From contig OZ004586.1 in assembly GCA_963924555.1 (NCBI GenBank), forward strand, positions 372,001 through 436,000: a DNA stretch of 64,000 nucleotides, written 5' to 3'. The position numbers and the translations under genes were made by a program. Below are positions 1 through 64,000 of the stretch, in pieces; position 1 is the first letter of the stretch; each line of letters starts with the position of its first letter. The stretch comes from Crambe crambe. Taxonomy: Eukaryota > Porifera > Demospongiae > Poecilosclerida > Crambeidae. Under the pieces are notes generated by a model. That model saw only the letters and a program-made list of their open reading frames with translations. It had not been told where the DNA came from and made no database searches.

Positions 1-1673
1 CCAAATGCTGAGTCAGCATCATCATCACTCTTATGCCTCTTCCGTTGGGGAAATGGCTGGCCTTGGTCTGGGTAGGAGAAGAGATATCAGATGACATCTA
101 ATACCAATGGATAGAACTCACCTTTTCCCTTATCATCAGTTGTGACCTCCTGAGAAGAAAGATTGAGACTCTGGTCTCCATAACTGATACTCATGAACCC
201 CAGACTTTGCAGAGCAAGCTGTTGTTCTTCAGTAATATCATCTATTATGTTGTCATCCAAAGTTCGGTATTTCATCTTGTAACCTTCATCAATACGCAGC
301 AGTCGTAACACTGGACCTCCCAATGCAATCTTCATCCTTTTCTCTAGTTTTCCAAATTCTTCAATGGTCATTTTGTCAAGTTCTATTTCACATTTCAGAG
401 AGAGAACTTTTTCTGATTTCTCTGCATTACCAAATGCATTACTTGGACATTCACAAACTCGTCTTTTAGAATACTCCTGGATCTTTTGTTTAAAACTTTT
501 AAGTGCCTCTTTATTTTCCCTTCCACCAAATTTCTTAATCCAAAGCTTTATGATATGATGATCGTGAAAAGAACAAAATCTAGCCACTCTGCGAAAAGCT
601 TCAGTCATTGTATCAGAACCTTCCAATAATTTTTCTTCAAAATTCATATCATGAAATTTAAGGAGGCTTAGAAAGTCATTGAATGTGTACGATTCTTGTA
701 CAGATTTCTGAAGACCAAAGATGAGGTTAACAAATCTTGTTTTCATCTGTTCAGTATCTTGATAAAGCTGATTCATTTTAATCTTTTTTTCATCTTCTGA
801 CATTCCATGAGTTGGGAGAAAAGGAAAATGTGGAATAAGGTCCACAAGACTTAGCACTGAAAAATTATAGTTATTAATACTTAGCATAGAAACACTTCAA
901 ACAACATACCTGAACTGGAGCATGAACTGACAGTAGAGGCAGCAGATTCTTGATATTGAATTTTAAGTTGACCTGTTAAAGTAACAGTGAGAATTGTACT
1001 TCATAGTTAGCCAATCTTTACCTTGTGCAATCTTTTGAGCAAGTCCTTCATGACCAATAGTTCTGAGTGCTTTCATCAAGCTCTCCAAGGTGGGTTTACC
1101 ACTCTTCTTCATCACATTATCTTGCTGATTGAGCCAAGCCCAAACCATATCTTCACGAAGAGGGTTCATTATTTTCATGTTGCTGTACTTGAGCCCCAAT
1201 GCCCCACCCAAGCGTATCAAGTCTTGTGGAAGAAGAGTTTCCAAGTATTCAGTGACTTCAAAATGATCATCCACTGTTAGTTGTGCTACAAAAGACAAAC
1301 GAATGAAAAACAAACAAAAAACAAAATAAAACAAAAAAAAGGTGAAGAGATGGATGAGCTGAAGTAACAGTGTATGGGGAACTTGATATTGTTAGACTTA
1401 CTCTCTGGGCCTGGGTTAGATTCGACATCACCACAGAGTATTAAGAGAGAGGGGAGAACTGTCTGTGCAAAGGACAGGTTGAGAAGGGAGCCACGATCCC
1501 CCAGATCAGCATGAACACAGAAGGTGTTTGGTGTGGGGGAAGAGAGATCACCAACAAGCACTGGATAAAGAAAGGATGAGTGTCTAGTTATCACTAAAGG
1601 AAGTTGGAAAAGCTATGTAGGTGGGAATAAAACACAGCTGCATACCTTTGAGGGTTTTTCCATCTTCTTTCAT
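1..1673 (-). CDS. 2A-Death-helical-(ANK) gene A, 5' part, runs off window
   Basis: Type I member of the tandem family; its ankyrin exon lies beyond base 1. Exons read on the minus strand: 1646-1673 (ATG, MKEDGKTLK), 1402-1593 (leader ending in DVESNPGP), 1022-1285 (Death domain with the GKPTLESLMKALRTIG core), 910-972 (Ser-rich linker), 122-856 (helical module, from VLSLVDLIPHFPF) and part of the acidic exon at about 1-35. Every complete intron is phase 1 with GT-AG ends, and the spliced frame is open. Death domains are adaptor-type protein interaction modules, so a role in intracellular immune or death signalling is inferred. The helical module (conserved WIKKFGGRENKEALKSFKQK stretch) is not one I can name. 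The acidic-exon acceptor region at about 30-75 is rearranged compared with the other copies, so this copy may be damaged at that splice. Confidence 0.75.
1406..1429 (-). other. 2A ribosome-skipping motif of gene A
   Basis: Encodes DVESNPGP, preceded by the hydrophobic stretch LPSLLILCG. D(V/I)ExNPG|P is the established 2A consensus, at which the ribosome fails to link the final Gly and Pro. Here the break would release a leader of about 71 residues from the Death-domain protein. The motif sits at the 3' end of exon 2, just before a phase-1 donor (GTAAGT). Confidence 0.9.
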
Positions 1674-1880
1674 GCTTGCACAATGAAATATTCCTGGAAA
1701 TGATTTCGCTAGATCTAAGGGAACTATTGGATAAATTGTAGATCAGATCTTCAACGAGCCCCACCTCCAAGACGTTAGAATTTACTAAGACTCGTAGGAC
1801 TTCAGTTCGATGGCAATTCCAGAGCTGTGATACAAAACTGGCAGTTATTTCAGGACAAAAAATGGAAGGAAGGGTAGTCT

Positions 1881-2003
1881 GGTGAACCATCCCCGGCCAC
1901 TTCCGTAGCACTGGCACGCTGGTGATGCCAGTGCTGCGGAAGTGGCCAGCATGCTGGTGATGCAATACTGCGGAAGTGGCCGGGGATGGTTCACGTTCAC
2001 CAG
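1881..2003. mobile_element. Foldback/MITE-like inverted-repeat element, copy 1
   Basis: Long imperfect inverted repeat. The left arm starts GGTGAACCATCCCCGGCC and the right arm ends with its complement (GGCCGGGGATGGTTCAC). The arms contain a further internal repeat of the GCGGAAGTGGCC block. No protein is encoded. A second copy lies at 28365-28480. It occupies the upstream block where copies B and E keep a kappaB-like site, so it may have replaced promoter sequence of gene A. Confidence 0.7.
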
Positions 2004-2088
2004 TAAAGGAAGGGCGCATACGCAATTAAAATACATTATTCATGAACCCCACCCAGCTATTAGCATGTGGAGGTTAGAGTTCACTAGT

Positions 2089-2335
2089 CTCCAGAACGGT
2101 ACACCAGAAAACAGTCCAGAACTCCAAGAGTACGTGTACACATGTCCTGTCTCTCGATATCGTTCAGATCTGCTTCTGTGAAAGCAAATGTCACTTCTCA
2201 ATCTGGAAGGTTATCTATAGTCGACTAGTCTGGGGTGCAGCCGACCCTTTACCAAAGAGTCTTCAGTTGGATAGGTATGGGTGTAAAGGTCATGTTGAAT
2301 ACAAAGTAGTTGAAGATCAGTGAAGTGGAGTTATT
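2089..2335 (-). pseudogene. Relic of the giant repeat gene's 3' end
   Basis: Closely matches bases 10803-11030, the C-terminal coding part of the giant repeat gene (for example CCAGAACGGTACACCAGAAA), but lacks the rest of that gene. It is interrupted at about 2218-2258 by a fragment beginning TAGTCTGGGG that resembles the small inverted-repeat element at 63028-63076. It lies upstream of gene A on the same strand, the same relation as between the giant gene and gene B. Confidence 0.75.
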
Positions 2336-2403
2336 AAATTGTTAGCTTCGTGCCCCCTGAATCAAATCCGAAATGCAGGCCCCTGAGTGACTGCTTCATA
2401 TAT

Positions 2404-2407
<4 letters not shown>

Positions 2408-2453
<46 letters not shown>
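2408..2453. repeat. (CT)n microsatellite
   Basis: Uninterrupted CT dinucleotides for about 46 bp. The same CT tract, much longer, follows the same flanking sequence at 28853. In both places it marks the point where the giant-gene relic meets isoleucyl-tRNA synthetase sequence. Confidence 0.95.
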
Positions 2454-2454
<1 letters not shown>

Positions 2455-3295
2455 AAGGGGGACTTTAAGAAGGTTGCCCCTGCAATCAAGAAACTGATGA
2501 GTCAGCAATTAACTGAGAAATCGAAGTCTTGGGTCACACTCTCTCAAAGGAAGACATCAAGGTAAGTGTTATAATCTATGAACAAAAAATGTGTCCTGAT
2601 TTGAGAAGTGTCCTGATTTGAGAGGTGTCCTGAGAAGTCTCCTGATTATTTCAGAGGATAATCATCACAAATATAGCAATGGGACACAGAAAAATGTTGT
2701 GTCCTGATAAGGAACATCCTGATTAGAGGTGTCCTGATTAGAAGTGTCCTGATTAGTAAAATGTTCTGATAAGAGAATTTCCTAAGTGCTATAATTACTA
2801 AGAACTTTGAAGGGTCTCATCCTTGGATTTAAGTAATATCAGTCTACTAAAACATTAGAATGATACTTCTGTGTTTCCTATTTCTTCATACACGGTAGAC
2901 CCCGCCCTCTCCAGCAAGTACTGTGCTTACACTGATGGAGAGCTATTGGTGCTGCTGGATGTGACCCCGTCCCAGGAAATGCTGGATGAGGGTGTAGCAC
3001 GTGAGGTCATCAATAAGATCCAAAACTGAGAAAGAAAGTAAAAGTGGAGATATTACTTACAAACTTGAAAGTTTTGAACCTGCTGTTGTGGACTTTCCCA
3101 CTTTAGGCGGGCGTGCAGCCTCGTGACACGGTGATAGTGATTTGGGAGGCACTGGGAGAGTTGGAACAGGCCCACGCACTCAGGAACGTCATCGGACAGT
3201 ACAAAGACCACATTGAGGGAACAACCAAGGGTCCCATAGTGCAAAGGTCATCCAAAACTGACCTCAGCAATGTGAAACAAAGGGTAAGAAATTGA
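2455..3295 (+). pseudogene. Isoleucyl-tRNA synthetase C-terminal exon fragments
   Basis: Three exon pieces match the C-terminal part of cytosolic IleRS as I remember the family. At 2457-2572 lies KGDFKKVAPAIKKLMSQ, then in another frame EVLGHTLSKEDIK. At about 2899-3029 lies LLVLLDVTPSQEMLDEGVAR followed by EVINKIQ. At 3106-3283 lies QPRDTVIVIWEALGELEQAH. Splice ends (AG before, GTAAG after) are kept, so this is a duplicated gene fragment and not a retrocopy. The first exon changes frame after QQLTE, and a base is missing after INKIQ, giving an early TGA. No catalytic HIGH or KMSKS part is present here. It is followed by an ABCC fragment, as at 31282-31568. Confidence 0.75.
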
Positions 3296-3352
3296 TAGTG
3301 GACAATTATTTATCGATTGCTGGACAGTCTAAATGGAGCATCACTTAATGTG

Positions 3353-3525
3353 TGTCCTGATTAGAGGTGTCCTTTAGAAGTGTCCTGATTAGAGGTGTCC
3401 TTTAGAAGTGTCCTGATTAGAGGTATCCTTTAGAAGTGTGCTGATTAGAGGTATCCTTTAGAGGTGTCCTTTAGAAGTGTCCTGATTAGAGGTGTCCTTT
3501 AGAAGTGTTTTGATTAGGTGTCTCA
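3353..3525. repeat. Minisatellite, TGTCCTGATTAGAGG-type unit
   Basis: About six imperfect copies of a 26-28 bp unit combining GTGTCCTGATTAGAG and GTGTCCTTTAGAA. Shorter runs of the same words occur at 2595-2775 and 29780-29905, in other introns of the IleRS fragments, so the repeat probably predates the duplication. Confidence 0.8.
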
Positions 3526-3802
3526 AGGTACCTTATTAATAAGCACACAGTTAAATTAGGTCAATGGATCATTAATAATTCATACACAGAGAGAGAGAGA
3601 GAGCTAGAAATGACTGCTGGTCACTGGTCATTTCCAAACCACTTCTTGGATAATGACCAACTAAATTTCAGTATTTAAGTATTGCAGGATAAGGAATGTC
3701 CGACCTAACCAATCAAGTTGTACCTCTGCACACAGACTCTCAGCAGACTTTCTTAATTAAAGATATCCTAAATTGAAGTTCTATTGTCTCCATTTTGTTC
3801 AG

Positions 3803-4830
3803 GTTGTCCTTGTGATATTTGCTCCAACAACCCAGAGGAGAGGCTAACAGCTGATAAGGCATTCGTGGTGCTCTCCCTCTTCAATGTGCTGAGATTTCCC
3901 CTCACCATGCTCCCAGTGGTGGTCACTAACTTGAGACAAGTGATCACTACACAACATAGTCACCATCTTGATAGAGGTACGTAACTAAGTACATGCCAGC
4001 TGGATACAGGTAATTGTGATGATGACCTTTGACCCTCATATGCAGACATATAAATATGTACTTATATATATTGCATGTCCTACCCTGTTGACCTTGAGTA
4101 AACATCATGTGCACTCCCCACAATGCTCTAGTATAGTGAACCTGTATTAAGAAACCACCCTATTTAGAGACCACCCTATTTAGAGACCACCTCTCTTTAA
4201 AGACCACCCTATTTAGAAACCACCCTATCTAGAGAGCACCTCTCTTTAAAGATCACTTGGTTATGTCCCAATAGTGCTTGTATACTATTGATTTGACCTC
4301 TGACCTTTCCCATTAAGAGAGCACCTTTTGGTGGTCCAGAGGTGGTCACTATAGATGGGTTCACTATATAACACACCACATACCTACAACCACTTGTGTG
4401 AAGTGCACTTGAACTCACTTCAACTAGTTAAAGTGCAGAGTTGTGGGTGAGTGGGTTAAAGCACTGTCTGAGTGGGTGACTGAACTCTTGCTCTCTTGCA
4501 GGTTGAGTGGTTGATCTTCTGTTTGAGTGAGACACAATTAAGTTATAGGTTATACATATCATGTGGTTGCTAGGTGACTAGTAGTAAACCCACAGTATTT
4601 GTTCATCAATGTTGAAGTTACCCTATTCTGATTTAATTTATTCTATTTTTGGTTTGACTTGATAGTCCCTACCTATACATAAAAATATTCAGTTGTATGT
4701 CTGCTGGTCTTGATGACTCAACTGTTTTCCTCCATGTATAGGCTAGTGTGTCTGTGAAGAGGCTCATAAAATGAAGAATTGGATCCAGATGTCATTAACT
4801 GGACGCCAGAACTGGACCTTAACTTAAAAC
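3803..4830 (+). pseudogene. ABCC (MRP-type) transporter exon fragments, copy 1
   Basis: An exon at about 3803-3977 encodes NNPEERLTADKAFVVLSLF followed by NVLRFPLTMLPVVVTNLRQ. This is the conserved membrane segment of ABCC half 1 (family form KAFVSLSLFNILRFPL). A second exon at about 4741-4830 reads ASVSVKRL and, after a break, EELDPDVINWTPELDL, the segment that precedes nucleotide-binding domain 1. No Walker A or signature motif follows. The sequence instead runs into the 3' exons of the MAP3K-like gene. Several residues of the first exon are missing compared with 48152 (AAYNAN), so this copy is broken. Confidence 0.7.
4138..4345. repeat. Imperfect repeats, ACCACCCTATTTAGAG unit
   Basis: Five to six copies of an 18-24 bp unit (ACCACCCTATTTAGAG alternating with ACCACCTCTCTTTAAAG) inside an ABCC intron. 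A shorter version is at 31770-31900. Confidence 0.75.
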
Positions 4831-4837
4831 CTACATT

Positions 4838-5226
4838 CGATGTGTGCAGAGTCCAGAAAGAAAGGACGACAGTAAGTGGACTTGTTTGGTGATATTAATA
4901 TTGGAACCCTTTACCTATTATTGCAGTGGAGAGTTAGTTCAGGACTATTGACTAGATATCTCTCTCCCCTTCACTCCAGGTGGCTCTGTAACGCCCACCG
5001 TAGCCAAGCCTAATATAAATCCATGACTGCCATTGTTCGGAGTTTCTTTGAGAACATGTCCAAGAAGTTTAAGAGTAGTGGTAACCATCTCCAACACTCT
5101 GCTGAGCTGGAAGACAGTGGCTTCCAGGTAGAAGACTCACAGGATTAGCAATCTGAGTGTATCTTAATGATCATGCATTGTCTTTTGCTGCAGAGTCCTC
5201 AAGCTGGTGTCCTGAATGATATATGA
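4838..5226 (+). pseudogene. 3' exons of the MAP3K-like gene, copy 1
   Basis: Three exon pieces: the end of a VQSPERKDD exon (about 4846-4870), the penultimate exon (about 4980-5127, containing SFFENMSKKFKSSGNHLQ) and a last exon (about 5194-5226, SPQAGVLNDI then stop). Donor and acceptor bases remain. One base is missing after AKPN compared with 42010-42125, which breaks the frame. The upstream join to ABCC sequence (at about 4835) is chimeric; in the more complete locus these exons follow MAP3K C-terminal sequence. Confidence 0.7.
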
Positions 5227-5500
5227 ACCCTTTCCACTGTTCTGTTAATAATAACATGACTGTGTGAAATTCATTGTTTTGTATAATACCATGATTAATT
5301 CTATGAAGCTCCACCCACCAGTGATTCAGAGGGTAATTAAACTAGAATATGACACATCAAGCATTCTATTCACCACATCAAAGGAAGTTCTCCACATCAA
5401 AGGATCTACCCACCAGTGTTTCAGAGGGGTAATTAAGACACATCAAAAGAATTCACCACATCAAAGGAAGTTAGGTCCTGCATCATGTGAATATTTTTTG
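5227..5500. repeat. Intergenic strip with CACATCAAAGGAA repeats
   Basis: Non-coding gap between the plus-strand 3' exons and the minus-strand ankyrin gene. It carries four or five scattered CACATCAAAGGAA words between about 5340 and 5470. The same word is expanded at 49335-49510. Confidence 0.6.
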
Positions 5501-5504
5501 GCGC

Positions 5505-5510
5505 TTTATT
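5505..5510 (-). terminator. Polyadenylation signal of gene B
   Basis: AATAAA on the minus strand, 174 bp past the gene B stop. The same signal in the same context (GCGCTTTATT on the plus strand) is kept downstream of D (32988-32993), E (42507-42512), F (49557-49562) and G (60928-60933). Confidence 0.65.
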
Positions 5511-5683
5511 TTGAAATAATTTTAATAATTATACAAACAAAATCCACAAATTATAATGTGAGAAGTGAAACAAAAAGTGTAAGTGAAGCAAATAGAACTG
5601 ACCATGTGAGTGAGGGGAACCAAAATTATTACAAAATGAACACAATACAATAACTAGTGGTAAGTGCATAGTTATGGAGGAGA

Positions 5684-8600
5684 CTAACAGTGTGAGTGGA
5701 AATAATCCACCACTTCACTGTGACCCTCTGCTTGGGCCAGCTGGAGTGGAGTCTTGTTAAACATGTTTATGATGTTTGGGGAGCAATGGAGATGTTTGAT
5801 GAAATACTTGACAGTTGCGAGCTCACCAAACACTGCTGCCCAGTGAAGTGGAGTTTCAAGATCTTTGTTTTGTAACATAGCGTTGCATCCTTTGACTTCA
5901 GTTAGATATCGGATGATGGATAGGTGTCCTTTCTTGGCTGCAATATGTAAAGGTGTAGAATTGTTGTCATCCAGAGAATTGGGGTCACAGGCATGATTCT
6001 CTATGAGATTCTTGACGAGGTGGAGGTGACCTTCTTGTGAAGCAGAGTGAAGTGGTCGTCTTCCATACTGACCAGGAACATTAGGATTGCACTGCATAAT
6101 GTTTATTAAATAGTCACAAACATCACTATGTCCATTACGGGCTGCATTGTGAAGTGGTGTGCTGTTCCACTTGTCCCTACAGAGAGGATCACACCTCATG
6201 TCTTCGCATAGATATTGCACTATTGATAAGTGCCCAAACTGTGCAGCAAGACCTAGGGGGGTGACATGCTCATCATTTCTACTCTCAGGGTCACACCCAC
6301 ACTCCATTATCAGGAACTTGACAATGGACAAGTGACCCTTCTGTGCAGCATCAAAAAGAGGTCCTCCACCATGCACACCACTAGGAAGGTTGGGGTCACA
6401 ATTGCAGTCGTGGATAAAATATTGCAATATTTCGATGTGACCAAATTGAGCTGAAACGTGGACGGGAGAAGTCTGATGCTTTGTGAAATCCTTGAACATA
6501 TCTTCCATCTTCATGAAGGTCAGCATTTTTTCCATCAAGTACTTCGCTACTTTTAAATTTCCACCGATACAAACACTGTGTAGAGGTGAGTAACCATACT
6601 CGTCCTGCTCAAGGGGATCGACTTGGTGCTTTTCGACTAGATACTGTACTATGTTGAGATGACCTGTTTCAGCTGCTTGGTGTAATGGTGTCATTCCATA
6701 TTGACCTGACGCTGCAGGGTTACAGAGCTCACTTTCAATCAGGTACTCCAGCACTTCCAATCTTCCATTGGTAGCTGCATAATGTAGTGATGTATTATTG
6801 TTCGCATCTTTTGTTAAGGGGTTGAGTCCCTTTGTGATGAGACGCTTCACTTCTTCCAGGTCTCCTCTTTTGGCAGCATGATGCAATTCCAAGCTCTGGT
6901 TGGTGGTGGTTTCTGCTGAGACTATCATGTCCAGTCGTGGGTCCTTCAAGTCTCTCCCAACATACTCCTGTCATGTGAGGGAAGGAAATTCTCACTCTAG
7001 TACTAACATAATAGAGGAATTGTTGACTTATTAGCTATAGAAGTCTGGAAATTTATGGATTGTGCCACAGACATTACAACCATTGTTTACAAGTAACAGC
7101 AATTAAAAAATACATGGAAATTAAATTAATCAAATACAAGTAAGTTGTAACCATGGATATTATGCTCCATTGTTTTCTTGATCTCCAATTCTACCTATTA
7201 TGCTTCTTAGAAATTGTTCAATAAATTGATCAGCATTGAAGATATTCTTCTCTCATTAAATGAAGTGACAAAACCCTTTCATAAGCTGTGTAGATGAGGG
7301 TTGGACTAAGAGGACTCTCTTTAAAAGGGAAGACAATGAGGGTAATTCATCCTGGCTCACTGAACCTCAGAAAGGTCTATGAGTAATTGCCTATTAAGCT
7401 CAATTATGCCCTAAAAGTTATTATGTCTAAATGTAAAAGAATATGCTACATCATTTATTCCTCCCTAATTATTGAATTAGGTAGAACTAGTAGCATGTTG
7501 ATATTCTTACGTTAGGGGAATGATGATTTTAAAATCCTTACCTGGAACACAGACATTACAACCATTGTTTACAAGTAACAGAAATTAAAAAATACATTGA
7601 AACTAAATACAAATAAGCTGTAACCATGGATATTAAAATTAGTAAAAACCTGATGTAAATGAATATGCTTCCAAATAATGTTTTTATATTAGGAGGAATG
7701 ATGACTTGTAAAATACTTACCTGGAACTCATCAGAGATATAGGTCCCGAGTCCTGATGTGAATATGCTTCCACCATCATCTGAGTGAGTGGCAATACCTG
7801 TTCCAGTGATGTCACTAACTGTGCCAAATGCTGAGTCAGCATCATCATCACCATCACTACCCTCCACCTTAAGGGCAGCCATTTCCCCCACTAGAGAGAG
7901 GACAGGGTCTGGGTAGGAGAAGGGATATCAGATGATGTCAAATACATGGAGAGAACTCACCTTTTCCCTTATCATCAGTTGTGACCTCCTGAAAAGAAAG
8001 ATTGAGACTCTGGTCTCCATAGCTGATATGCACAAACCCCAGACTTTGCAGAGCAAGCTGTTGTTCTTCAGTAATAGTATCTATTATGCCGTCATCCAAA
8101 GCTCGGTACTTCAGCTCAATGCAACCTTCATCGATATGCAGCAGTCGTATCACTGGACCTCCCAATGCTCTTCTCATAGCATGCTCCAGTTTCTCAAACT
8201 CTTCAACAGTTGTTTTATCGATTTTCATTTCACTTTTGAGAGCGAGTGTTTTTTCTGACTCTTCTTCGTTACCAAATGTATCGCTCGGACATTCACAAAT
8301 TCGCCTCTTGGAATAATCTTGAAATTTCTTTCTGAATTCTTTGAGTGCTTCTTTATTTCTTGTCGTACCAAATCTGTTCATCATAAGTTTGATCAGATCA
8401 CGGTCATAGAAAGACCAAAACTTTGATGCTTTGCGAAATGCTTCAGGTATGGTTTTGCAGCCTTGTAGTAATTCTTCAAACTTTGCTTCGTGGAAGGTTA
8501 GGAAGCTGTGAAGGTCATCTAGTGTGCACTTTTCTTTGACAGATTTTTGAAGGTCAAAGACGAGGTTAGTAAATTTAGCTTTCAAACGTTCAGTTTCTTT

Positions 8601-10185
8601 CTGCAACTGTCTCATTTTAAACCTTTTCTCTTTTTCTGACATCCCATCGGTAGGTAAGAATGGAAAACATGGAATGAGATCCACAGCACTCATATCTGAA
8701 ATTTCAAGTAACACACTTGCATAAATTGATCTTAACTTCCCTCAGAACAGTACCTGAACTAGAGGATGAGCTGACTGTGGAAGGAGCAGGTTCTGGACAC
8801 TCAACATTCAGTTGATCTAAAGATATAAATTAAAGATAAAAGTCACTTAGCTATCAAGTATCATTTCTCCTTACCTTCAGAATTCATGTCAGATGGTGTG
8901 GGAATATCTGATGCCAATTGTTGAACACCTGTAACAAAATAAGCCCTGAAAATCATTAACTAACTGGTTATATCGCATTATAAGATTGTGTATTTCAGTT
9001 GATCTTTAGAATGGATCTTTATTTTAATCATATCCACAACTAGTTGATTTGGATACTGAGTAGTTACTAGTCCAGAATTAGCTGTAACTACCTTGTGCAA
9101 TCTTTTGAGCAAGTCCTTCATGACCAATAGTTCTGAGTGCTTTCATCAAGCTCTCCCAGGTGGGTTTACCACTCTCCTTCATCACATTATCTTGCTGATT
9201 GAGCCATGCCAAAACCATGTCTCCACAAAGAGGGTTCATCATCTTCAAGTTGCTGTAGTGGAGACCCAATGCCCCACCCAACTGTATCAAGTCTTCTGGA
9301 AGAAGAGTTTTCAAATATTGAGTGACTTTAAAATGGTCATCCACTGTTAATAGTGCTACAAACAAACAAGAGATGGATGAGCTAAAGTAACAGTGCATGA
9401 AGATCTTGATATTAATAAGGCTGTGTCTACAGTGCCGGCACCGGCATCGGGAATTATCTTCTTGGAGTGCCGGCAGGACACTTAGAAAAATTTTCAAAAA
9501 TTGAAAAAGAAAAAATGTCCAATTTGGGAATCAAACCCGAGACCGCACGTTCCATAGCACACGGCACTAACCGATGCGCTACAGTGGCAACGCTGCAAGC
9601 ATCTGTTTGAAAGCGATACTTATACTTCTAATCTCAAACTCTTTGGTTGTCTTAGGGAGCCCTTTGGGCGAATGTTGCCTAGCCTTGGAGTCACAACAGT
9701 GCGTGAATAGTACGTCCCATACACCTAACGCTCACTGCGCTCGCTCCCTTGCAGGAGCCATTATATACATAGGCCAGCTTTGCTGGCCTATGTATTATCC
9801 TGCCGGCACTCCAAGAAGAAAATTCCCAATGCCGGTAGAATTAATATGTATATATTAATTTTAATTATATTAATGATATGTATATGCGAATATTAATAAA
9901 TATTGTTAGACTTACTCTCTGGACCTGGGTTAGATTCGACATCACCACAGAGTATCAAGAGAGAGGGGAGAACTGTCTTTGCAAAGGACAGGTTGAGAAT
10001 GGAGCCATGATCCCCCAGATCAGATTGAACACAGAAAGTGTTTGATGTGGGGGAAGAGAGATCACCAACAAGCACTGGATAAAGAAAGCAGGAGTGTCTA
10101 CTTATCATTAAAGGAAGTTGGAAAATAATATCTAGAGGGAACAAAATTATAGACCTAGTTGCATACCTTTGAGTGCTTCTTTCAT
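5684..10185 (-). CDS. 2A-Death-helical-ANK protein, gene B
   Basis: Nine exons on the minus strand: 10167-10185 (MKEALK), 9916-10131 (leader with 2A), 9092-9355 (Death domain), 8875-8928 (GVQQLASDIPTPSDMNSE), 8754-8816 (Ser-rich), 7961-8695 (helical module), 7721-7890 (acidic GDDDADSAFGTVSD segment) and 5684-6967 (EYVGRDLKDPRL, then 12 ankyrin repeats). Exon lengths sum to 2805 nt, giving 934 aa with no stop. Introns are phase 1 until the last, which is phase 0. The usual exon-2 acceptor (TTTAG) reads TTTAA here. An upstream TCTAG at 10132-10134 restores the frame and adds DIIFQLPL. Death plus ankyrin architecture suggests a cytosolic sensor or adaptor; the ligand is unknown. Type II helical module (TDGMSEKEKRFKMRQL), shared with D. 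The intron at 9356-9915 contains an inserted inverted-repeat element. Confidence 0.8.
6968..7720 (-). other. Intron before the ankyrin exon of gene B
   Basis: Non-coding, 753 bp. A block of about 60 bp ending in a splice-like TGTTCCAG/GTAAGG (7545-7615) repeats sequence at 7060-7135, a partial duplication of the neighbouring exon end. Equivalent introns in D, E and F differ by indels that reveal gene conversion among copies. Confidence 0.6.
9431..9840. mobile_element. Inverted-repeat non-autonomous element in gene B intron
   Basis: Terminal inverted repeats of about 38 bp: the left arm runs from CCGGCATCGGGAATTATC (9441) to GTGCCGGCAGGA, and the right arm (9800-9838) is its near complement. 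Inside are a tRNA-like stretch (9512-9590) and a perfect hairpin (ACATAGGCCAGC, TTT loop) at 9767-9793. No transposase. It lies between the leader and Death exons and is absent at this place from copies D, E and F, so it is a late insertion. An AT-rich strip (9841-9900) follows it. Confidence 0.65.
9512..9590 (-). other. tRNA-like SINE head
   Basis: The minus strand holds an A-box-like TAGCGCATCGGTTAGTG and a B-box-like GGTTTGATTCC at tRNA spacing, as in tRNA-derived SINEs. The acceptor arms (GTTGCCA against TTGGACA) do not pair well, so it is unlikely to be a working tRNA gene. Confidence 0.55.
9920..9943 (-). other. 2A ribosome-skipping motif of gene B
   Basis: DVESNPGP in frame in the leader exon, preceded by PSLLILCG. 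The predicted break falls after about 76 residues, because the shifted acceptor lengthens the leader. Confidence 0.9.
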
Positions 10186-10544
10186 GTTTGCACAGTGAAA
10201 TTCTCGAAATGATCTATGGCAGTTATTGTTATGGGATAATTGTTGATTGAGCTTGTAGAAGTTGATTATAAGCTTTCTACGAGCCCCACCTCCAAGGACC
10301 AAGACGTTTGAAATCCGTAACTAGGTTATCACTGAGTTTAATTATTGTAGGACTTTAGTTCAATGAATGGTAATTCTAGAACTGTGATACAGTTATTTCA
10401 GGACAATTTTGTCGCTTTTTGATCACAAGCTTTTCTACGAGCCCCACCTCCAAGACGTTTGAATCCCGGAAACTAGAGTTTATCGCAGGACTTCAGCTCG
10501 ATGGCAATTCCAGAAAACTAGACAAAAAATAGAAATAAGAAAAC

Positions 10545-10655
10545 AAAGGGCGTGGTGTTTCGGGAGATTCCCTTAAGTAAACAACTTTAACGCGCACGTG
10601 CAGTTAGTAATAATACGAGCCCCACCCAGCTATCAGAAGGAGCATGCGCACAAGA
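10545..10655 (-). promoter_or_regulatory. Upstream block of gene B with kappaB-like site
   Basis: About 380 bp upstream of the gene B ATG. It holds GGGAGATTCC (10562-10571), a full match to the NF-kappaB consensus GGGRNWYYCC, then CGCGCACGTGCAG (10591-10603) and GAGCCCCACCCAGCTAT. The block is conserved upstream of E, where the kappaB match is perfect (46782-46791), and of D, where it is degenerate. The giant gene's stop is only about 90 bp away, so the promoter lies in the spacer between two same-strand genes. Function is inferred from the motif alone. Confidence 0.4.
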
Positions 10656-10747
10656 GAACTGGCATAATAATACAGTAATATAACAAAAAGAGACTAATAG
10701 TTAGTTTCAAGTTCAAGTTTACTAGCTAGCTAGGAATTTTCCAGTTC

Positions 10748-13700
10748 TCAAGTGTTGACTTGTCGACATCCATCAATTCCATTCCCATTCATGTCCATGA
10801 TGGCTCCAGAACGGTACACCAGAAAACAGTCCAGAACTCCAAGAGTACGTGTACACATGTCCTGTCTCTTGATCTCATTCAGATCTGCTTCTGTGAAAGC
10901 GAAGGTCACTTCTGGGAGGTTATCAGTCAAGAGTCTTCCTCCATTCAGTTGGTGCTGAGTATCAGGATCAATAGGTATGGGCATAAAGGTCTTGTTGTTG
11001 ATGAGTGCAAGGTAATCAAAGATCAGTGAAGTGGCATTGACTGTTTCATCAAATCTTAAGGTCAACTCCCCACGATTCATATCGATGGCAAAGTTGAGGA
11101 GTCTTGGTGGGGTGGTGTCAGGGACAAAAGAGCTCAAAGAGAAAGTTGGAGACTGAAGAACAGAATTACCATCCATGTCCATAATGGTGATGCTTGTGAG
11201 GGAGAGGTAGAGGCTCGAGTTATCCACTGCAAGCGTTTCACGAATCTTTATCTGGTTGAGGTCATCGTTGGTCAGGACGATGCTAATGATGTTGAGTGGA
11301 GGTGATACAGAGACATATTGTCCACTGAGGGAGTAGGATGGAGTAGATGTTGAAGCACGATCAAAGAGATTGATACCACTTGTATCCAAACTTGATGAGT
11401 TCACTGTCTCTGAGAACGTTAAGGTCAGAGTTCCACTGTTAGCATCGAAATCGAATCCAGTGAGAACAGGGTTAATAGTGTCTCGTTGGTAACTCGTCAC
11501 TCTGATGGCACCACTAGGGGGAATTCCCACCACTGAGTTCCCGAACGTATCATCGATGGTATCCTGTGAGAAGAAGATGTAAGTATCATTTTCAGATGTC
11601 CCTAACAGATCACGACGCTTTATCTCGTTGAGGTCAGAGGTGCTCAGGCTAATGACCACCTGGGGCAGGTTGCTGGCCTGCATGGTCCGGCTGGTGTTCA
11701 GAGTGTATGTTAAGTTGTCTCCAGTGATGTTGATACCTGAAGCAAGGGTGATCTGAGAGACATCAAGCGATTGGAAATCCACAGACTCATTGAAGGAGAG
11801 AGTCAGAGTTTCAGCTGTGACGTCCAATGAAAATCCCAGGAGTGAAGGAGGGGTGGAGTCTGGAGTGTACCTGCTAACTGGTATTGCATTCAGTCCACTG
11901 AGGATCGGTACGACTGGATATCCTGAGACGTCCAATATAGTGGTGTTGGTCAAAGTGACCCAGGCGGAGGTATTGGTGCCAGCTATGTCCCTCGTTTTCA
12001 AAACATTGAGGTCGTCGTTGGTGATCTCTACGACCACAACAGGGGCATCATTAGTCGTCACAAGCCTTCCATTAGTGAGGGTGTGAGAAGAAGCTTGAAA
12101 TCCCATGGATGTCCATTGGAGAGTGATCCCTGTGAAATCAATGGTGGATACATCGACTGTCTCAGAGAAGTACAGAGTCAGGTAGCCATTATTGAGGTCG
12201 ATATCAAAGCTTTGGAGGACAGGGTTAATGGTGTCTTCAACGAATGCACTTGCTTGTAGGGCAGAGTTGGCTGAGATTTCAGCAACTGCATTGCCATTGA
12301 AGTCACTGATAAAGCCAGGGATGATGCGTAGGAAGGAGGATCCAATGTCGACGAGGAGATCCAAATTCTGCTTGATGAGGTTCAAGTCCTCCAGAGTTAT
12401 GGTTAAAACGACTTCAAGGTGATCTGTAGTTGTGGATTCACCTCCAGTCAGAGTGACTTCTTGCACACGACTCCCTGCTCTTTGTTGAGCTTGCAGAGTC
12501 AAGAATGTCTCATTGATTGTTCCAATGTCAATGGGCTCATCGAAATTCAGAATCAAAGTGCTGGCATTGACATTCACCACAAAGCTGGTCAAACGAGGAC
12601 TGATGAAATCTCCATAGAAGTCGGCGATGCAGTTTGTAGTAGAAGTAATGGGCACACCAATCATTGAGAGGTCTCTTATTGCACTGTCTCTGAGAAAAAC
12701 GCAAGTGTTGTTATCGTCTGTTCCCAAGTCTAAGTTTGTTTTCAAGCTATAGAGATCTGCCTGACCCAGGGTGATGGTGATCTGGGTGGAGTCGACTCTT
12801 GAAGCATTGCTGTCTCTCAGAGTGAACTGATTGCTTCCCATATCGTCAGATTGGATCTCAATGTTGGAGATTTGAACACTCGACGCATCCACCGTCTCGT
12901 CAAACGTCAAAATCAGCTCCTCGGAGGTGAGGTTGAGGGAGAACCGAAGGAGAACAGGAGGAGTCATGTCCGCCATGAAGGTACCAGAGAGAGCACTGCC
13001 ATTGGAAACAGCAACAACAGGAAGACCAAAGAAGTCCCTGATGAGGTCAGAGGTGAGGGAAATGAAGGTATTTGTAGGTGCTGTGGCAAGAGTGGTGATT
13101 GCCTTGATTGCATTTGCATCAGCATCCGAGAGGAAGATGTTGACTTCTACCAAGTTTTCCAGATTTGCTTGACTGGTTGCTGTTAGTGTGTAAGAGCTGG
13201 AAGAGGCACTAGACCGTCTTCCCTGTAAGGTCAGCTCTCTGACATCAAATGAAGAGATGTTGACTGCCTCTGAGAACGTGAGAGTGAGGATTCTTGCATT
13301 TAGATCGAGATTAAATGAAGTGACGATTGGCTGAGTGGCATCAGTGAGGAATTCACTTGCTGTTATCGGATTGGTCGGTGGGACAGACACAACATCATTG
13401 GAGTTGTAATCACGCGTAAGATCACTTGTTATGGAGAGTAAAGTGTTCAATCTTGAAGAAGCAAGATCAGGTCGACTCTTTAACTCATTGAGGTCGTTTT
13501 GTGTCAACTGGAAGGTGACTATGTGAGGAGTCGAAGAATAGTTTATGAAAGAACTTCCTCCAGTGAGGGTGTACTGAATAGAAGATGGAGCTGTTGTGAC
13601 ATTCATGTTGCCAGAACCACTTGTCATTCCTGAATCTGAGGCTGAGCCTGATGCTGATCCACTGCCTGAAGTAGCGGGATCAGGTCTGGCTAGGAAAGTG

Positions 13701-16700
13701 ATGGTTGAAACAGTGAGGAGAGGAATGCGGACTGTTTCAGAGAAGGTCAGAATGAGTACCTCACCCTGGAGGTCAAGTGTGAAGTTGAGCAGGACTGGAG
13801 CTGTGGTATCCATGGTGATGTTTGTCACTTGAGTTGGGATTGTGTTGTTACAGTAATAATTGGAGGTGGAATCTTGAATCGAGCGCTCACTCAGAAGGAC
13901 AAAAGTATCGGTGATTTCAGTAGCAAGAGCCTCGTTTGCCAGCAGCAAGTCAAGATCAAAATCAGAGAGCATGAGGTTTATAAATCTTGTGTATTCTCCA
14001 GTGTTGAATGTACCAGAAGTGAGGCGATATCTCTCCCCCATTGTCCCATTGTTGTTAAGCACTGTTAACATTGTCGGATCAAATGTTGAAGTGTTAACAG
14101 TCTCGTTGAAGGTCAAAGACATCAAACCAACATTCAGATCAAAGTCAAAACTTTCCAGACTGGGACAGTGACTGTCAGAAGTGAAGTTAGATGCTCCAAG
14201 ATTGACTCCAGGGACTCTTATTGGGTTGGAGAACTGGTCTTGGATGAAGTCGGGTGAAAATGACAAGAAGGTATTTCCTTGTTGAGTAGCCAGAGTGATG
14301 ATGGATTTGATGTTGTTGACATCCTCTGTAGACATCTGGAAGACGATGATCGTACTGCTCTCATTTACCGTCAGAGGGACGGGGGAAAACCCTGTTAGAC
14401 TGTAATTGCTGGATGTTGGATTCCGAGAAGGATCTGCAAACTGGAATAAAACTACTTCAGTTGGATCGAACGAGGTCACGTTTACAGACTCTGAGAAGAA
14501 GAAAGTGATTGTGCCGAGGTTGAGGTCAAACTCGAATGAAAGCAGTTCAGGAGGTGTGAAGTCGAGTGAGATATTGCTGACTTCCAGGGCATCACCAGAG
14601 TCTATCACTGCCAAGGGATTTCTAAATGTATCCATTATGACATTGGAATTCACAGTGATGTAAGTGTTGTTCTGATTGGTCGCCAGTCCAGTCAAATCCT
14701 TAATCATATTCAGATCAAACTGTGAGAGCTGGATCACAATTTCAGGTGAATTTGTCATGGAGAGATTGGAATAGCTGGAGAGACTGACAGAAGAAGTGAT
14801 GTTTGTGAGTTCAGAGTCAGACTGAAGAGTGATACCCGTTACATCAAAAGTGCTCACATTAACAGTTTCTGTGAATGATAAAATGAGAATTTCTCGATCC
14901 AAGTCTAACAAGAATGACAGCAATTGTGGGTTGGTCAGGTCAGGGGAGAAGACAGTCACAGGAACGGCATTGGTGCTTGGAATTGGAGCAAGTCTGTTGG
15001 AATTCATATCCACAATTGCCGATTCTGTGACAGAAAGGAAGGTCGTCTCGTTACTCACCCCGATAGAATCCAGCTGCTTTATGCGATTCAGATCCTGTGT
15101 ACTAATATTCACCACGATTACCGTCCCATTGATGCTACTGGTGAAACTCATGTCAGAGAGAGAGTACAGTGGTTGTGTTGAATTGGCTTCAGACTGGAGT
15201 GATATTTGTGTTACATCAAGTGAATCTGCATTAACTGTTTCACTGAAAGTCAGTGTTAGGATTTCCTGATCGAGATCAAGATCAAATCCTTGGAGTTGAG
15301 GTGACACAGTATCACTGGTGAATTGTTCAGCTTGTCTGGGTGTGGTGACGGGGAGCACAGGATTTGAATTCATATCTTGAATCAGTGTCTCAGTTAGAGT
15401 CAGGAAGGTGTCAGTAATATCAGTGGCTAACTCTGTTTGGAATTTAATTGCATTGAGATCAGGAGTGCTGAGATTCAATGCCAGATAAGAAGAGTGGTCA
15501 GTGTTCAGAAGTTGGCCTCCAGTTAGTGAATATGATTGTGCTCCTGGAAATATGCCTTCGTGGAGAGTGACCTGAGTGACCTCGAATGTTGTGATGTTCA
15601 TAGTCTCGGAAAAGTTGAGGTAGAGGACCTCCATCGTGAGGTCGATGCCAAATGACTCCAAGTAAGGCCTGATTTCATCCTCCACATAAGTCTGAGCTGG
15701 AAGCGCTGAAGTGTTGGAAATTGGAACTATGCCAAGTCCGACCATGTCAAAGATGGAATTGGAATCAAGAACGAGATAAGTGGAGGCATTGCTTGAAGCA
15801 AGAACTGGGAGTCGACGTATTTCATCAGAATCGAATCTGCTGAGGTTGACCACAATGGTGGGGTTGGAGACGAGAGACGTGACTATGCTATTAGTGAAAG
15901 TGTGGGAGAGAGTCGTGTTGTCATCAAACACTTCCTCACTTTGAAGTGTGACTCCATTGATAGCAAAGGAACTGGTGTTCACTGTCTCTGAGAAGACAAG
16001 AGTGAGGAGATTAGAGGTGAGATTTAGATCATAGCTGACGAGAGATGGTGGTGTAGTGTCATCTGTGAAGTTCCTCACAGGTTCAGGGATGACGATATCC
16101 TCGACAGAATTCCCATCCATGTCCTCAATGAGGTAAGAAGTTATCACAAGATATGTGTTGTTAGGCGAAGTTGCTAGATTGTCAATTCTCTTCAAATTGT
16201 CCTCGTCCTCTCGCAGTATCTGGACCTCTATGACAGGTGAGTTTTGCATCCCAACTCTTCCCTCCAACAACTGGTATTGCAGGAAATATGGTATTTCCGA
16301 CTCCACGATTGTGATGGCAGTGAAATTGATAGTGGATATGTTCACAGTTTCCGAGAATCCCAATGTTAAAGTGACTCCATCCATGTCCAGATCGAAGAAC
16401 TCCAGAACAGGACTGCTGGCATCTCTGGTGTAGTTAGTGACTCTCAACTGAGATGCAGTGAGGTTATTGCCTGCCATATCAGCAATGGCAGTGGGGAGGA
16501 CCCTCAATGATGTGTCAAGCTGGCCAGTAGTTAGATTTGTGAGGAATTTGATGGCATTGAAGTCACGTCTGGTGATATCGATCATCACTATGGAACTGTT
16601 TTCGGAGAGACTGAAACTGGATATGAGTTGGTAGCTCTCCCGAGGGGATCCCAGACCAACAAGCGTGAAGCCAGAGATATCGAGTGAAGATACATCGACT

Positions 16701-19700
16701 GTCTCAGAGAAAGAAAGGGTAATGACACGCTGGTCAAGATCGATGTCAAAACTCTGAAGAATTGGCGGGACGACGTCTTCGAAGAACACATCAACTTGAA
16801 GAGCGTCATTCTGTGATACCTCCACAATATTATTTCCAAACACATCTTCAACAAGGTTAGAGTTGATTCGGATAAAGGTGTTATTCTCTTCAGTAGCCAG
16901 CTCATACATTTGCTTGATGGCATTCAGATCGTCCAGACCCAGAACGACCTCAATCACACTGCTGTCCGAAGAGTTGAGGTAGCTAGAACCAGTCAGTCTG
17001 TAATGATTGAATGTGTTGTTTCCATCTGCAGTATCCTGGAAGTAAATTGATGAGACATTGAAGAGAAAAGTGTCCACAGTTTCAGTGAAGCTCAGGACGA
17101 TTATTTCTCTGGTGAGATCGAGGTTGAAGGACTGCAGCTGAGGTGGGGTCATATCTGAGGTATAGTTTCTGACTAATCGGGCGTTGACACCGTTCCGCAA
17201 AGCTACTACTTGCTGGTCATTCATGTCCAGAATTGTGCTCTCGTCCAGAGTCAGCCATGTTGTCTCTCTGGAGACACCAATCCTTCTTCTTTTAAGTTCA
17301 TTCAAGTCCTCTAAGGAAATCTGAATGGATGCTAGAAGGCCATCTTGAAGCATAGTGAGCATTCCACCTGTAAGCATGTACCTGTTACCAGGGTCACTAA
17401 CATTGGAGCTCCTCTGGAGTACGATTCTGTCGAACATTGTTGTTGAAACGTCCACAGTCTCGGGGAAACTCAGGAGCAGTATGCCACTGTTGACATCCAG
17501 GTCAAACCCAAGAAGAAATGGAGATGTGGTATCGTTAGTGAACATGGAGGTAGACAGAGCTTGTGATGGTTGGATCTCATTAACTGTATTGCTATTCATG
17601 TCAGCAATGGCTTCTGGTGCAATACTGAGGAACGAAGTAGATTCATTGGTGAAGAGGAATTCATCTCGTTTGATGGCGTTGAGATCATCGATGGTCAAAG
17701 AGATCTCGATCTGTAAGCCGTTGGAGCTGTTCGTAAAGCCTCCATTGAGACGGAAGAAGTTAGGAACGGTTTCTTGGTCACCACTCGAAGAATCATTAGA
17801 ACCAGATCCGATCTCCACTGCAACTCTTCCAGAGTACAAAGTGAATCCAGTGAACACAATGCTGCTTGCATTGACAGGCTCATCAAAGTTGAGGGTGATC
17901 AGGCCTGCATTCATATCAACAGTGAAAGACACGAGGTTTGGGTTGACTCTGTCTTCTACATAGTCATCTGCAAGGATTGCTGTTATTGATGGCTGAATGT
18001 AGTTTGGTTCCAGGGCCATATCATGGACGGCTGATGGAAGGAGCTGGAGGTATGTGTTGTCTGCTGAGGTAGCTAAGTCGGTGTCCAGTTTGATTTGGTG
18101 CAGGTCATCCAGAGCCAGAAGCAGCGAGATGATGGTGGAATTCTCCATTGATATCCTTCGATAGTCTCTCAGAATGTGGTACGAGGAATAGGAAACATTG
18201 GCACCAGAATGGAGAATGAGTTGACTGATATTGAAACTCTCCAGCCTCACAGTTTCGTCGAATGTGAGGATGAGGAACTCGGATGTCAGGTTGAGTGTGT
18301 AGGAGACTAATCGAGGGCCTGTAGAGTCATTAATGTATGCATCGGCCAACAGGGCCATGTCTGAAGTTATAGGTTGTAGAGGTAGTCCAATCATATCACT
18401 GATTCCATCAGCATCTATCGAGAGGTAGGTTGAATTTGGCGTGTTGGCTAACTCAAATATCTCTTTGATGGCGTTAAGATCAAGAGAGCCGATGAAAACT
18501 GTTATAATTGGGTCATCAGTGCTATTCGAGTAAGAAAACTCAGGTCCCATTCCCATTCCATCGACTAGAGTGTAATTCTCACCAATCACAAGAGACTGCT
18601 GAGACTGGAATGTGATGGAAGAGATATCGAGAGTCTCAGCATCGACTGTCTCTGAGAATGTGAGAATAAGGATCCCTTCATCAACATCAAGACTGAATCC
18701 ATCCAATACAGGACGAATCTCATCTTGAATGAAATTGGTGACCTGTAGGCCATTAGATCCAGATATCTGTAGGACGGCATTTTGGTTCATATCTTCGATG
18801 GCTGTGTAGTTCAGAGAGAGGTAGGAATTATTTCTCGATGTGGCCACTTCTGTGAGACGCTTTAGATTATTGAGGTCTAATGTTCCAATACCCACGGTGA
18901 TGGACGTGGCATTTGGAGATGTAGAGGAACTTGAAGGAGTAAGGCTGAGAGTAAAGAGAGGACCAGAAGAGTCCCGGGCGTGTTGGATGGTGATGGATTC
19001 CACATTGAGGGAGTCCCTGTTCACGGTCTCGTTGAATCTCAGCAATAACTCGCTATTATTCAGGTTGAGGTCAAACTCCTCCAGCCTTGGGCGATTGCTG
19101 TCAGGAACAAACACAGAGACAGGCAAGGCCTGGTCGTCTGGAATGTCGTTTACGGCATTGCTATTCATATCCATGATAAGTAGAGATGAGATGGACATGA
19201 AAGAAGTAAAATTGCTGGTTGCTAAGGTGTACAGTCTCTTCACTTCATTGAGATCTTGATCTGACAACATAATGATGATAACATTAGAATCATTTGAGTT
19301 GGAGTAGCTTGTGTTCGACAGCGAATGTGAGTAAACTCCTCCAGAGATATTGGAGCTGTCCTGTAATGTTATCTGAGTAATGGAGAGGGAGTCGGCTAGG
19401 ACTGTCTCAGAGAACATCAGGGAAACGATTCCTACGTTCATGTCAAAGTTGAATGACTGTAGAGAAGGTGAAACCCTGTCATCTGTGAAGATACTCACAG
19501 GGAGGGCAACGATGTCTTCCACAGCTATGAGGAAGTTGCCACTCATGTCTGTAATAGCACCACCAGTCACAGAGAGATAGGTGTTGTTTTCGCTTGTGGC
19601 CAGACCAGTAAGTCTCTTGATCTCGTTCAAGTCAGGAACTGATAGTTCCACATTCACAATGTGGTAATCATTCGGCTGCGAAATACCTCCAGAGAGGTCG

Positions 19701-22700
19701 TACCTCTGCATGACTGACATGTCATCTCCACCAGAGAGGACAGTGTATTGGTCCAGGGCGTGGGTTGATACCCTGACAGTCTCTGAGAAGGAGAGAGTTA
19801 AGACGTCGGAAGTCAGGTTGAGATTGAATGATATGAGTTCAGGGCTGATGACATCACGCTCAAAACCACTAGCCCTGAGGGCAGTGGAGTCCATAATTGC
19901 TGTCACTGGATTCCTGTTCATGTCCAAAATGGCTTGCTGAGTGATCGAAATGAATGTGTTATTCACAGATGTTGCTACTTCTGTCAAACGCTTTATTTCA
20001 TTCAAGTCATTGAGACCCAGGAAGATGGTTACAATGGTAGAAAATGCAAGAGAATGGTTGCTGTCAGACAGTGTCCTGAAATCAGACCGTACACCTGCTC
20101 CTTGGATGGTGATTTCCGGAATACTGAGTGAAGAGCCATTAACTGTCTCATCAAAAGTCAAGATGATCACTTCCATGGTGAGATCGAGGGAGAAAGTAAC
20201 AAGCTGAGGAGAAGTAAAATCATTGTTGAACTGGACTACTTGAATTGCCGACTCATTATCAACTGCTTGGACTTCATTGTCATTCATATCCATGATAAGT
20301 TCTTCACCGAATGCTATGAACGTATCTCTGCTCCCAGTAGCAAGGTCATCAAATGCCTTAATGATGTTATGATCTTCCACAGAGAGATACAGAGTTATTA
20401 CTGTGGAATCAATAAGAGAGGCAGAGCCGTTTGTAAGTGTGTGGAAGGAACTTGTCTCACTGATGTTCAAGGCATTCAGTATCGTGATCTCTTCTTCCAT
20501 GATTGTGTTGGCTCTCACAGTCTCATCAAACGTGAGGATAATGGCACCTTGATTTGCATCAAATGTGAAGTCCAGCAGTCGAGGGGAAGTCATATCTTCT
20601 GTGAAGTTGGAAGCCGGAATAGCTTCTTCAACAGTAGAAGCAATCACATCCCTACCAAAGTTATCATTGAATGTGAAGGCTCTCATTGAAATGAAGGTGT
20701 TGTTGCGTCTGGTTGCAAGGTTGTCGTTCAGTTTGATTCGATTGAGGTCTTCAGTTGATATGTTGATGGTAATGAAGTATCCATTATCACTCTCTGTGTA
20801 ACTGGAAGAAGTGAGGGTCACTGAATTGTTAGTGTTAATTCTACGAGAGTTCTGCAGAGTGAGCCCAGCAGGATTGAAAGTGCTGGCATCGATGATGTCA
20901 TTGAATGTTAAATGAACGAGCCCAAGATCCAGGTCAAGAGTGAAGTCAATCAGTGATGCTTGCATGTCGTCGGACACAAACCTAGAGGCCGCTAGAGCCC
21001 CCTCTGGGGGAACTGCCACCAGGTCATTGCCAGCCATGTCTTGTAAACTTCCTTGCCTCACACTTAGCCAAGTGTCTGAGATTCTTGTTGCAAGATTACC
21101 AGAGAGCTTCAAGTATCTGATGTCGGGTTGGAGGAGCTGAACTATGAGAACTATTGTCCCATTGAAGTCAGTAGCTTCAGTTGTGGTGCCTCCTAGTAGT
21201 GTTCTGTTGTCACTGGGAAGTGCCGAGGGTTCTGATTGGATGGTGAAGCCATCGTACATGGCACTTGAGACTCGAATGGGCTCGTTGAAAGTTAGGAGAA
21301 TTTGATCCAAATCGAGGTCCAGCTCAAAAGATGTGATCCTGGGAGGTGTTTGATCTTGAGTAAGAGTACCAGGTGTGACGGGTATTGCTGATGCAGGTAA
21401 GATGGGGTTGACTTGGTTCGGAGTGGTCCTTGATACTGCATCGGCTATCAAACTTTGATTGATGGCTATGAAGGTGTTGAGATCTGCGGTGCCAATATCA
21501 TCCAGAGCTTTAATGCGATTGGCATCCTCAGGGAGCAAGTCCACCACAATGAAACGGCCATCGCGAGAAGAAGTGGTACCACCAGTGAGGGTGATCATGG
21601 TGGCATTGTCGGAGCGAGCGTTCAGCAAGGTAATGGCAGTAGCATCCAATGTGGATACCGACACAGTCTCGCTGAAGGTCAGAGTTACTGTATTCAGGTT
21701 CAAGTCGAGTTCAAACGACTGAAGGTCTGGTCGTCCTTGATCATCAGTGAAGGTGGAAACATACTGAGCTCTTTCTAGTGGGATAGGGATGATTGGATTG
21801 GCCGATGTATCTTGTAGAAATCCGTCTCCAAGAGCAACCCAGCAGTTAAAAATGGCCGTGCATAGTCCTCTCTGCCGCTGTATTTCGAAGAGATCCTCAT
21901 CAGTCAGCAAAAACGTGAGACTTGTGTTGTCAGAGGATACGATGTTACCTCCCGTGAGGTTGTACGAGAACTGGGGGAGACGGTAGAAGGAGTGCAAGGA
22001 GATTCTTGTCAGGTCCACACTTGAGGCATTTATAGTTTCATTGAATGTTAGTACGACTGTTCCAGAGTCCAAGTCAAACAAAGTGAACGCCATGAGAGAG
22101 ACTCTGTTCATGTCTGGAGTGAACTCAGTAGAAGGGAAGCGACACTCTTCAAAAGTGGCAGGATCTATTGGATTCCTTGACTGGTCTGTGATTGGTTCAC
22201 CCATGATGGAGAGGCAGCAGTCTCTCCCATTGTTGTTGTACAAGCAAAATGGCAGCCGTTTGACCTCATTCAGGTCTTCAGTTGTCAGAGGACAAGTGAA
22301 GAAGGTCCTCTGGTCGTTGTTGCAGAGTCCTCCAGTGAGAGTAAAGTTGTAAATAGGCATATTACACAGTTCATTCATATTGAAACTCCCACTTCCAAAT
22401 ATTCCATTCATACCCATACCACTCCCATTCCCAAATAAGCCACCAGTCATGTCACTCTCATTAACCATGCTCATGTCACTCTCATTAACCATGCCCATGC
22501 CACTCCCTAAGCCACTCCTACTTCCTGAATCAACTGGACAGTTGAAGCAACAGTCGTGCAAAACGAGGTCCAAGGGACTGAGTACGGATATATTCACAGC
22601 TTCACTGAAATTCAAATTGAGGACTCCAGAGTCTAAATCCACTGCAAAGGTCAAGAGTTCAGGAGGTATTTGATCGCCAATGAAGGTACCAGTTCTTACA

Positions 22701-25700
22701 CGTAGGGCTTGTCCATCTGTGATGGGTACTAGCATGTTATTGTTCATATCTCTCACCAAATTGGATCTGGTGACTAAGAAGGAGTTGTCACCAGATGTGG
22801 CTACATTCTCCAGTTGTTTCAGGCTGTTCAGGTCGTTGAAAGAGAGCTGGAATTGAATCACAGTGTTGTCATCTGTCACATTCCAAACACCTCCTGTGAG
22901 AGTGTAAGTGCTCATAGGACTTGCTGTCTGAGAGTCTTGGAAAGAGATGGCACTGGGATCAAACGTTGAGGCTCGCACTGTCTCTGAGAATGTGAAGCTG
23001 ATATTTCCAGTGGTGAGGTCCAGTGTGAAGCTATTCAGAGTAGGTTGGGTGGTATCCTGAGTGAACACTCGTACTGATCTGGCTGACATATCTGGAATCG
23101 ATGTGACAGAGTTATTCGCTGTGTCAGAGATAGCTTCGGGGATGAGAGAGAGGAAAGTGTTGAAAGAGGAAGTTGCTAGGTTGGTGATGCGTTTGATTTC
23201 GTTTGAGTCCTCGGGAGAGAGATTGATGACAACAATGGTACCATTCATGCTACTGGTGGTGCTGGAGCGTAGGGAGTACTCGACTGATGCTGTCGTGTTA
23301 TCTTGTAAGGTGATAGAGCTGACATCGAGACTCTCCGTATTGACAGTTTCATCAAAAGTAAGAGACAATTCACCAGGTCCATCTAGATCCAAGTTGTACG
23401 ACACCAACATTGGAGGAGTACTGTCTTCCACGAAGAGTCCAACTTGAAGTGGGTCATTTGAAGTGATGGGAACAATGTTAAGCTCTGAAGTGTCACTCAA
23501 AGCTGCTGCAGTTAGTACAATATAAGTGTTGTTCCTCTCGGTTGCCAAGGTTACGATCTGCTTGATGCGATTCACGTCAGGTGTGGTGAGGGAAACCATG
23601 ATTACCGACCTATCCTTGGTGGTTCTCACAAAACCTCCTGACAGAGAGAATGTAGAATTTGGGTTAGGTCCATCAACAAGCTGAAACTGAGCGAAATCAA
23701 GGGTTGAAAGGTCGATGGTCTCTGAGAATGACAGAGTCAGTATTTCTGTAGTTAGGTCCAAGTCAAATGCGTCCAATGTTGGTGGTAACACATCAGCTCC
23801 GAAATCATCCAAATTCACTCTGGAAGCACTTGCTTCTAACACAGCTGTCACTGAGTTAGCTACCATGTCCTCAATGAAGTCTGAAGTAAAACTGATGAAG
23901 GTATCGTTGACATTGGTTGCTAGGGAAGGTCGTGCCTTCAAGGCATTCAGATCAACAAGGCTGAGTTGTATGGAGAAGATTGGAGAGTTGGAATCGTTGG
24001 AGAAACTTGATGAGGTCAGAGTGTAGAAACTGAATCCATTGACATCTCGGGAAATCTGAGGTGTGTTCTGGAAGGTAAGTTGAGTGACATCAAGTGTCCC
24101 CGTCACATCAACCGTTTCCGAGAACGTGAAGCTGATAACACCAGACGTCAAGTTCAGACCGTACGTTAGCAACACAGGCTCTGTGATGTCCGCAGTGTAG
24201 TTATCAACTCTTGCTGCATTAATTCCATTCAACCTCTCCTCCACCTCTTGCATGTTCATGTCACTTATCAAAGTACTTGGAAATGTCAGCCAAGTGGTGT
24301 TAGCTTGGTTAGCGATTCTTCTGATTTTAATCTCGTTAAGGTCGTCATTTGTTATCTGAATGAAGACAATCGTGTCATCCCTATTGGAGAGAAGTGACCC
24401 TCCTCTGAGGGAAAACTCGTAGAAGTCAAAGGAGACATTTGATGATCGTTGCAAGGTGATATCAGTAAATTGAAGGGATGAAACATTCACAGTCTCAGAG
24501 AAGGTGAGGGTTAGTTGTCCGTTGTTCATGTTTAGGCTGTAAGCTTCCAGAATTGGCATGGTAGTGTCGTTACGAAAGAGAGAGGCTTGGAGTGCATTTG
24601 GATCTGAGATTCGTTGTATTCTATTCCCGGCGATATCTCTGATGAAAATAGGATCAATGGCTATGAACGAGCTGTTCAAACTGGAGAAGAGGTTCTCATT
24701 TCTCTTCAAGTCATTCAAGTCCCTCTCTGTGAGAGACACAATGAGCATAAGACCGTCCTCACTGGTCGTGGTTCCCCCCGTTAGCCTCATCATCTGGTCC
24801 ATTCTCATAGTCATACCCACGCCTTGAAGGATTATGCCCCTGGGGTCGAATGTAGACACATCAACTGGTTCATCAAAGTTCAGTGTTAGAGTCCCTCTGT
24901 CCACGTCTGCTGTGAATGTAGTCAGTTGAGGTGCAACAGTGTCGACACCATAAGCATCAGCCTGCTGAGTCCGTTCCTGACTCGGGTTTGGTTCCAAAGC
25001 ATTGTCCGAGAAGGCTCCTCCTCGTATAGTGAGGAAAGTGTCGTTGATACTGCTGGCGAGGCCCCGTAGGAGTTTTATCTCATGGAGGTCAGAGTCCGTC
25101 AGGGAGATTGATATCACAGGTCCATCCGTTCCAGTCACTCTTCTGGTACTGGTCAGCCTGTATGAGAAAGTCAAAGGCTCAGGTTCCAATATAGTTCCCA
25201 TTCCAGAACCAGAACCTGTCACTCCAGAACTGGCATTGGAGGGTTGTATTATTCCTGATTGCAGAATGAGGAACGTGATATTGAATGTACTGACATCTAC
25301 AGTCTCATCAAAGGTGAGAATCAAGAGTTCAGAGGTCAAGTTCAAACTGAAGGAGAGAAGAATAGGACCGACTGTATCTGCAGAGTACATAGTCACCACC
25401 ATAGCTCCATCATTGGGTAGGGGGATAATGGTATTGCCGGCCATATCACTGATAAAACCAGCTGGTATTACAATAAACGTATCATTCAGTTCTCTACCAA
25501 TTGTTTCAATGCGTTTGATGCTATTCAAGTCCTCAGTACCGATACTAATGACAATGCTGTCTGAGTCATTTGAAGCGGAAGAACTGAAGAGAGGAGGTCT
25601 GCCAGAAATCAGTGTGTATGTAGACTCGTTCATCCCAACCAGAGCTGCAGACTGGAAAGTGATGGTGCTGATGTTAAGACTGCGGATGTCGATAGTCTCA

Positions 25701-27690
25701 GTGAAATTGATGATCAATATGCCAGAGTTGAGGTCCAGTTCCACTGAGAGTACTTGAGGACTGACTGAGTCCCTCGTGAATGTCTGAACAGGTTGAGCCT
25801 CGAGTCTTGATATCGCTACAACGTTGTTAGCATTCATGTCCAGAAGAGAGATATTGGTGATAGCAATGAAGGTATCGTTCATATCAGTGGCCAGTCCTAG
25901 TATTCTCTTCAGCTCGTTGAGATCTTCCAGACCGATTCTCACATCAACCACATCATTGAAAGGTGTCGAAGTGAAGCTACTTTGAGGTGAAAAGGTGAAC
26001 ATTGGGTCATCGTCATCATTAGTGTTGGCTGCATAATGCAGCGTTATCTGACTAACGTCAAGTGATGAGGTGTTAACTGTCTCAGAGAAATACAATGTTA
26101 GTATCTCAGAGGTCACATTGAGATCAAACGCTAACAACACTGGTGAGGTGACATCCTCTGTATAAACACTGACAGGCAATGCATCACATCTGCTACCCCC
26201 AGGGCATAGCAGAGCAGTGACATTATTGGAATTCATATCAAGAATCAACTCCGAGGGGAAAGAGATGAAGGTGGTATCATTACTCGTAGCCAGTTCTGGA
26301 AGACGTTTTAGTTGGTTCACATCTTCCAGTGTGAGGTTCAATGTGATCATTGTCGAGTTCTCCAAGGAGAAGGAACCTCCATTGAGGGTTAGTCTAGACA
26401 CATTGATGGCCGTGTCGGTACTGACAAGAGTGATGTCTTGAAGGTCAAAGGTTGAAATATCAACAGTTTCAGAGAAAGTCAAGAACAGTTGGCTACTATC
26501 GAGGTCGAGATTAAAAGATTCCAGATATGGAGGTGTCATATCGGGTGAAAAGATCCGCACTGCTCTGGGATCGAGTTCACTAATGCCCACCACACTGTTG
26601 TTATTCATGTCCAGAATACCTCCAAGATCCAAACTCAAGTAAGTGGAAGAGTTGGAGATGGCAAGGTCGTAAAGCCTACGAATCTCGTCAGAATCTGCCT
26701 TCATAAATGTCAGGTTGATCATGGTGGAGTCCAAGATAGAAGAGTTGCCACTGGTGAGTGTAAAAGTACCCAATTCATCCGTGCTGTTAGGTCTGTTCAG
26801 TAACGTGAAAGATTGGTAGATGATGGTGCTGGCATCAACAGTCTCAGAGAAAGTCAAGAAGAGTGTGTCAGAATCCATGTCCAGATCGTATGATATAAGT
26901 TCAGGTGGAATGATGTCTGCAGTGAATCTGGACACGAGAAGAGCTGAAGAAATCGGTTGTTCCTGTATTGGAACAAAGTTCATGTCACCAACCAGTTCTG
27001 GAGTGAAAGAGAGGTAAGTGTTTCCTCGGTATGTGGCTATTTCTTCTATCCTCTTAATCTCATCGAGATCTTCCTTAGTGATCCAGATGTATATTACCAA
27101 GCCATCCACCATCGAACTGTTTCCTCCAGTCAAGGTGTGACCAATGATGGAGTTCTCTGCAGATTGTATGCGAAGCCTTGTGACGTCAAAAGATGAGGCA
27201 TCCACTGTCTCAGAGAAAGAGAGTGTCATGTTCCCGCCATTCATGTCCAATTCCCATGCCACCAGGAATGGGTTTGTGGTATCAGGAATGAACCTTGCAG
27301 CCTGTTGAGCAGCTGTTGTCTCGATGGGCACGATTCTGTTCCTGTTCATATCAACTATCAGACTATCTGGGAATGTTATGAAAGTCGTATTCCGGGAAAT
27401 GGCCAGTCCGAAAATGCGTTTTATCTCATCCAAGTCTTCTTTTGAAAAAGTGATGTTGACTGTCGTAGCATCAATAGATTCAGTGTGATTCCCATCACCT
27501 CTCAGAGTAAAGTGGAGCACTTCCTCCTCATATTGAAAGCCAGTGACTATCTCAACTGTAGCATTGGTGGCGTTGCTATCATCATTCAAGGTTTCATTGA
27601 AGAGGGTCACGTTTTCCCGAATCTCGATCAGAGATGTGTTCATGACGTTCTGAAAGATGATGAGAGTGCGATTCAGAGTGTTAGCCTTTA
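10748..27690 (-). CDS. Giant protein of 44 tandem Ig-like repeats
   Basis: One uninterrupted reading frame. The first internal ATG is at 27643, but the frame is open to an acceptor (CTCTAG) at 27691, from which it encodes 5647 residues. I count 43 full repeats of about 128 residues and one partial at the N-terminus. Each runs DxxPPxLxSFxLDL, then LxLxFSETV, then DLNxIKxxxxLAT, then DMxxN. The FSETV and DMxxN ends resemble bacterial-type Ig-like (SbsA/Big_5) domains; this is a resemblance seen by eye. Sequons (NLT, NIS, NDT) are dense, so an extracellular matrix or adhesion role is likely. There is no visible signal peptide or membrane anchor. Repeat 14 carries a Gly/Met/Ser-rich, Cys-containing insert (about 22370-22560) and repeat 37 a Ser/Gly linker (about 13600-13680). 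The frame starts in the middle of a repeat at a breakpoint next to leader C, which splices to it in frame. Confidence 0.85.
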
Positions 27691-27718
27691 CTAGAGATTA
27701 TTTATTACTAGAGATTAT

Positions 27719-27836
27719 TAGAAGAGAAGAGAAGAGAAGAAGAGAAGAGAAGAGAAGAGAAGAGAAGAGAAGAGAAGAGAAGAGAAGAGAAGAGAAGAGA
27801 AAAGAAAAGAAAAGAAAAGAAAAGAAAAGAAAAGAG
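27719..27836. repeat. (GAGAA)n / (GAAAA)n microsatellite
   Basis: About 118 bp of GAGAA units grading into AAAAG units. On the minus strand it is a pyrimidine tract lying inside the 198-bp gap between leader C and the giant frame, directly upstream of the TCTAG acceptor at 27691, where it could act as a strong polypyrimidine tract. Confidence 0.95.
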
Positions 27837-27888
27837 ATGGATGAGCTGAAGTAACAGTGTATGGGGAACTTGATATTGTTAGACTTAC

Positions 27889-28160
27889 TCTCTGGGCCTG
27901 GGTTAGATTCGACATCACCACAGAGTATCAAGAGAGAGGGGAGAACTGTCTGTGCAAAGGACAGATTGAGAAGGGAGCCATGATCCCCCAGATCAGCATG
28001 AACACAGAAGGTGTTTGGTGTGGGGGAAGAGAGATCACCAACAAGCACTGGATAAAGAAAGGATGAGTGTCTAGTTATCACTAAAGGAAGTTGGAAAAGC
28101 TATGTAGGTGGGAATAAAACACAGCTACATACCTTTGAGGGTTTTTCCAGCTTCTTTCAT
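27889..28160 (-). CDS. 2A leader exons C, candidate 5' exons of the giant gene
   Basis: Exon 1 is 28133-28160 (MKEAGKTLK) and exon 2 is 27889-28080 (VITRHSSFLYPVLVGD through DVESNPGPE). Both are intact and nearly identical to leader A. The Death exon that should follow is missing; the sequence passes into the GAGAA tract and then the giant frame. Exon 2 ends in phase 1 at GTAAGT (27883-27888). Joining it to the acceptor at 27691-27692 gives GPE-I-KANTLNRTL, in frame with all 5647 codons of the giant protein. This would supply a start codon, a 2A site and a possible signal-like segment. The alternative is that the leader is a dead remnant of a truncated Death/ANK copy. Only a transcript can decide. 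Confidence 0.6.
27893..27916 (-). other. 2A ribosome-skipping motif of leader C
   Basis: DVESNPGP with the conserved PSLLILCG before it. If spliced to the giant frame, skipping would release the repeat protein with an N-terminal proline, while failure to skip would leave the hydrophobic leader attached. Confidence 0.85.
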
Positions 28161-28364
28161 GCTTGTACAATGAAATCCTGGAAATGACTTCACTAGATCT
28201 ATGACAACTATTATTATGGGATAAATAGTTTATTCTATAGAAGACGTTTGAATTTTCTAAGACTGGATAATTACTGAGTTTATCGTAGGACTTCAGTTCG
28301 TTGGCAATTCCAGAGCTGTGATACAAAACTGGCAGTTATTTCAGGATAAAAAATGGAAGGAAGT

Positions 28365-28480
28365 GAACCATCCCCGGCCACTTCCGCAGCACTGGATGTA
28401 TTGCATCACCAGCTTGCTGGGCAGGGCTTGCTGGTGATCCAGTGCTGCGGAAGTGGCCGGGGATGGTTCACCAGACTACA
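28365..28480. mobile_element. Foldback/MITE-like inverted-repeat element, copy 2
   Basis: Left arm GTGAACCATCCCCGGCCACT; right arm ends with the complement GGCCGGGGATGGTTCACC. The internal arms include GCAGCACTGGAT and its complement. It is the same family as 1881-2003 and sits at the same place relative to the leader, so the insertion predates the duplication that made A and C. Confidence 0.75.
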
Positions 28481-28542
28481 AATACATTATTCATAAACCC
28501 CACCCAGCTATTAGCATGTGGAGGTTAGAGTTCACTAGTCTC

Positions 28543-28775
28543 CAGAACGGTACACCAGAAAACAGTCCAGAACTCCAAGAGTACGTGTACACATGTCCTG
28601 TCTCTCGATCTCGTTCAGATCTGTTTCTGTGAAATATCACTTCTCAATCTGGAAGGTTATCTATAGTCGACTAGTCTGGGGTGCAGCCGACCCTTTACCA
28701 AAGAGTCTTCAGTTGGATAGGTATGGGTGTAAAGGTCAGTTGAATACAAAGTAGTTGAAGATCAGTGAAGTGGAG
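28543..28775 (-). pseudogene. Relic of the giant repeat gene's 3' end, unit C
   Basis: Nearly identical to 2089-2335, including the same inserted TAGTCTGGGG fragment, and homologous to the C-terminal coding end of the giant gene. This shows that unit C was copied from, or with, unit A. Confidence 0.75.
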
Positions 28776-28848
28776 TTATTAAATTGTTAGCTTCGTGCCC
28801 CCTGAATCAAATCCGAAATGCAGGCCCCTGAGTGACTGCTTCATATAT

Positions 28849-28852
<4 letters not shown>

Positions 28853-28925
<73 letters not shown>

Positions 28926-28933
28926 TTTCCTCT

Positions 28934-29014
<81 letters not shown>
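28853..29014. repeat. Long (CT)n microsatellite
   Basis: About 160 bp of CT repeats interrupted once near 28921-28938 (ACCTTTCCTCTCCTCTTC). It is an expanded version of the tract at 2408. Confidence 0.95.
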
Positions 29015-29016
<2 letters not shown>

Positions 29017-29469
29017 CCCCAATTCACTCAGTGTGGATGAGATCACTTCGTATAGACGATTTCGCCTGTTCAATTTTCGGTCACACGAATGAAAGGAGCA
29101 ACATTCATATGGATTACATCGACAAAGTCATTAATTCACTTGGAGTAATTTTGCACAACTCTATGAGCCTGCTCTCTGTAAGGCAAAGTGTGGCTATTCC
29201 GAACCGTTGGGCTATTCCGTAGGGTCAAAACTCCTCACATACGCCAACCGCAATACGCAATGTCCACCCTACACAGTCAATTGCAACATATAGATCTATG
29301 ATTGTAAGTGTGTTTGAACATTGTGCAATTCCGTGACCTTTGTGGACTTTGTGAAAGCGCGGGAAGGCTTCCAGTCTTGAGCGGAGTGATGCAAGTGTGG
29401 GGTGCTTAGAACAATTCTGAACAGTCAACAATCTAGTCCATCCGAGGGAATGGTACCCTTTGCCATCTG

Positions 29470-31282
29470 ACAGAACTCTTCGACTGCTGGTTTGAAATTG
29501 GCAGTATGCCCTATGCTCAGAGCCACTACCTTTTTGAGAACAAGAAAACACCTTCCCTGCTGATTTTATCACTGGAGGGATATATCAGACACGAGGATGA
29601 TTCTACACTCCTCCACTGCACTCTTCGTGAAGCCACCATTTAAGAACCTCATCGTCAATGGTCTTGTTTTGGCCAGGTATGTTATGGTGGAACTGTTAGT
29701 GGGGGGTGTGTGGTTAGAAGATAGTAGGCGTATACATGTGGACGTGTTGCCAAATCATTCTTTATTTTTGGGACCAGAGAAAAGTGTCCTAATTAAAGGG
29801 GTGTCCTCATTTTAGGGATCAATTAATACAAATTAAGCGTCCTGATTAGAAGTCCCCTCTATAGAAGACGTCCTGATTAGAGATGCCTTTTATAGAAAGT
29901 GTCCTTTGAGGTACCCTCTCTCTGTATAGTGATGGACAGAAGATGAGTAAGTGTCTGAAGAACTCCCCTGACCCTGTGAATGTGGTGAATAAGTTTGGTG
30001 CAGATGCCCTCTGTCTCTACCTGGTGAACTCTCCCGTGGTCAGGGCAAAGACGTTCAAGTTCAAGGAGTCAGGTGTGAAGGACGTGGTGAAGGACGTATT
30101 CCTCCCTTGGTTCAATGCTTATAGGTTCCTTATGCAGAATGTGGAGAGACTCAAGGAGGTGTGGCTTGATCATCGTCAAGCTTGACCTGTTTGTATTGAA
30201 ATTTGATGTCATTTAGGAGGACGGAGTGTCCTTTGAGTGTAAGGAGGACTTTACTCCCACCAACATTATGGATCGATGGATCTTCAGTTTTACCCAGTCC
30301 CTCATCACCTGTCAGAGATGAAATGGTCAGTAAGTGATTGGGGAAGGGGAGGTGGTGGTGAGGGGGTGGGGTGGGGGAGGGGGGATGTGAGGTGTAAGAA
30401 AGGAAGGGGTGGTATGTTATTGGAGAAGATTGTGTGGATGTGCTATAATGTTGTTCGGTTCCAATAATAATAATAATGGGCTTTTTTGATTCTCTGCCCC
30501 ACAGAGTACCATCTCTACACTGTCATGCCAAGACTCGTCAAGTTCATAGAACAACTCACCAACTGGTATGTCCACTTCAACAGAAAAAGAATCAAGATGA
30601 GTACTCGGTCCTCATAATTATTGGAAGGAACTAGACCTGATTTGAGAGGTACTCTTCTTTCAAAGTTAGTAATAATGCTATGAGATGCAAGATTTAATTA
30701 GGGAGCTGTCAGCTTGTGTGATATTTCATCTGGCTGTTCCCAATAGAGGGCCTATAGCATGGTCACATGACAGGGGTGTGGTTATCCACATCTTAGAGGG
30801 CATTAGTCATATGATTATGACAGTCCCATTGACTTTGGCTCATCATAACTCATGACTACTAGTGGCCATGGTCTGGAAATTTGGTGTATTAACAGAAGTC
30901 ATTGAGAAATAGCAAATTCAAGTAAGACAGAATAATATTTATTTGATTTCTTTATGGAACTATAACATTATATAGACCACATGACAGAAATTTGGTTCAT
31001 CAAAGAAATAGGATTTCTACAGGGTTGACTATACTTATCTTATTATGTGGGAGACCCTTTACCCAACTGCCATAACGTCTATAGGGGGAGCAGGGAAGAG
31101 AGGACTGCCTCCAGTCAATGCAGACCCTGTGTTCCATGGTGTACCTGATGAAGCGCATGATGGCCCCCTTCACCCCCTTCTTCACTGAGCACATGTTCCA
31201 GAACCTCTGTCACCTCCAAGGCTGGGTTCTCTCCGAAGAGAATGCCAGCGTCCATTTCCTGATCCTCCCAAAACCAAGGCAA
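29470..31282 (+). pseudogene. Isoleucyl-tRNA synthetase catalytic and anticodon-region exons, broken
   Basis: Exon pieces in IleRS order: [19 protein letters not shown] (about 29480-29540), [18 protein letters not shown] (about 29620-29675), MSKCLKNSPDPVNVVNKFGA with GDxQ before it (29936-30165; the KMSKS-type loop reads KMSKC), MDRWIFSFTQSLI (about 30268-30310), LYTVMPRLVKFIEQLTNWYV (about 30510-30590) and LMKRMMAPFTPFFTEHMFQN (about 31090-31280). Some splice sites survive. Frame changes after ENKK and around YIRHEDD, plus short-cut exons, show decay. IleRS charges tRNA-Ile in the cytosol; this copy cannot make a whole enzyme. It covers a part of the gene upstream of the piece at 2455-3295, so the two units kept different halves. 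Confidence 0.8.
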
Positions 31283-31567
31283 GTTAGATAGAAATAACTG
31301 CTCATTTTTAAGGAAATTGGTTTAGTGTTAAGAGTATTAAGAGTCAATGGATCATTAATAATTTACAACACATAGAGAGCCAGAAATGACTGCTGGTCAC
31401 TGGTCATTTCCCAACCACTTCTTGGAAAATGACCAACTAAATTTAAGTATTGCAGGATAAGGAATGTCCGACCTAATGACCAATGGAGTTCTACCTCTGC
31501 ACACAGACTCTCAACAGACTTTCTTTGATATCCTAAATTAAAGTTTTATTGTCTCCATTTTGTTCAG

Positions 31568-32370
31568 GTTGTCCTTGTGATGTTTGCTGTATAAAATGCC
31601 AACAACCCAGAGGAGAGGCTAACAGCTGATAAGGCATTCGTGGTGCTCTCCCTCTTCAATGTGCTGAGATTTCCCCTTACCATGCTCCCACTAACTTGAG
31701 ACAGGTGATTACTGCACAACATAGCCACCAGCTTGATAGAGATACAGGTTATAATAGTGAACCTGTATTAAGAAACCACTCTATTTAGAGACCACCTCTC
31801 TTTAAAGACCACTTGGTTATGTCCAACGTGCTTGTATACTATTGATTTGACCTCTGACCTTTTCCATTAAGAGACCACCTTTTGGTGGTCCAGAGGTGGT
31901 CACTATAGATGGTCACTGTATACATACCTACAACCACTTGTGTGAAGTACACTTGAACTCACTTCAACTAGTTAAAGTGTGGGTGAGTGGGTTAAAGCAC
32001 TGTCTGAGTGGGTGACTGAACTCTTGCTCTCTTACAGATTGAGTGATTGATCTTCTGTTTGAGTGAGACACAATTAAGTTATAACTTATACATATCATGT
32101 GATGTGTTGTGGTTACTAGGTGACTAGTAGTAAAACCCACAGTATTTGTTCAACAATGTTGAAGTTACCCTTGTTTATTCCATTTTTGGTTTGACTTGAT
32201 AATCCCTAACTATGCATAAAAACATTCAGTTGTATGTCTGCTGGTCTTGATGACTGACTGTTTTCCTCCATGTATAGGCTAGTGTGTCTATGAAGTGACT
32301 CAGAAGAATTGGATCCAGATGTCATTAACTGGACACCAGAAAACTGAAAACCTACATTCGATGTATACAG
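31568..32370 (+). pseudogene. ABCC transporter exon fragments, copy 2
   Basis: An exon from 31568 encodes VVLVMFA, an in-frame stop, then NNPEERLTADKAFVVLSLF (about 31605-31690). A second piece near 32278-32330 holds EELDPDVINWTP. It is the same arrangement as at 3803-4830, with extra small deletions, and is likewise followed by MAP3K-like 3' exons. Confidence 0.7.
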
Positions 32371-32371
32371 A

Positions 32372-32728
32372 GCCCAGAAAGAAAGGACGACAGTAAGTGG
32401 ACTTGTTTGGTGATATTAATATTGAAACCCTTTACCTATTATTGCAGTGGAGAGTTAGTCACACTAATATCAGGACTATTGACTAGATATCTCTCTCCCC
32501 TTCACTCCAGGTGGCTCTGTAACGCCAACCATAGCCAAGCCTAAGATAAATTCCATGACTGCCATTGTTCGGAGTTTCTTTGAGAACATGTCCAAGTCTA
32601 AGAGTAGTGGTAACCACTTTGCTGAGCTGGAAGACAGGTAGAAGACTCAGCAATCTGAGTGTATCTCAATGATTATGCATTGTCTTTTGATGCAGAGTCC
32701 TCAAGCTGGTGTCCTGGATGATATATGA
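32372..32728 (+). pseudogene. 3' exons of the MAP3K-like gene, copy 2
   Basis: Shortened copy of the last exons. The penultimate exon (about 32512-32637) reads TPTIAKPKINSMTAIVRSFF but has lost several codons around SKKSK and the HLQHS stretch. The final exon reads SPQAGVLDDI and stop. Confidence 0.7.
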
Positions 32729-33167
32729 CTATTCAGTTAATAATAATGAAATTCATTGTTTTGTGTAATACCATGATTAATTATATGAAGCTCCACCCAC
32801 CAACTAGAATATGACACATCAAACATTCTGTTCACGTCAAAGGAAGTTCTCCACATCAAAGGATCTACCACCAGAGTTCCAGAGGGGTGATTAAGACACA
32901 TCAAAAAGAATTCACCACATCAAAGGAAGGGATGACCACATTAAAGGAATTTAAGTCTTGCATCATGTGAATGTCACTTTTTGGTGCTTTATTTTGAAAT
33001 AATTTTAGTAATTATACAAACAAAATCCACAAAATTATAATGTGAGAAGTGAAACAAAAAGTGTAAGTGAAGCAAATAGAACTGACCATGTGAGTGAGGG
33101 GAACCAAAATTATTACAAAATGAACACAAGACAATAACTAGTGGTCAGTACATAGTTATGGAGGAGA
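32729..33167. other. Convergent intergenic gap, unit D
   Basis: No gene seen. It contains a few CACATCAAAGGAA words (about 32810-32950) and the minus-strand AATAAA of gene D at 32988-32993. Confidence 0.6.
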
Positions 33168-36100
33168 CTAACAGTGTGAGTGGAAATAACCCACCACTTC
33201 AATATACAAATATATGCATAAATAATCCACCACTTCACTGTGACCCTCTGCTTGGGCCAGCTGGAGTGGAGTCTCGTTAAACATGTTTCTGATGTTTGGG
33301 GAGCAATGGAGATGTTCGATGAAATACTTGACAGTTGCGAGCTGACAAAACACTGCTGCCCAGTGAAGTGCAGTGCCTGATATCTTGCTTTGTAACATAA
33401 CGTTGCATCCTTTGACTTCAGTTAGATATCGGATGATGGATAGGTGTCCTTTCTTGGCTGCAATATGTAAAGGTGTAGAATTGTTATCATCCAGAGAATT
33501 GGGGTCACAGGCATGATTCTCTATGAGATTCTTGACGAGGTGGAGGTGACCTTCTTGTGAAGCAGAGTGAAGTGGTCGTCTTCCATACTGACCAGGAACA
33601 TTAGGATTGCACTGCATAATGTTTATTAAATAGTCACAAACATCACTATGTCCATCAAGGGCTGCATTGTGAAGTGGTGTGCTGTTCCGCTTGTTCCTAC
33701 AGAGAGGATCACACCTCATGTCTTCACATAGATATGTCACTATTGATAAGTGCCCATTTTGTGCAGCAAGACCTAGGGGGGTGACATGCTCATCATTTCT
33801 ACTCTGTGGGTCACACCCACACTCCATTATCAGGAACTTGACAATGGATAAGTGACCCCACTGTGCAGCATCAAAAAGAGGTCCTCCACCATGCACACCA
33901 CCAAGAAGGTTGGGGTCACAATTGCAGTCGTGGATAAAATATTTCAATGTTTTGATGTGACCAAATTGAGCTGCAACATGGACGGGAGAAGTCTGATACT
34001 TTGTGAAATCCTTGAAAATATCTTCCATCTTCATGAAGGTCAGCATTGTCTCCATCAAGTACTTCACTACTTTTAAATTTCCACCCTGACAAGCTCTGTG
34101 TAGAGGTGAGAGACCTTCCTCGTCCTGCTCAAGGGGATCGACTTGGTGCTTTTCGACTAGATACTGTACTATGTTGAGATGACCTGCTTCAGCTGCTTGG
34201 TGTAATGGTGTCATTCCATCTTGACCTAATGCTGCAGGGTTGCATAGCTCACTTTCGATCATGTACTCCAGCACTTTCAATCTTCCATTGATAGCTGCTA
34301 GATGTAGTGATGTATCATTGTTCGCATCTTTTGTTAAGGGGTTGAGTCCCTTTGTGATGAGACGCTTCACTTCTTCCAGGTCTCCTATTTCGGCAGCATG
34401 ATGCAATTCCAAGCTCTGGTTGGTGGTGGTTTCTGCTGAGACTATCATGTCCAGTCGTGGGTCCTTCAAGTCTCTCCCAACATAGTCCTGTCATGTGAGG
34501 GAAGGAAATTCTCACTCTAGTACTAACATAATAGAGGAATTGTTGACTTATTAGCTATAGAAGTCTGGAAATTTATGGATTGTGCCACAGACATTACAAC
34601 CATTGTTTACAAGTAACAAATACATGGAAATCAAATACAAGTAAGCTGTAACCATGGATATTAAAACTAGCAAACATTAGGTGTGAGTAAAATTACTATG
34701 CTCCATTGTTTTCTTGATCTACCTATTAATAAATTTATCAGCGTTGAAGATATTCTTCTCTCATTAAATGAAGTGACAAAACCCTTTCATAAGCTGTGTA
34801 GATGAGGGTTAAACTAAGTGGACTCTCTTTAATAGGGAACTTCATCCTGGCTCACTGAACCTCAGAAAGGTCTGCCTATTAAGCTCGATTATGCCCTAAA
34901 GTTATTATGTCTAAATGTAAAAGAATATGCTACATCATTTATTCTTCTGAAAATTTTGAATTAGGTAGAACTAGTAGCACGTCGATATTCTTACGTTAGG
35001 GGAATGAAGATTTTAAAATCCTTACCTGGAACACAAACATTACAACCATTGTTTACAAGTAAAAATACATGGATATTAAATACAAATGAACTGTAACCAT
35101 GGATATTAAAATAGTAAAAACCTAATTTAAATAAGTAATGCTATCATATGAGCTATTACTCTGAAATTTCCAAATTATATCAGAATCAGGTTGATGGTTT
35201 TATGTTAGGGGTGAATTATAATTTTTAATATCCTTACCTTGAACTCATCAGAGATATTGGTACCGAGTTCTGATGTGAATATGCTTCCACCATCATCTGA
35301 GTGAGTGGCTATACCTGTTCCAGTGATGTCACTAACTGTGCCAAATGCCGAGTCAGCATCATCATCACCATCAATACCCTCCACCTTAAGGGCAGCCATT
35401 TCCCCCACTAGAGAGAGGACAGGGTCTTGGTAGGAGAAGAGATATCAGATGATGTCAAATACCCATGGAGAGAACTCACCTTTTCCCTTATCATCAGTTG
35501 TGACCTCCTGAGATGAAAGATTGAGACTCTGGTCTCCATAGCTGATATGCACAAACCCCAGACTTTGCAGAGCAAGCTGTTGTTCTTCAGTAATAGTATC
35601 TATTATGCCGTCATCCAAAGCTCGGTACTTCAGCTCAATGCAACCTTCATCAATATGCAGCAGTCGTAACACTGGACCTCCCAATGCTCTTCTCATAGCA
35701 TGCTCCAGTTTCTCAAACTCTTCAACAGTTGTTTTATCGATTTTCATTTCACTTTTGAGAGCGAGTGTTTTTTCTGACTCTTCTTCATTACCAAATGTAT
35801 CGCTCGGACATTCACAAATTCGCCTCTTGGAGTAATCTTGAAATTTCTTTCTGAAATCTTTGAGTGCTTCTTTATTTCTTGTCGTACCAAATCTGTTCAT
35901 CATAAGTTTGATCAGATCACGGTCATAGAAAGACCAAAACTTTGATGCTTTGCGAAATGCTTCAGGTATGGTTTTGCAGCCTTGTAGTAATTCTTCAAAC
36001 TTTGCTTCGTGGTAGGTTAGGAAGCTGTGAAGGTCATCTAGTGTGCACTTTTCTTCGACAGATTTTTGAAGGTCAAAGACGAGGTTAGTAAATTTAGCTT

Positions 36101-37312
36101 TCAAACGTTCAGTTTCTTTCTGCAACTGTCTCATTTTAAACCTTTTCTCTTTTTCTGACATCCCATCGGTAGGTAAGAATGGAAAACATGGAATGAGATC
36201 CACAGCACTCATATCTGATAATTTCAAGTAACACGCTTGAATAAATAGATCTTAACTTCCCTCAGAACAGTACCTGAACTAGAGGATGAGCTGACTGTGG
36301 AAGGAGCAGGTTCTGGACATTCAACATTCAGTTGATCTAAAATGAAGATAAAATCATTCCCTTGTTAAGAATTTTTTCTGATTTACCTTCAGAACTCATG
36401 TCAGATGGTGTTGGAGTGTCTGATATCAACTGTTGAACACCTGTAACAAAATAAGCCCCGAGAATCATTAACTAACTGGTTATATTGACTGGCATTATAA
36501 GATCATGAAGCTCAGTTGATCTTTAGAATGGATCTTTATTTTATCAGAAGCTAATCATATCCACAACTAGTTGATTTGGATACTGAGTAGTTTCTAGTCC
36601 AGTATTGGCAGTAACTACCTTGCGCAATCTTTTGAGCAAGTCCTTCCTGACCAATAGTTCTGAGTGCTTTCATCAAGCTCTCCCAGGTGGGTTTACCACT
36701 CTTCTTCATCACATTATCTTGCTGATTGAGCCAAGCCAAAACCATGTCTCCACAGAGAGGGTTCATCATTTTCATGTTGCTGTACTTGAGCCCCAATGCC
36801 CCACCCAAGCGTATCAAGTCTTGTGGAAGAAGAGTTTCCAAGTATTCAGTGACTTCAAAATGATCATCTATCGTCAGTTGTGCTAATAAAGGAGTGAAAA
36901 GAAAAGGTGATTTGAGTATTGAATGGGGGTGATATAGTACCATAATTCTAAGCATGCATGTTCCTGCAGGTATATTTAGCTAAGTTCAGTATCTAAAGAT
37001 CATTCAAATTTTAGACTTACTCTCTGGGCCTGGGTTAGTTTCAACATCACCACAGAGTATCAAGAGAGAGGGGAGAACTGTCTGTGCAAAGGACAGGTTG
37101 AGAAGGGAGCCATGATCCCCCAGATCAGATTGAAGACAGAAGATATTTTGTGTAGGAGAAGAGAGATCACCAATAAGTACTGGATAAAGAAAGGACGAGT
37201 GTCTAGTTATCACTAAAGGAAGTTGGAAAATGCTTATTTTTCTTCTATGTAGGCAGAAAATAAAAACATAGTTGCACATATTACCTTTGAGGGTTTTTTC
37301 AGCTTCTTTCAT
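33168..37312 (-). CDS. 2A-Death-helical-ANK protein, gene D
   Basis: Exons on the minus strand: 37285-37312 (MKEAEKTLK), 37021-37212 (leader, DVETNPGP), 36619-36882 (Death), 36387-36440 (GVQQL exon), 36274-36336 (Ser-rich), 35480-36214 (type II helical module), 35238-35407 (acidic) and 33168-34487 (ankyrin). They sum to 2826 nt, 941 aa, open throughout with conserved phases. Twelve ankyrin repeats. The C-terminus carries an extra VVDYLCIYLYIE piece, a short tandem repeat of the final VVDYFHSHC segment. This is the cleanest canonical copy, with the normal TTTAG acceptor at the leader. Its introns at 34488-35237 share indels with gene F. Death and ankyrin domains point to intracellular recognition and signalling; the partner is not known. 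Confidence 0.85.
37025..37048 (-). other. 2A motif of gene D (DVETNPGP)
   Basis: The Ser at the variable position is Thr, still within the D(V/I)ExNPGP consensus. The hydrophobic LPSLLILCG before it is unchanged. Confidence 0.9.
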
Positions 37313-37540
37313 GTTTGCACAATGAAATCCTGTCACTAGATTTATGGTAGTTATTATAATGTAGCCGTTCATTAGAGTCGTTTCATACCTTCTTGTACGA
37401 GCCCCACCCCCTTAGCGATCTGCAGTAGCTTGATCCGAACAAACTAGTAGCAGAAATCCGCTATATAACTAGTTGTTATCACTGAGTTTATAATTTCAGG
37501 GCTGTGATACAGAACTGGCAGTTATCAGGACAAAAAAAGG

Positions 37541-37785
37541 AAAATGGGCGTTCCCTTAAGTAAACAAACTTAATGCGCATGTGCAATTGTTCCATTATTC
37601 ATGAGCCCCACCCAGCTATATGGTGCGCATTCGTAGAGTAGCTGAGTGTCTGTGATCAGGTACATGGCTCCACGTCCAGAACTTCAAGAACACTTGTCCT
37701 GTCTCTTGATTTCTGGGAGGTTATCAGTCAAGACCCTTCCTCCAGTTGGTATTGTGTGTGAGGATCAATAGGTATGGGCATTGAT
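37541..37785 (-). promoter_or_regulatory. Upstream block and giant-gene relic of unit D
   Basis: Contains GGGCGTTCCC (37537-37546), a weak version of the kappaB-like site found in B and E, then ATGCGCATGTGCAATTG and GAGCCCCACCCAGCTAT. From about 37665 to 37785 it matches the 3' coding end of the giant gene with deletions (CCTGTCTCTTGATT and TTATCAGTCAAGACCCTTCC). Confidence 0.4.
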
Positions 37786-38547
37786 TTTTTTAAAGTCTAA
37801 AGCTAGCTATCTGTCCTACCTGTTGGAAGACACACAATCCTTTCCTGAAATATTAAATCTTGCTTGCTTGATAGCCAGTTTGTTGGCAGCAGCAGAGATC
37901 GCTGCACTGACAGACTCTCTGAGTAGACACTCGCAAGGCCAGCAGCAGCCAGATAATAGTTTATGAGCCAAGTTATTGAATTTTTGTGGTGGCAACAACA
38001 TTCTGTCGTATGTCAAGAAGACCTAGCAATTGTTACCAGATGTACTTTTCCCCCTCACACAGATTTCAGTTGGTCCTTACATGATGAACAAGAAGTGTAA
38101 TTGAGTGAGGGGAACCAACACTTCTTCCAATAGTTCCTGTTTTGAAACCCCCAAAGTCTCTCCTGTAAGTGGTTGGGACTGAGCACAGTTCCTCAAGTGT
38201 GCAATATATTGCAGCTTTAAGAATTTAGAACACAGGATCTGATTGGTCACAAGTCATGTGACCAGCACTAAATATCTAGCAATGAGGTCAAATGCTGAGC
38301 TCAGCAATGTGCTTTTATCAGGAGTGGTTATCAGCATCTCCAAATAAAGAGCACTTGTTCAACAGGTTGAACCAGTTCCAGTCATGCCACTTGTTAGGGG
38401 ACATGTTGGATGTATTCATCCAGTCCCTTTAAAGAAAGTGTTTGATAAGTAAATTATATTCACTCTCCCTCAGCCTGAAAAATAATCAACACATTCTCAT
38501 CATAATGCCCTTAGAGAATAATTTATAATGTATATCTTTCCTTGTAG
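37786..38547. other. Spacer with no recognisable gene
   Basis: A short open stretch on the plus strand (37781-37966) reads ALTDSLSRHSQGQQQPDNSL but matches nothing I know and has no supporting context. The rest shows no coding signal until the kinase exon. Confidence 0.4.
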
Positions 38548-41500
38548 AGGGGTTTGCACTGAGCCTCCTTGCTTCTGCTTGGTCCTTGAATACTGCCCTG
38601 GGGGCACGCTCTCTGACTACATACAATTGAACATCGAGGTCCTCCCCCCTCAAGTGGTCGGGTGGGCGAGGTATATCAGATCTGGCATGCTCTATCTCCA
38701 ATCCAAGATGAGGATTACTATTGTGTCAGGGTAGTCTGTCCACAATGGGGTAGTCATAACAGGGTAATAAGGTCGTTAAGGGTATTCACAATTATTCCCA
38801 CATTAAGATCATTGGTGTCCACAATAGAGACTAGTGTCAGTGCAATTCATAAGGGTATTAATCCCACATCAGTATTGTAGTCTTGTTTGGTGTTCACACT
38901 AGAGGCAGTCACAATAGGGTTAGTGTCAGTGCAATTCATAAGGGTATTAATCCCACATCAGTATAGTAGTCTTGTTTGGTGTTCACACTAGAGGCAGTCA
39001 CAATAGGGTTAGTGTCAGTGCAATTCATAAGGGTATTAATCCCACATCAGTATAGTAGTCTTGTTTGGTGTTCACACTAGAGGCAGTCACAATAGGGTTA
39101 GTGTCAGTGCAATTCATAAGGGTATTAATCCCACATCAGTATAGTAGTCTTGTTTGGTGTTCACACTAGAGGCAGTCACAATAGGGTTAGTGTCAGTGCA
39201 ATTCATAAGGGTATTAATCCCACATCAGTATAGTAGTCTTGTTTGGTGTTCACACTAGAGGCAGTCACAATAGGGTTAGTGTCAGTGTAATTCATTACCT
39301 TTGTATGTGTTCATACAGTTACAATATTTACGCCCGTTGCCATGAGATCAAGTCCTAAAGCAATTCATGGAGGATGTTGTTAGTCACAAGGACCACATAG
39401 AGTGGTTTTATGAACCTAATGAATATCAAGAAGGAGTTATGAATGATTATGACCTCTCTCTATCATAGTATTCTTCTCTGCAATAATGATGTCCTGACTT
39501 TGGAGTGAGTCGTCATTTTGGTGAGAAGAGCATGAAGATGACTTTTGTTGGAACGGTTGGGTAGATGTCTCCTGAGATGATTAGACACGAGTTGTGCTCG
39601 GAGAAGGTGGACATCTGGTCCTACGGAGTCCTGCTCTGATGCAGTAAGTGAAATATAATGGAGTAACTCTTAACATATAGGAAGTTAGGAATTTGGAGTC
39701 TTCCTTTACTGACTTTCAACACATTGACAGCATTAGGTGTATCGCTATAGCAACCTTTGACTCTACTTTGCATACTTGCAGAATGTGAGTTCCTCTGCAG
39801 TGATTTGGGGCATTGGTAGTAACAGTCCCCACCTCCCCATCCCCTCGGGCTGTCCAGTGGGTCTCAAAGTCCTCTTGGAAATGTGTTGGTAAGGAATTAG
39901 TGGAGGGGCAAAGTCAGTGGAGGGTAAGTATGGGTAGTTGGAGTTGTTAGCAAGACCTTATGCAGTTCAGCATTCAATGGACAGTAATTAGCTCTTATCA
40001 GTTTATGTGGTTGGCAATGTTGTGGGGGCACAGGGTTGGCTACTCCATACCAGCAGCTGTGAAAAGTATTTTGCAATGTCAGCAAAGTCTTGATAGATAA
40101 TGTGTTTACCATAAGTGATATATATCTTATGCCTAATTAGTAACAAAAACATCTGTTTGATTGCATTCTCCATTTCGTTTCCTAGGCAACCCAAGCCTAA
40201 AAACAGACCATCTTTCCGGCAGATTCTGATGCATCTTGATCTCGTAGCTGGAGCATTTCTAACCATCCCTCCAGACACTTACCTCATGTCCCAGGCAAGT
40301 TTCAGCTCACAATAATTATGTTGGATGTACAGTGATATTGTTTTGTTTGCAGGAGAGTTGGAGAGGAGAGATAGAGGAGTGTCTTAGCAAGCTTTGTATC
40401 AAGGGAATCCCTCCTAATGACTCTGAACTGATCCAGCAGAGGGAGGAGGAACTGAAACATGCTCAAGACGTCCGAGTCATGTACGAGCAGAAGCTGCAGA
40501 CGGCAGACAAGCTCTACAAGGAACTCAAGTCCTGCAAGAGTCAATTGGATGCAAAGGAGTTGGGACTGACAAGGTGAGAGAGTTAGTTAATGGTAACTAG
40601 GCTCCCTTTCAAACCTCTGGAACAGGATAAGCACGTCCTTCCTGTGCCCACTCATTATGACCTTAAAGAGTATACAGAAACACTATATAAATGCATTCAT
40701 GCTATGACCTCATTGGATCCCATCTTCTCTATTTTAAGAAGAAGGGCTACATCACCATTGAAAGTTTTCTAGGGATGGTGGGTGAGCGAACTGATCGAAA
40801 GTGTTTGTCACCCACGTGGTCACCGTAGAAACGGATCCTTGAGGACTCATAAGAGACAAGGGTCAAGTGGATCAACCGCTAGCTCTAAGGGAGTGTTCGC
40901 AGATACCATGCCCCTCAGACCTCAGTCTCGTTCCAGTACCAACCTGAATAATACTCCAGTCAGACCTCGGTGTGGTACCAATCTCAGCAGCAGTCGAGTC
41001 AGTACTGCACATTCCATTAAAAGAGGTTCACTTGAGCACACTCCATCACGTAGAGGGTCAGGTTCTGGAATTCCATACTCAAAGATGGATTCATCCGATT
41101 CTGAGTCCAGTAGTTATAAAGAATCGAACATATCTACGTCTGTTGGCATCGGAAGTGGACTACAAGACTCAGTGGCCAATCATTCTACTGGAGAGGACAG
41201 CAGTGGCAACGTGGGAAGTAAATAAGAAGTCATCCCCTAAGGCTACCAGTCATCAGGGTCTCTATAGCAACGAGAGCAGCATGGATACCCACGGGTCAGA
41301 TGGAGATGGACATGATGCTGATGGAGAGTCCACCAGTGACGGCTATGAAAACCAGTTTGACCGGTTCAGTGGGACAGAGCCTAATGAGACCACGGAGTCT
41401 AATATCGAGTCTTCAGTAGCTTCTCCCTCCCAAGCAGAAAGTGACAAATTGACCTCTTGTTCCACTCCAGGCATAACAGAATCAGACATCACCTCCAGTC

Positions 41501-42221
41501 TCATTCTGAAAATCCATTCCAGTAGAACTGATTATAAGAATGTAACTGTGATGAGTACGACTGTATCCAGTCATCCACCCCCACCAACTAATGAAAGGGG
41601 CTCCCCTGGAACTACCCACAAGACTGATCTCTTTGTTTCAGGGAACATGCTCACATACACACCACAAATAGTACACTCCAACAGCTGGCAGGAGCTAACA
41701 CCCCCTAGCAACACCCATAGCAAAGTCCAAGTCTCCTCAATGGTGTTGCAGTTTGAGAATAGTGGACCACAATCATCGACTGAGCCAACAAGTTCAACCA
41801 GTTTGACCATTCCTGTGCACATTCAACGCGTGCAGAGCCCAGAAAGAAAGGACGACAGTAAGTGGACTTGTTTGGTGATATTAACATTGGAACCCTTTAC
41901 CTATTATTGCAGTGGAGAGTTAGTTACACTAATATCAGGACTATTGACTAGATATCTCTCTCCCCTTCACTCCTGGTGGCTCTGTAACACCAACCATAGC
42001 CAAGCCTAAGATAAATTCCATGACTGCCATTGTTCGGAGTTTCTTTGAGAACATGTCCAAGAAGTCTAAGAGTAGTGGTAACCATCTCCAACACTCTGCT
42101 GAGCTGGAAGACAGTGGCTTCCAGGTAGAAGACTCACAGGATTAGCAATCTGAGTGTATCTTTATGATCATGCATTATCTTTTGATGCAGAGTCCTCAAG
42201 CTGGTGTCCTGAATGATATAT
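38548..42221 (+). pseudogene. DLK/LZK-type MAP3K (MAP3K12/13-like), 5'-truncated and disrupted
   Basis: Pieces in order: kinase hinge GVCTEPPCFCLVLEYCPGGT (38550-38712), a degraded HRDLKS area (about 39330), DFGVSRHFGEKSMKMTFVGT (39496-39555), [40 protein letters not shown] (39782-39888), KPKNRPSFRQILMHLDLVAG (40186-40294), the coiled-coil exon EEELKHAQDVRVMYEQKLQ (40353-40573), then Ser-rich C-terminal sequence (40787-41870) and the last exons (41958-42116 and 42190-42221, ending LNDI). The hinge, activation and coiled-coil blocks match DLK/LZK, stress kinases of the JNK/p38 pathway. Conserved Trp codons after TVG (39562-39564, TAG) and SYGVLL (39637-39639, TGA) are stops, and the C-terminal region changes frame near 41200. 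The N-lobe with the Walker-like Gly loop is absent. The intron after 40294 is of the rare GC-AG type. Confidence 0.75.
38833..39300. repeat. 89-bp minisatellite, five copies
   Basis: The AGTGTCAGTGCAATTCATAA start recurs at 38833, 38922, 39011, 39100, 39189 and 39278, an exact 89-bp period with almost no divergence. It lies in the kinase intron between the hinge and DFG exons. The near identity implies recent expansion. Confidence 0.95.
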
Positions 42222-42686
42222 GAACCCTTTCCACTGTTCTGTTAAAAATAACATGACTGTGTGAAATTCATTGTTTTGTACAATACCATGATTAATTATA
42301 TGAAGCTCCACCCACCAGTGATTCAGTAAACTAGAATAGGACACTGTTCACCACATCAAAGGAAGTTCTCCATATCAAAGGATCTACCCACCAGTATTTC
42401 AGAGGGGTAATTAAGACACATCAAAAGAATTCACCACATCAAAGGAAGTCACAATCACATCAAAGGAATTTAGGTCCTGCATCATGTGAATGTCATTTTT
42501 TGGCGCTTTATTTTGAAATAATTTTAATAATTATATAAACAAAATCCACAAAATTATAATGTGAAAAGTGAAACAAAAAGTGTAAGTGAAGCAAATAGAA
42601 CTGACCATGTGAGTGAGGGGAACCAAAATTATTACAAAATGAACACAACACAATAAATAGTGGTAAGTGCATAGTTATGGAGGAGA
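42222..42686. other. Convergent intergenic gap, unit E
   Basis: No gene. CACATCAAAGGAA words (about 42350-42470) and the minus-strand AATAAA of gene E at 42507-42512. Confidence 0.6.
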
Positions 42687-45600
42687 CTAACAGTGTGAGT
42701 GGAAATAATCCACCACTTCACTGTGACCCTCTGCTTGGGCCAGCTGGAGTGGAGTCTTGTTAAATATGTTTCTGATGTTTGGGGAGCAATGGAGATGTTC
42801 GATGAAATACTTGATAGTTGCGAGCTGACCAAACTTTGCTGCCCAGTGAAGTGCAGTGCCTCTATTCTTGTCTTGTAACATAGCGTTGCATCCTTTGACT
42901 TCAGTTAGATATCGGATGATGGATAGGTGTCCATCCATGGCTGCAATATGTAAAGGTGTAGAATTGCTGTCATCCAGAGAATTGGGGTCGCAGGCATGAT
43001 TCTCTATGAGATTCTTGACGAGGTGGAGGTGACCTTCTTGTGAAGCAGCGTGAAGTGGTCGTCTTCCACACCATCCAGGAACATTAGGATTGCACTGCAT
43101 GTTTATTAAATAGTCACAAACATCATTATGTCCATTACGGGCTGCAAGGTGAAGTGGTGTGCTGTTCCGCTTGTCCCTACAGAGAGGATCACACCTCATG
43201 TCTTCACATAGATATGTCACTATTGATAAGTGCCCATTTTGTGCAGCAAGACCTAGGGGAGTGACATGCTCATCATTTCTACTCTCAGGGTCACACCCAC
43301 ACTCCATTATCAGGAACTTGACAATGGACAAGTGACCCTCCTGTGCAGCATCAAAAAGAGGTCCTCCACCATGCACACCATTAGGAAGGTTGGGGTCACA
43401 ATTGCAGTCGTGGATAAAATATTTCAATATGTTGATGTGACCATTCATAGCTGCAAGGTGGACGGGAGAAGTCTGATACTTTGTGAAATCCTTGAAAACA
43501 TCTTCCATCCTCATGAAGATCAGCATTGTCTCCATCAAGTACTTCACTACTTTTAAATTTCCACCTTTACAAGCTCTGTGTAGAGGTGAGGCACCTTCCT
43601 CGTCCTGCTCAAGGGTATCGACTTGGTGCTTTTCGACTAGATACTGTACTATGTTGAGATGACCTGCTTCAGCTGCACTGTGTAATGGTGTTTTTTCATG
43701 CCAGCCTAACACAGATGGGTTGCATAGTTCAGTTTCGATCAGGTACTCAAGCACTTCCAATTTTCCATTGATAGCTGCATAATGTAGTGATGTATTATTG
43801 TTCGCATCTTTTGTTAAGGGGTTGAGTCCCTTTGTGATGAGTTGCTTCACTTCTTCCAGGTCTCCTATGTAGGCAGCATGATGCAATTCCAAGCTCTGCT
43901 TGGTGGTGGTTTCTGCTGAGACTATCATGTCCAGTCGTGGGTCCTTCAAGTCTCTCCCAGCATAGTCCTGTCATGTGAGGGAAGGAAATTCTCACTCTAG
44001 TACTAACATAATAGAGGAATTGTTGACTTATTAGCTATAGAAGTCTGGAAATTTATGGATTGTGCCACAGACATTACAACCATTGTTTACAAGTAACAGC
44101 AATTAAAAAATACATGGAAATTAAATTAATCAAATACAAGTAAGCTGTAACCATGGATATTAAAATTAGTAAACATTAGGTGTGAGTAAAATTACTATGC
44201 TCCATTTTTTTCTTGATCTCCAATTCTACCTATTATGCTTCTTAAAAATTATTCTATATGTCGCAATAAATTAATCAGTGCTGAAGATATTCTTCTCTCA
44301 TTAAATGAAGTGACAAAACCCTTTGATAAGCTGTGTAGATGAGGGTTGGACTAAGAGGACTCTCTTGAAAAGGGAAGACAATGAGGGTAATTCATCCTGG
44401 CTCACTGAACCTCAGAAAGGTCTATGAGTAATTGCCTATTAAGCTCAATTATGCCCTAAAAGTTATTATGTCTAAATGTAAAAGAATATGCTACATCATT
44501 TATTCCTCCCTAATTATTGAATTAGGTAGAACTAGTAGCACGTTGATATTCTTACGTTAGGGGAATGATGATTTTAAAATCCTTACCTGGAACACAGACA
44601 TTACAACCATTGTTTACAAGTAACAGAAATTAAAAAATACATGGAAATTAAATACAAATAAGCTGTAACCATGGATATTAAAATTAGTAAAAACCTGATG
44701 TAAATTAATATGCTTCCAAATAATATGTTTTTATATTAGGGGAATGATGACTTGTAAAATACTTACCTGGAACTCATCAGAGATATAGGTCCCGAGTCCT
44801 GATGTGAATATGCTTCCACCATCATCTGAGTGAGTGGCAATACCTGTTCCAGTGATGTCACTAACTGCACCAGATGCTGAGTCAGCATCATCATCACCAT
44901 CTCTACCCTTCACCTTAAGGGCAGCCATTTCCCCCACTAGAGAGAGGACAGGGTCTGGGTAGGAGAAGAGACATCAGATGACGTCTAATACCAATGGAGA
45001 GAACTCACCTTTTCCCTTATCATCAGTTGAGACCTGAGAAGAAAGATCGAGACTCTGGTCTCCATAGCTGATATTCACGAACCCCAGACTTTTCAGAGCA
45101 AACTTTTGTTCTTCAGTAATAACATCTATCATGTTGTTATCCAAAGTTCGGTATTTCATCTTGCAACCTTCATCAATACACAGCAGTCGTAACACTGGAC
45201 CTCCCAATGCAATTTTCATCCTTTTCTCTAGTTTTCCAAATTCTTCAATAGTCATTTTGTTAAGCTCTATTTTACTTTCCAGAGAGACAACTTTTTCTGA
45301 TTTCTCTGCATTACCAAATGCATTACTTGGACATTCACAAACTCGTCTTTTAGAATAGTCCTGGATCTTTTGTTTAAAACTTTTAAGTGCCTCTTTATTT
45401 TCCCTTCCACCAAATTTCTTAATCCAAAGCTTTATAATATGATGATCATGAAAAGAGCAAAATCTAGACACTCTACGAAAAGCTTCAGTTATTGTATCAG
45501 AACCATCCAACAATTTTTCTTCAAATTTCATATCAGAAAGATTAAGGAGGCTTAGAAAGTCATCGAATGTGTACGATTCTCGTACAGACTTCTGAAGACC

Positions 45601-46525
45601 AAAGATGAGTTTAACAAATCTAGTTTTAATCTGTTCAGTTTCTTGATAAAGCCGACTCATTTTAATCTTTTTTTCATCTTCTGACATTCCATGAGTTGGG
45701 AGAAAAGGAAAATGTGGAATAAGTTCCACAACACTTAGCACTGAAAAATTATAGTGATTAACACTTAGCATAGAAACACTTCAAATAACATACCTGAACT
45801 GGCGCATGAACTGACAGTAGAGGCAGCAGATTCATGATATTGAGTTTTCAGTTGATCTGTTGAAGTGACAATGAGAATTGATCACGATATACATAAAATC
45901 TTTACCTTGTGCTATCTGTTGAGCCAGTCCTCCATGACCAATAGTTCTGAGTGCTCTCATCAAGCTCTCCCAGGTAGGTTTACCACTCTCCTTCATCACA
46001 TTATCTTGCTGATTGAGCCAAGCCAAAACCAATCCTTCACATAGTGAATCAGATGTCATCCTATCCAAGGTGGTGTAGCGGAGTCCCAGAGCCTCACCCA
46101 ACGATTTCAAGTCTTTTAAAAGTAGATCTTTCAAACATTGAGTGACTTTGAAATGATCATCAACTTTTAGTTGTGCTACAAAGAAAAGAAAAAAAATTGG
46201 ATGGGCTACAGTGACATAGGATATCATTTCTCAAAATGATTTGTTAGACTTACTCTCTGGGCCTGGGTTAGATTCGACATCTCCACAGAGTATCAAGAGA
46301 GAGGGGAGAACTGTCTGTGCAAAGGACAGGTTGAGAAGGGAGCCATGATCCCCCAGATCAGATTGAACACAAAAGGTGTTTGGTGTGGGGGAAGAGAGAT
46401 CACCAACAAGCACTGGATAAAGAAAGCACGAGTGTCTAGTTATCACTAAAGGACGTTGGAAGAGCTATGTAGGTGGGAATAAAACACAGCTACATACCTT
46501 TGAGGGTTTTTCCAGCTCCTTTCAT
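42687..46525 (-). CDS. 2A-Death-helical-ANK protein, gene E
   Basis: Exons on the minus strand: 46498-46525 (MKGAGKTLK), 46254-46445 (leader with 2A), 45906-46175 (Death), 45794-45856 (Ser-rich), 45009-45740 (type I helical module), 44767-44936 (acidic) and 42687-43967 (ankyrin). They sum to 2736 nt, 911 aa, open. It lacks the 54-nt GVQQL exon of type II copies. The Death domain is the most diverged of the set: two extra residues (TSDSL region) and KDLLLKDLKSLGEALGLRY in place of the usual TLLPQDLIRLGGALGL. That may change its partner. Repeats 3, 5 and 10 of the 12 ankyrins differ from B and D mainly at exposed positions. A perfect kappaB-like site lies about 260 bp upstream. Confidence 0.85.
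46258..46281 (-). other. 2A motif of gene E
   Basis: DVESNPGP at the end of the leader exon, with LPSLLILCG before it, followed by a phase-1 GTAAGT donor. Confidence 0.9.
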
Positions 46526-46764
46526 GCTTGCACAATGAAATCCTGGAAATGACTTCACTAGATCTATGACAACTATTATTATGGGATAAATAGTTTATTC
46601 TAGATCAGATATTCAACGAGCCCCACCTCCAAGACGTTTAAGTTCAGGAGACTAGATAATTACTGAGTTTGTCGTAGGATTTCAGTTCGATGGCAATTTC
46701 CAGAGCTGTGATACAAAACTGGCAGTTATTTCAGGACAAAAAAATGCATGAAAGGAAGAAAATC

Positions 46765-46865
46765 AAGGGCGTGGTGCAGTCGGGAGATTCCCTTATGTAA
46801 ACAAACTTTATGCGCATGTGCAGTTAGATACATTATTCATGAACCCCACCCAGCTATTAAGGAGG
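46765..46865 (-). promoter_or_regulatory. Upstream block of gene E with kappaB-like site
   Basis: GGGAGATTCC at 46782-46791 matches GGGRNWYYCC. It is followed by ATGCGCATGTGCAGTTAG (NRF1- or E-box-like) and GAACCCCACCCAGCTATT. It has the same layout as upstream of gene B. Demosponges are known to have an NF-kappaB gene, so the site could be used; this is inference from the motif. Confidence 0.4.
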
Positions 46866-46904
46866 TTAGAGTTCACAAGCTAGCTAGATATCCACTTCAA
46901 CATC

Positions 46905-47148
46905 CATGATGGCTCGAGAACGGTACACTAGAAAACAGTCCAGAACTCCAAGAGTACGTGTACACATGTCCTGTCTCTTGATCTCATTCAGATCTGCTTC
47001 TGTCTGTCACTTCTGGGAGGTTATCAGTCAAGAGTCTTCCTCCATTCAGTTGGTGTTGTATGTCAGGATCATTAGGTATGGGTATTAAGGTCATGTTGTT
47101 GATGAGTGCAAAGTAGTCAAAGATCAGTGAAGTGGTGTTATTAAAATA
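46905..47148 (-). pseudogene. Relic of the giant repeat gene's 3' end, unit E
   Basis: Aligns with 10800-11035 at the giant gene's C-terminal coding end (GAACGGTACACTAGAAAACA and AGAGTCTTCCTCCATTCAGT), with a small deletion near 47003. It then breaks off into unrelated sequence. Confidence 0.8.
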
Positions 47149-47730
47149 TTAGCTTCGTGCCCCCTGAAATATTGAAGCAGCTATTTTGTCTCCCTTAAAT
47201 CAAATCCTAAATGCAGCCCCTTGAGTGACTGCTTCACATAATACAGATTCCTCTATGACTACATAACAATACATCACATACCTTATTTGGTAAGAATCAA
47301 CTTCTCCCTTGTTTTTTAAATCATAACTGAACATATTCCTTCATCCTCACAGGTGATCAAGTCAAGACCCCACAAAATTCCCAATGCTGAGCTCAATATC
47401 TTGAAGAAAGCAGCCATACTTGACTCCTTCACAACATCTACTTGGACACCTTTCATTGCCAGTTCAATCTGATCATGTACGTACTTCATATCACAACAAA
47501 ACCCTTCAAACCTTTATTATGTCACGAGAGAACTTAATAAAAGATATATCACATCACTCTCTTATTCGGAGACTGTATTTTGACATGCACCATGCATACT
47601 TTACCTAGCCATCTGCTTTACCTCTGCTTTCACTTGATAAAGACTGCACAGGATAAAGATTTCTGTAGCTACCGTCCAACTTTATAGTCATCACTAAGGA
47701 AGCATGCTCTTGGTAAGGCTATGCCATGGT
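47149..47730. other. Spacer with possible exon scrap
   Basis: At 47351 an AG acceptor precedes an open plus-strand stretch reading VIKSRPHKIPNAELNILKKA to about 47486. I do not recognise it. Nothing else is seen here. Confidence 0.3.
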
Positions 47731-47885
47731 CCTCACCTACGTCAGGTGTCCCACCCTCACCTACGTAGATCCCCACCCTCACCTATGTAGACCCCCACCC
47801 TCACCTACGTAGATCCCCACCCTCACCTATGTAGACCCCCACCCTCACCTACATAGATCCCAACCCTCACCTACGTAGGTGCCTT
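47731..47885. repeat. 22-bp minisatellite
   Basis: Six to seven copies of CCTCACCTACGTAGATCCCC AC, alternating with a variant that has TATGTAGACC. Confidence 0.9.
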
Positions 47886-48151
47886 AAGGTACCTCATTAA
47901 TAAGCACACAGTTAAATTAGGTCAATAATTTATACACACAGAGAGAGAGAGCTAGAAATGACTGCTGGTCACTGGTCATTTCCAACCACTTCTTGGAAAT
48001 GACCAACTAAATTTCAGTATTTAAGTATTGCAGGATAAGGAATGTCCGACCTAATGACCAATGGAGTTCTACCTCTGCACACAGACTCTCAGCAGACTTT
48101 CTTAATTAGAGATATCCTAAATTGAAGTTCTATTGTCTCCATTTTGTTCAG

Positions 48152-48830
48152 GTTGTCCTAGTGATGTTTGCTGCATACAATGCCAACAACCCAGAGGAGA
48201 GGCTAACAGCTGATAGGGCATTCGTAGCAACCAGCTTGATAGAGGTACGTAACTAAGTACATGCCAGCTGGATACAGGTAATTGTGATGATGACCTTTGA
48301 CCCTCATATCCAGACATATAAATATGTACTTATATATCTTGTATGTCCTAACATTGTAGTTTATTTCCATGATGACCTTGGGTAAACGGCATGTGCACTC
48401 ACCCCACAATGCTCTAGTGTAGTGGAACCTGTATTAAGGGGGTGGGGTTCCCTGGGTCCAAAACTTGCTCACATTTACAAATGTATTAACGTAAGTTATA
48501 GGTATCATGTGATGTGTTGTGGTTGCTAGGTGACTAGTAGTAAACCCACAGTATTTGTTCAACAATGTTGAAGTTACCCTATTCTGATTTTGTTTGTTCT
48601 ATTTTTGGTTTGACTTGATAGTCCCTACCTATACATAAAAATATTCAGTTGTATGTCTGCTGGTCTTGATGACTCAACTGTTTCCTCCATGTATAGGCTA
48701 GTGTGTCTGTGAAGTGGCTCAGTAAGTTTCTGCAGAAATGAAGAATTGGATCCAGATGTCATTAACAGGACACCAGAACTGGACCTTAACTTAAAACCTA
48801 CATTCGATGTGTGCAGAGCCCAGAAAGAAA
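48152..48830 (+). pseudogene. ABCC transporter exon fragments, copy 3
   Basis: The first exon piece reads VVLVMFAAYNANNPEERLTA (48152-48211), then DRAFVATSL. It has an internal deletion that removes the SLFNVLRFPL core present in copies 1 and 2. A second piece (about 48695-48790) reads ASVSVKWL and EELDPDVINRTPELDL. It joins the MAP3K-like 3' exons as in the other units. Confidence 0.7.
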
Positions 48831-49204
48831 GGACGACAGTAAGTGGACTTGTTTGGTGATATTAATATTGGAACCCTTTACCTATTATTGCAGTGGAGAG
48901 TTAGTTACACTAATATCAGGACTATTGACTAGATATCTCTCTCCCCTTCACTCCAGGTGGCTCTGTAACGCCAACCATAGCCAAGCCTAAGATAAATTCC
49001 ATGACTGCCATTGTTCGGAGTTTCTTTGAGAACATGTCCAAGAAGTCTAAGAGTAGTGGTAACCATCTCCAACACTCTGCTGAGCTGGAAGACAGTGGCT
49101 TCCAGGTAGAAGACTCACAGGATTAGCAATCTGAGTGTATCTTAATGATTATGCATTGTCTTTTGATGCAGAGTCCTCAAGCTGGTGTCCTGAATGATAT
49201 ATGA
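48812..49204 (+). pseudogene. 3' exons of the MAP3K-like gene, copy 3
   Basis: Exon end QSPERKDD (about 48814-48838), penultimate exon 48957-49105 (SVTPTIAKPKINSMTAIVRS and SGNHLQHSAELEDSGFQ) and last exon 49173-49204 ending LNDI. These pieces are intact and nearly identical to 41840-42221, but lack the rest of the gene and are spliced, if at all, to ABCC remnants. Confidence 0.7.
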
Positions 49205-49334
49205 ACCCTTTCCACTGTTCTGTTAAAAATAACATGACTGTGTGAAATTCATTGTTTTGTATAATACCATAATTAATTATATGAAGCTCCACCCACCAGT
49301 GATTCAGAGGGTAATTAAACTAGAATATGACATC

Positions 49335-49512
49335 AAATATTCTCTTCATCACATCAAAGGATCTACCCACCACATCAAAAGAATTCACCACATCAAAGGA
49401 AGGAATGACCACATCAAAGGAAGTTACGAGCACATCAAAGGAAGGCATGTCCACATAAAAGGAAAGAATGACTACGTCAAAGGAAGGTACGACCAAGTCA
49501 TGACCACATCAA
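49335..49512. repeat. CACATCAAAGGAAGG minisatellite between convergent genes
   Basis: About eight imperfect 24-27 bp units built on CACATCAAAGGAA with varying spacers (AATGAC, TTACGAG, GCATGTC). It is the expanded form of the word seen at the same place in every unit. Confidence 0.85.
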
Positions 49513-49736
49513 AGGAATTTAGGTCCTGCATCATGTGAATGTCATTTTTTTGGCGCTTTATTGCAAAATAATTTTAATAATTATACAAACAAAATCCACA
49601 AAATTATAATGTGAGAAGTGAAACAAAAAGTGTAAGTGAAGCAAATAGAACTGACCATGTGAGTGAGGGGAACCAAAATTATTACAAAATGAACACAAGA
49701 CAATAACAAGTGGTAAGTGCATAGTTATGGAGGAGA

Positions 49737-52700
49737 CTAACAGAGTGAGTGGAAATAATCCACCACTTCACTGTGACCCTCTGCTTGGGCCAGCTGGAGT
49801 GGAGTCTTGTTAAACATGTTTTTGATGTTTGTGGAGAAATGGAGATCTTCGACGAAATACTTGATAGTTGAAAGCTGACCAAACTCTGCTGCCCAGTGAA
49901 GTGCAGTGCCTCTATTCTTGTCTTGTAACATAGCGTTGCATCCTTTGACTTCGGTTAGATATCGGATGATGGATAGGTGTCCTTTGATGGCTGCAATATG
50001 TAAAGGTGTAGAATTGCTGTCATCCAGAGAATTGGGATCGCAGGCATGATTCTCTATGAGATTCTTGACGAGGTGGAGGTGACCTTCTTGTGAAGCAGAG
50101 TGAAGTGGTCGTCTTCCACACCAACCAGGAACATTAGGATTGCACTGCATAATGTTTATTAAATAGTCACAAACATCACTATGTCCATGAAGGGCTGCAT
50201 TGTGAAGTGGTGTGTTGTTCCGCTTGTTCCTACAGAGAGGATCACACCTCATGTCTTCACATAGATATTGCACTATTGATAAGTGCCCATCTTGTGCAGC
50301 AAGACCTAGGGGGGTGACATGCTCATCATTTCTACTCTCAGGGTCACACCCACACTCCATTATCAGGAACTTGACAATGGACAAGTGACCCCTCTGTGCA
50401 GCATCAAAAAGAGGTCCTCCACCATGCACACCACTAGGAAGGTTGGGGTCACAATTGCAGTCGTGGATAAAATATTTCAATGTTTCGATGTGACCAAATT
50501 GAGCTGAAATGTGGATGGGAGAAGTCTGATACTTTGTGAAATCCTTGAAAATATCTTCCATCTTCATGAAGGTCAGCATTGACTCCATCAAGTACTTCAC
50601 TACTTTTAAATTTCCACCCATACAAGCTCTGTGTAGAGGTGAGTAACCTGACTCGTCCTGCTCAAGGGGATCGACTTGGTGCTTTTCGACTAGATACTGT
50701 ACTATGTTGAGATGACCTGCTTCAGCTGCTTGGTGTAATGGTGTCATTCCATATTGACCTAATGCTGCAGGGTTGCATAGCTCACTTTCGATCAGGTACT
50801 CCAGCACTTCCAATCTTGCATTGCTTGCTGCTCGATGTAGTGATGTATTATTGTTCGCATCTTTTGTTAAGGGGTTGAGTCCCTTTGTGATGAGACGCTT
50901 CACTTCTTCCAGGTCTCCTATTCGGCAGCATGATGCAATTCCAAGCTCTGCTTGGTGGTGGTTTCTGCTGAGACTATCATGTCCAGTCGTGGGTCCTTCA
51001 AGTCTCTCCCAACATAGTCCTGTCATGTGAGGGAAGGAAATTCTCACTCTAGTACTAACATAATAGAGGAATTGTTGACTTATTAGCTATAGAAGTCTGG
51101 AAATTTATGGATTGTGCCACAGACATTACAACCATTGTTTACAAGTAACAAATACATGGAAATCAAATACAAGTAAGCTGTAACCATGGATATTAAAACT
51201 AGCAAACATTAGGTGTGAGTAAAATTACTATGCTCCATTGTTTTCTTGATCTACCTATTAATAAATTTATCAGCGTTGAAGATATTCTTCTCTCATTAAA
51301 TGAAGTGACAAAACCCTTTCATAAGCTGTGTAGATGAGGGTTAAACTAAGTGGACTCTCTTTAATAGGGAACTTCATCCTGGCTCACTGAACCTCAGAAA
51401 GGTCTGCCTATTAAGCTCGATTATGCCCTAAAGTTATTATGTCTAAATGTAAAAGAATATGCTACATCATTTATTCTTCCCTAATTATTGAATTAGGTAG
51501 AACTAGTAGCACGTTGATATTTTTATGTTAGGGGAATGATGATTTTAAAATCCTTACCTGGAACACAGACATTACAATCATTGTTTACAAGTAACAGCAA
51601 TTAAAAAATACATTGAAACTAAATACAAATAAGCTGTAACCATGGATATTAAAATTAGTAAAAACCTGATGTAAATGAATATGCTTCCAAATAATGTTTT
51701 TATATTAGGAGGAATGATGACTTGTAAAATACTTACCTGGAACTCATCAGAGATATAGGTCCCGAGTCCTGATGTGAATATGCTTCCACCATCATCTGAG
51801 TGAGTGGCAATACCTGTTCCAGTGATGTCACTAACTGCACCAGATGCTGAGTCAGCATCGTCATCACCATCTCTACCCTTCACCTTAAGGGCAGCCATTT
51901 CCCCCACTAGAGAGAGGACAGGGTCTGGGTAGGAGAAGAGACATCAGATGACGTCTAATACCAATGGAGAGAACTCACCTTTTCCCTCATCATCAGTTGT
52001 GACCTGAGAAGAAAGATCGAGACTCTGGTCTCCATAGCTGATATTCACGAACCCCAGACTTTTCAGAGCAAGCTTTTGTTCTTCAGTAATAACATCTATC
52101 ATGTTGTTATCCAAAGTTCGGTATTTCATCTTGCAACCTTCATCAATACGCAGCAGTCGTAACACTGGACCTCCCAATGCAATTTTCATCCTTTTCTCTA
52201 GTTTTCCAAATTCTTCAATGGTCATTTTGTCAAGCTCTATTTTACTTTCCAGAGAGACAACTTTTTCTGATTTCTCTGCATTACCAAATGCATCACTTGG
52301 ACATTCACAAACTCGTCTTTTAGAATACTCCTGGATCTTTTGTTTAAAACTTTTAAGTGCCTCTTTATTTTCCCTTCCACCAAATTTCTTAATCCAAAGC
52401 TTTATAATATGATGATCATGAAAAGAGCAAAATCTAGACACTCTACGAAAAGCTTCAGTCATTGTATCAGAACCTTCCAACAATTTTTCTTCAAATTTCA
52501 TATCATAAAGATTAAGGAGGCTTAGAAAGTCATCGAATGTGTACGATTCTAGTACAGACTTCTGAAGACCAAAGATGAGTTTAACAAATCTAGTTTTAAT
52601 CTGTTCAGTTTCTTGATAAAGCCGACTCATTTTAATCTTTTTTTCATCTTCTGACATTCCATGAGTTGGGAGAAAAGGAAAATGTGGAATAAGTTCCACA

Positions 52701-53523
52701 AGACTTAGCACTGAAAAATTATAGTGATTAACACTTAGCATAGAAACACTTCAAATAACATACCTGAACTGGAGCTTGAACTGACAGTAGAGGCAGCAGA
52801 TTCTTGATATTGAGTTTTCAGTTGACCTGTTAAAGTAACAATGAGAATTGTACTTCATAGTTAGCCAATCTTTACCTTGTGCAATCTTTTGAGCAAGTCC
52901 TTCATGACCAATAGTTCTGAGTGCTCTCATCAAGCTCTCCCAGGTGGGTTTACCACTCTTCTTCATCACATTATCTTGCTGATTGAGCCAAGCCGAAACC
53001 ATATCTTCACGAAGAGGGTTCATCATCTTCAAGTTGTTATACTGAAGACCCAGTGCTAAACCCAACCGTATCAAGTCTTCTGGAAGTAGAGTTCCCAAAT
53101 ATTGGGTGACTTCAAAGAGATCATTCACTGTTAGTTGTGCTACAAAAGACAAACAAATGAAAAACAAACAAAAAACAAAAACAAAACAAAAAGGTGAAGA
53201 GATGGATGAGCTGAAGTAACAGTGTATGGGGAACTTGATATTGTTAGACTTACTCTCTGGGCCTGGGTTAGATTCGACATCACCACAGAGTATCAAGAGA
53301 GAGGGGAGAACTGTCTGTGCAAAGGACAAGTTGAGAATGGAGCCATGATCCCCCAGATCAGATTGAACACAGAAAGTGTTTGATGTGGGGGAAGAGAGAT
53401 CACCAACAAGCACTGGATAAAGAAAGCAGGAGTGTCTAGTTATCATTAAAGGAAGTTGGAAAATAATATCTAGAGGGAACAAAATTATAGACCTAGTTGC
53501 ATACCTTTGAGTGCTTCTTTCAT
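49737..53523 (-). CDS. 2A-Death-helical protein, gene F, stops before its ankyrin repeats
   Basis: Exons on the minus strand: 53505-53523 (MKEALK), 53254-53469 (leader, shifted acceptor as in B, adding DIIFQLPL), 52876-53139 (Death), 52764-52826, 51979-52710 (type I helical), 51737-51906 (acidic) and the ankyrin exon from 51019. A single T:A pair is missing at about 50921 compared with D (TATTCGG against TATTTCGG). The spliced frame therefore meets TAG at 50918-50920, 33 codons into the exon, and predicts 521 aa. The ankyrin frame downstream (49737-50935) is otherwise intact with 12 repeats, so the change is recent or a sequence error. The upstream block has lost about 95 bp including the kappaB-like site. 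The copy is a mosaic: leader like B, exons like E, last intron like D then B. Confidence 0.75.
53258..53281 (-). other. 2A motif of gene F
   Basis: DVESNPGP in the leader exon, preceded by LPSLLILCG. The leader is of the lengthened B type. Confidence 0.9.
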
Positions 53524-56500
53524 GTTTGCACAGTGAAATTCTCGAAATGATCTATGGCAGTTTGTTATGGGATAATTGTTGATTGAGCTTGTAGAAGTTG
53601 ATTATAAGCTTTCTACGAGCCCCACCTCCAAGGACCAAGACGTTTGAAATCCGTAACTAGGTTATCACTGAGTTTAATTATTGTAGGACTTTAGTTCAAT
53701 GAATGGTAATTCTAGAACTGTGATACAGTTATTTCAGGACAATTTTGTCGCTTTTTGATCACAAGCTTTTCGACGAGCCCCACCTCCAAGACGTTTGAAT
53801 CCCGGAAACTAGAGTTTATCGCAGGACTTCAACTTTAACGCGCACGTGCAGTTAGTAATAATACGAGCCCCACCCAGCTATCAGAAGGAGCATGCGCACA
53901 AGAGAACTGGCATAATAATACAGTAATATAACAAAAAGAGACTAATAGTTAAAGTTTCAAGTTCAAGTTTACTAGCTAGCTAGGAATTTCCAGTTCTCAA
54001 GTGTTGACTTGTCGACATCCATCAATTCCATTCCCATTCATGTCCATGATGGCTCCAGAACGGTACACCAGAAAACAGTCCAGAACTCCAAGAGTACGTG
54101 TACACATGTCCTGTCTCTTGATCTCATTCAGATCTGCTTCTGTGAAAGCGAAGGTCACTTCTGGGAGGTTATCAGTCAAGAGTCTTCCTCCATTCAGTTG
54201 GTGCTGAGTATCAGGATCAATAGGTATGGGCATAAAGGTCTCGTTGTTGATGAGTGCAAGGTAATCAAAGATCAGTGAAGTGGCATTGACTGTTTCATCA
54301 AATCTTAAGGTCAACTCCCCACGATTCATATCGATGGCAAAGTTGAGGAGTCTTGGTGGGGTGGTGTCAGGGATAAAAGAGCTCACAGAGAAAGTTGGAG
54401 ACTGAAGAACAGAATTACCATCCATGTCCATAATGGCGATGCTTGTGAGGGAGAGGTAGAGGCTCGAGTTATCCACTGCAAGCGTTTCACGAATCTTTAT
54501 CTGGTTGAGGTCATCGTTGGTCAGGACGATGCTAATGATGTTGAGTGGAGGTGATACAGAGACATATTGTCCACTGAGGGAGTAGGATGGAGAAGATGTT
54601 GAAGCATGATCAAAGAGATTGATACCACTTGTATCCAAACTTGATGAGTTCACTGTCTCTGAGAATGTTAAGGTCAGAGTCCCACTGTTAGCATCGAAAT
54701 AGAATCCAGTGAGAACAGGGTTAATAGTGTCTCGTTGGTAACTCGTCACTCTGATGGCACCACTAGGGGGAATTCCCACCACTGAGTTCCTGAATGTATC
54801 GTCGATGGTATCTTGTGAGAAGAAGATGTATCATTTTCAGATGTCGCTAACAGCTTTATCTCGTTGAGGTCAGAGGTGCTCAGGCTAATGACCACCTGGG
54901 GCAGGTTGCTGGCCTGCATGGTCCGGCTGGTGTTCAGAGTGTATGTTAAGTTGTCTCCAGTGATGTTGACACCTGAAGCAAGGGTGATCTGAGAGACATC
55001 AAGCGATTGGAAATCCACAGACTCATTGAAGGAGAGAGTCAGAGTTTCAGCTGTGACGTCCAATGAAAATCCCAGAAGTGAAGGAGGGGTGGAGTCTGGA
55101 GTGTACCTGCTAACTGGTATTGCATTCAGTCCACTGAGGATCGGTATGACTGGATATCCTGAGACGTCCAATATAGTGTTGTTGGTCAAAGTGACCCAGG
55201 TGGAGGTATTGGTGCAAGCTATGTCCCTCGTTTTCAAAACATTGAGGTCGTCGTTGGTGATCTCTGCGACCACAACAGGGGCATCATTAGTCGTCACAAG
55301 CCTTCCATTAGTGAGGGTGTGAGAAGAAGCTTGAAATCCCATGGATGTCTGTTGGAGAGTAATCCCTGTTAAATCAATGGTGGATACATCAACTGTCTCA
55401 GAGAAGTACAGAGTCAGGTAGCCATTATTGAGGTCGATATCGAAGCTTTGGAGGACAGGGTTAACAGTGTCTTCAACAAACGCACTTGCTTGTAGAGCAG
55501 AGTTGGCTGAGATTTCAGCAACTGCATTGCCATTGAAGTCACTGATAAAGCTGGGGATGATGCGTAGGAAGGAAGATCCAATGTCGACGAGGAGATCCAA
55601 ATTCTGCTTGATGAGGTTCAAGTCCTCCAGAGTTATGGTTAAAATGACTTCAAGATGATCTGCAGTTGTGGATTCACCTCCAGTTAGAGTGACTTCTTGC
55701 ACACGACTCCCTGCTCTCTGTTGAGCTTGCAGAGTCAAGAATGTCTCATTGATTGTTCCAACGTCAATGGGCTCATCGAAATTCAGAATCAAAGTGCTGG
55801 CGTTGACGTTCACTACAAAGCTGGTCAAACGAGGACTGATGAAATCTCCATAGAAGTCGGCGATGCAGTTTGTAGTAGAGATGATGGGCACACCAATCAT
55901 TGAGAGGTCTCTTACTGCATTGTCTCTGAGAAAAACGCAAGTGTTGTTATCGTCTGTTCCCAAGTCTAAGTTTGTTTTCAAGCTATAGAGATCTGCCTGA
56001 CCCAGGGTGATGGTGATCTGGGTGGAGTCAACTCTTGAAGCATTGCTGTCTCTCAGAGTGAACCGATTGCTTCCCATATCATCAGATTGGATCTCAATGT
56101 TGGAGATTTGAACACTAGATGCATCCACTGTCTCGTCAAATGTCAAAATCAGCTCCTCGGAGGTGAGGTTGAGGGAGAACCGAAGGAGAACAGGAGGAGT
56201 CATGTCAGTCATGAAGGTACTGGAGAGAGCACTGCCATTGGAAACAGCAACAACAGGAAGATCAAAGAAGTTCCTGACAAGGTCAGAGGTGAGAGAAATG
56301 AAGGTATTTGTAGGTGCTGTGGCAAGAGTGGTGATTGCCTTGATTGCATCTGCATCAGCATCTGAGAGGAAGATGTTGACTTCTACCAAGTTTTCCAGGT
56401 TTGCCTGACTGGTCGTTGTTAGTGTGTAAGAACTGGAAGAGGCACCGGACCGTCTTCCCTGTAAAGTCAGCTCTCTGATATCAAATGAAGAGATGTTGAC

Positions 56501-59006
56501 TGCTTCTGAGAAAGTGAGAGTGAGGATTCTTGCATTTAGATCGAGATTAAATGAAGTGACGATTGGCTGAGTGGCATCAGTAAGGAATTCACTTGCTGTT
56601 ATCGGATTGGTCGGTGGGACAAACACAACATCATTGGAGTTGTAATCACTCGTAAGGTCACTTGTTATGGAGAGTAAAGTGTTCAGTCTTGAAGAAGCAA
56701 GATCAGGTCGACTCTTTAACTCATTGAGGTCGTTTTGTGTCAACTGGAAGGTGACTATGTGAGGAGTCGAAGAATAGTTTATGAAAGAACTTCCTCCAGT
56801 GAGGGTGTACTGAATAGAGGATGGAGCTGTTGTGACATTCATGTTGTCAGAACCACTTGTCATTCCTGAATCTGAGGCTGAGCCTGATGCTGACCCACTG
56901 CCAGAAGTAGCGGGATCAGGTCTGGCTAGGAAAGTGATGGTTGAAACAGTGAGGAGAGGAATGCGGACTGTCTCAGAGAAGGTCAGAATGAGTACCTCAC
57001 CCTGGAGGTCAAGTGTGAAGTTGAGCAGGACTGGAGCTGTGGTATCCATGGTGATGTTTGTCACTTGAGTTGGGATTGTGTTGTTACAGTAATAATTGGA
57101 GGTGGAATCTTGAATCGAGCGCTCACTCAGAAGGACAAAAGTATCGGTGATTTCAGTAGCAAGAGCCTCATTTGCCAGTAGCAAGTCAAGATCAAAATTG
57201 GAGAGCATGAGGTTTATAATCCTCGTGTATTCTCCAGTGTTGAATGTACCAGAAGTGAGGCGATATCTCTCCCCCATTGTCCCATTATTGTTAAGTACTG
57301 TTAACATTGTCGGATCAAATGTTGAAGTGTTAACAGTCTCGTTGAAGGTCAAAACATCAAACCAACATTCAGATCAAAGTCAAAACTTTCCAGACTGGGA
57401 CAGTCACTGTCGGAAGTGAAATAAATGCTCCAAGATTGACTCCAGGGACTCTTATTGGGTTGGAGAACTGGTCTTGGATGAAGTTGGGTGAAAATGTATT
57501 TCCTTGTTGAGTAGCCAGAGTGATGATGGATTTGATGTTGTTGACATCCTCTGTAGACATCTGGAAGATGATGATCGTACTGCTCTCGTTTACCATCAGA
57601 GGGACGGGGGAAAACCCTGTCAGACTATAATTGCTGGATGTTGGATTCCAAGAAGGATCTGCAAACTGGAACAAAACTACTTCAGTTGGATCAAACGAGG
57701 TCACATTTACAGACTCTGAGAAGAAGAAAGTGATTGTGCCGAGGTTGAGGTCAAACTCGAATGAAAGCAGTTCAGGAGGTGTGAAGTCGAGTGAGATATT
57801 GCTTACTTCCAGGGCATCACCAGAGTCTATCACTGCCAAGGGATTTCTAAATGTATCCATTATGACATTGGAATTCACAGTGATGTAAGTGTTGTCCTGA
57901 TTGGTTGCCAGTCCAGTCAAATCCTTAATCATATTGAGATCAAACTGTTAGAGCTGGATCACAATTTCAGGTGAATTTGTCATGGAGAGATTGGAATAGC
58001 TGGAGAGACTGACAGAAGAAGTGATGTTTGTGAGTTCAGGGTCAGACTGAAGAGTGATTCCAGTTACATCAAAAGTGCTCACATTAACAGTTTCCGTGAA
58101 TGACAAAATGAGAATTTCTCAATCCAAGTCTAACAAGAATGACAGCAATTGTGGGTCGGTCAGTTCAGGGGAGAAGACAGTTACAGGAACGGCATTGGTG
58201 TTTGGAATTGGAGCAAGTCTGTTGGAACTCATATCCACAATTGCCGATTCCGTGACAGAAAGGAAGGTCATCTCGTTACTCACCCCAATAGAATCCAGCT
58301 GCTTTATGCGATTAAGATCCTGTGTGCTAATATTCACCATGATTACAGTCCCATTTATGCTACTGGTGAAACTCATGTCAGAGAGAGAGTACAGTGGTTC
58401 TGTTGAATTGGCTTCAGACTGGAGTGATATCTGTGTTACATCAAGTGAATCTGCATTAACCGTTTCACTGAAAGTCAGTGTTAGGATTTCCTGATCGAGA
58501 TCAAGATCAAATGCTTGGAGTTGAGGTGACACAGTATCACTGGTGAATTGTTCAGCTTGTCTGGGCATGGTGATGGGGAGCACAGGATTTGAATTCATAT
58601 CTTGAATCAGAGTCTCAGTTAGAGTCAGGAAAGTGTCAGTAATATCAGTGGCTAACTCTGTTAGGAATTTAATTGCATTGAGATCAGGAGTGCTGAGATT
58701 TAATGCCAGATAAGAAGAGTGGTCAGTGTTCAGAAGTTGGCCTCCCCAGTTAGTGAATATGATTGTGTTCCTGGAAATATGCCTCTGTGGAAGGTGACCT
58801 GAGTGACCTCGAATGTGGTGATGTTCATAGTCTCGGAGAAATTGAAGTAGAGGACCTCCATTGTGAGGTTGATGCCAGGTAAGGCCTGATTTCATCCTCC
58901 ACGTAAGTCTGAGCTGAAAGCACTGAAGTGTTAGAAATTGGAACTATACCAAGTCCGACCATGTCAAAGATGGAACTGGAATCAAGAACGAGATAAGTGG
59001 AGGGAT

Positions 59007-59265
59007 TTGAATACTGAGGATAGGAGGCAAAGATAGAAAAATATCCGTTGCGCGCGGGAAAAAATTTTGCCCGACGACGCACACTTTAATCATAAATAAT
59101 GCATTTTTCGTCGACACTAACAGCTAGCCAGCAACTAGAAATAACCTGTTACAGGCTTGGAAGCCTTGACATGTTCGTTTTTAGAACTAGAATTTAATAA
59201 GTGTTATAATTTAGTGCTAGCAAGCGAGGAGCCTCTGCCTCAATGGTAGTTACGCCCCTGCATTG
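59007..59265. mobile_element. Short insertion of unknown type in the giant-gene copy
   Basis: About 260 bp absent from the equivalent place in the intact gene (between GTGGAGG and GCATTGCT, about 15782). It has no open frame and no clear terminal repeat. It could be a SINE or a fragment of one. Confidence 0.45.
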
Positions 59266-59943
59266 CTCGAAGCAAAAACTGGGAGTCAACGTATTTCATC
59301 AGAATCGAATCTGCTGAGGTTGACCACAATGGTGGGGTTGGAGACGAGAGACGTGACTATGCTATTGGTGAGAGTGTGGGAGAGAGTCGTGTTGTCGTCA
59401 AACACTTCCTCACTTTGAAGTGTGACTCCATTGATAGCAAAGGAACTGGTGTTCAGAAGACAAGAGTGAGGAGATTAAAGGTGAGATTTAGATCATAACT
59501 GATGAGAGATGGTGGTGTGGTGTCATCTGTGAAGTTCCTCACAGGTTCAGGGATGACAAAATCCTCGACAGAATTCCCATCCATGTCCTCAATGAGGTAA
59601 GAAGTTATCATGAGATATGTGTCGTTAGGCGAAGTTGCTAGACTGTCAATTCTCTTCAAATTGTCCTCGTCCTCTCTTAGTATCTGGATCTCTATGACAG
59701 GTGGATTTTGCATCCTGACTCTTCCCTCCAACAACTGGTATTGCAGGAAATATGGTATTTCCGACTCCACAATTGTGACAGCAGTGAAATTGATCGTGGA
59801 TATGTTCACAGTCTCTGAGAATCCTAATGTTAATGTGACTCCATCCATGTCCAGATCGAAGAACTCCAGAACAGGACTGCTGATATCCTCTGGGGTAGTT
59901 AGCAACTCTCAACTGAGACACAGTGAGGTTATTGCCCGCCATT

Positions 59944-60068
59944 TGTTAATATGGTAGTTAGTATTGCAGCAAGACAGTATAAAAGACCTTCAGTGATGTT
60001 CATGTATTTCTTCTTGTAAGGTCGAAAGCTCAGATCAAGAAACCAATCAAACCTTACTGGTAGTATAT
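59944..60068. mobile_element. Second short insertion in the giant-gene copy
   Basis: About 120 bp between GCCCGCCAT and ATCAACAATGG, absent at about 16478 in the intact gene. No features were recognised. Confidence 0.4.
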
Positions 60069-60307
60069 CAACAATGGCAGTGGGGAGGACCCTCAATGAT
60101 GTATCAAGCAAGCTGACCAGTAGCTAGATTTGTAAGGAATTTAAGCTCTGGAGAACAGGTGGGATGACATCTTAAAAGAACATATCGACTTGAAAAGTGT
60201 CATTCTGCGATACCTCCACAATATTATTTCCAAACACATCTTCAACAAGGTTAGAGTTGATTCGGATAAAGTTGTTATTCTCTTCAGTAATCAACTCATA
60301 CAATTGC

Positions 60308-60629
60308 AGATTGGAACCTAGCAGTGGAGAGTTAGTTATACTAAAATCAGGTAGATATCTCTCTCTTCTTCACTCCAGGTGGCTCTGTAATGCCCACCGT
60401 CAAGCCTAGGCCTAGGATAAATTCCATGACAGCCATTGTTTGGAGTTTCTTTGAGAACATGTCCAAGAAGTCTAAGAGTAGTGGTAACCATCTCCAACAC
60501 TCTGCTGAGCTGGAAGACAGTGGCTTTCAGGTAGAAGACTCACAGGATAAGCTATCTGAGTGTATCTTAATGATCACGCATTGTCTTTTGATGCAGAGTC
60601 CTCAAGCTGGTGTCCTGAATGATATATGA
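60308..60629 (+). pseudogene. 3' exons of the MAP3K-like gene, copy 4
   Basis: Penultimate exon 60379-60530 (VTPTVKPRPRINSMTAIV, SGNHLQHSAELEDSGFQ) and last exon 60597-60629 ending LNDI. The exons upstream are missing, and the left neighbour is the broken giant-gene copy. Confidence 0.7.
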
Positions 60630-61079
60630 ACCCTTTCCACTGTTCTGTTAAAAATAACATGACTGTGTGAAATTCATTGTTTTGTATAATACCATGATTA
60701 ATACTATGAAGCTCCACCCACCAGTGATTCAGAGGGTAATTAAACTAGAATATGACATTCTGTTCACCACATCAAAGGAAGTTAACGTTCTCCACATCAA
60801 AGGATCTACCCACCAGTGTTTCAGAGAGGTAATTAAGACACATCAAAAGAATTCACCGCATCAAAGGAAGTTACAACCACATCAAAGGAATTATGTCCTG
60901 CATCATGTGAATATTATTTTTTGGCGCTTTATTTTGAAATAATATATTATACAAACAAAATCCACAAAATTATAATGTGAGAAGTGAAAGAAAAAGTGTA
61001 AGTGAGTGAGGGGAACCAAAATTATTACAAAATGAACACAAGACAATAACTAGTGGTAAGTGCATAGTTATGGAGGAGA
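60630..61079. other. Convergent intergenic gap, unit G
   Basis: No gene. CATCAAAGGAA words at about 60770-60890 and AATAAA on the minus strand at 60928-60933. Confidence 0.6.
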
Positions 61080-62357
61080 CTAACTGTGTGAGTGGAAATA
61101 ATCCACCACTTCACTGTGATCCTCTGCTTGGGCCAGCTGGAGTGGAGTCTTGTTAAACACGTTTTTAATGTTTGGGGAGCAATGGAGATCTTCAATGAAA
61201 TACTTAACAGTGTCAAGCCGACCAAATTTTGCTGCCCAGTGGAGTGCAGTGTATCCATTCTTGTCTTGTAACATAGCGTTGCATCCTATGACTTCAGTTA
61301 GATATCGGATGATGGGTAGGTATCCATTCATGGCTGCAATATGTAAAGGTGTATAATTGTTGTCATCCAGAGAATTGGGGTTGCAGGCATGTTTCTCTAT
61401 GAGATTCTTGACAACAGGGAGGTGACGTTCTTGTGAAGCATGGTGAAGTGGTCGACTTCCATACTCACCAGGAACATTAGGATTGCACTGCATAATGTTT
61501 ATTAAATAGTCACAAACATCACTATGTCCATGACGGGCTGCACTGTGAAGTGGTGTGTTGTTCCACTTGTCCCTACAGAGAGGATCACACCTCATGTCTT
61601 CACATAGATATTGCACTATTGATAACTGCCCATTAGCTGCAGCAAGATGTAGGGGGGTGACATGATCATCATCTCTACTCTCAGGGTCACACCCACACTC
61701 CATTATCAGGAACTTGACAATGGACAAGTGACCCCCCCGTGCAGCAAGATGGATAGGTCCTGGGCCTCCACCATGCACACCAGTTCCTAGGTTGGGGTCA
61801 CAATTGCAGTCTTGGATAAAATATTTCAATATTTCGATGTGACCAAATAGAGCTGCCATGTGGATGGGAGAAGTGTGATACTTTGTTAAAATATCTTCCA
61901 TCTTCATGGAGGTCAGCATTGTCTCCATCAAGAACTTCACTACTTCTAAATTTCCGCCCTGACAAGCTCTGTGTAGAGGTAAAAAACCATACTCATCCTG
62001 CTCGAGGTGATTGACTTGGTGCTTGTCGACTAGATACTGTACTATGTTGAGATGACCTTTTAGAGCTGCTTCGTGTAATGGTGTCATTCCAAGTCGACCC
62101 AACGCCGCAGGGTTGCATAGTTCACTTTCGATCAGGTACTCGAATATTTCCAATCTTCCAAAGTGAGCTGCTAGATGTAGTGGTGTATGATTGTCTACAT
62201 CTTTAGTTAAGGGGTTGAGTCCCTTTTTGATCAAATGCTTCACTTCTTCCAGGTCTCCTTTTGCGGAAGCATGATGCAACAAGTTCTGCTTGGTGGTGGT
62301 TTCTGCTGAGACTATCATGTCCAGTTGTGGGTCCTTCAAGTCTCTCCCAACATAGTC
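61080..62357 (-). pseudogene. Orphan ankyrin exon G
   Basis: Open frame of 425 codons from the usual acceptor (GACAG/GACTATGTTGGG) to the stop, with 12 ankyrin repeats. It is the most diverged copy: repeats 2, 6 and 7 read TPLHLAA, and the usual GPLFDAAQ of repeat 6 is GPIHLAARGGH, closer to the ankyrin consensus. Its 5' exons are gone; homology to the family intron fades near 62490 and unrelated sequence follows. The frame is open and the substitutions look conservative, so it could be an exon used by another transcript or a recent loss. There is no start context of its own. Confidence 0.6.
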
Positions 62358-62489
62358 CTGTCATGTGAGAGAAGGAAAATTCTCATTCTAGTACTAACAT
62401 AACAGCAATAATACAATACATGGAAATTTAATTAATCAACTGTAACCATGAGTATTAGGTGGGAGTAAAATTAATTATGCTCCAATTCT

Positions 62490-63018
62490 ACTAGTCTATA
62501 GGTTCTCCTTGGAAACAGACTTTGAAGAGGTGATTATCCTCTGACCTGATCCTCCATCCGGAGCAAGAACTGCGTTTCTCTTCCCAGCTAGCTAGCTAGC
62601 TAGCTAATCTCGTGTGGCCAGACCTTTCTAAGACTAGTAGAAGTTCTGCTGGTCCACTACAAATCACTCTTCCCAAAACCAGTTGGACAGACATACAAAT
62701 ACTTTGTAGGCAGACCTGATGAGCCAAGCCCATGAGGCAAACCCAACATCTCCAAGAGAAAGCATCATTGGTAGCCTCGTAGGTAGCCTACCTTATCTGT
62801 AGCTGAAGCTGGAGAAGCACCTTCAGCAGTTGCCAGTGCAGTAGAAATAAGGTCCAGCCCAATTATTGTGATGTTTACGTATCCTAAAATTTTATCTCCT
62901 ACATACAGTGTGTTGTCTTGAATTTCATTACATGGTTACATATATACATACCAAGCGTAATGTAAATAAGGCGTTTCTTCCCTGAGTACCTCAGCGCTTC
63001 ACTGCCATCATGGATCTC
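62490..63018. other. Spacer with no gene seen
   Basis: Includes a short (GCTA)n run at about 62589-62607. No coding or repeat structure otherwise recognised. Confidence 0.4.
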
Positions 63019-63085
63019 TAAAGCAACTAGTCTGGCATAGCCGCCTCTCGTGCAAAGGGTCGGCTACGCCAGACTATAAAGCAAC
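63019..63085. mobile_element. 49-bp miniature inverted-repeat element with 9-bp target duplication
   Basis: Element 63028-63076 begins TAGTCTGGCATAGCCG and ends CGGCTACGCCAGACTA, a 16-bp near-perfect inverted repeat. It is flanked by TAAAGCAAC at 63019-63027 and 63077-63085. The target duplication shows real transposition. A relative is embedded at about 2226 and 28676 (TAGTCTGGGG...AGCCGACCCTTTACC). An 8-9 bp duplication would suit a hAT-like helper; this is inference. Confidence 0.8.
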
Positions 63086-63149
63086 TTCGTCCTTCTTCAA
63101 TTTTTGCAAAATGCTGAGTGTGCATTCTCACGCATGCTTGTCCTTGAAA

Positions 63150-63640
63150 AAAATCTCACTGGAGTGTTAATTTTACACCAAAGGTTAGAATTATACAAGC
63201 CTGCTGGTAATCCAAACAGAGTCGTTTGGTGGTGGGCGTCCCGTGATGGATCGGAGCAGATGGTGTCTTCTAGGCTCTGTAGATGATTGCTGATATTGGG
63301 GAAAGTTCGGGAGATGTATGACCACTTGCTCATCAAGCCATGGGAGTATGCAGCATAGGCGGCATGGGGCTGGGAAGCGGCAATGTTGGAGAGCACTTTC
63401 AGTTCTTTTGTTCATAGGTTCACCTTGCCCTTGATTGGTGTGCCAAGGGTTGTCTCGAGGTAAGGCCAGCCATTGGAAGTGATCATAATCTTGGTATCTC
63501 CAAAGACTGATTTAAAATAGTCAGGCTTGATTTGCATAGTAACCAAATGATGGGCCGTGCTTCTCAATATCAGGATCGAAGGCAAGATAACTTCCCTGTA
63601 GCTGCTCTATCATTGGCATACCATGTTTGATCGACTGAAT
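63150..63640 (-). mobile_element. Reverse-transcriptase element fossil
   Basis: Minus-strand pieces such as ASQPHAAYAAYSHGLMSKWS and ITGRPPPND resemble a reverse-transcriptase-associated protein found in mobile elements of many invertebrates. It is broken, with a few breaks and no ends recognised. The family (LINE-like or DIRS-like) cannot be fixed from this fragment. Confidence 0.6.
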
Positions 63641-63764
63641 CTGAAAGCTTGGATATCAAAGGTACTGTGGTGATCGCGTAGAACGGTATTGCTAATGGAT
63701 CACATTGTGTGGTACCCTTTTGTGAGTAGAGCACTGTGGAGGGACAGCCTCACATGAACCTCCT

Positions 63765-63960
63765 GTGTGTATGTGTGTGCGTGTATGTGTTTGTTCATCA
63801 TTATTCTGTTCTGTGTCTGTCATCCTTTATTCATTATCACTTGTATGTGTTTATATGTGTGTTTATCGTTATTCTAAGTATTATTGTTCTGTCCTTTATT
63901 CATTGTCACATGTATGTGTTTAGCCTATTCTTTTTGTCACCCTTCCAGTGTGTGTTCTAG
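63765..63960. repeat. TGTG-rich low-complexity strip
   Basis: Degenerate TGTGTATGTGTG and TTATTCATT words with internal near-duplication (TTCATTATCACTTGTATGTG against TTCATTGTCACATGTATGTG). No gene. Confidence 0.7.
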
Positions 63961-64000
63961 AAGTTTCTGTGTTAGAGTGTGAATGTTACTGTTTAGCCAT

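Follow-up and report, generated by a model that had tools for sequence, protein, structure and literature searches.

The five ankyrin exons in the 64,000-nucleotide stretch of Crambe crambe DNA analysed here (the window) are members of a genomic family of about 91 loci, in which the hairpin and inner-helix positions, those facing the ligand in ankyrin proteins, are under strong diversifying selection. The ankyrin scaffold and the TRADD-N-like domain are under purifying selection, and linkage equilibrium is nearly complete, both among repeats and across the sensor and signalling exons. All of these selection and linkage results are from one genome assembly. The copies are probably demosponge receptor genes of intracellular type, with a sensor and a signalling part, that were amplified in tandem and form an inherited combinatorial repertoire.

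Family size and gene architecture

The 91 loci are search rows spanning at least 320 residues, and 79 of them have no in-frame stop. One 266-kb tandem array of the family lies on the C9 contig, with related arrays on C10. In a protein search with the ankyrin exon, none of the best 120 of 1276 matches exceeded 56% identity, and no close relative was found among them. The search with the TRADD-N-like exon listed 13 proteins at 30-97% identity, and the Death-like exon has at least 150 relatives in the genome. COX1, translated with genetic code table 4, is 87% identical to its best named match, which is from Demospongiae, and 90% to a further match. Family size, fine-scale shuffling and the TRADD-N-like domain are features that the earlier note did not describe.

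The gene model runs from a 2A leader through a Death-like exon, a helical and TRADD-N-like exon and an acidic linker to 12 ankyrin repeats, and all features located below are on the minus strand. Copy B comprises an intact 12-repeat ankyrin exon (5684-6967, locus L024), an acidic linker exon placed by GT-AG sites and phase fit (7721-7890), a helical and TRADD-N-like exon whose fold is taken from paralogue F (7961-8695), a Death-like exon (9092-9355) and a 2A leader exon with an approximate upstream limit (9916-10114, 2A motif 9920-9943). The corresponding exons of copy E are the intact ankyrin exon, whose structure was predicted (42687-43967, locus L009), the acidic linker (44767-44936), the helical and TRADD-N-like exon (45009-45740), the Death-like exon (45906-46175) and the 2A leader (46254-46452), the last being an open frame lacking an ATG, so that the start must lie upstream or have been lost. 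Copy D carries an intact ankyrin exon (33168-34487, locus L023), a helical and TRADD-N-like open frame (35445-36251), a Death-like exon (36620-36877) and a 2A leader (37025-37219, motif 37025-37048). In copy F the normal frame of the ankyrin exon runs into a stop near codon 34, and the exon reads on after this frame break (49737-50939, locus L029); it is therefore probably a pseudogene. The other parts of copy F are a helical and TRADD-N-like open frame used for structure prediction (51944-52750), a Death-like exon (52883-53140) and a 2A leader (53258-53452). The ankyrin exon of copy G (61080-62357) is more divergent, with 78% identity to copy E, and neither a Death-like nor a TRADD-N-like exon belonging to it is among the matches inside the window. 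Copy A enters the window with its helical and TRADD-N-like open frame (87-896), Death-like exon (1029-1286) and 2A leader (1406-1600), its ankyrin exon being locus L013 immediately to the left.

The ankyrin repeats had been described in the earlier note as joined to Death domains and a 2A leader. In copies B and E, a single open frame is indeed predicted across five exons with GT-AG junctions and fitting phases. The domain assignments are of unequal strength. The ankyrin exon matches Ank_2 with an E value of 1.2e-79, whereas the Pfam Death model gave weak matches in two of the five copies (best E 0.0066), that of the first member scoring 13.5 bits against a cut-off of 22.6 bits. A comparison of the Death-like alignment with solved structures returned nothing useful, and the Death-like assignment is weak. 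The search for the 2A leader found no C10 copy, and NACHT was neither listed in Pfam scans of the exons nor accommodated by the models of B and E, which have no unassigned stretch of its size.

For the TRADD-N-like domain, structure prediction gives an RRM-like beta-alpha-beta-beta-alpha-beta fold. The TRADD-N signature is described as a tiny residue plus Ser, occasionally Cys, in the beta2-beta3 turn (PMC8195603). This feature is found in our alignment, where Gly-Cys occupies the turn in 11 of 17 rows, Gly-Tyr or Gly-Phe in four (copy A, P0123, P0126 and P0130), Asp-Ser in one (P0131) and no residue in one (P0127); in the predicted structure of copy F, Gly205-Cys206 sits between strands 197-203 and 207-212. 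The 17 sequences matched 19 Pfam families at E values up to 10, none of them a TRADD family; the alignment had no match among PDB sequences, and TRADD itself is absent from the 50 listed fold matches of the model. The basis of the TRADD-N assignment is a modest fold match plus one motif.

The 12-repeat ankyrin domain would be the sensing part, and the Death-like and TRADD-N-like region the signalling part. Short-tract exchange between copies, by gene conversion or crossing-over, would mix surface variants and homogenise introns, and selection would maintain distinct copies as an inherited combinatorial repertoire. Ligands may be pathogen, symbiont or allogeneic molecules, the binding of which would lead to Death/TRADD-N signalling. 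The 2A leader may, in the C9 subfamily, yield both an exported and a cytosolic form of the product. The selection could also be real with endogenous ligands, such as paralogue-specific partners or self/non-self fusion, instead of microbes or viruses. Repeats of this kind in Podospora are described from genes for non-self recognition between individuals (PMC4986451), and nothing decisive speaks against such ligands here; however, copy number and reshuffling fit an open-ended ligand set, and we consider endogenous ligands rather unlikely.

Probable exchange between copies

The r2 between variable sites approaches the permuted level by 60-100 bp, also when only silent sites are considered (27 and 29 sites, all in codons of an invariant residue), indicating that surfaces are reshuffled between copies. 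The type of signalling exon is not associated with ankyrin residues (P 0.42; two types, assigned by us from sequence identities), and a fixed pairing of signalling type with surface is rejected. Moreover, the same repeat haplotypes recur in copies that are otherwise different.

Low linkage might also arise by independent mutation on a star-like tree, if the copies were old paralogues diverging without exchange, and the lack of association between similarity and genomic distance among the 18 copies of the main C9 array (P 0.62) would agree with this. However, linkage decays between silent sites as well, which rejects long unshuffled paralogue histories. In addition, introns are more similar than the ankyrin exon (C9 divergence 0.017-0.027 in the intron, 0.030 in the 3' flank and 0.072 in the ankyrin exon), and the shared haplotypes again point to exchange, making independent divergence very unlikely. 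Exchange between copies is therefore preferred. In its boldest form, the family would be the ankyrin equivalent of an antibody repertoire, with about 90 inherited loci, 12 repeat surfaces recombined nearly independently by dedicated short-tract exchange, perhaps in somatic or stem cells too, a freely interchangeable effector module and a 2A switch between secreted and cytosolic products, a scheme that we regard as speculative and unlikely as a whole.

Diversifying selection on the ankyrin surface

Selection was tested on 43 of the 91 loci, in subfamilies C9 (n = 19), C10w (n = 16) and C10e (n = 8). From the 25 long C9 loci, L026, L030 and L033 were excluded for in-frame stops, L029 and L031 for an altered 5' end and L032 as divergent, and a 276-residue C9 fragment was left unused. 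From the 25 aligned C10 copies, L051 was excluded, matching neither subfamily prefix. Copies F and G are both outside these tests.

In all three subfamilies, amino-acid change is concentrated at ankyrin positions 2, 3, 5, 10, 13 and 14. The positions randomised in designed ankyrins, which we take to be 2, 3, 5, 13, 14 and 33, have a mean non-synonymous difference of 0.201 in C9 (19 intact copies), 0.199 in C10w and 0.196 in C10e, against maxima of 0.134, 0.123 and 0.124, respectively, when this mask was moved through 32 shifts; no shift equalled the real value in any subfamily. The five window copies vary at 43 of 68 such positions, eight of 12 position-10 sites and 71 of 316 others (33 of 68, seven of 12 and 44 of 319 without G). 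The residue strings quoted in the earlier note (AAQ-K/W/E/R-G, AAQ-F/N/N/D-G, AA-RN/LD/RN/LH-G, DE-Y/E/E/S/Y-G-Y/L/A/Y/F and C-I/Q/K/M/Q-GG) are all present in the translated exons, and the clustering that it saw at the turn is borne out, an even spread over the exon being refuted by both mask shifts and codon models. Its equation of these sites with the contact positions of designed ankyrins stands for the enrichment on the list as a whole but not for every position, since position 33 is not hypervariable and the unlisted position 10 is. No two tested copies within a subfamily have the same surface, and even the two most similar C9 copies are separated by differences at 16 of the 72 surface sites. 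The predicted ankyrin structure is a confident fold whose structure matches include designed binders.

Codon models gave ω values for the surface class and the rest of 5.10 and 0.59 in C9, 3.28 and 0.39 in C10w, and 2.71 and 0.30 in C10e, with ω = 1 rejected for the surface class (2ΔlnL 345, 177 and 63, respectively). The single-ω likelihood agrees with that of IQ-TREE (lnL -6726.95 and -6726.25). A single history is assumed for each segment in these models, and exchange acts on a shorter scale than that. When each of six segments had its own tree and position 10 was left out (strict list), 2ΔlnL was 173.6, 107.4 and 41.2; with one tree for each of 12 segments, ω = 1 was again rejected, and ω exceeded 1 in 12, 12 and 11 of the 12 segments (C9, C10w and C10e in both cases). 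Eleven shifted masks, run for C9 only, gave ω of 0.36-1.65 compared with 4.77 unshifted. At a posterior of at least 0.95, 44 of 428 C9 codons were recovered, comprising 28 of 72 list positions, seven of 12 at position 10 and nine of 344 elsewhere; sites outside ligand-contact positions make up 9/44 in C9, 18/49 in C10w and 0/5 in C10e. The TRADD-N-like part of the same genes has an ω of 0.41, as measured on 146 codons in 13 of the 19 copies, two of them short, the other six having been missed by the motif search. The Nei-Gojobori result, for which silent rates are drawn from the same codons, is weaker than the codon models: pN/pS on the strict list is 1.30 (0.92-1.95) in C9 and 1.28 (0.88-1.91) in C10w, both including 1, and 1.67 (1.12-2.77) in C10e, excluding 1. 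With position 10, all three exclude 1 (C9 1.53, 1.08-2.25; C10w 1.40, 1.01-2.01; C10e 1.83, 1.24-3.01). That dN/dS exceeds 1 in three subfamilies, mainly at positions of ligand contact, supports the pattern of a diversifying recognition repertoire proposed in the earlier note; such a repertoire may serve non-self recognition.

Mutation targeted to surface codons, by hypermutation or templated mutagenesis, could vary them without selection, and is suggested by variable codons in which two or all three bases are often changed, by several NNT columns and by silent differences, which at hypervariable codons are elevated in C9 (0.086 versus 0.043 far away) and slightly so in C10w (0.055 versus 0.047) and C10e (0.080 versus 0.069). 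However, the third base is kept in 68-74% of codon pairs differing at the first two bases, and change is therefore aware of the reading frame, while all four nucleotides occur as third bases in the variable columns; we hold targeting to be very unlikely. Diversity-generating retroelements have an adenine-only signature, and adenine-directed diversification is rejected, the third bases of variable codons being of every kind. The remaining reading, free drift of exposed positions around a constrained scaffold, accords with the variable positions being those least needed for the fold and with the strict-list intervals that include 1, but is the least credible of all and is rejected as a sole cause, because drift cannot surpass the neutral rate, ω is far above 1, and surface pN (0.19-0.20) is well above divergence at four-fold sites (0.050 in C9, 0.077 in C10w and 0.082 in C10e) and in the adjoining C9 intron.

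Relation to known systems

The Death/TRADD-N/ankyrin architecture is already predicted to be immune in sponges. Amphimedon TRADD-N proteins are described as a family of hundreds of copies with one to three N-terminal Death-like domains, a TRADD-N-type alpha/beta domain and ankyrin among the commonest C-termini, suggested to sense invaders (Kaur et al. 2021 eLife, PMC8195603). The Crambe crambe gene models have a matching order of Death-like, TRADD-N-like and ankyrin parts, with the ankyrin C-terminus predicted in the same gene. The main text of that paper contains neither 'positive selection' nor 'diversifying selection'; the present account, in one species, differs from it in describing a 2A leader, diversification resolved to individual sites and shuffling on a fine scale. 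Fungal NLRs are likewise known to show selection on the surface of their ankyrin repeats: in Podospora ankyrin/TPR NLRs, positive selection is reported at inner-helix and hairpin positions, on the concave ankyrin face, along with exchange among repeats and perhaps among genes as well (Dyrka et al. 2014, PMC4986451). Those proteins carry NACHT or NB-ARC and highly alike repeats of varying number, whereas the family described here is animal, has no identified NACHT, combines 12 repeats with position-specific scaffolds and exchanges between paralogues. Site-level selection together with fine shuffling is new for an animal ankyrin family, and suggests that selection of this kind on ankyrin surfaces arose in fungi as well as in animals. 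In purple sea urchin NLRs, an N-terminal D(V/I)ExNPGP 2A-like sequence on Death-domain immune proteins is reported to work in plant and mammalian cells, both as a signal and as a recoding element (Roulston et al. 2016, PMC4981915); the proteins led by it carry NACHT and LRR, in contrast to TRADD-N-like and ankyrin parts here. Designed ankyrin repeat proteins have six randomised positions per repeat in a fixed framework (PMC8683736, PMC6590788). They are synthetic, whereas the Crambe crambe family varies position 10 and not 33.

The family bears on the question of how animals without antibodies maintain diverse receptor sets; sponges belong to the earliest animal branches and frequently harbour abundant symbionts. 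It offers a testable case, in which the scaffold is fixed, the surface codons are few, three subfamilies serve as replicates, the signalling module can be recognised and shuffling has a scale of about one ankyrin repeat, and it brings the suggestion that sponge Death/TRADD-N/ankyrin proteins may sense invaders down to named residues.

Gene structure and genomic distribution of the ankyrin family

In units B and E, two of the ankyrin paralogues in the window, five exons can be joined via GT-AG sites in compatible phase into a single open frame. A 2A-type leader ending in NPGP comes first, followed by the Death-like exon, one of ~245 residues, a short acidic one and finally the ankyrin exon. The unit B frame begins at a methionine and spans 881 residues, and no methionine was found in the open frame of the unit E leader exon. 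Unit D was left unjoined because one donor pattern was not found. The earlier note had linked the ankyrin repeats to Death domains and a 2A leader. The Death label is weak, the Death-like exon being recognized weakly by Pfam in two of five copies, and the leader, which joins in frame in units B and E, was not found in the subfamilies on contig C10: a genome search gave 30 leader matches, from ~27 places on contig C9 (OZ004586.1) and two weak ones on C5, with none on C10. Relatives of the Death-like exon number at least 150 genome-wide (44-100% identity; contigs C8, C9, C16, C18, C21 and others) and are often clustered away from ankyrin arrays.

The ~245-residue exon is not recognized by Pfam. 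The structure predicted for copy F has a bundle of helices and, after it, an RRM/ferredoxin-like fold whose beta2-beta3 turn carries Gly-Cys, a model that fits the TRADD-N domain as described in PMC8195603. Two types of this exon, ~60% identical, are interspersed along the array (for example, window 44974-45780 and 35445-36251, both reverse strand).

The copy E ankyrin exon was searched against the genome (143 Mb, 119 contigs), yielding at least 117 matches, of which at least 91 span 320 residues or more; these counts are lower bounds. Among the 91 long matches, 79 lack an in-frame stop; 23 lie in a single array (C9:303-569 kb) that takes in the window (C9:372001-436000), 2 near C9:3.5 Mb, 63 on C10 and one each on C1, C12 and C17. 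Mitochondrial COX1 of this genome, translated with table 4, shares 87% identity with its best named hit, from Demospongiae, which places the host among the demosponges.

Other features lie between the units. Repeated blocks make up an open frame of 5,649 codons (window 10748-28099, reverse strand), which stands directly behind a 2A leader copy (motif at 27893-27916); a 1000-residue piece of this frame matched no Pfam family. The leader seems to be common to the ankyrin units and this unrelated giant gene. Open pieces at 53997-59908 (reverse strand) are very like parts of the giant gene and split over several frames; by this likeness they are a decayed duplicate of it, adjoining copy F. Between units D and E, two overlapping frames of 150 and 353 residues occupy 40773-42009 (forward strand), the longer with a sub-threshold Caleosin hit (E 0.0081) as its sole Pfam match.

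Selection at the ankyrin surface

The ankyrin exons of the five window paralogues (B, D, E, F and G) contain every residue that the earlier note quotes. Its observation that these paralogues differ at binding-surface positions, and its interpretation as a diversifying repertoire, both stand, with the correction that copy F is frame-broken, its ankyrin exon having a stop after codon 34 in the normal frame. This break (window 49737-51086, reverse strand) coincides with hypervariable ankyrin codon 34.

With numbering anchored on the TPLHxAAxxG motif, the positions randomized in designed ankyrins are 2, 3, 5, 13, 14 and 33. Six randomized positions per repeat are given in PMC6590788. Among the 19 copies of subfamily C9, non-synonymous difference was 0.11, 0.27, 0.20, 0.27, 0.26 and 0.31 at positions 2, 3, 5, 10, 13 and 14; no other numbered position reached 0.10. 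The list holds except for position 33, which drops out, and position 10 is to be added. The two C10 subfamilies, C10w (16 copies) and C10e (8 copies), show the same profile, and per-site values are correlated across subfamilies (Spearman 0.39-0.43). Because the inner helix of repeats 2-8 covers approximately positions 7-13 or 14 in the predicted ankyrin structure (mean pLDDT 92), positions 10, 13 and 14 would lie on this helix or its end, and 2, 3 and 5 in the preceding hairpin.

A fixed-class codon model of our own implementation (single-omega lnL -6726.95, against -6726.25 from IQ-TREE) gave omega values of 5.10, 3.28 and 2.71 for the surface class in C9, C10w and C10e, respectively, with position 10 joined post hoc after the data had been seen, and 0.59, 0.39 and 0.30 for the remaining codons. 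Holding the surface class at omega = 1 cost 345, 177 and 63 in 2dlnL. Without position 10, 2dlnL summed to 173.6, 107.4 and 41.2 over six segments, each with its own tree, and to 149.7, 72.0 and 44.3 over twelve. Eleven shifted masks in C9 gave omega of 0.36-1.65. At posterior 0.95, 44 of 428 codons were detected in C9, 49 of 427 in C10w and 5 of 424 in C10e, of which 35, 31 and 5 belong to the randomized set or to position 10. The TRADD-N-like part has an omega of 0.41, and omega = 1 was rejected (2dlnL 29.3, 13 copies).

Nei-Gojobori pN/pS values using same-codon silent rates stand against the omega result. The strict list has 1.30 (0.92-1.95), 1.28 (0.88-1.91) and 1.67 (1.12-2.77) in C9, C10w and C10e, and adding position 10 raises these to 1.53 (1.08-2.25), 1.40 (1.01-2.01) and 1.83 (1.24-3.01). 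This method counts silent steps on paths linking very different codons; lower neutral yardsticks are given by four-fold sites (0.050, 0.077 and 0.082 in C9, C10w and C10e) and the adjoining C9 intron (0.017-0.027).

Probable exchange among copies, and comparison with known systems

In C9 and C10w, variable amino-acid columns 1-2 codons apart have an r2 of 0.26, which falls to near the permuted level (~0.06) beyond 13-33 codons. Nucleotide linkage is near background by ~60-100 bp at both variable-codon and silent-only sites; the silent-only values come from few pairs (27 and 29 sites) and in C9 rise slightly, to 0.087, at 101-200 bp. Linkage persists for 200-400 bp in the upstream intron and the 3' flank. 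No association was found between TRADD-N-like exon type and ankyrin residues (P 0.42), or between copy similarity and distance in the array (P 0.62). Even the most similar of the 171 C9 pairs has 16 of 72 surface sites different; for the most similar pairs in C10w and C10e the figures are 20 of 69 and 20 of 72, respectively. These results fit a process in which copies often exchange short stretches and selection holds their surfaces apart. A mechanism targeting mutation to the variable codons is less likely, because the third base is kept in 68-74% of codon pairs differing at the first two bases; silent differences are nevertheless raised at the C9 hypervariable codons.

Among the titles and abstract openings listed by searches of open-licence literature, none reported site-level diversifying selection for an animal ankyrin receptor family, and a description may exist elsewhere. 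Dyrka et al. 2014 described Podospora NLRs whose concave ankyrin face is under positive selection, and Roulston et al. 2016 sea urchin NLRs carrying 2A-like leaders. Kaur et al. 2021 (PMC8195603) reported 357 TRADD-N proteins in Amphimedon, most architectures combining Death-like, TRADD-N and variable C-terminal regions, ankyrin repeats being among the commonest, and suggested that these repeats might recognize invader molecules. An immune or allorecognition repertoire is our best inference for the function of the Crambe crambe family.
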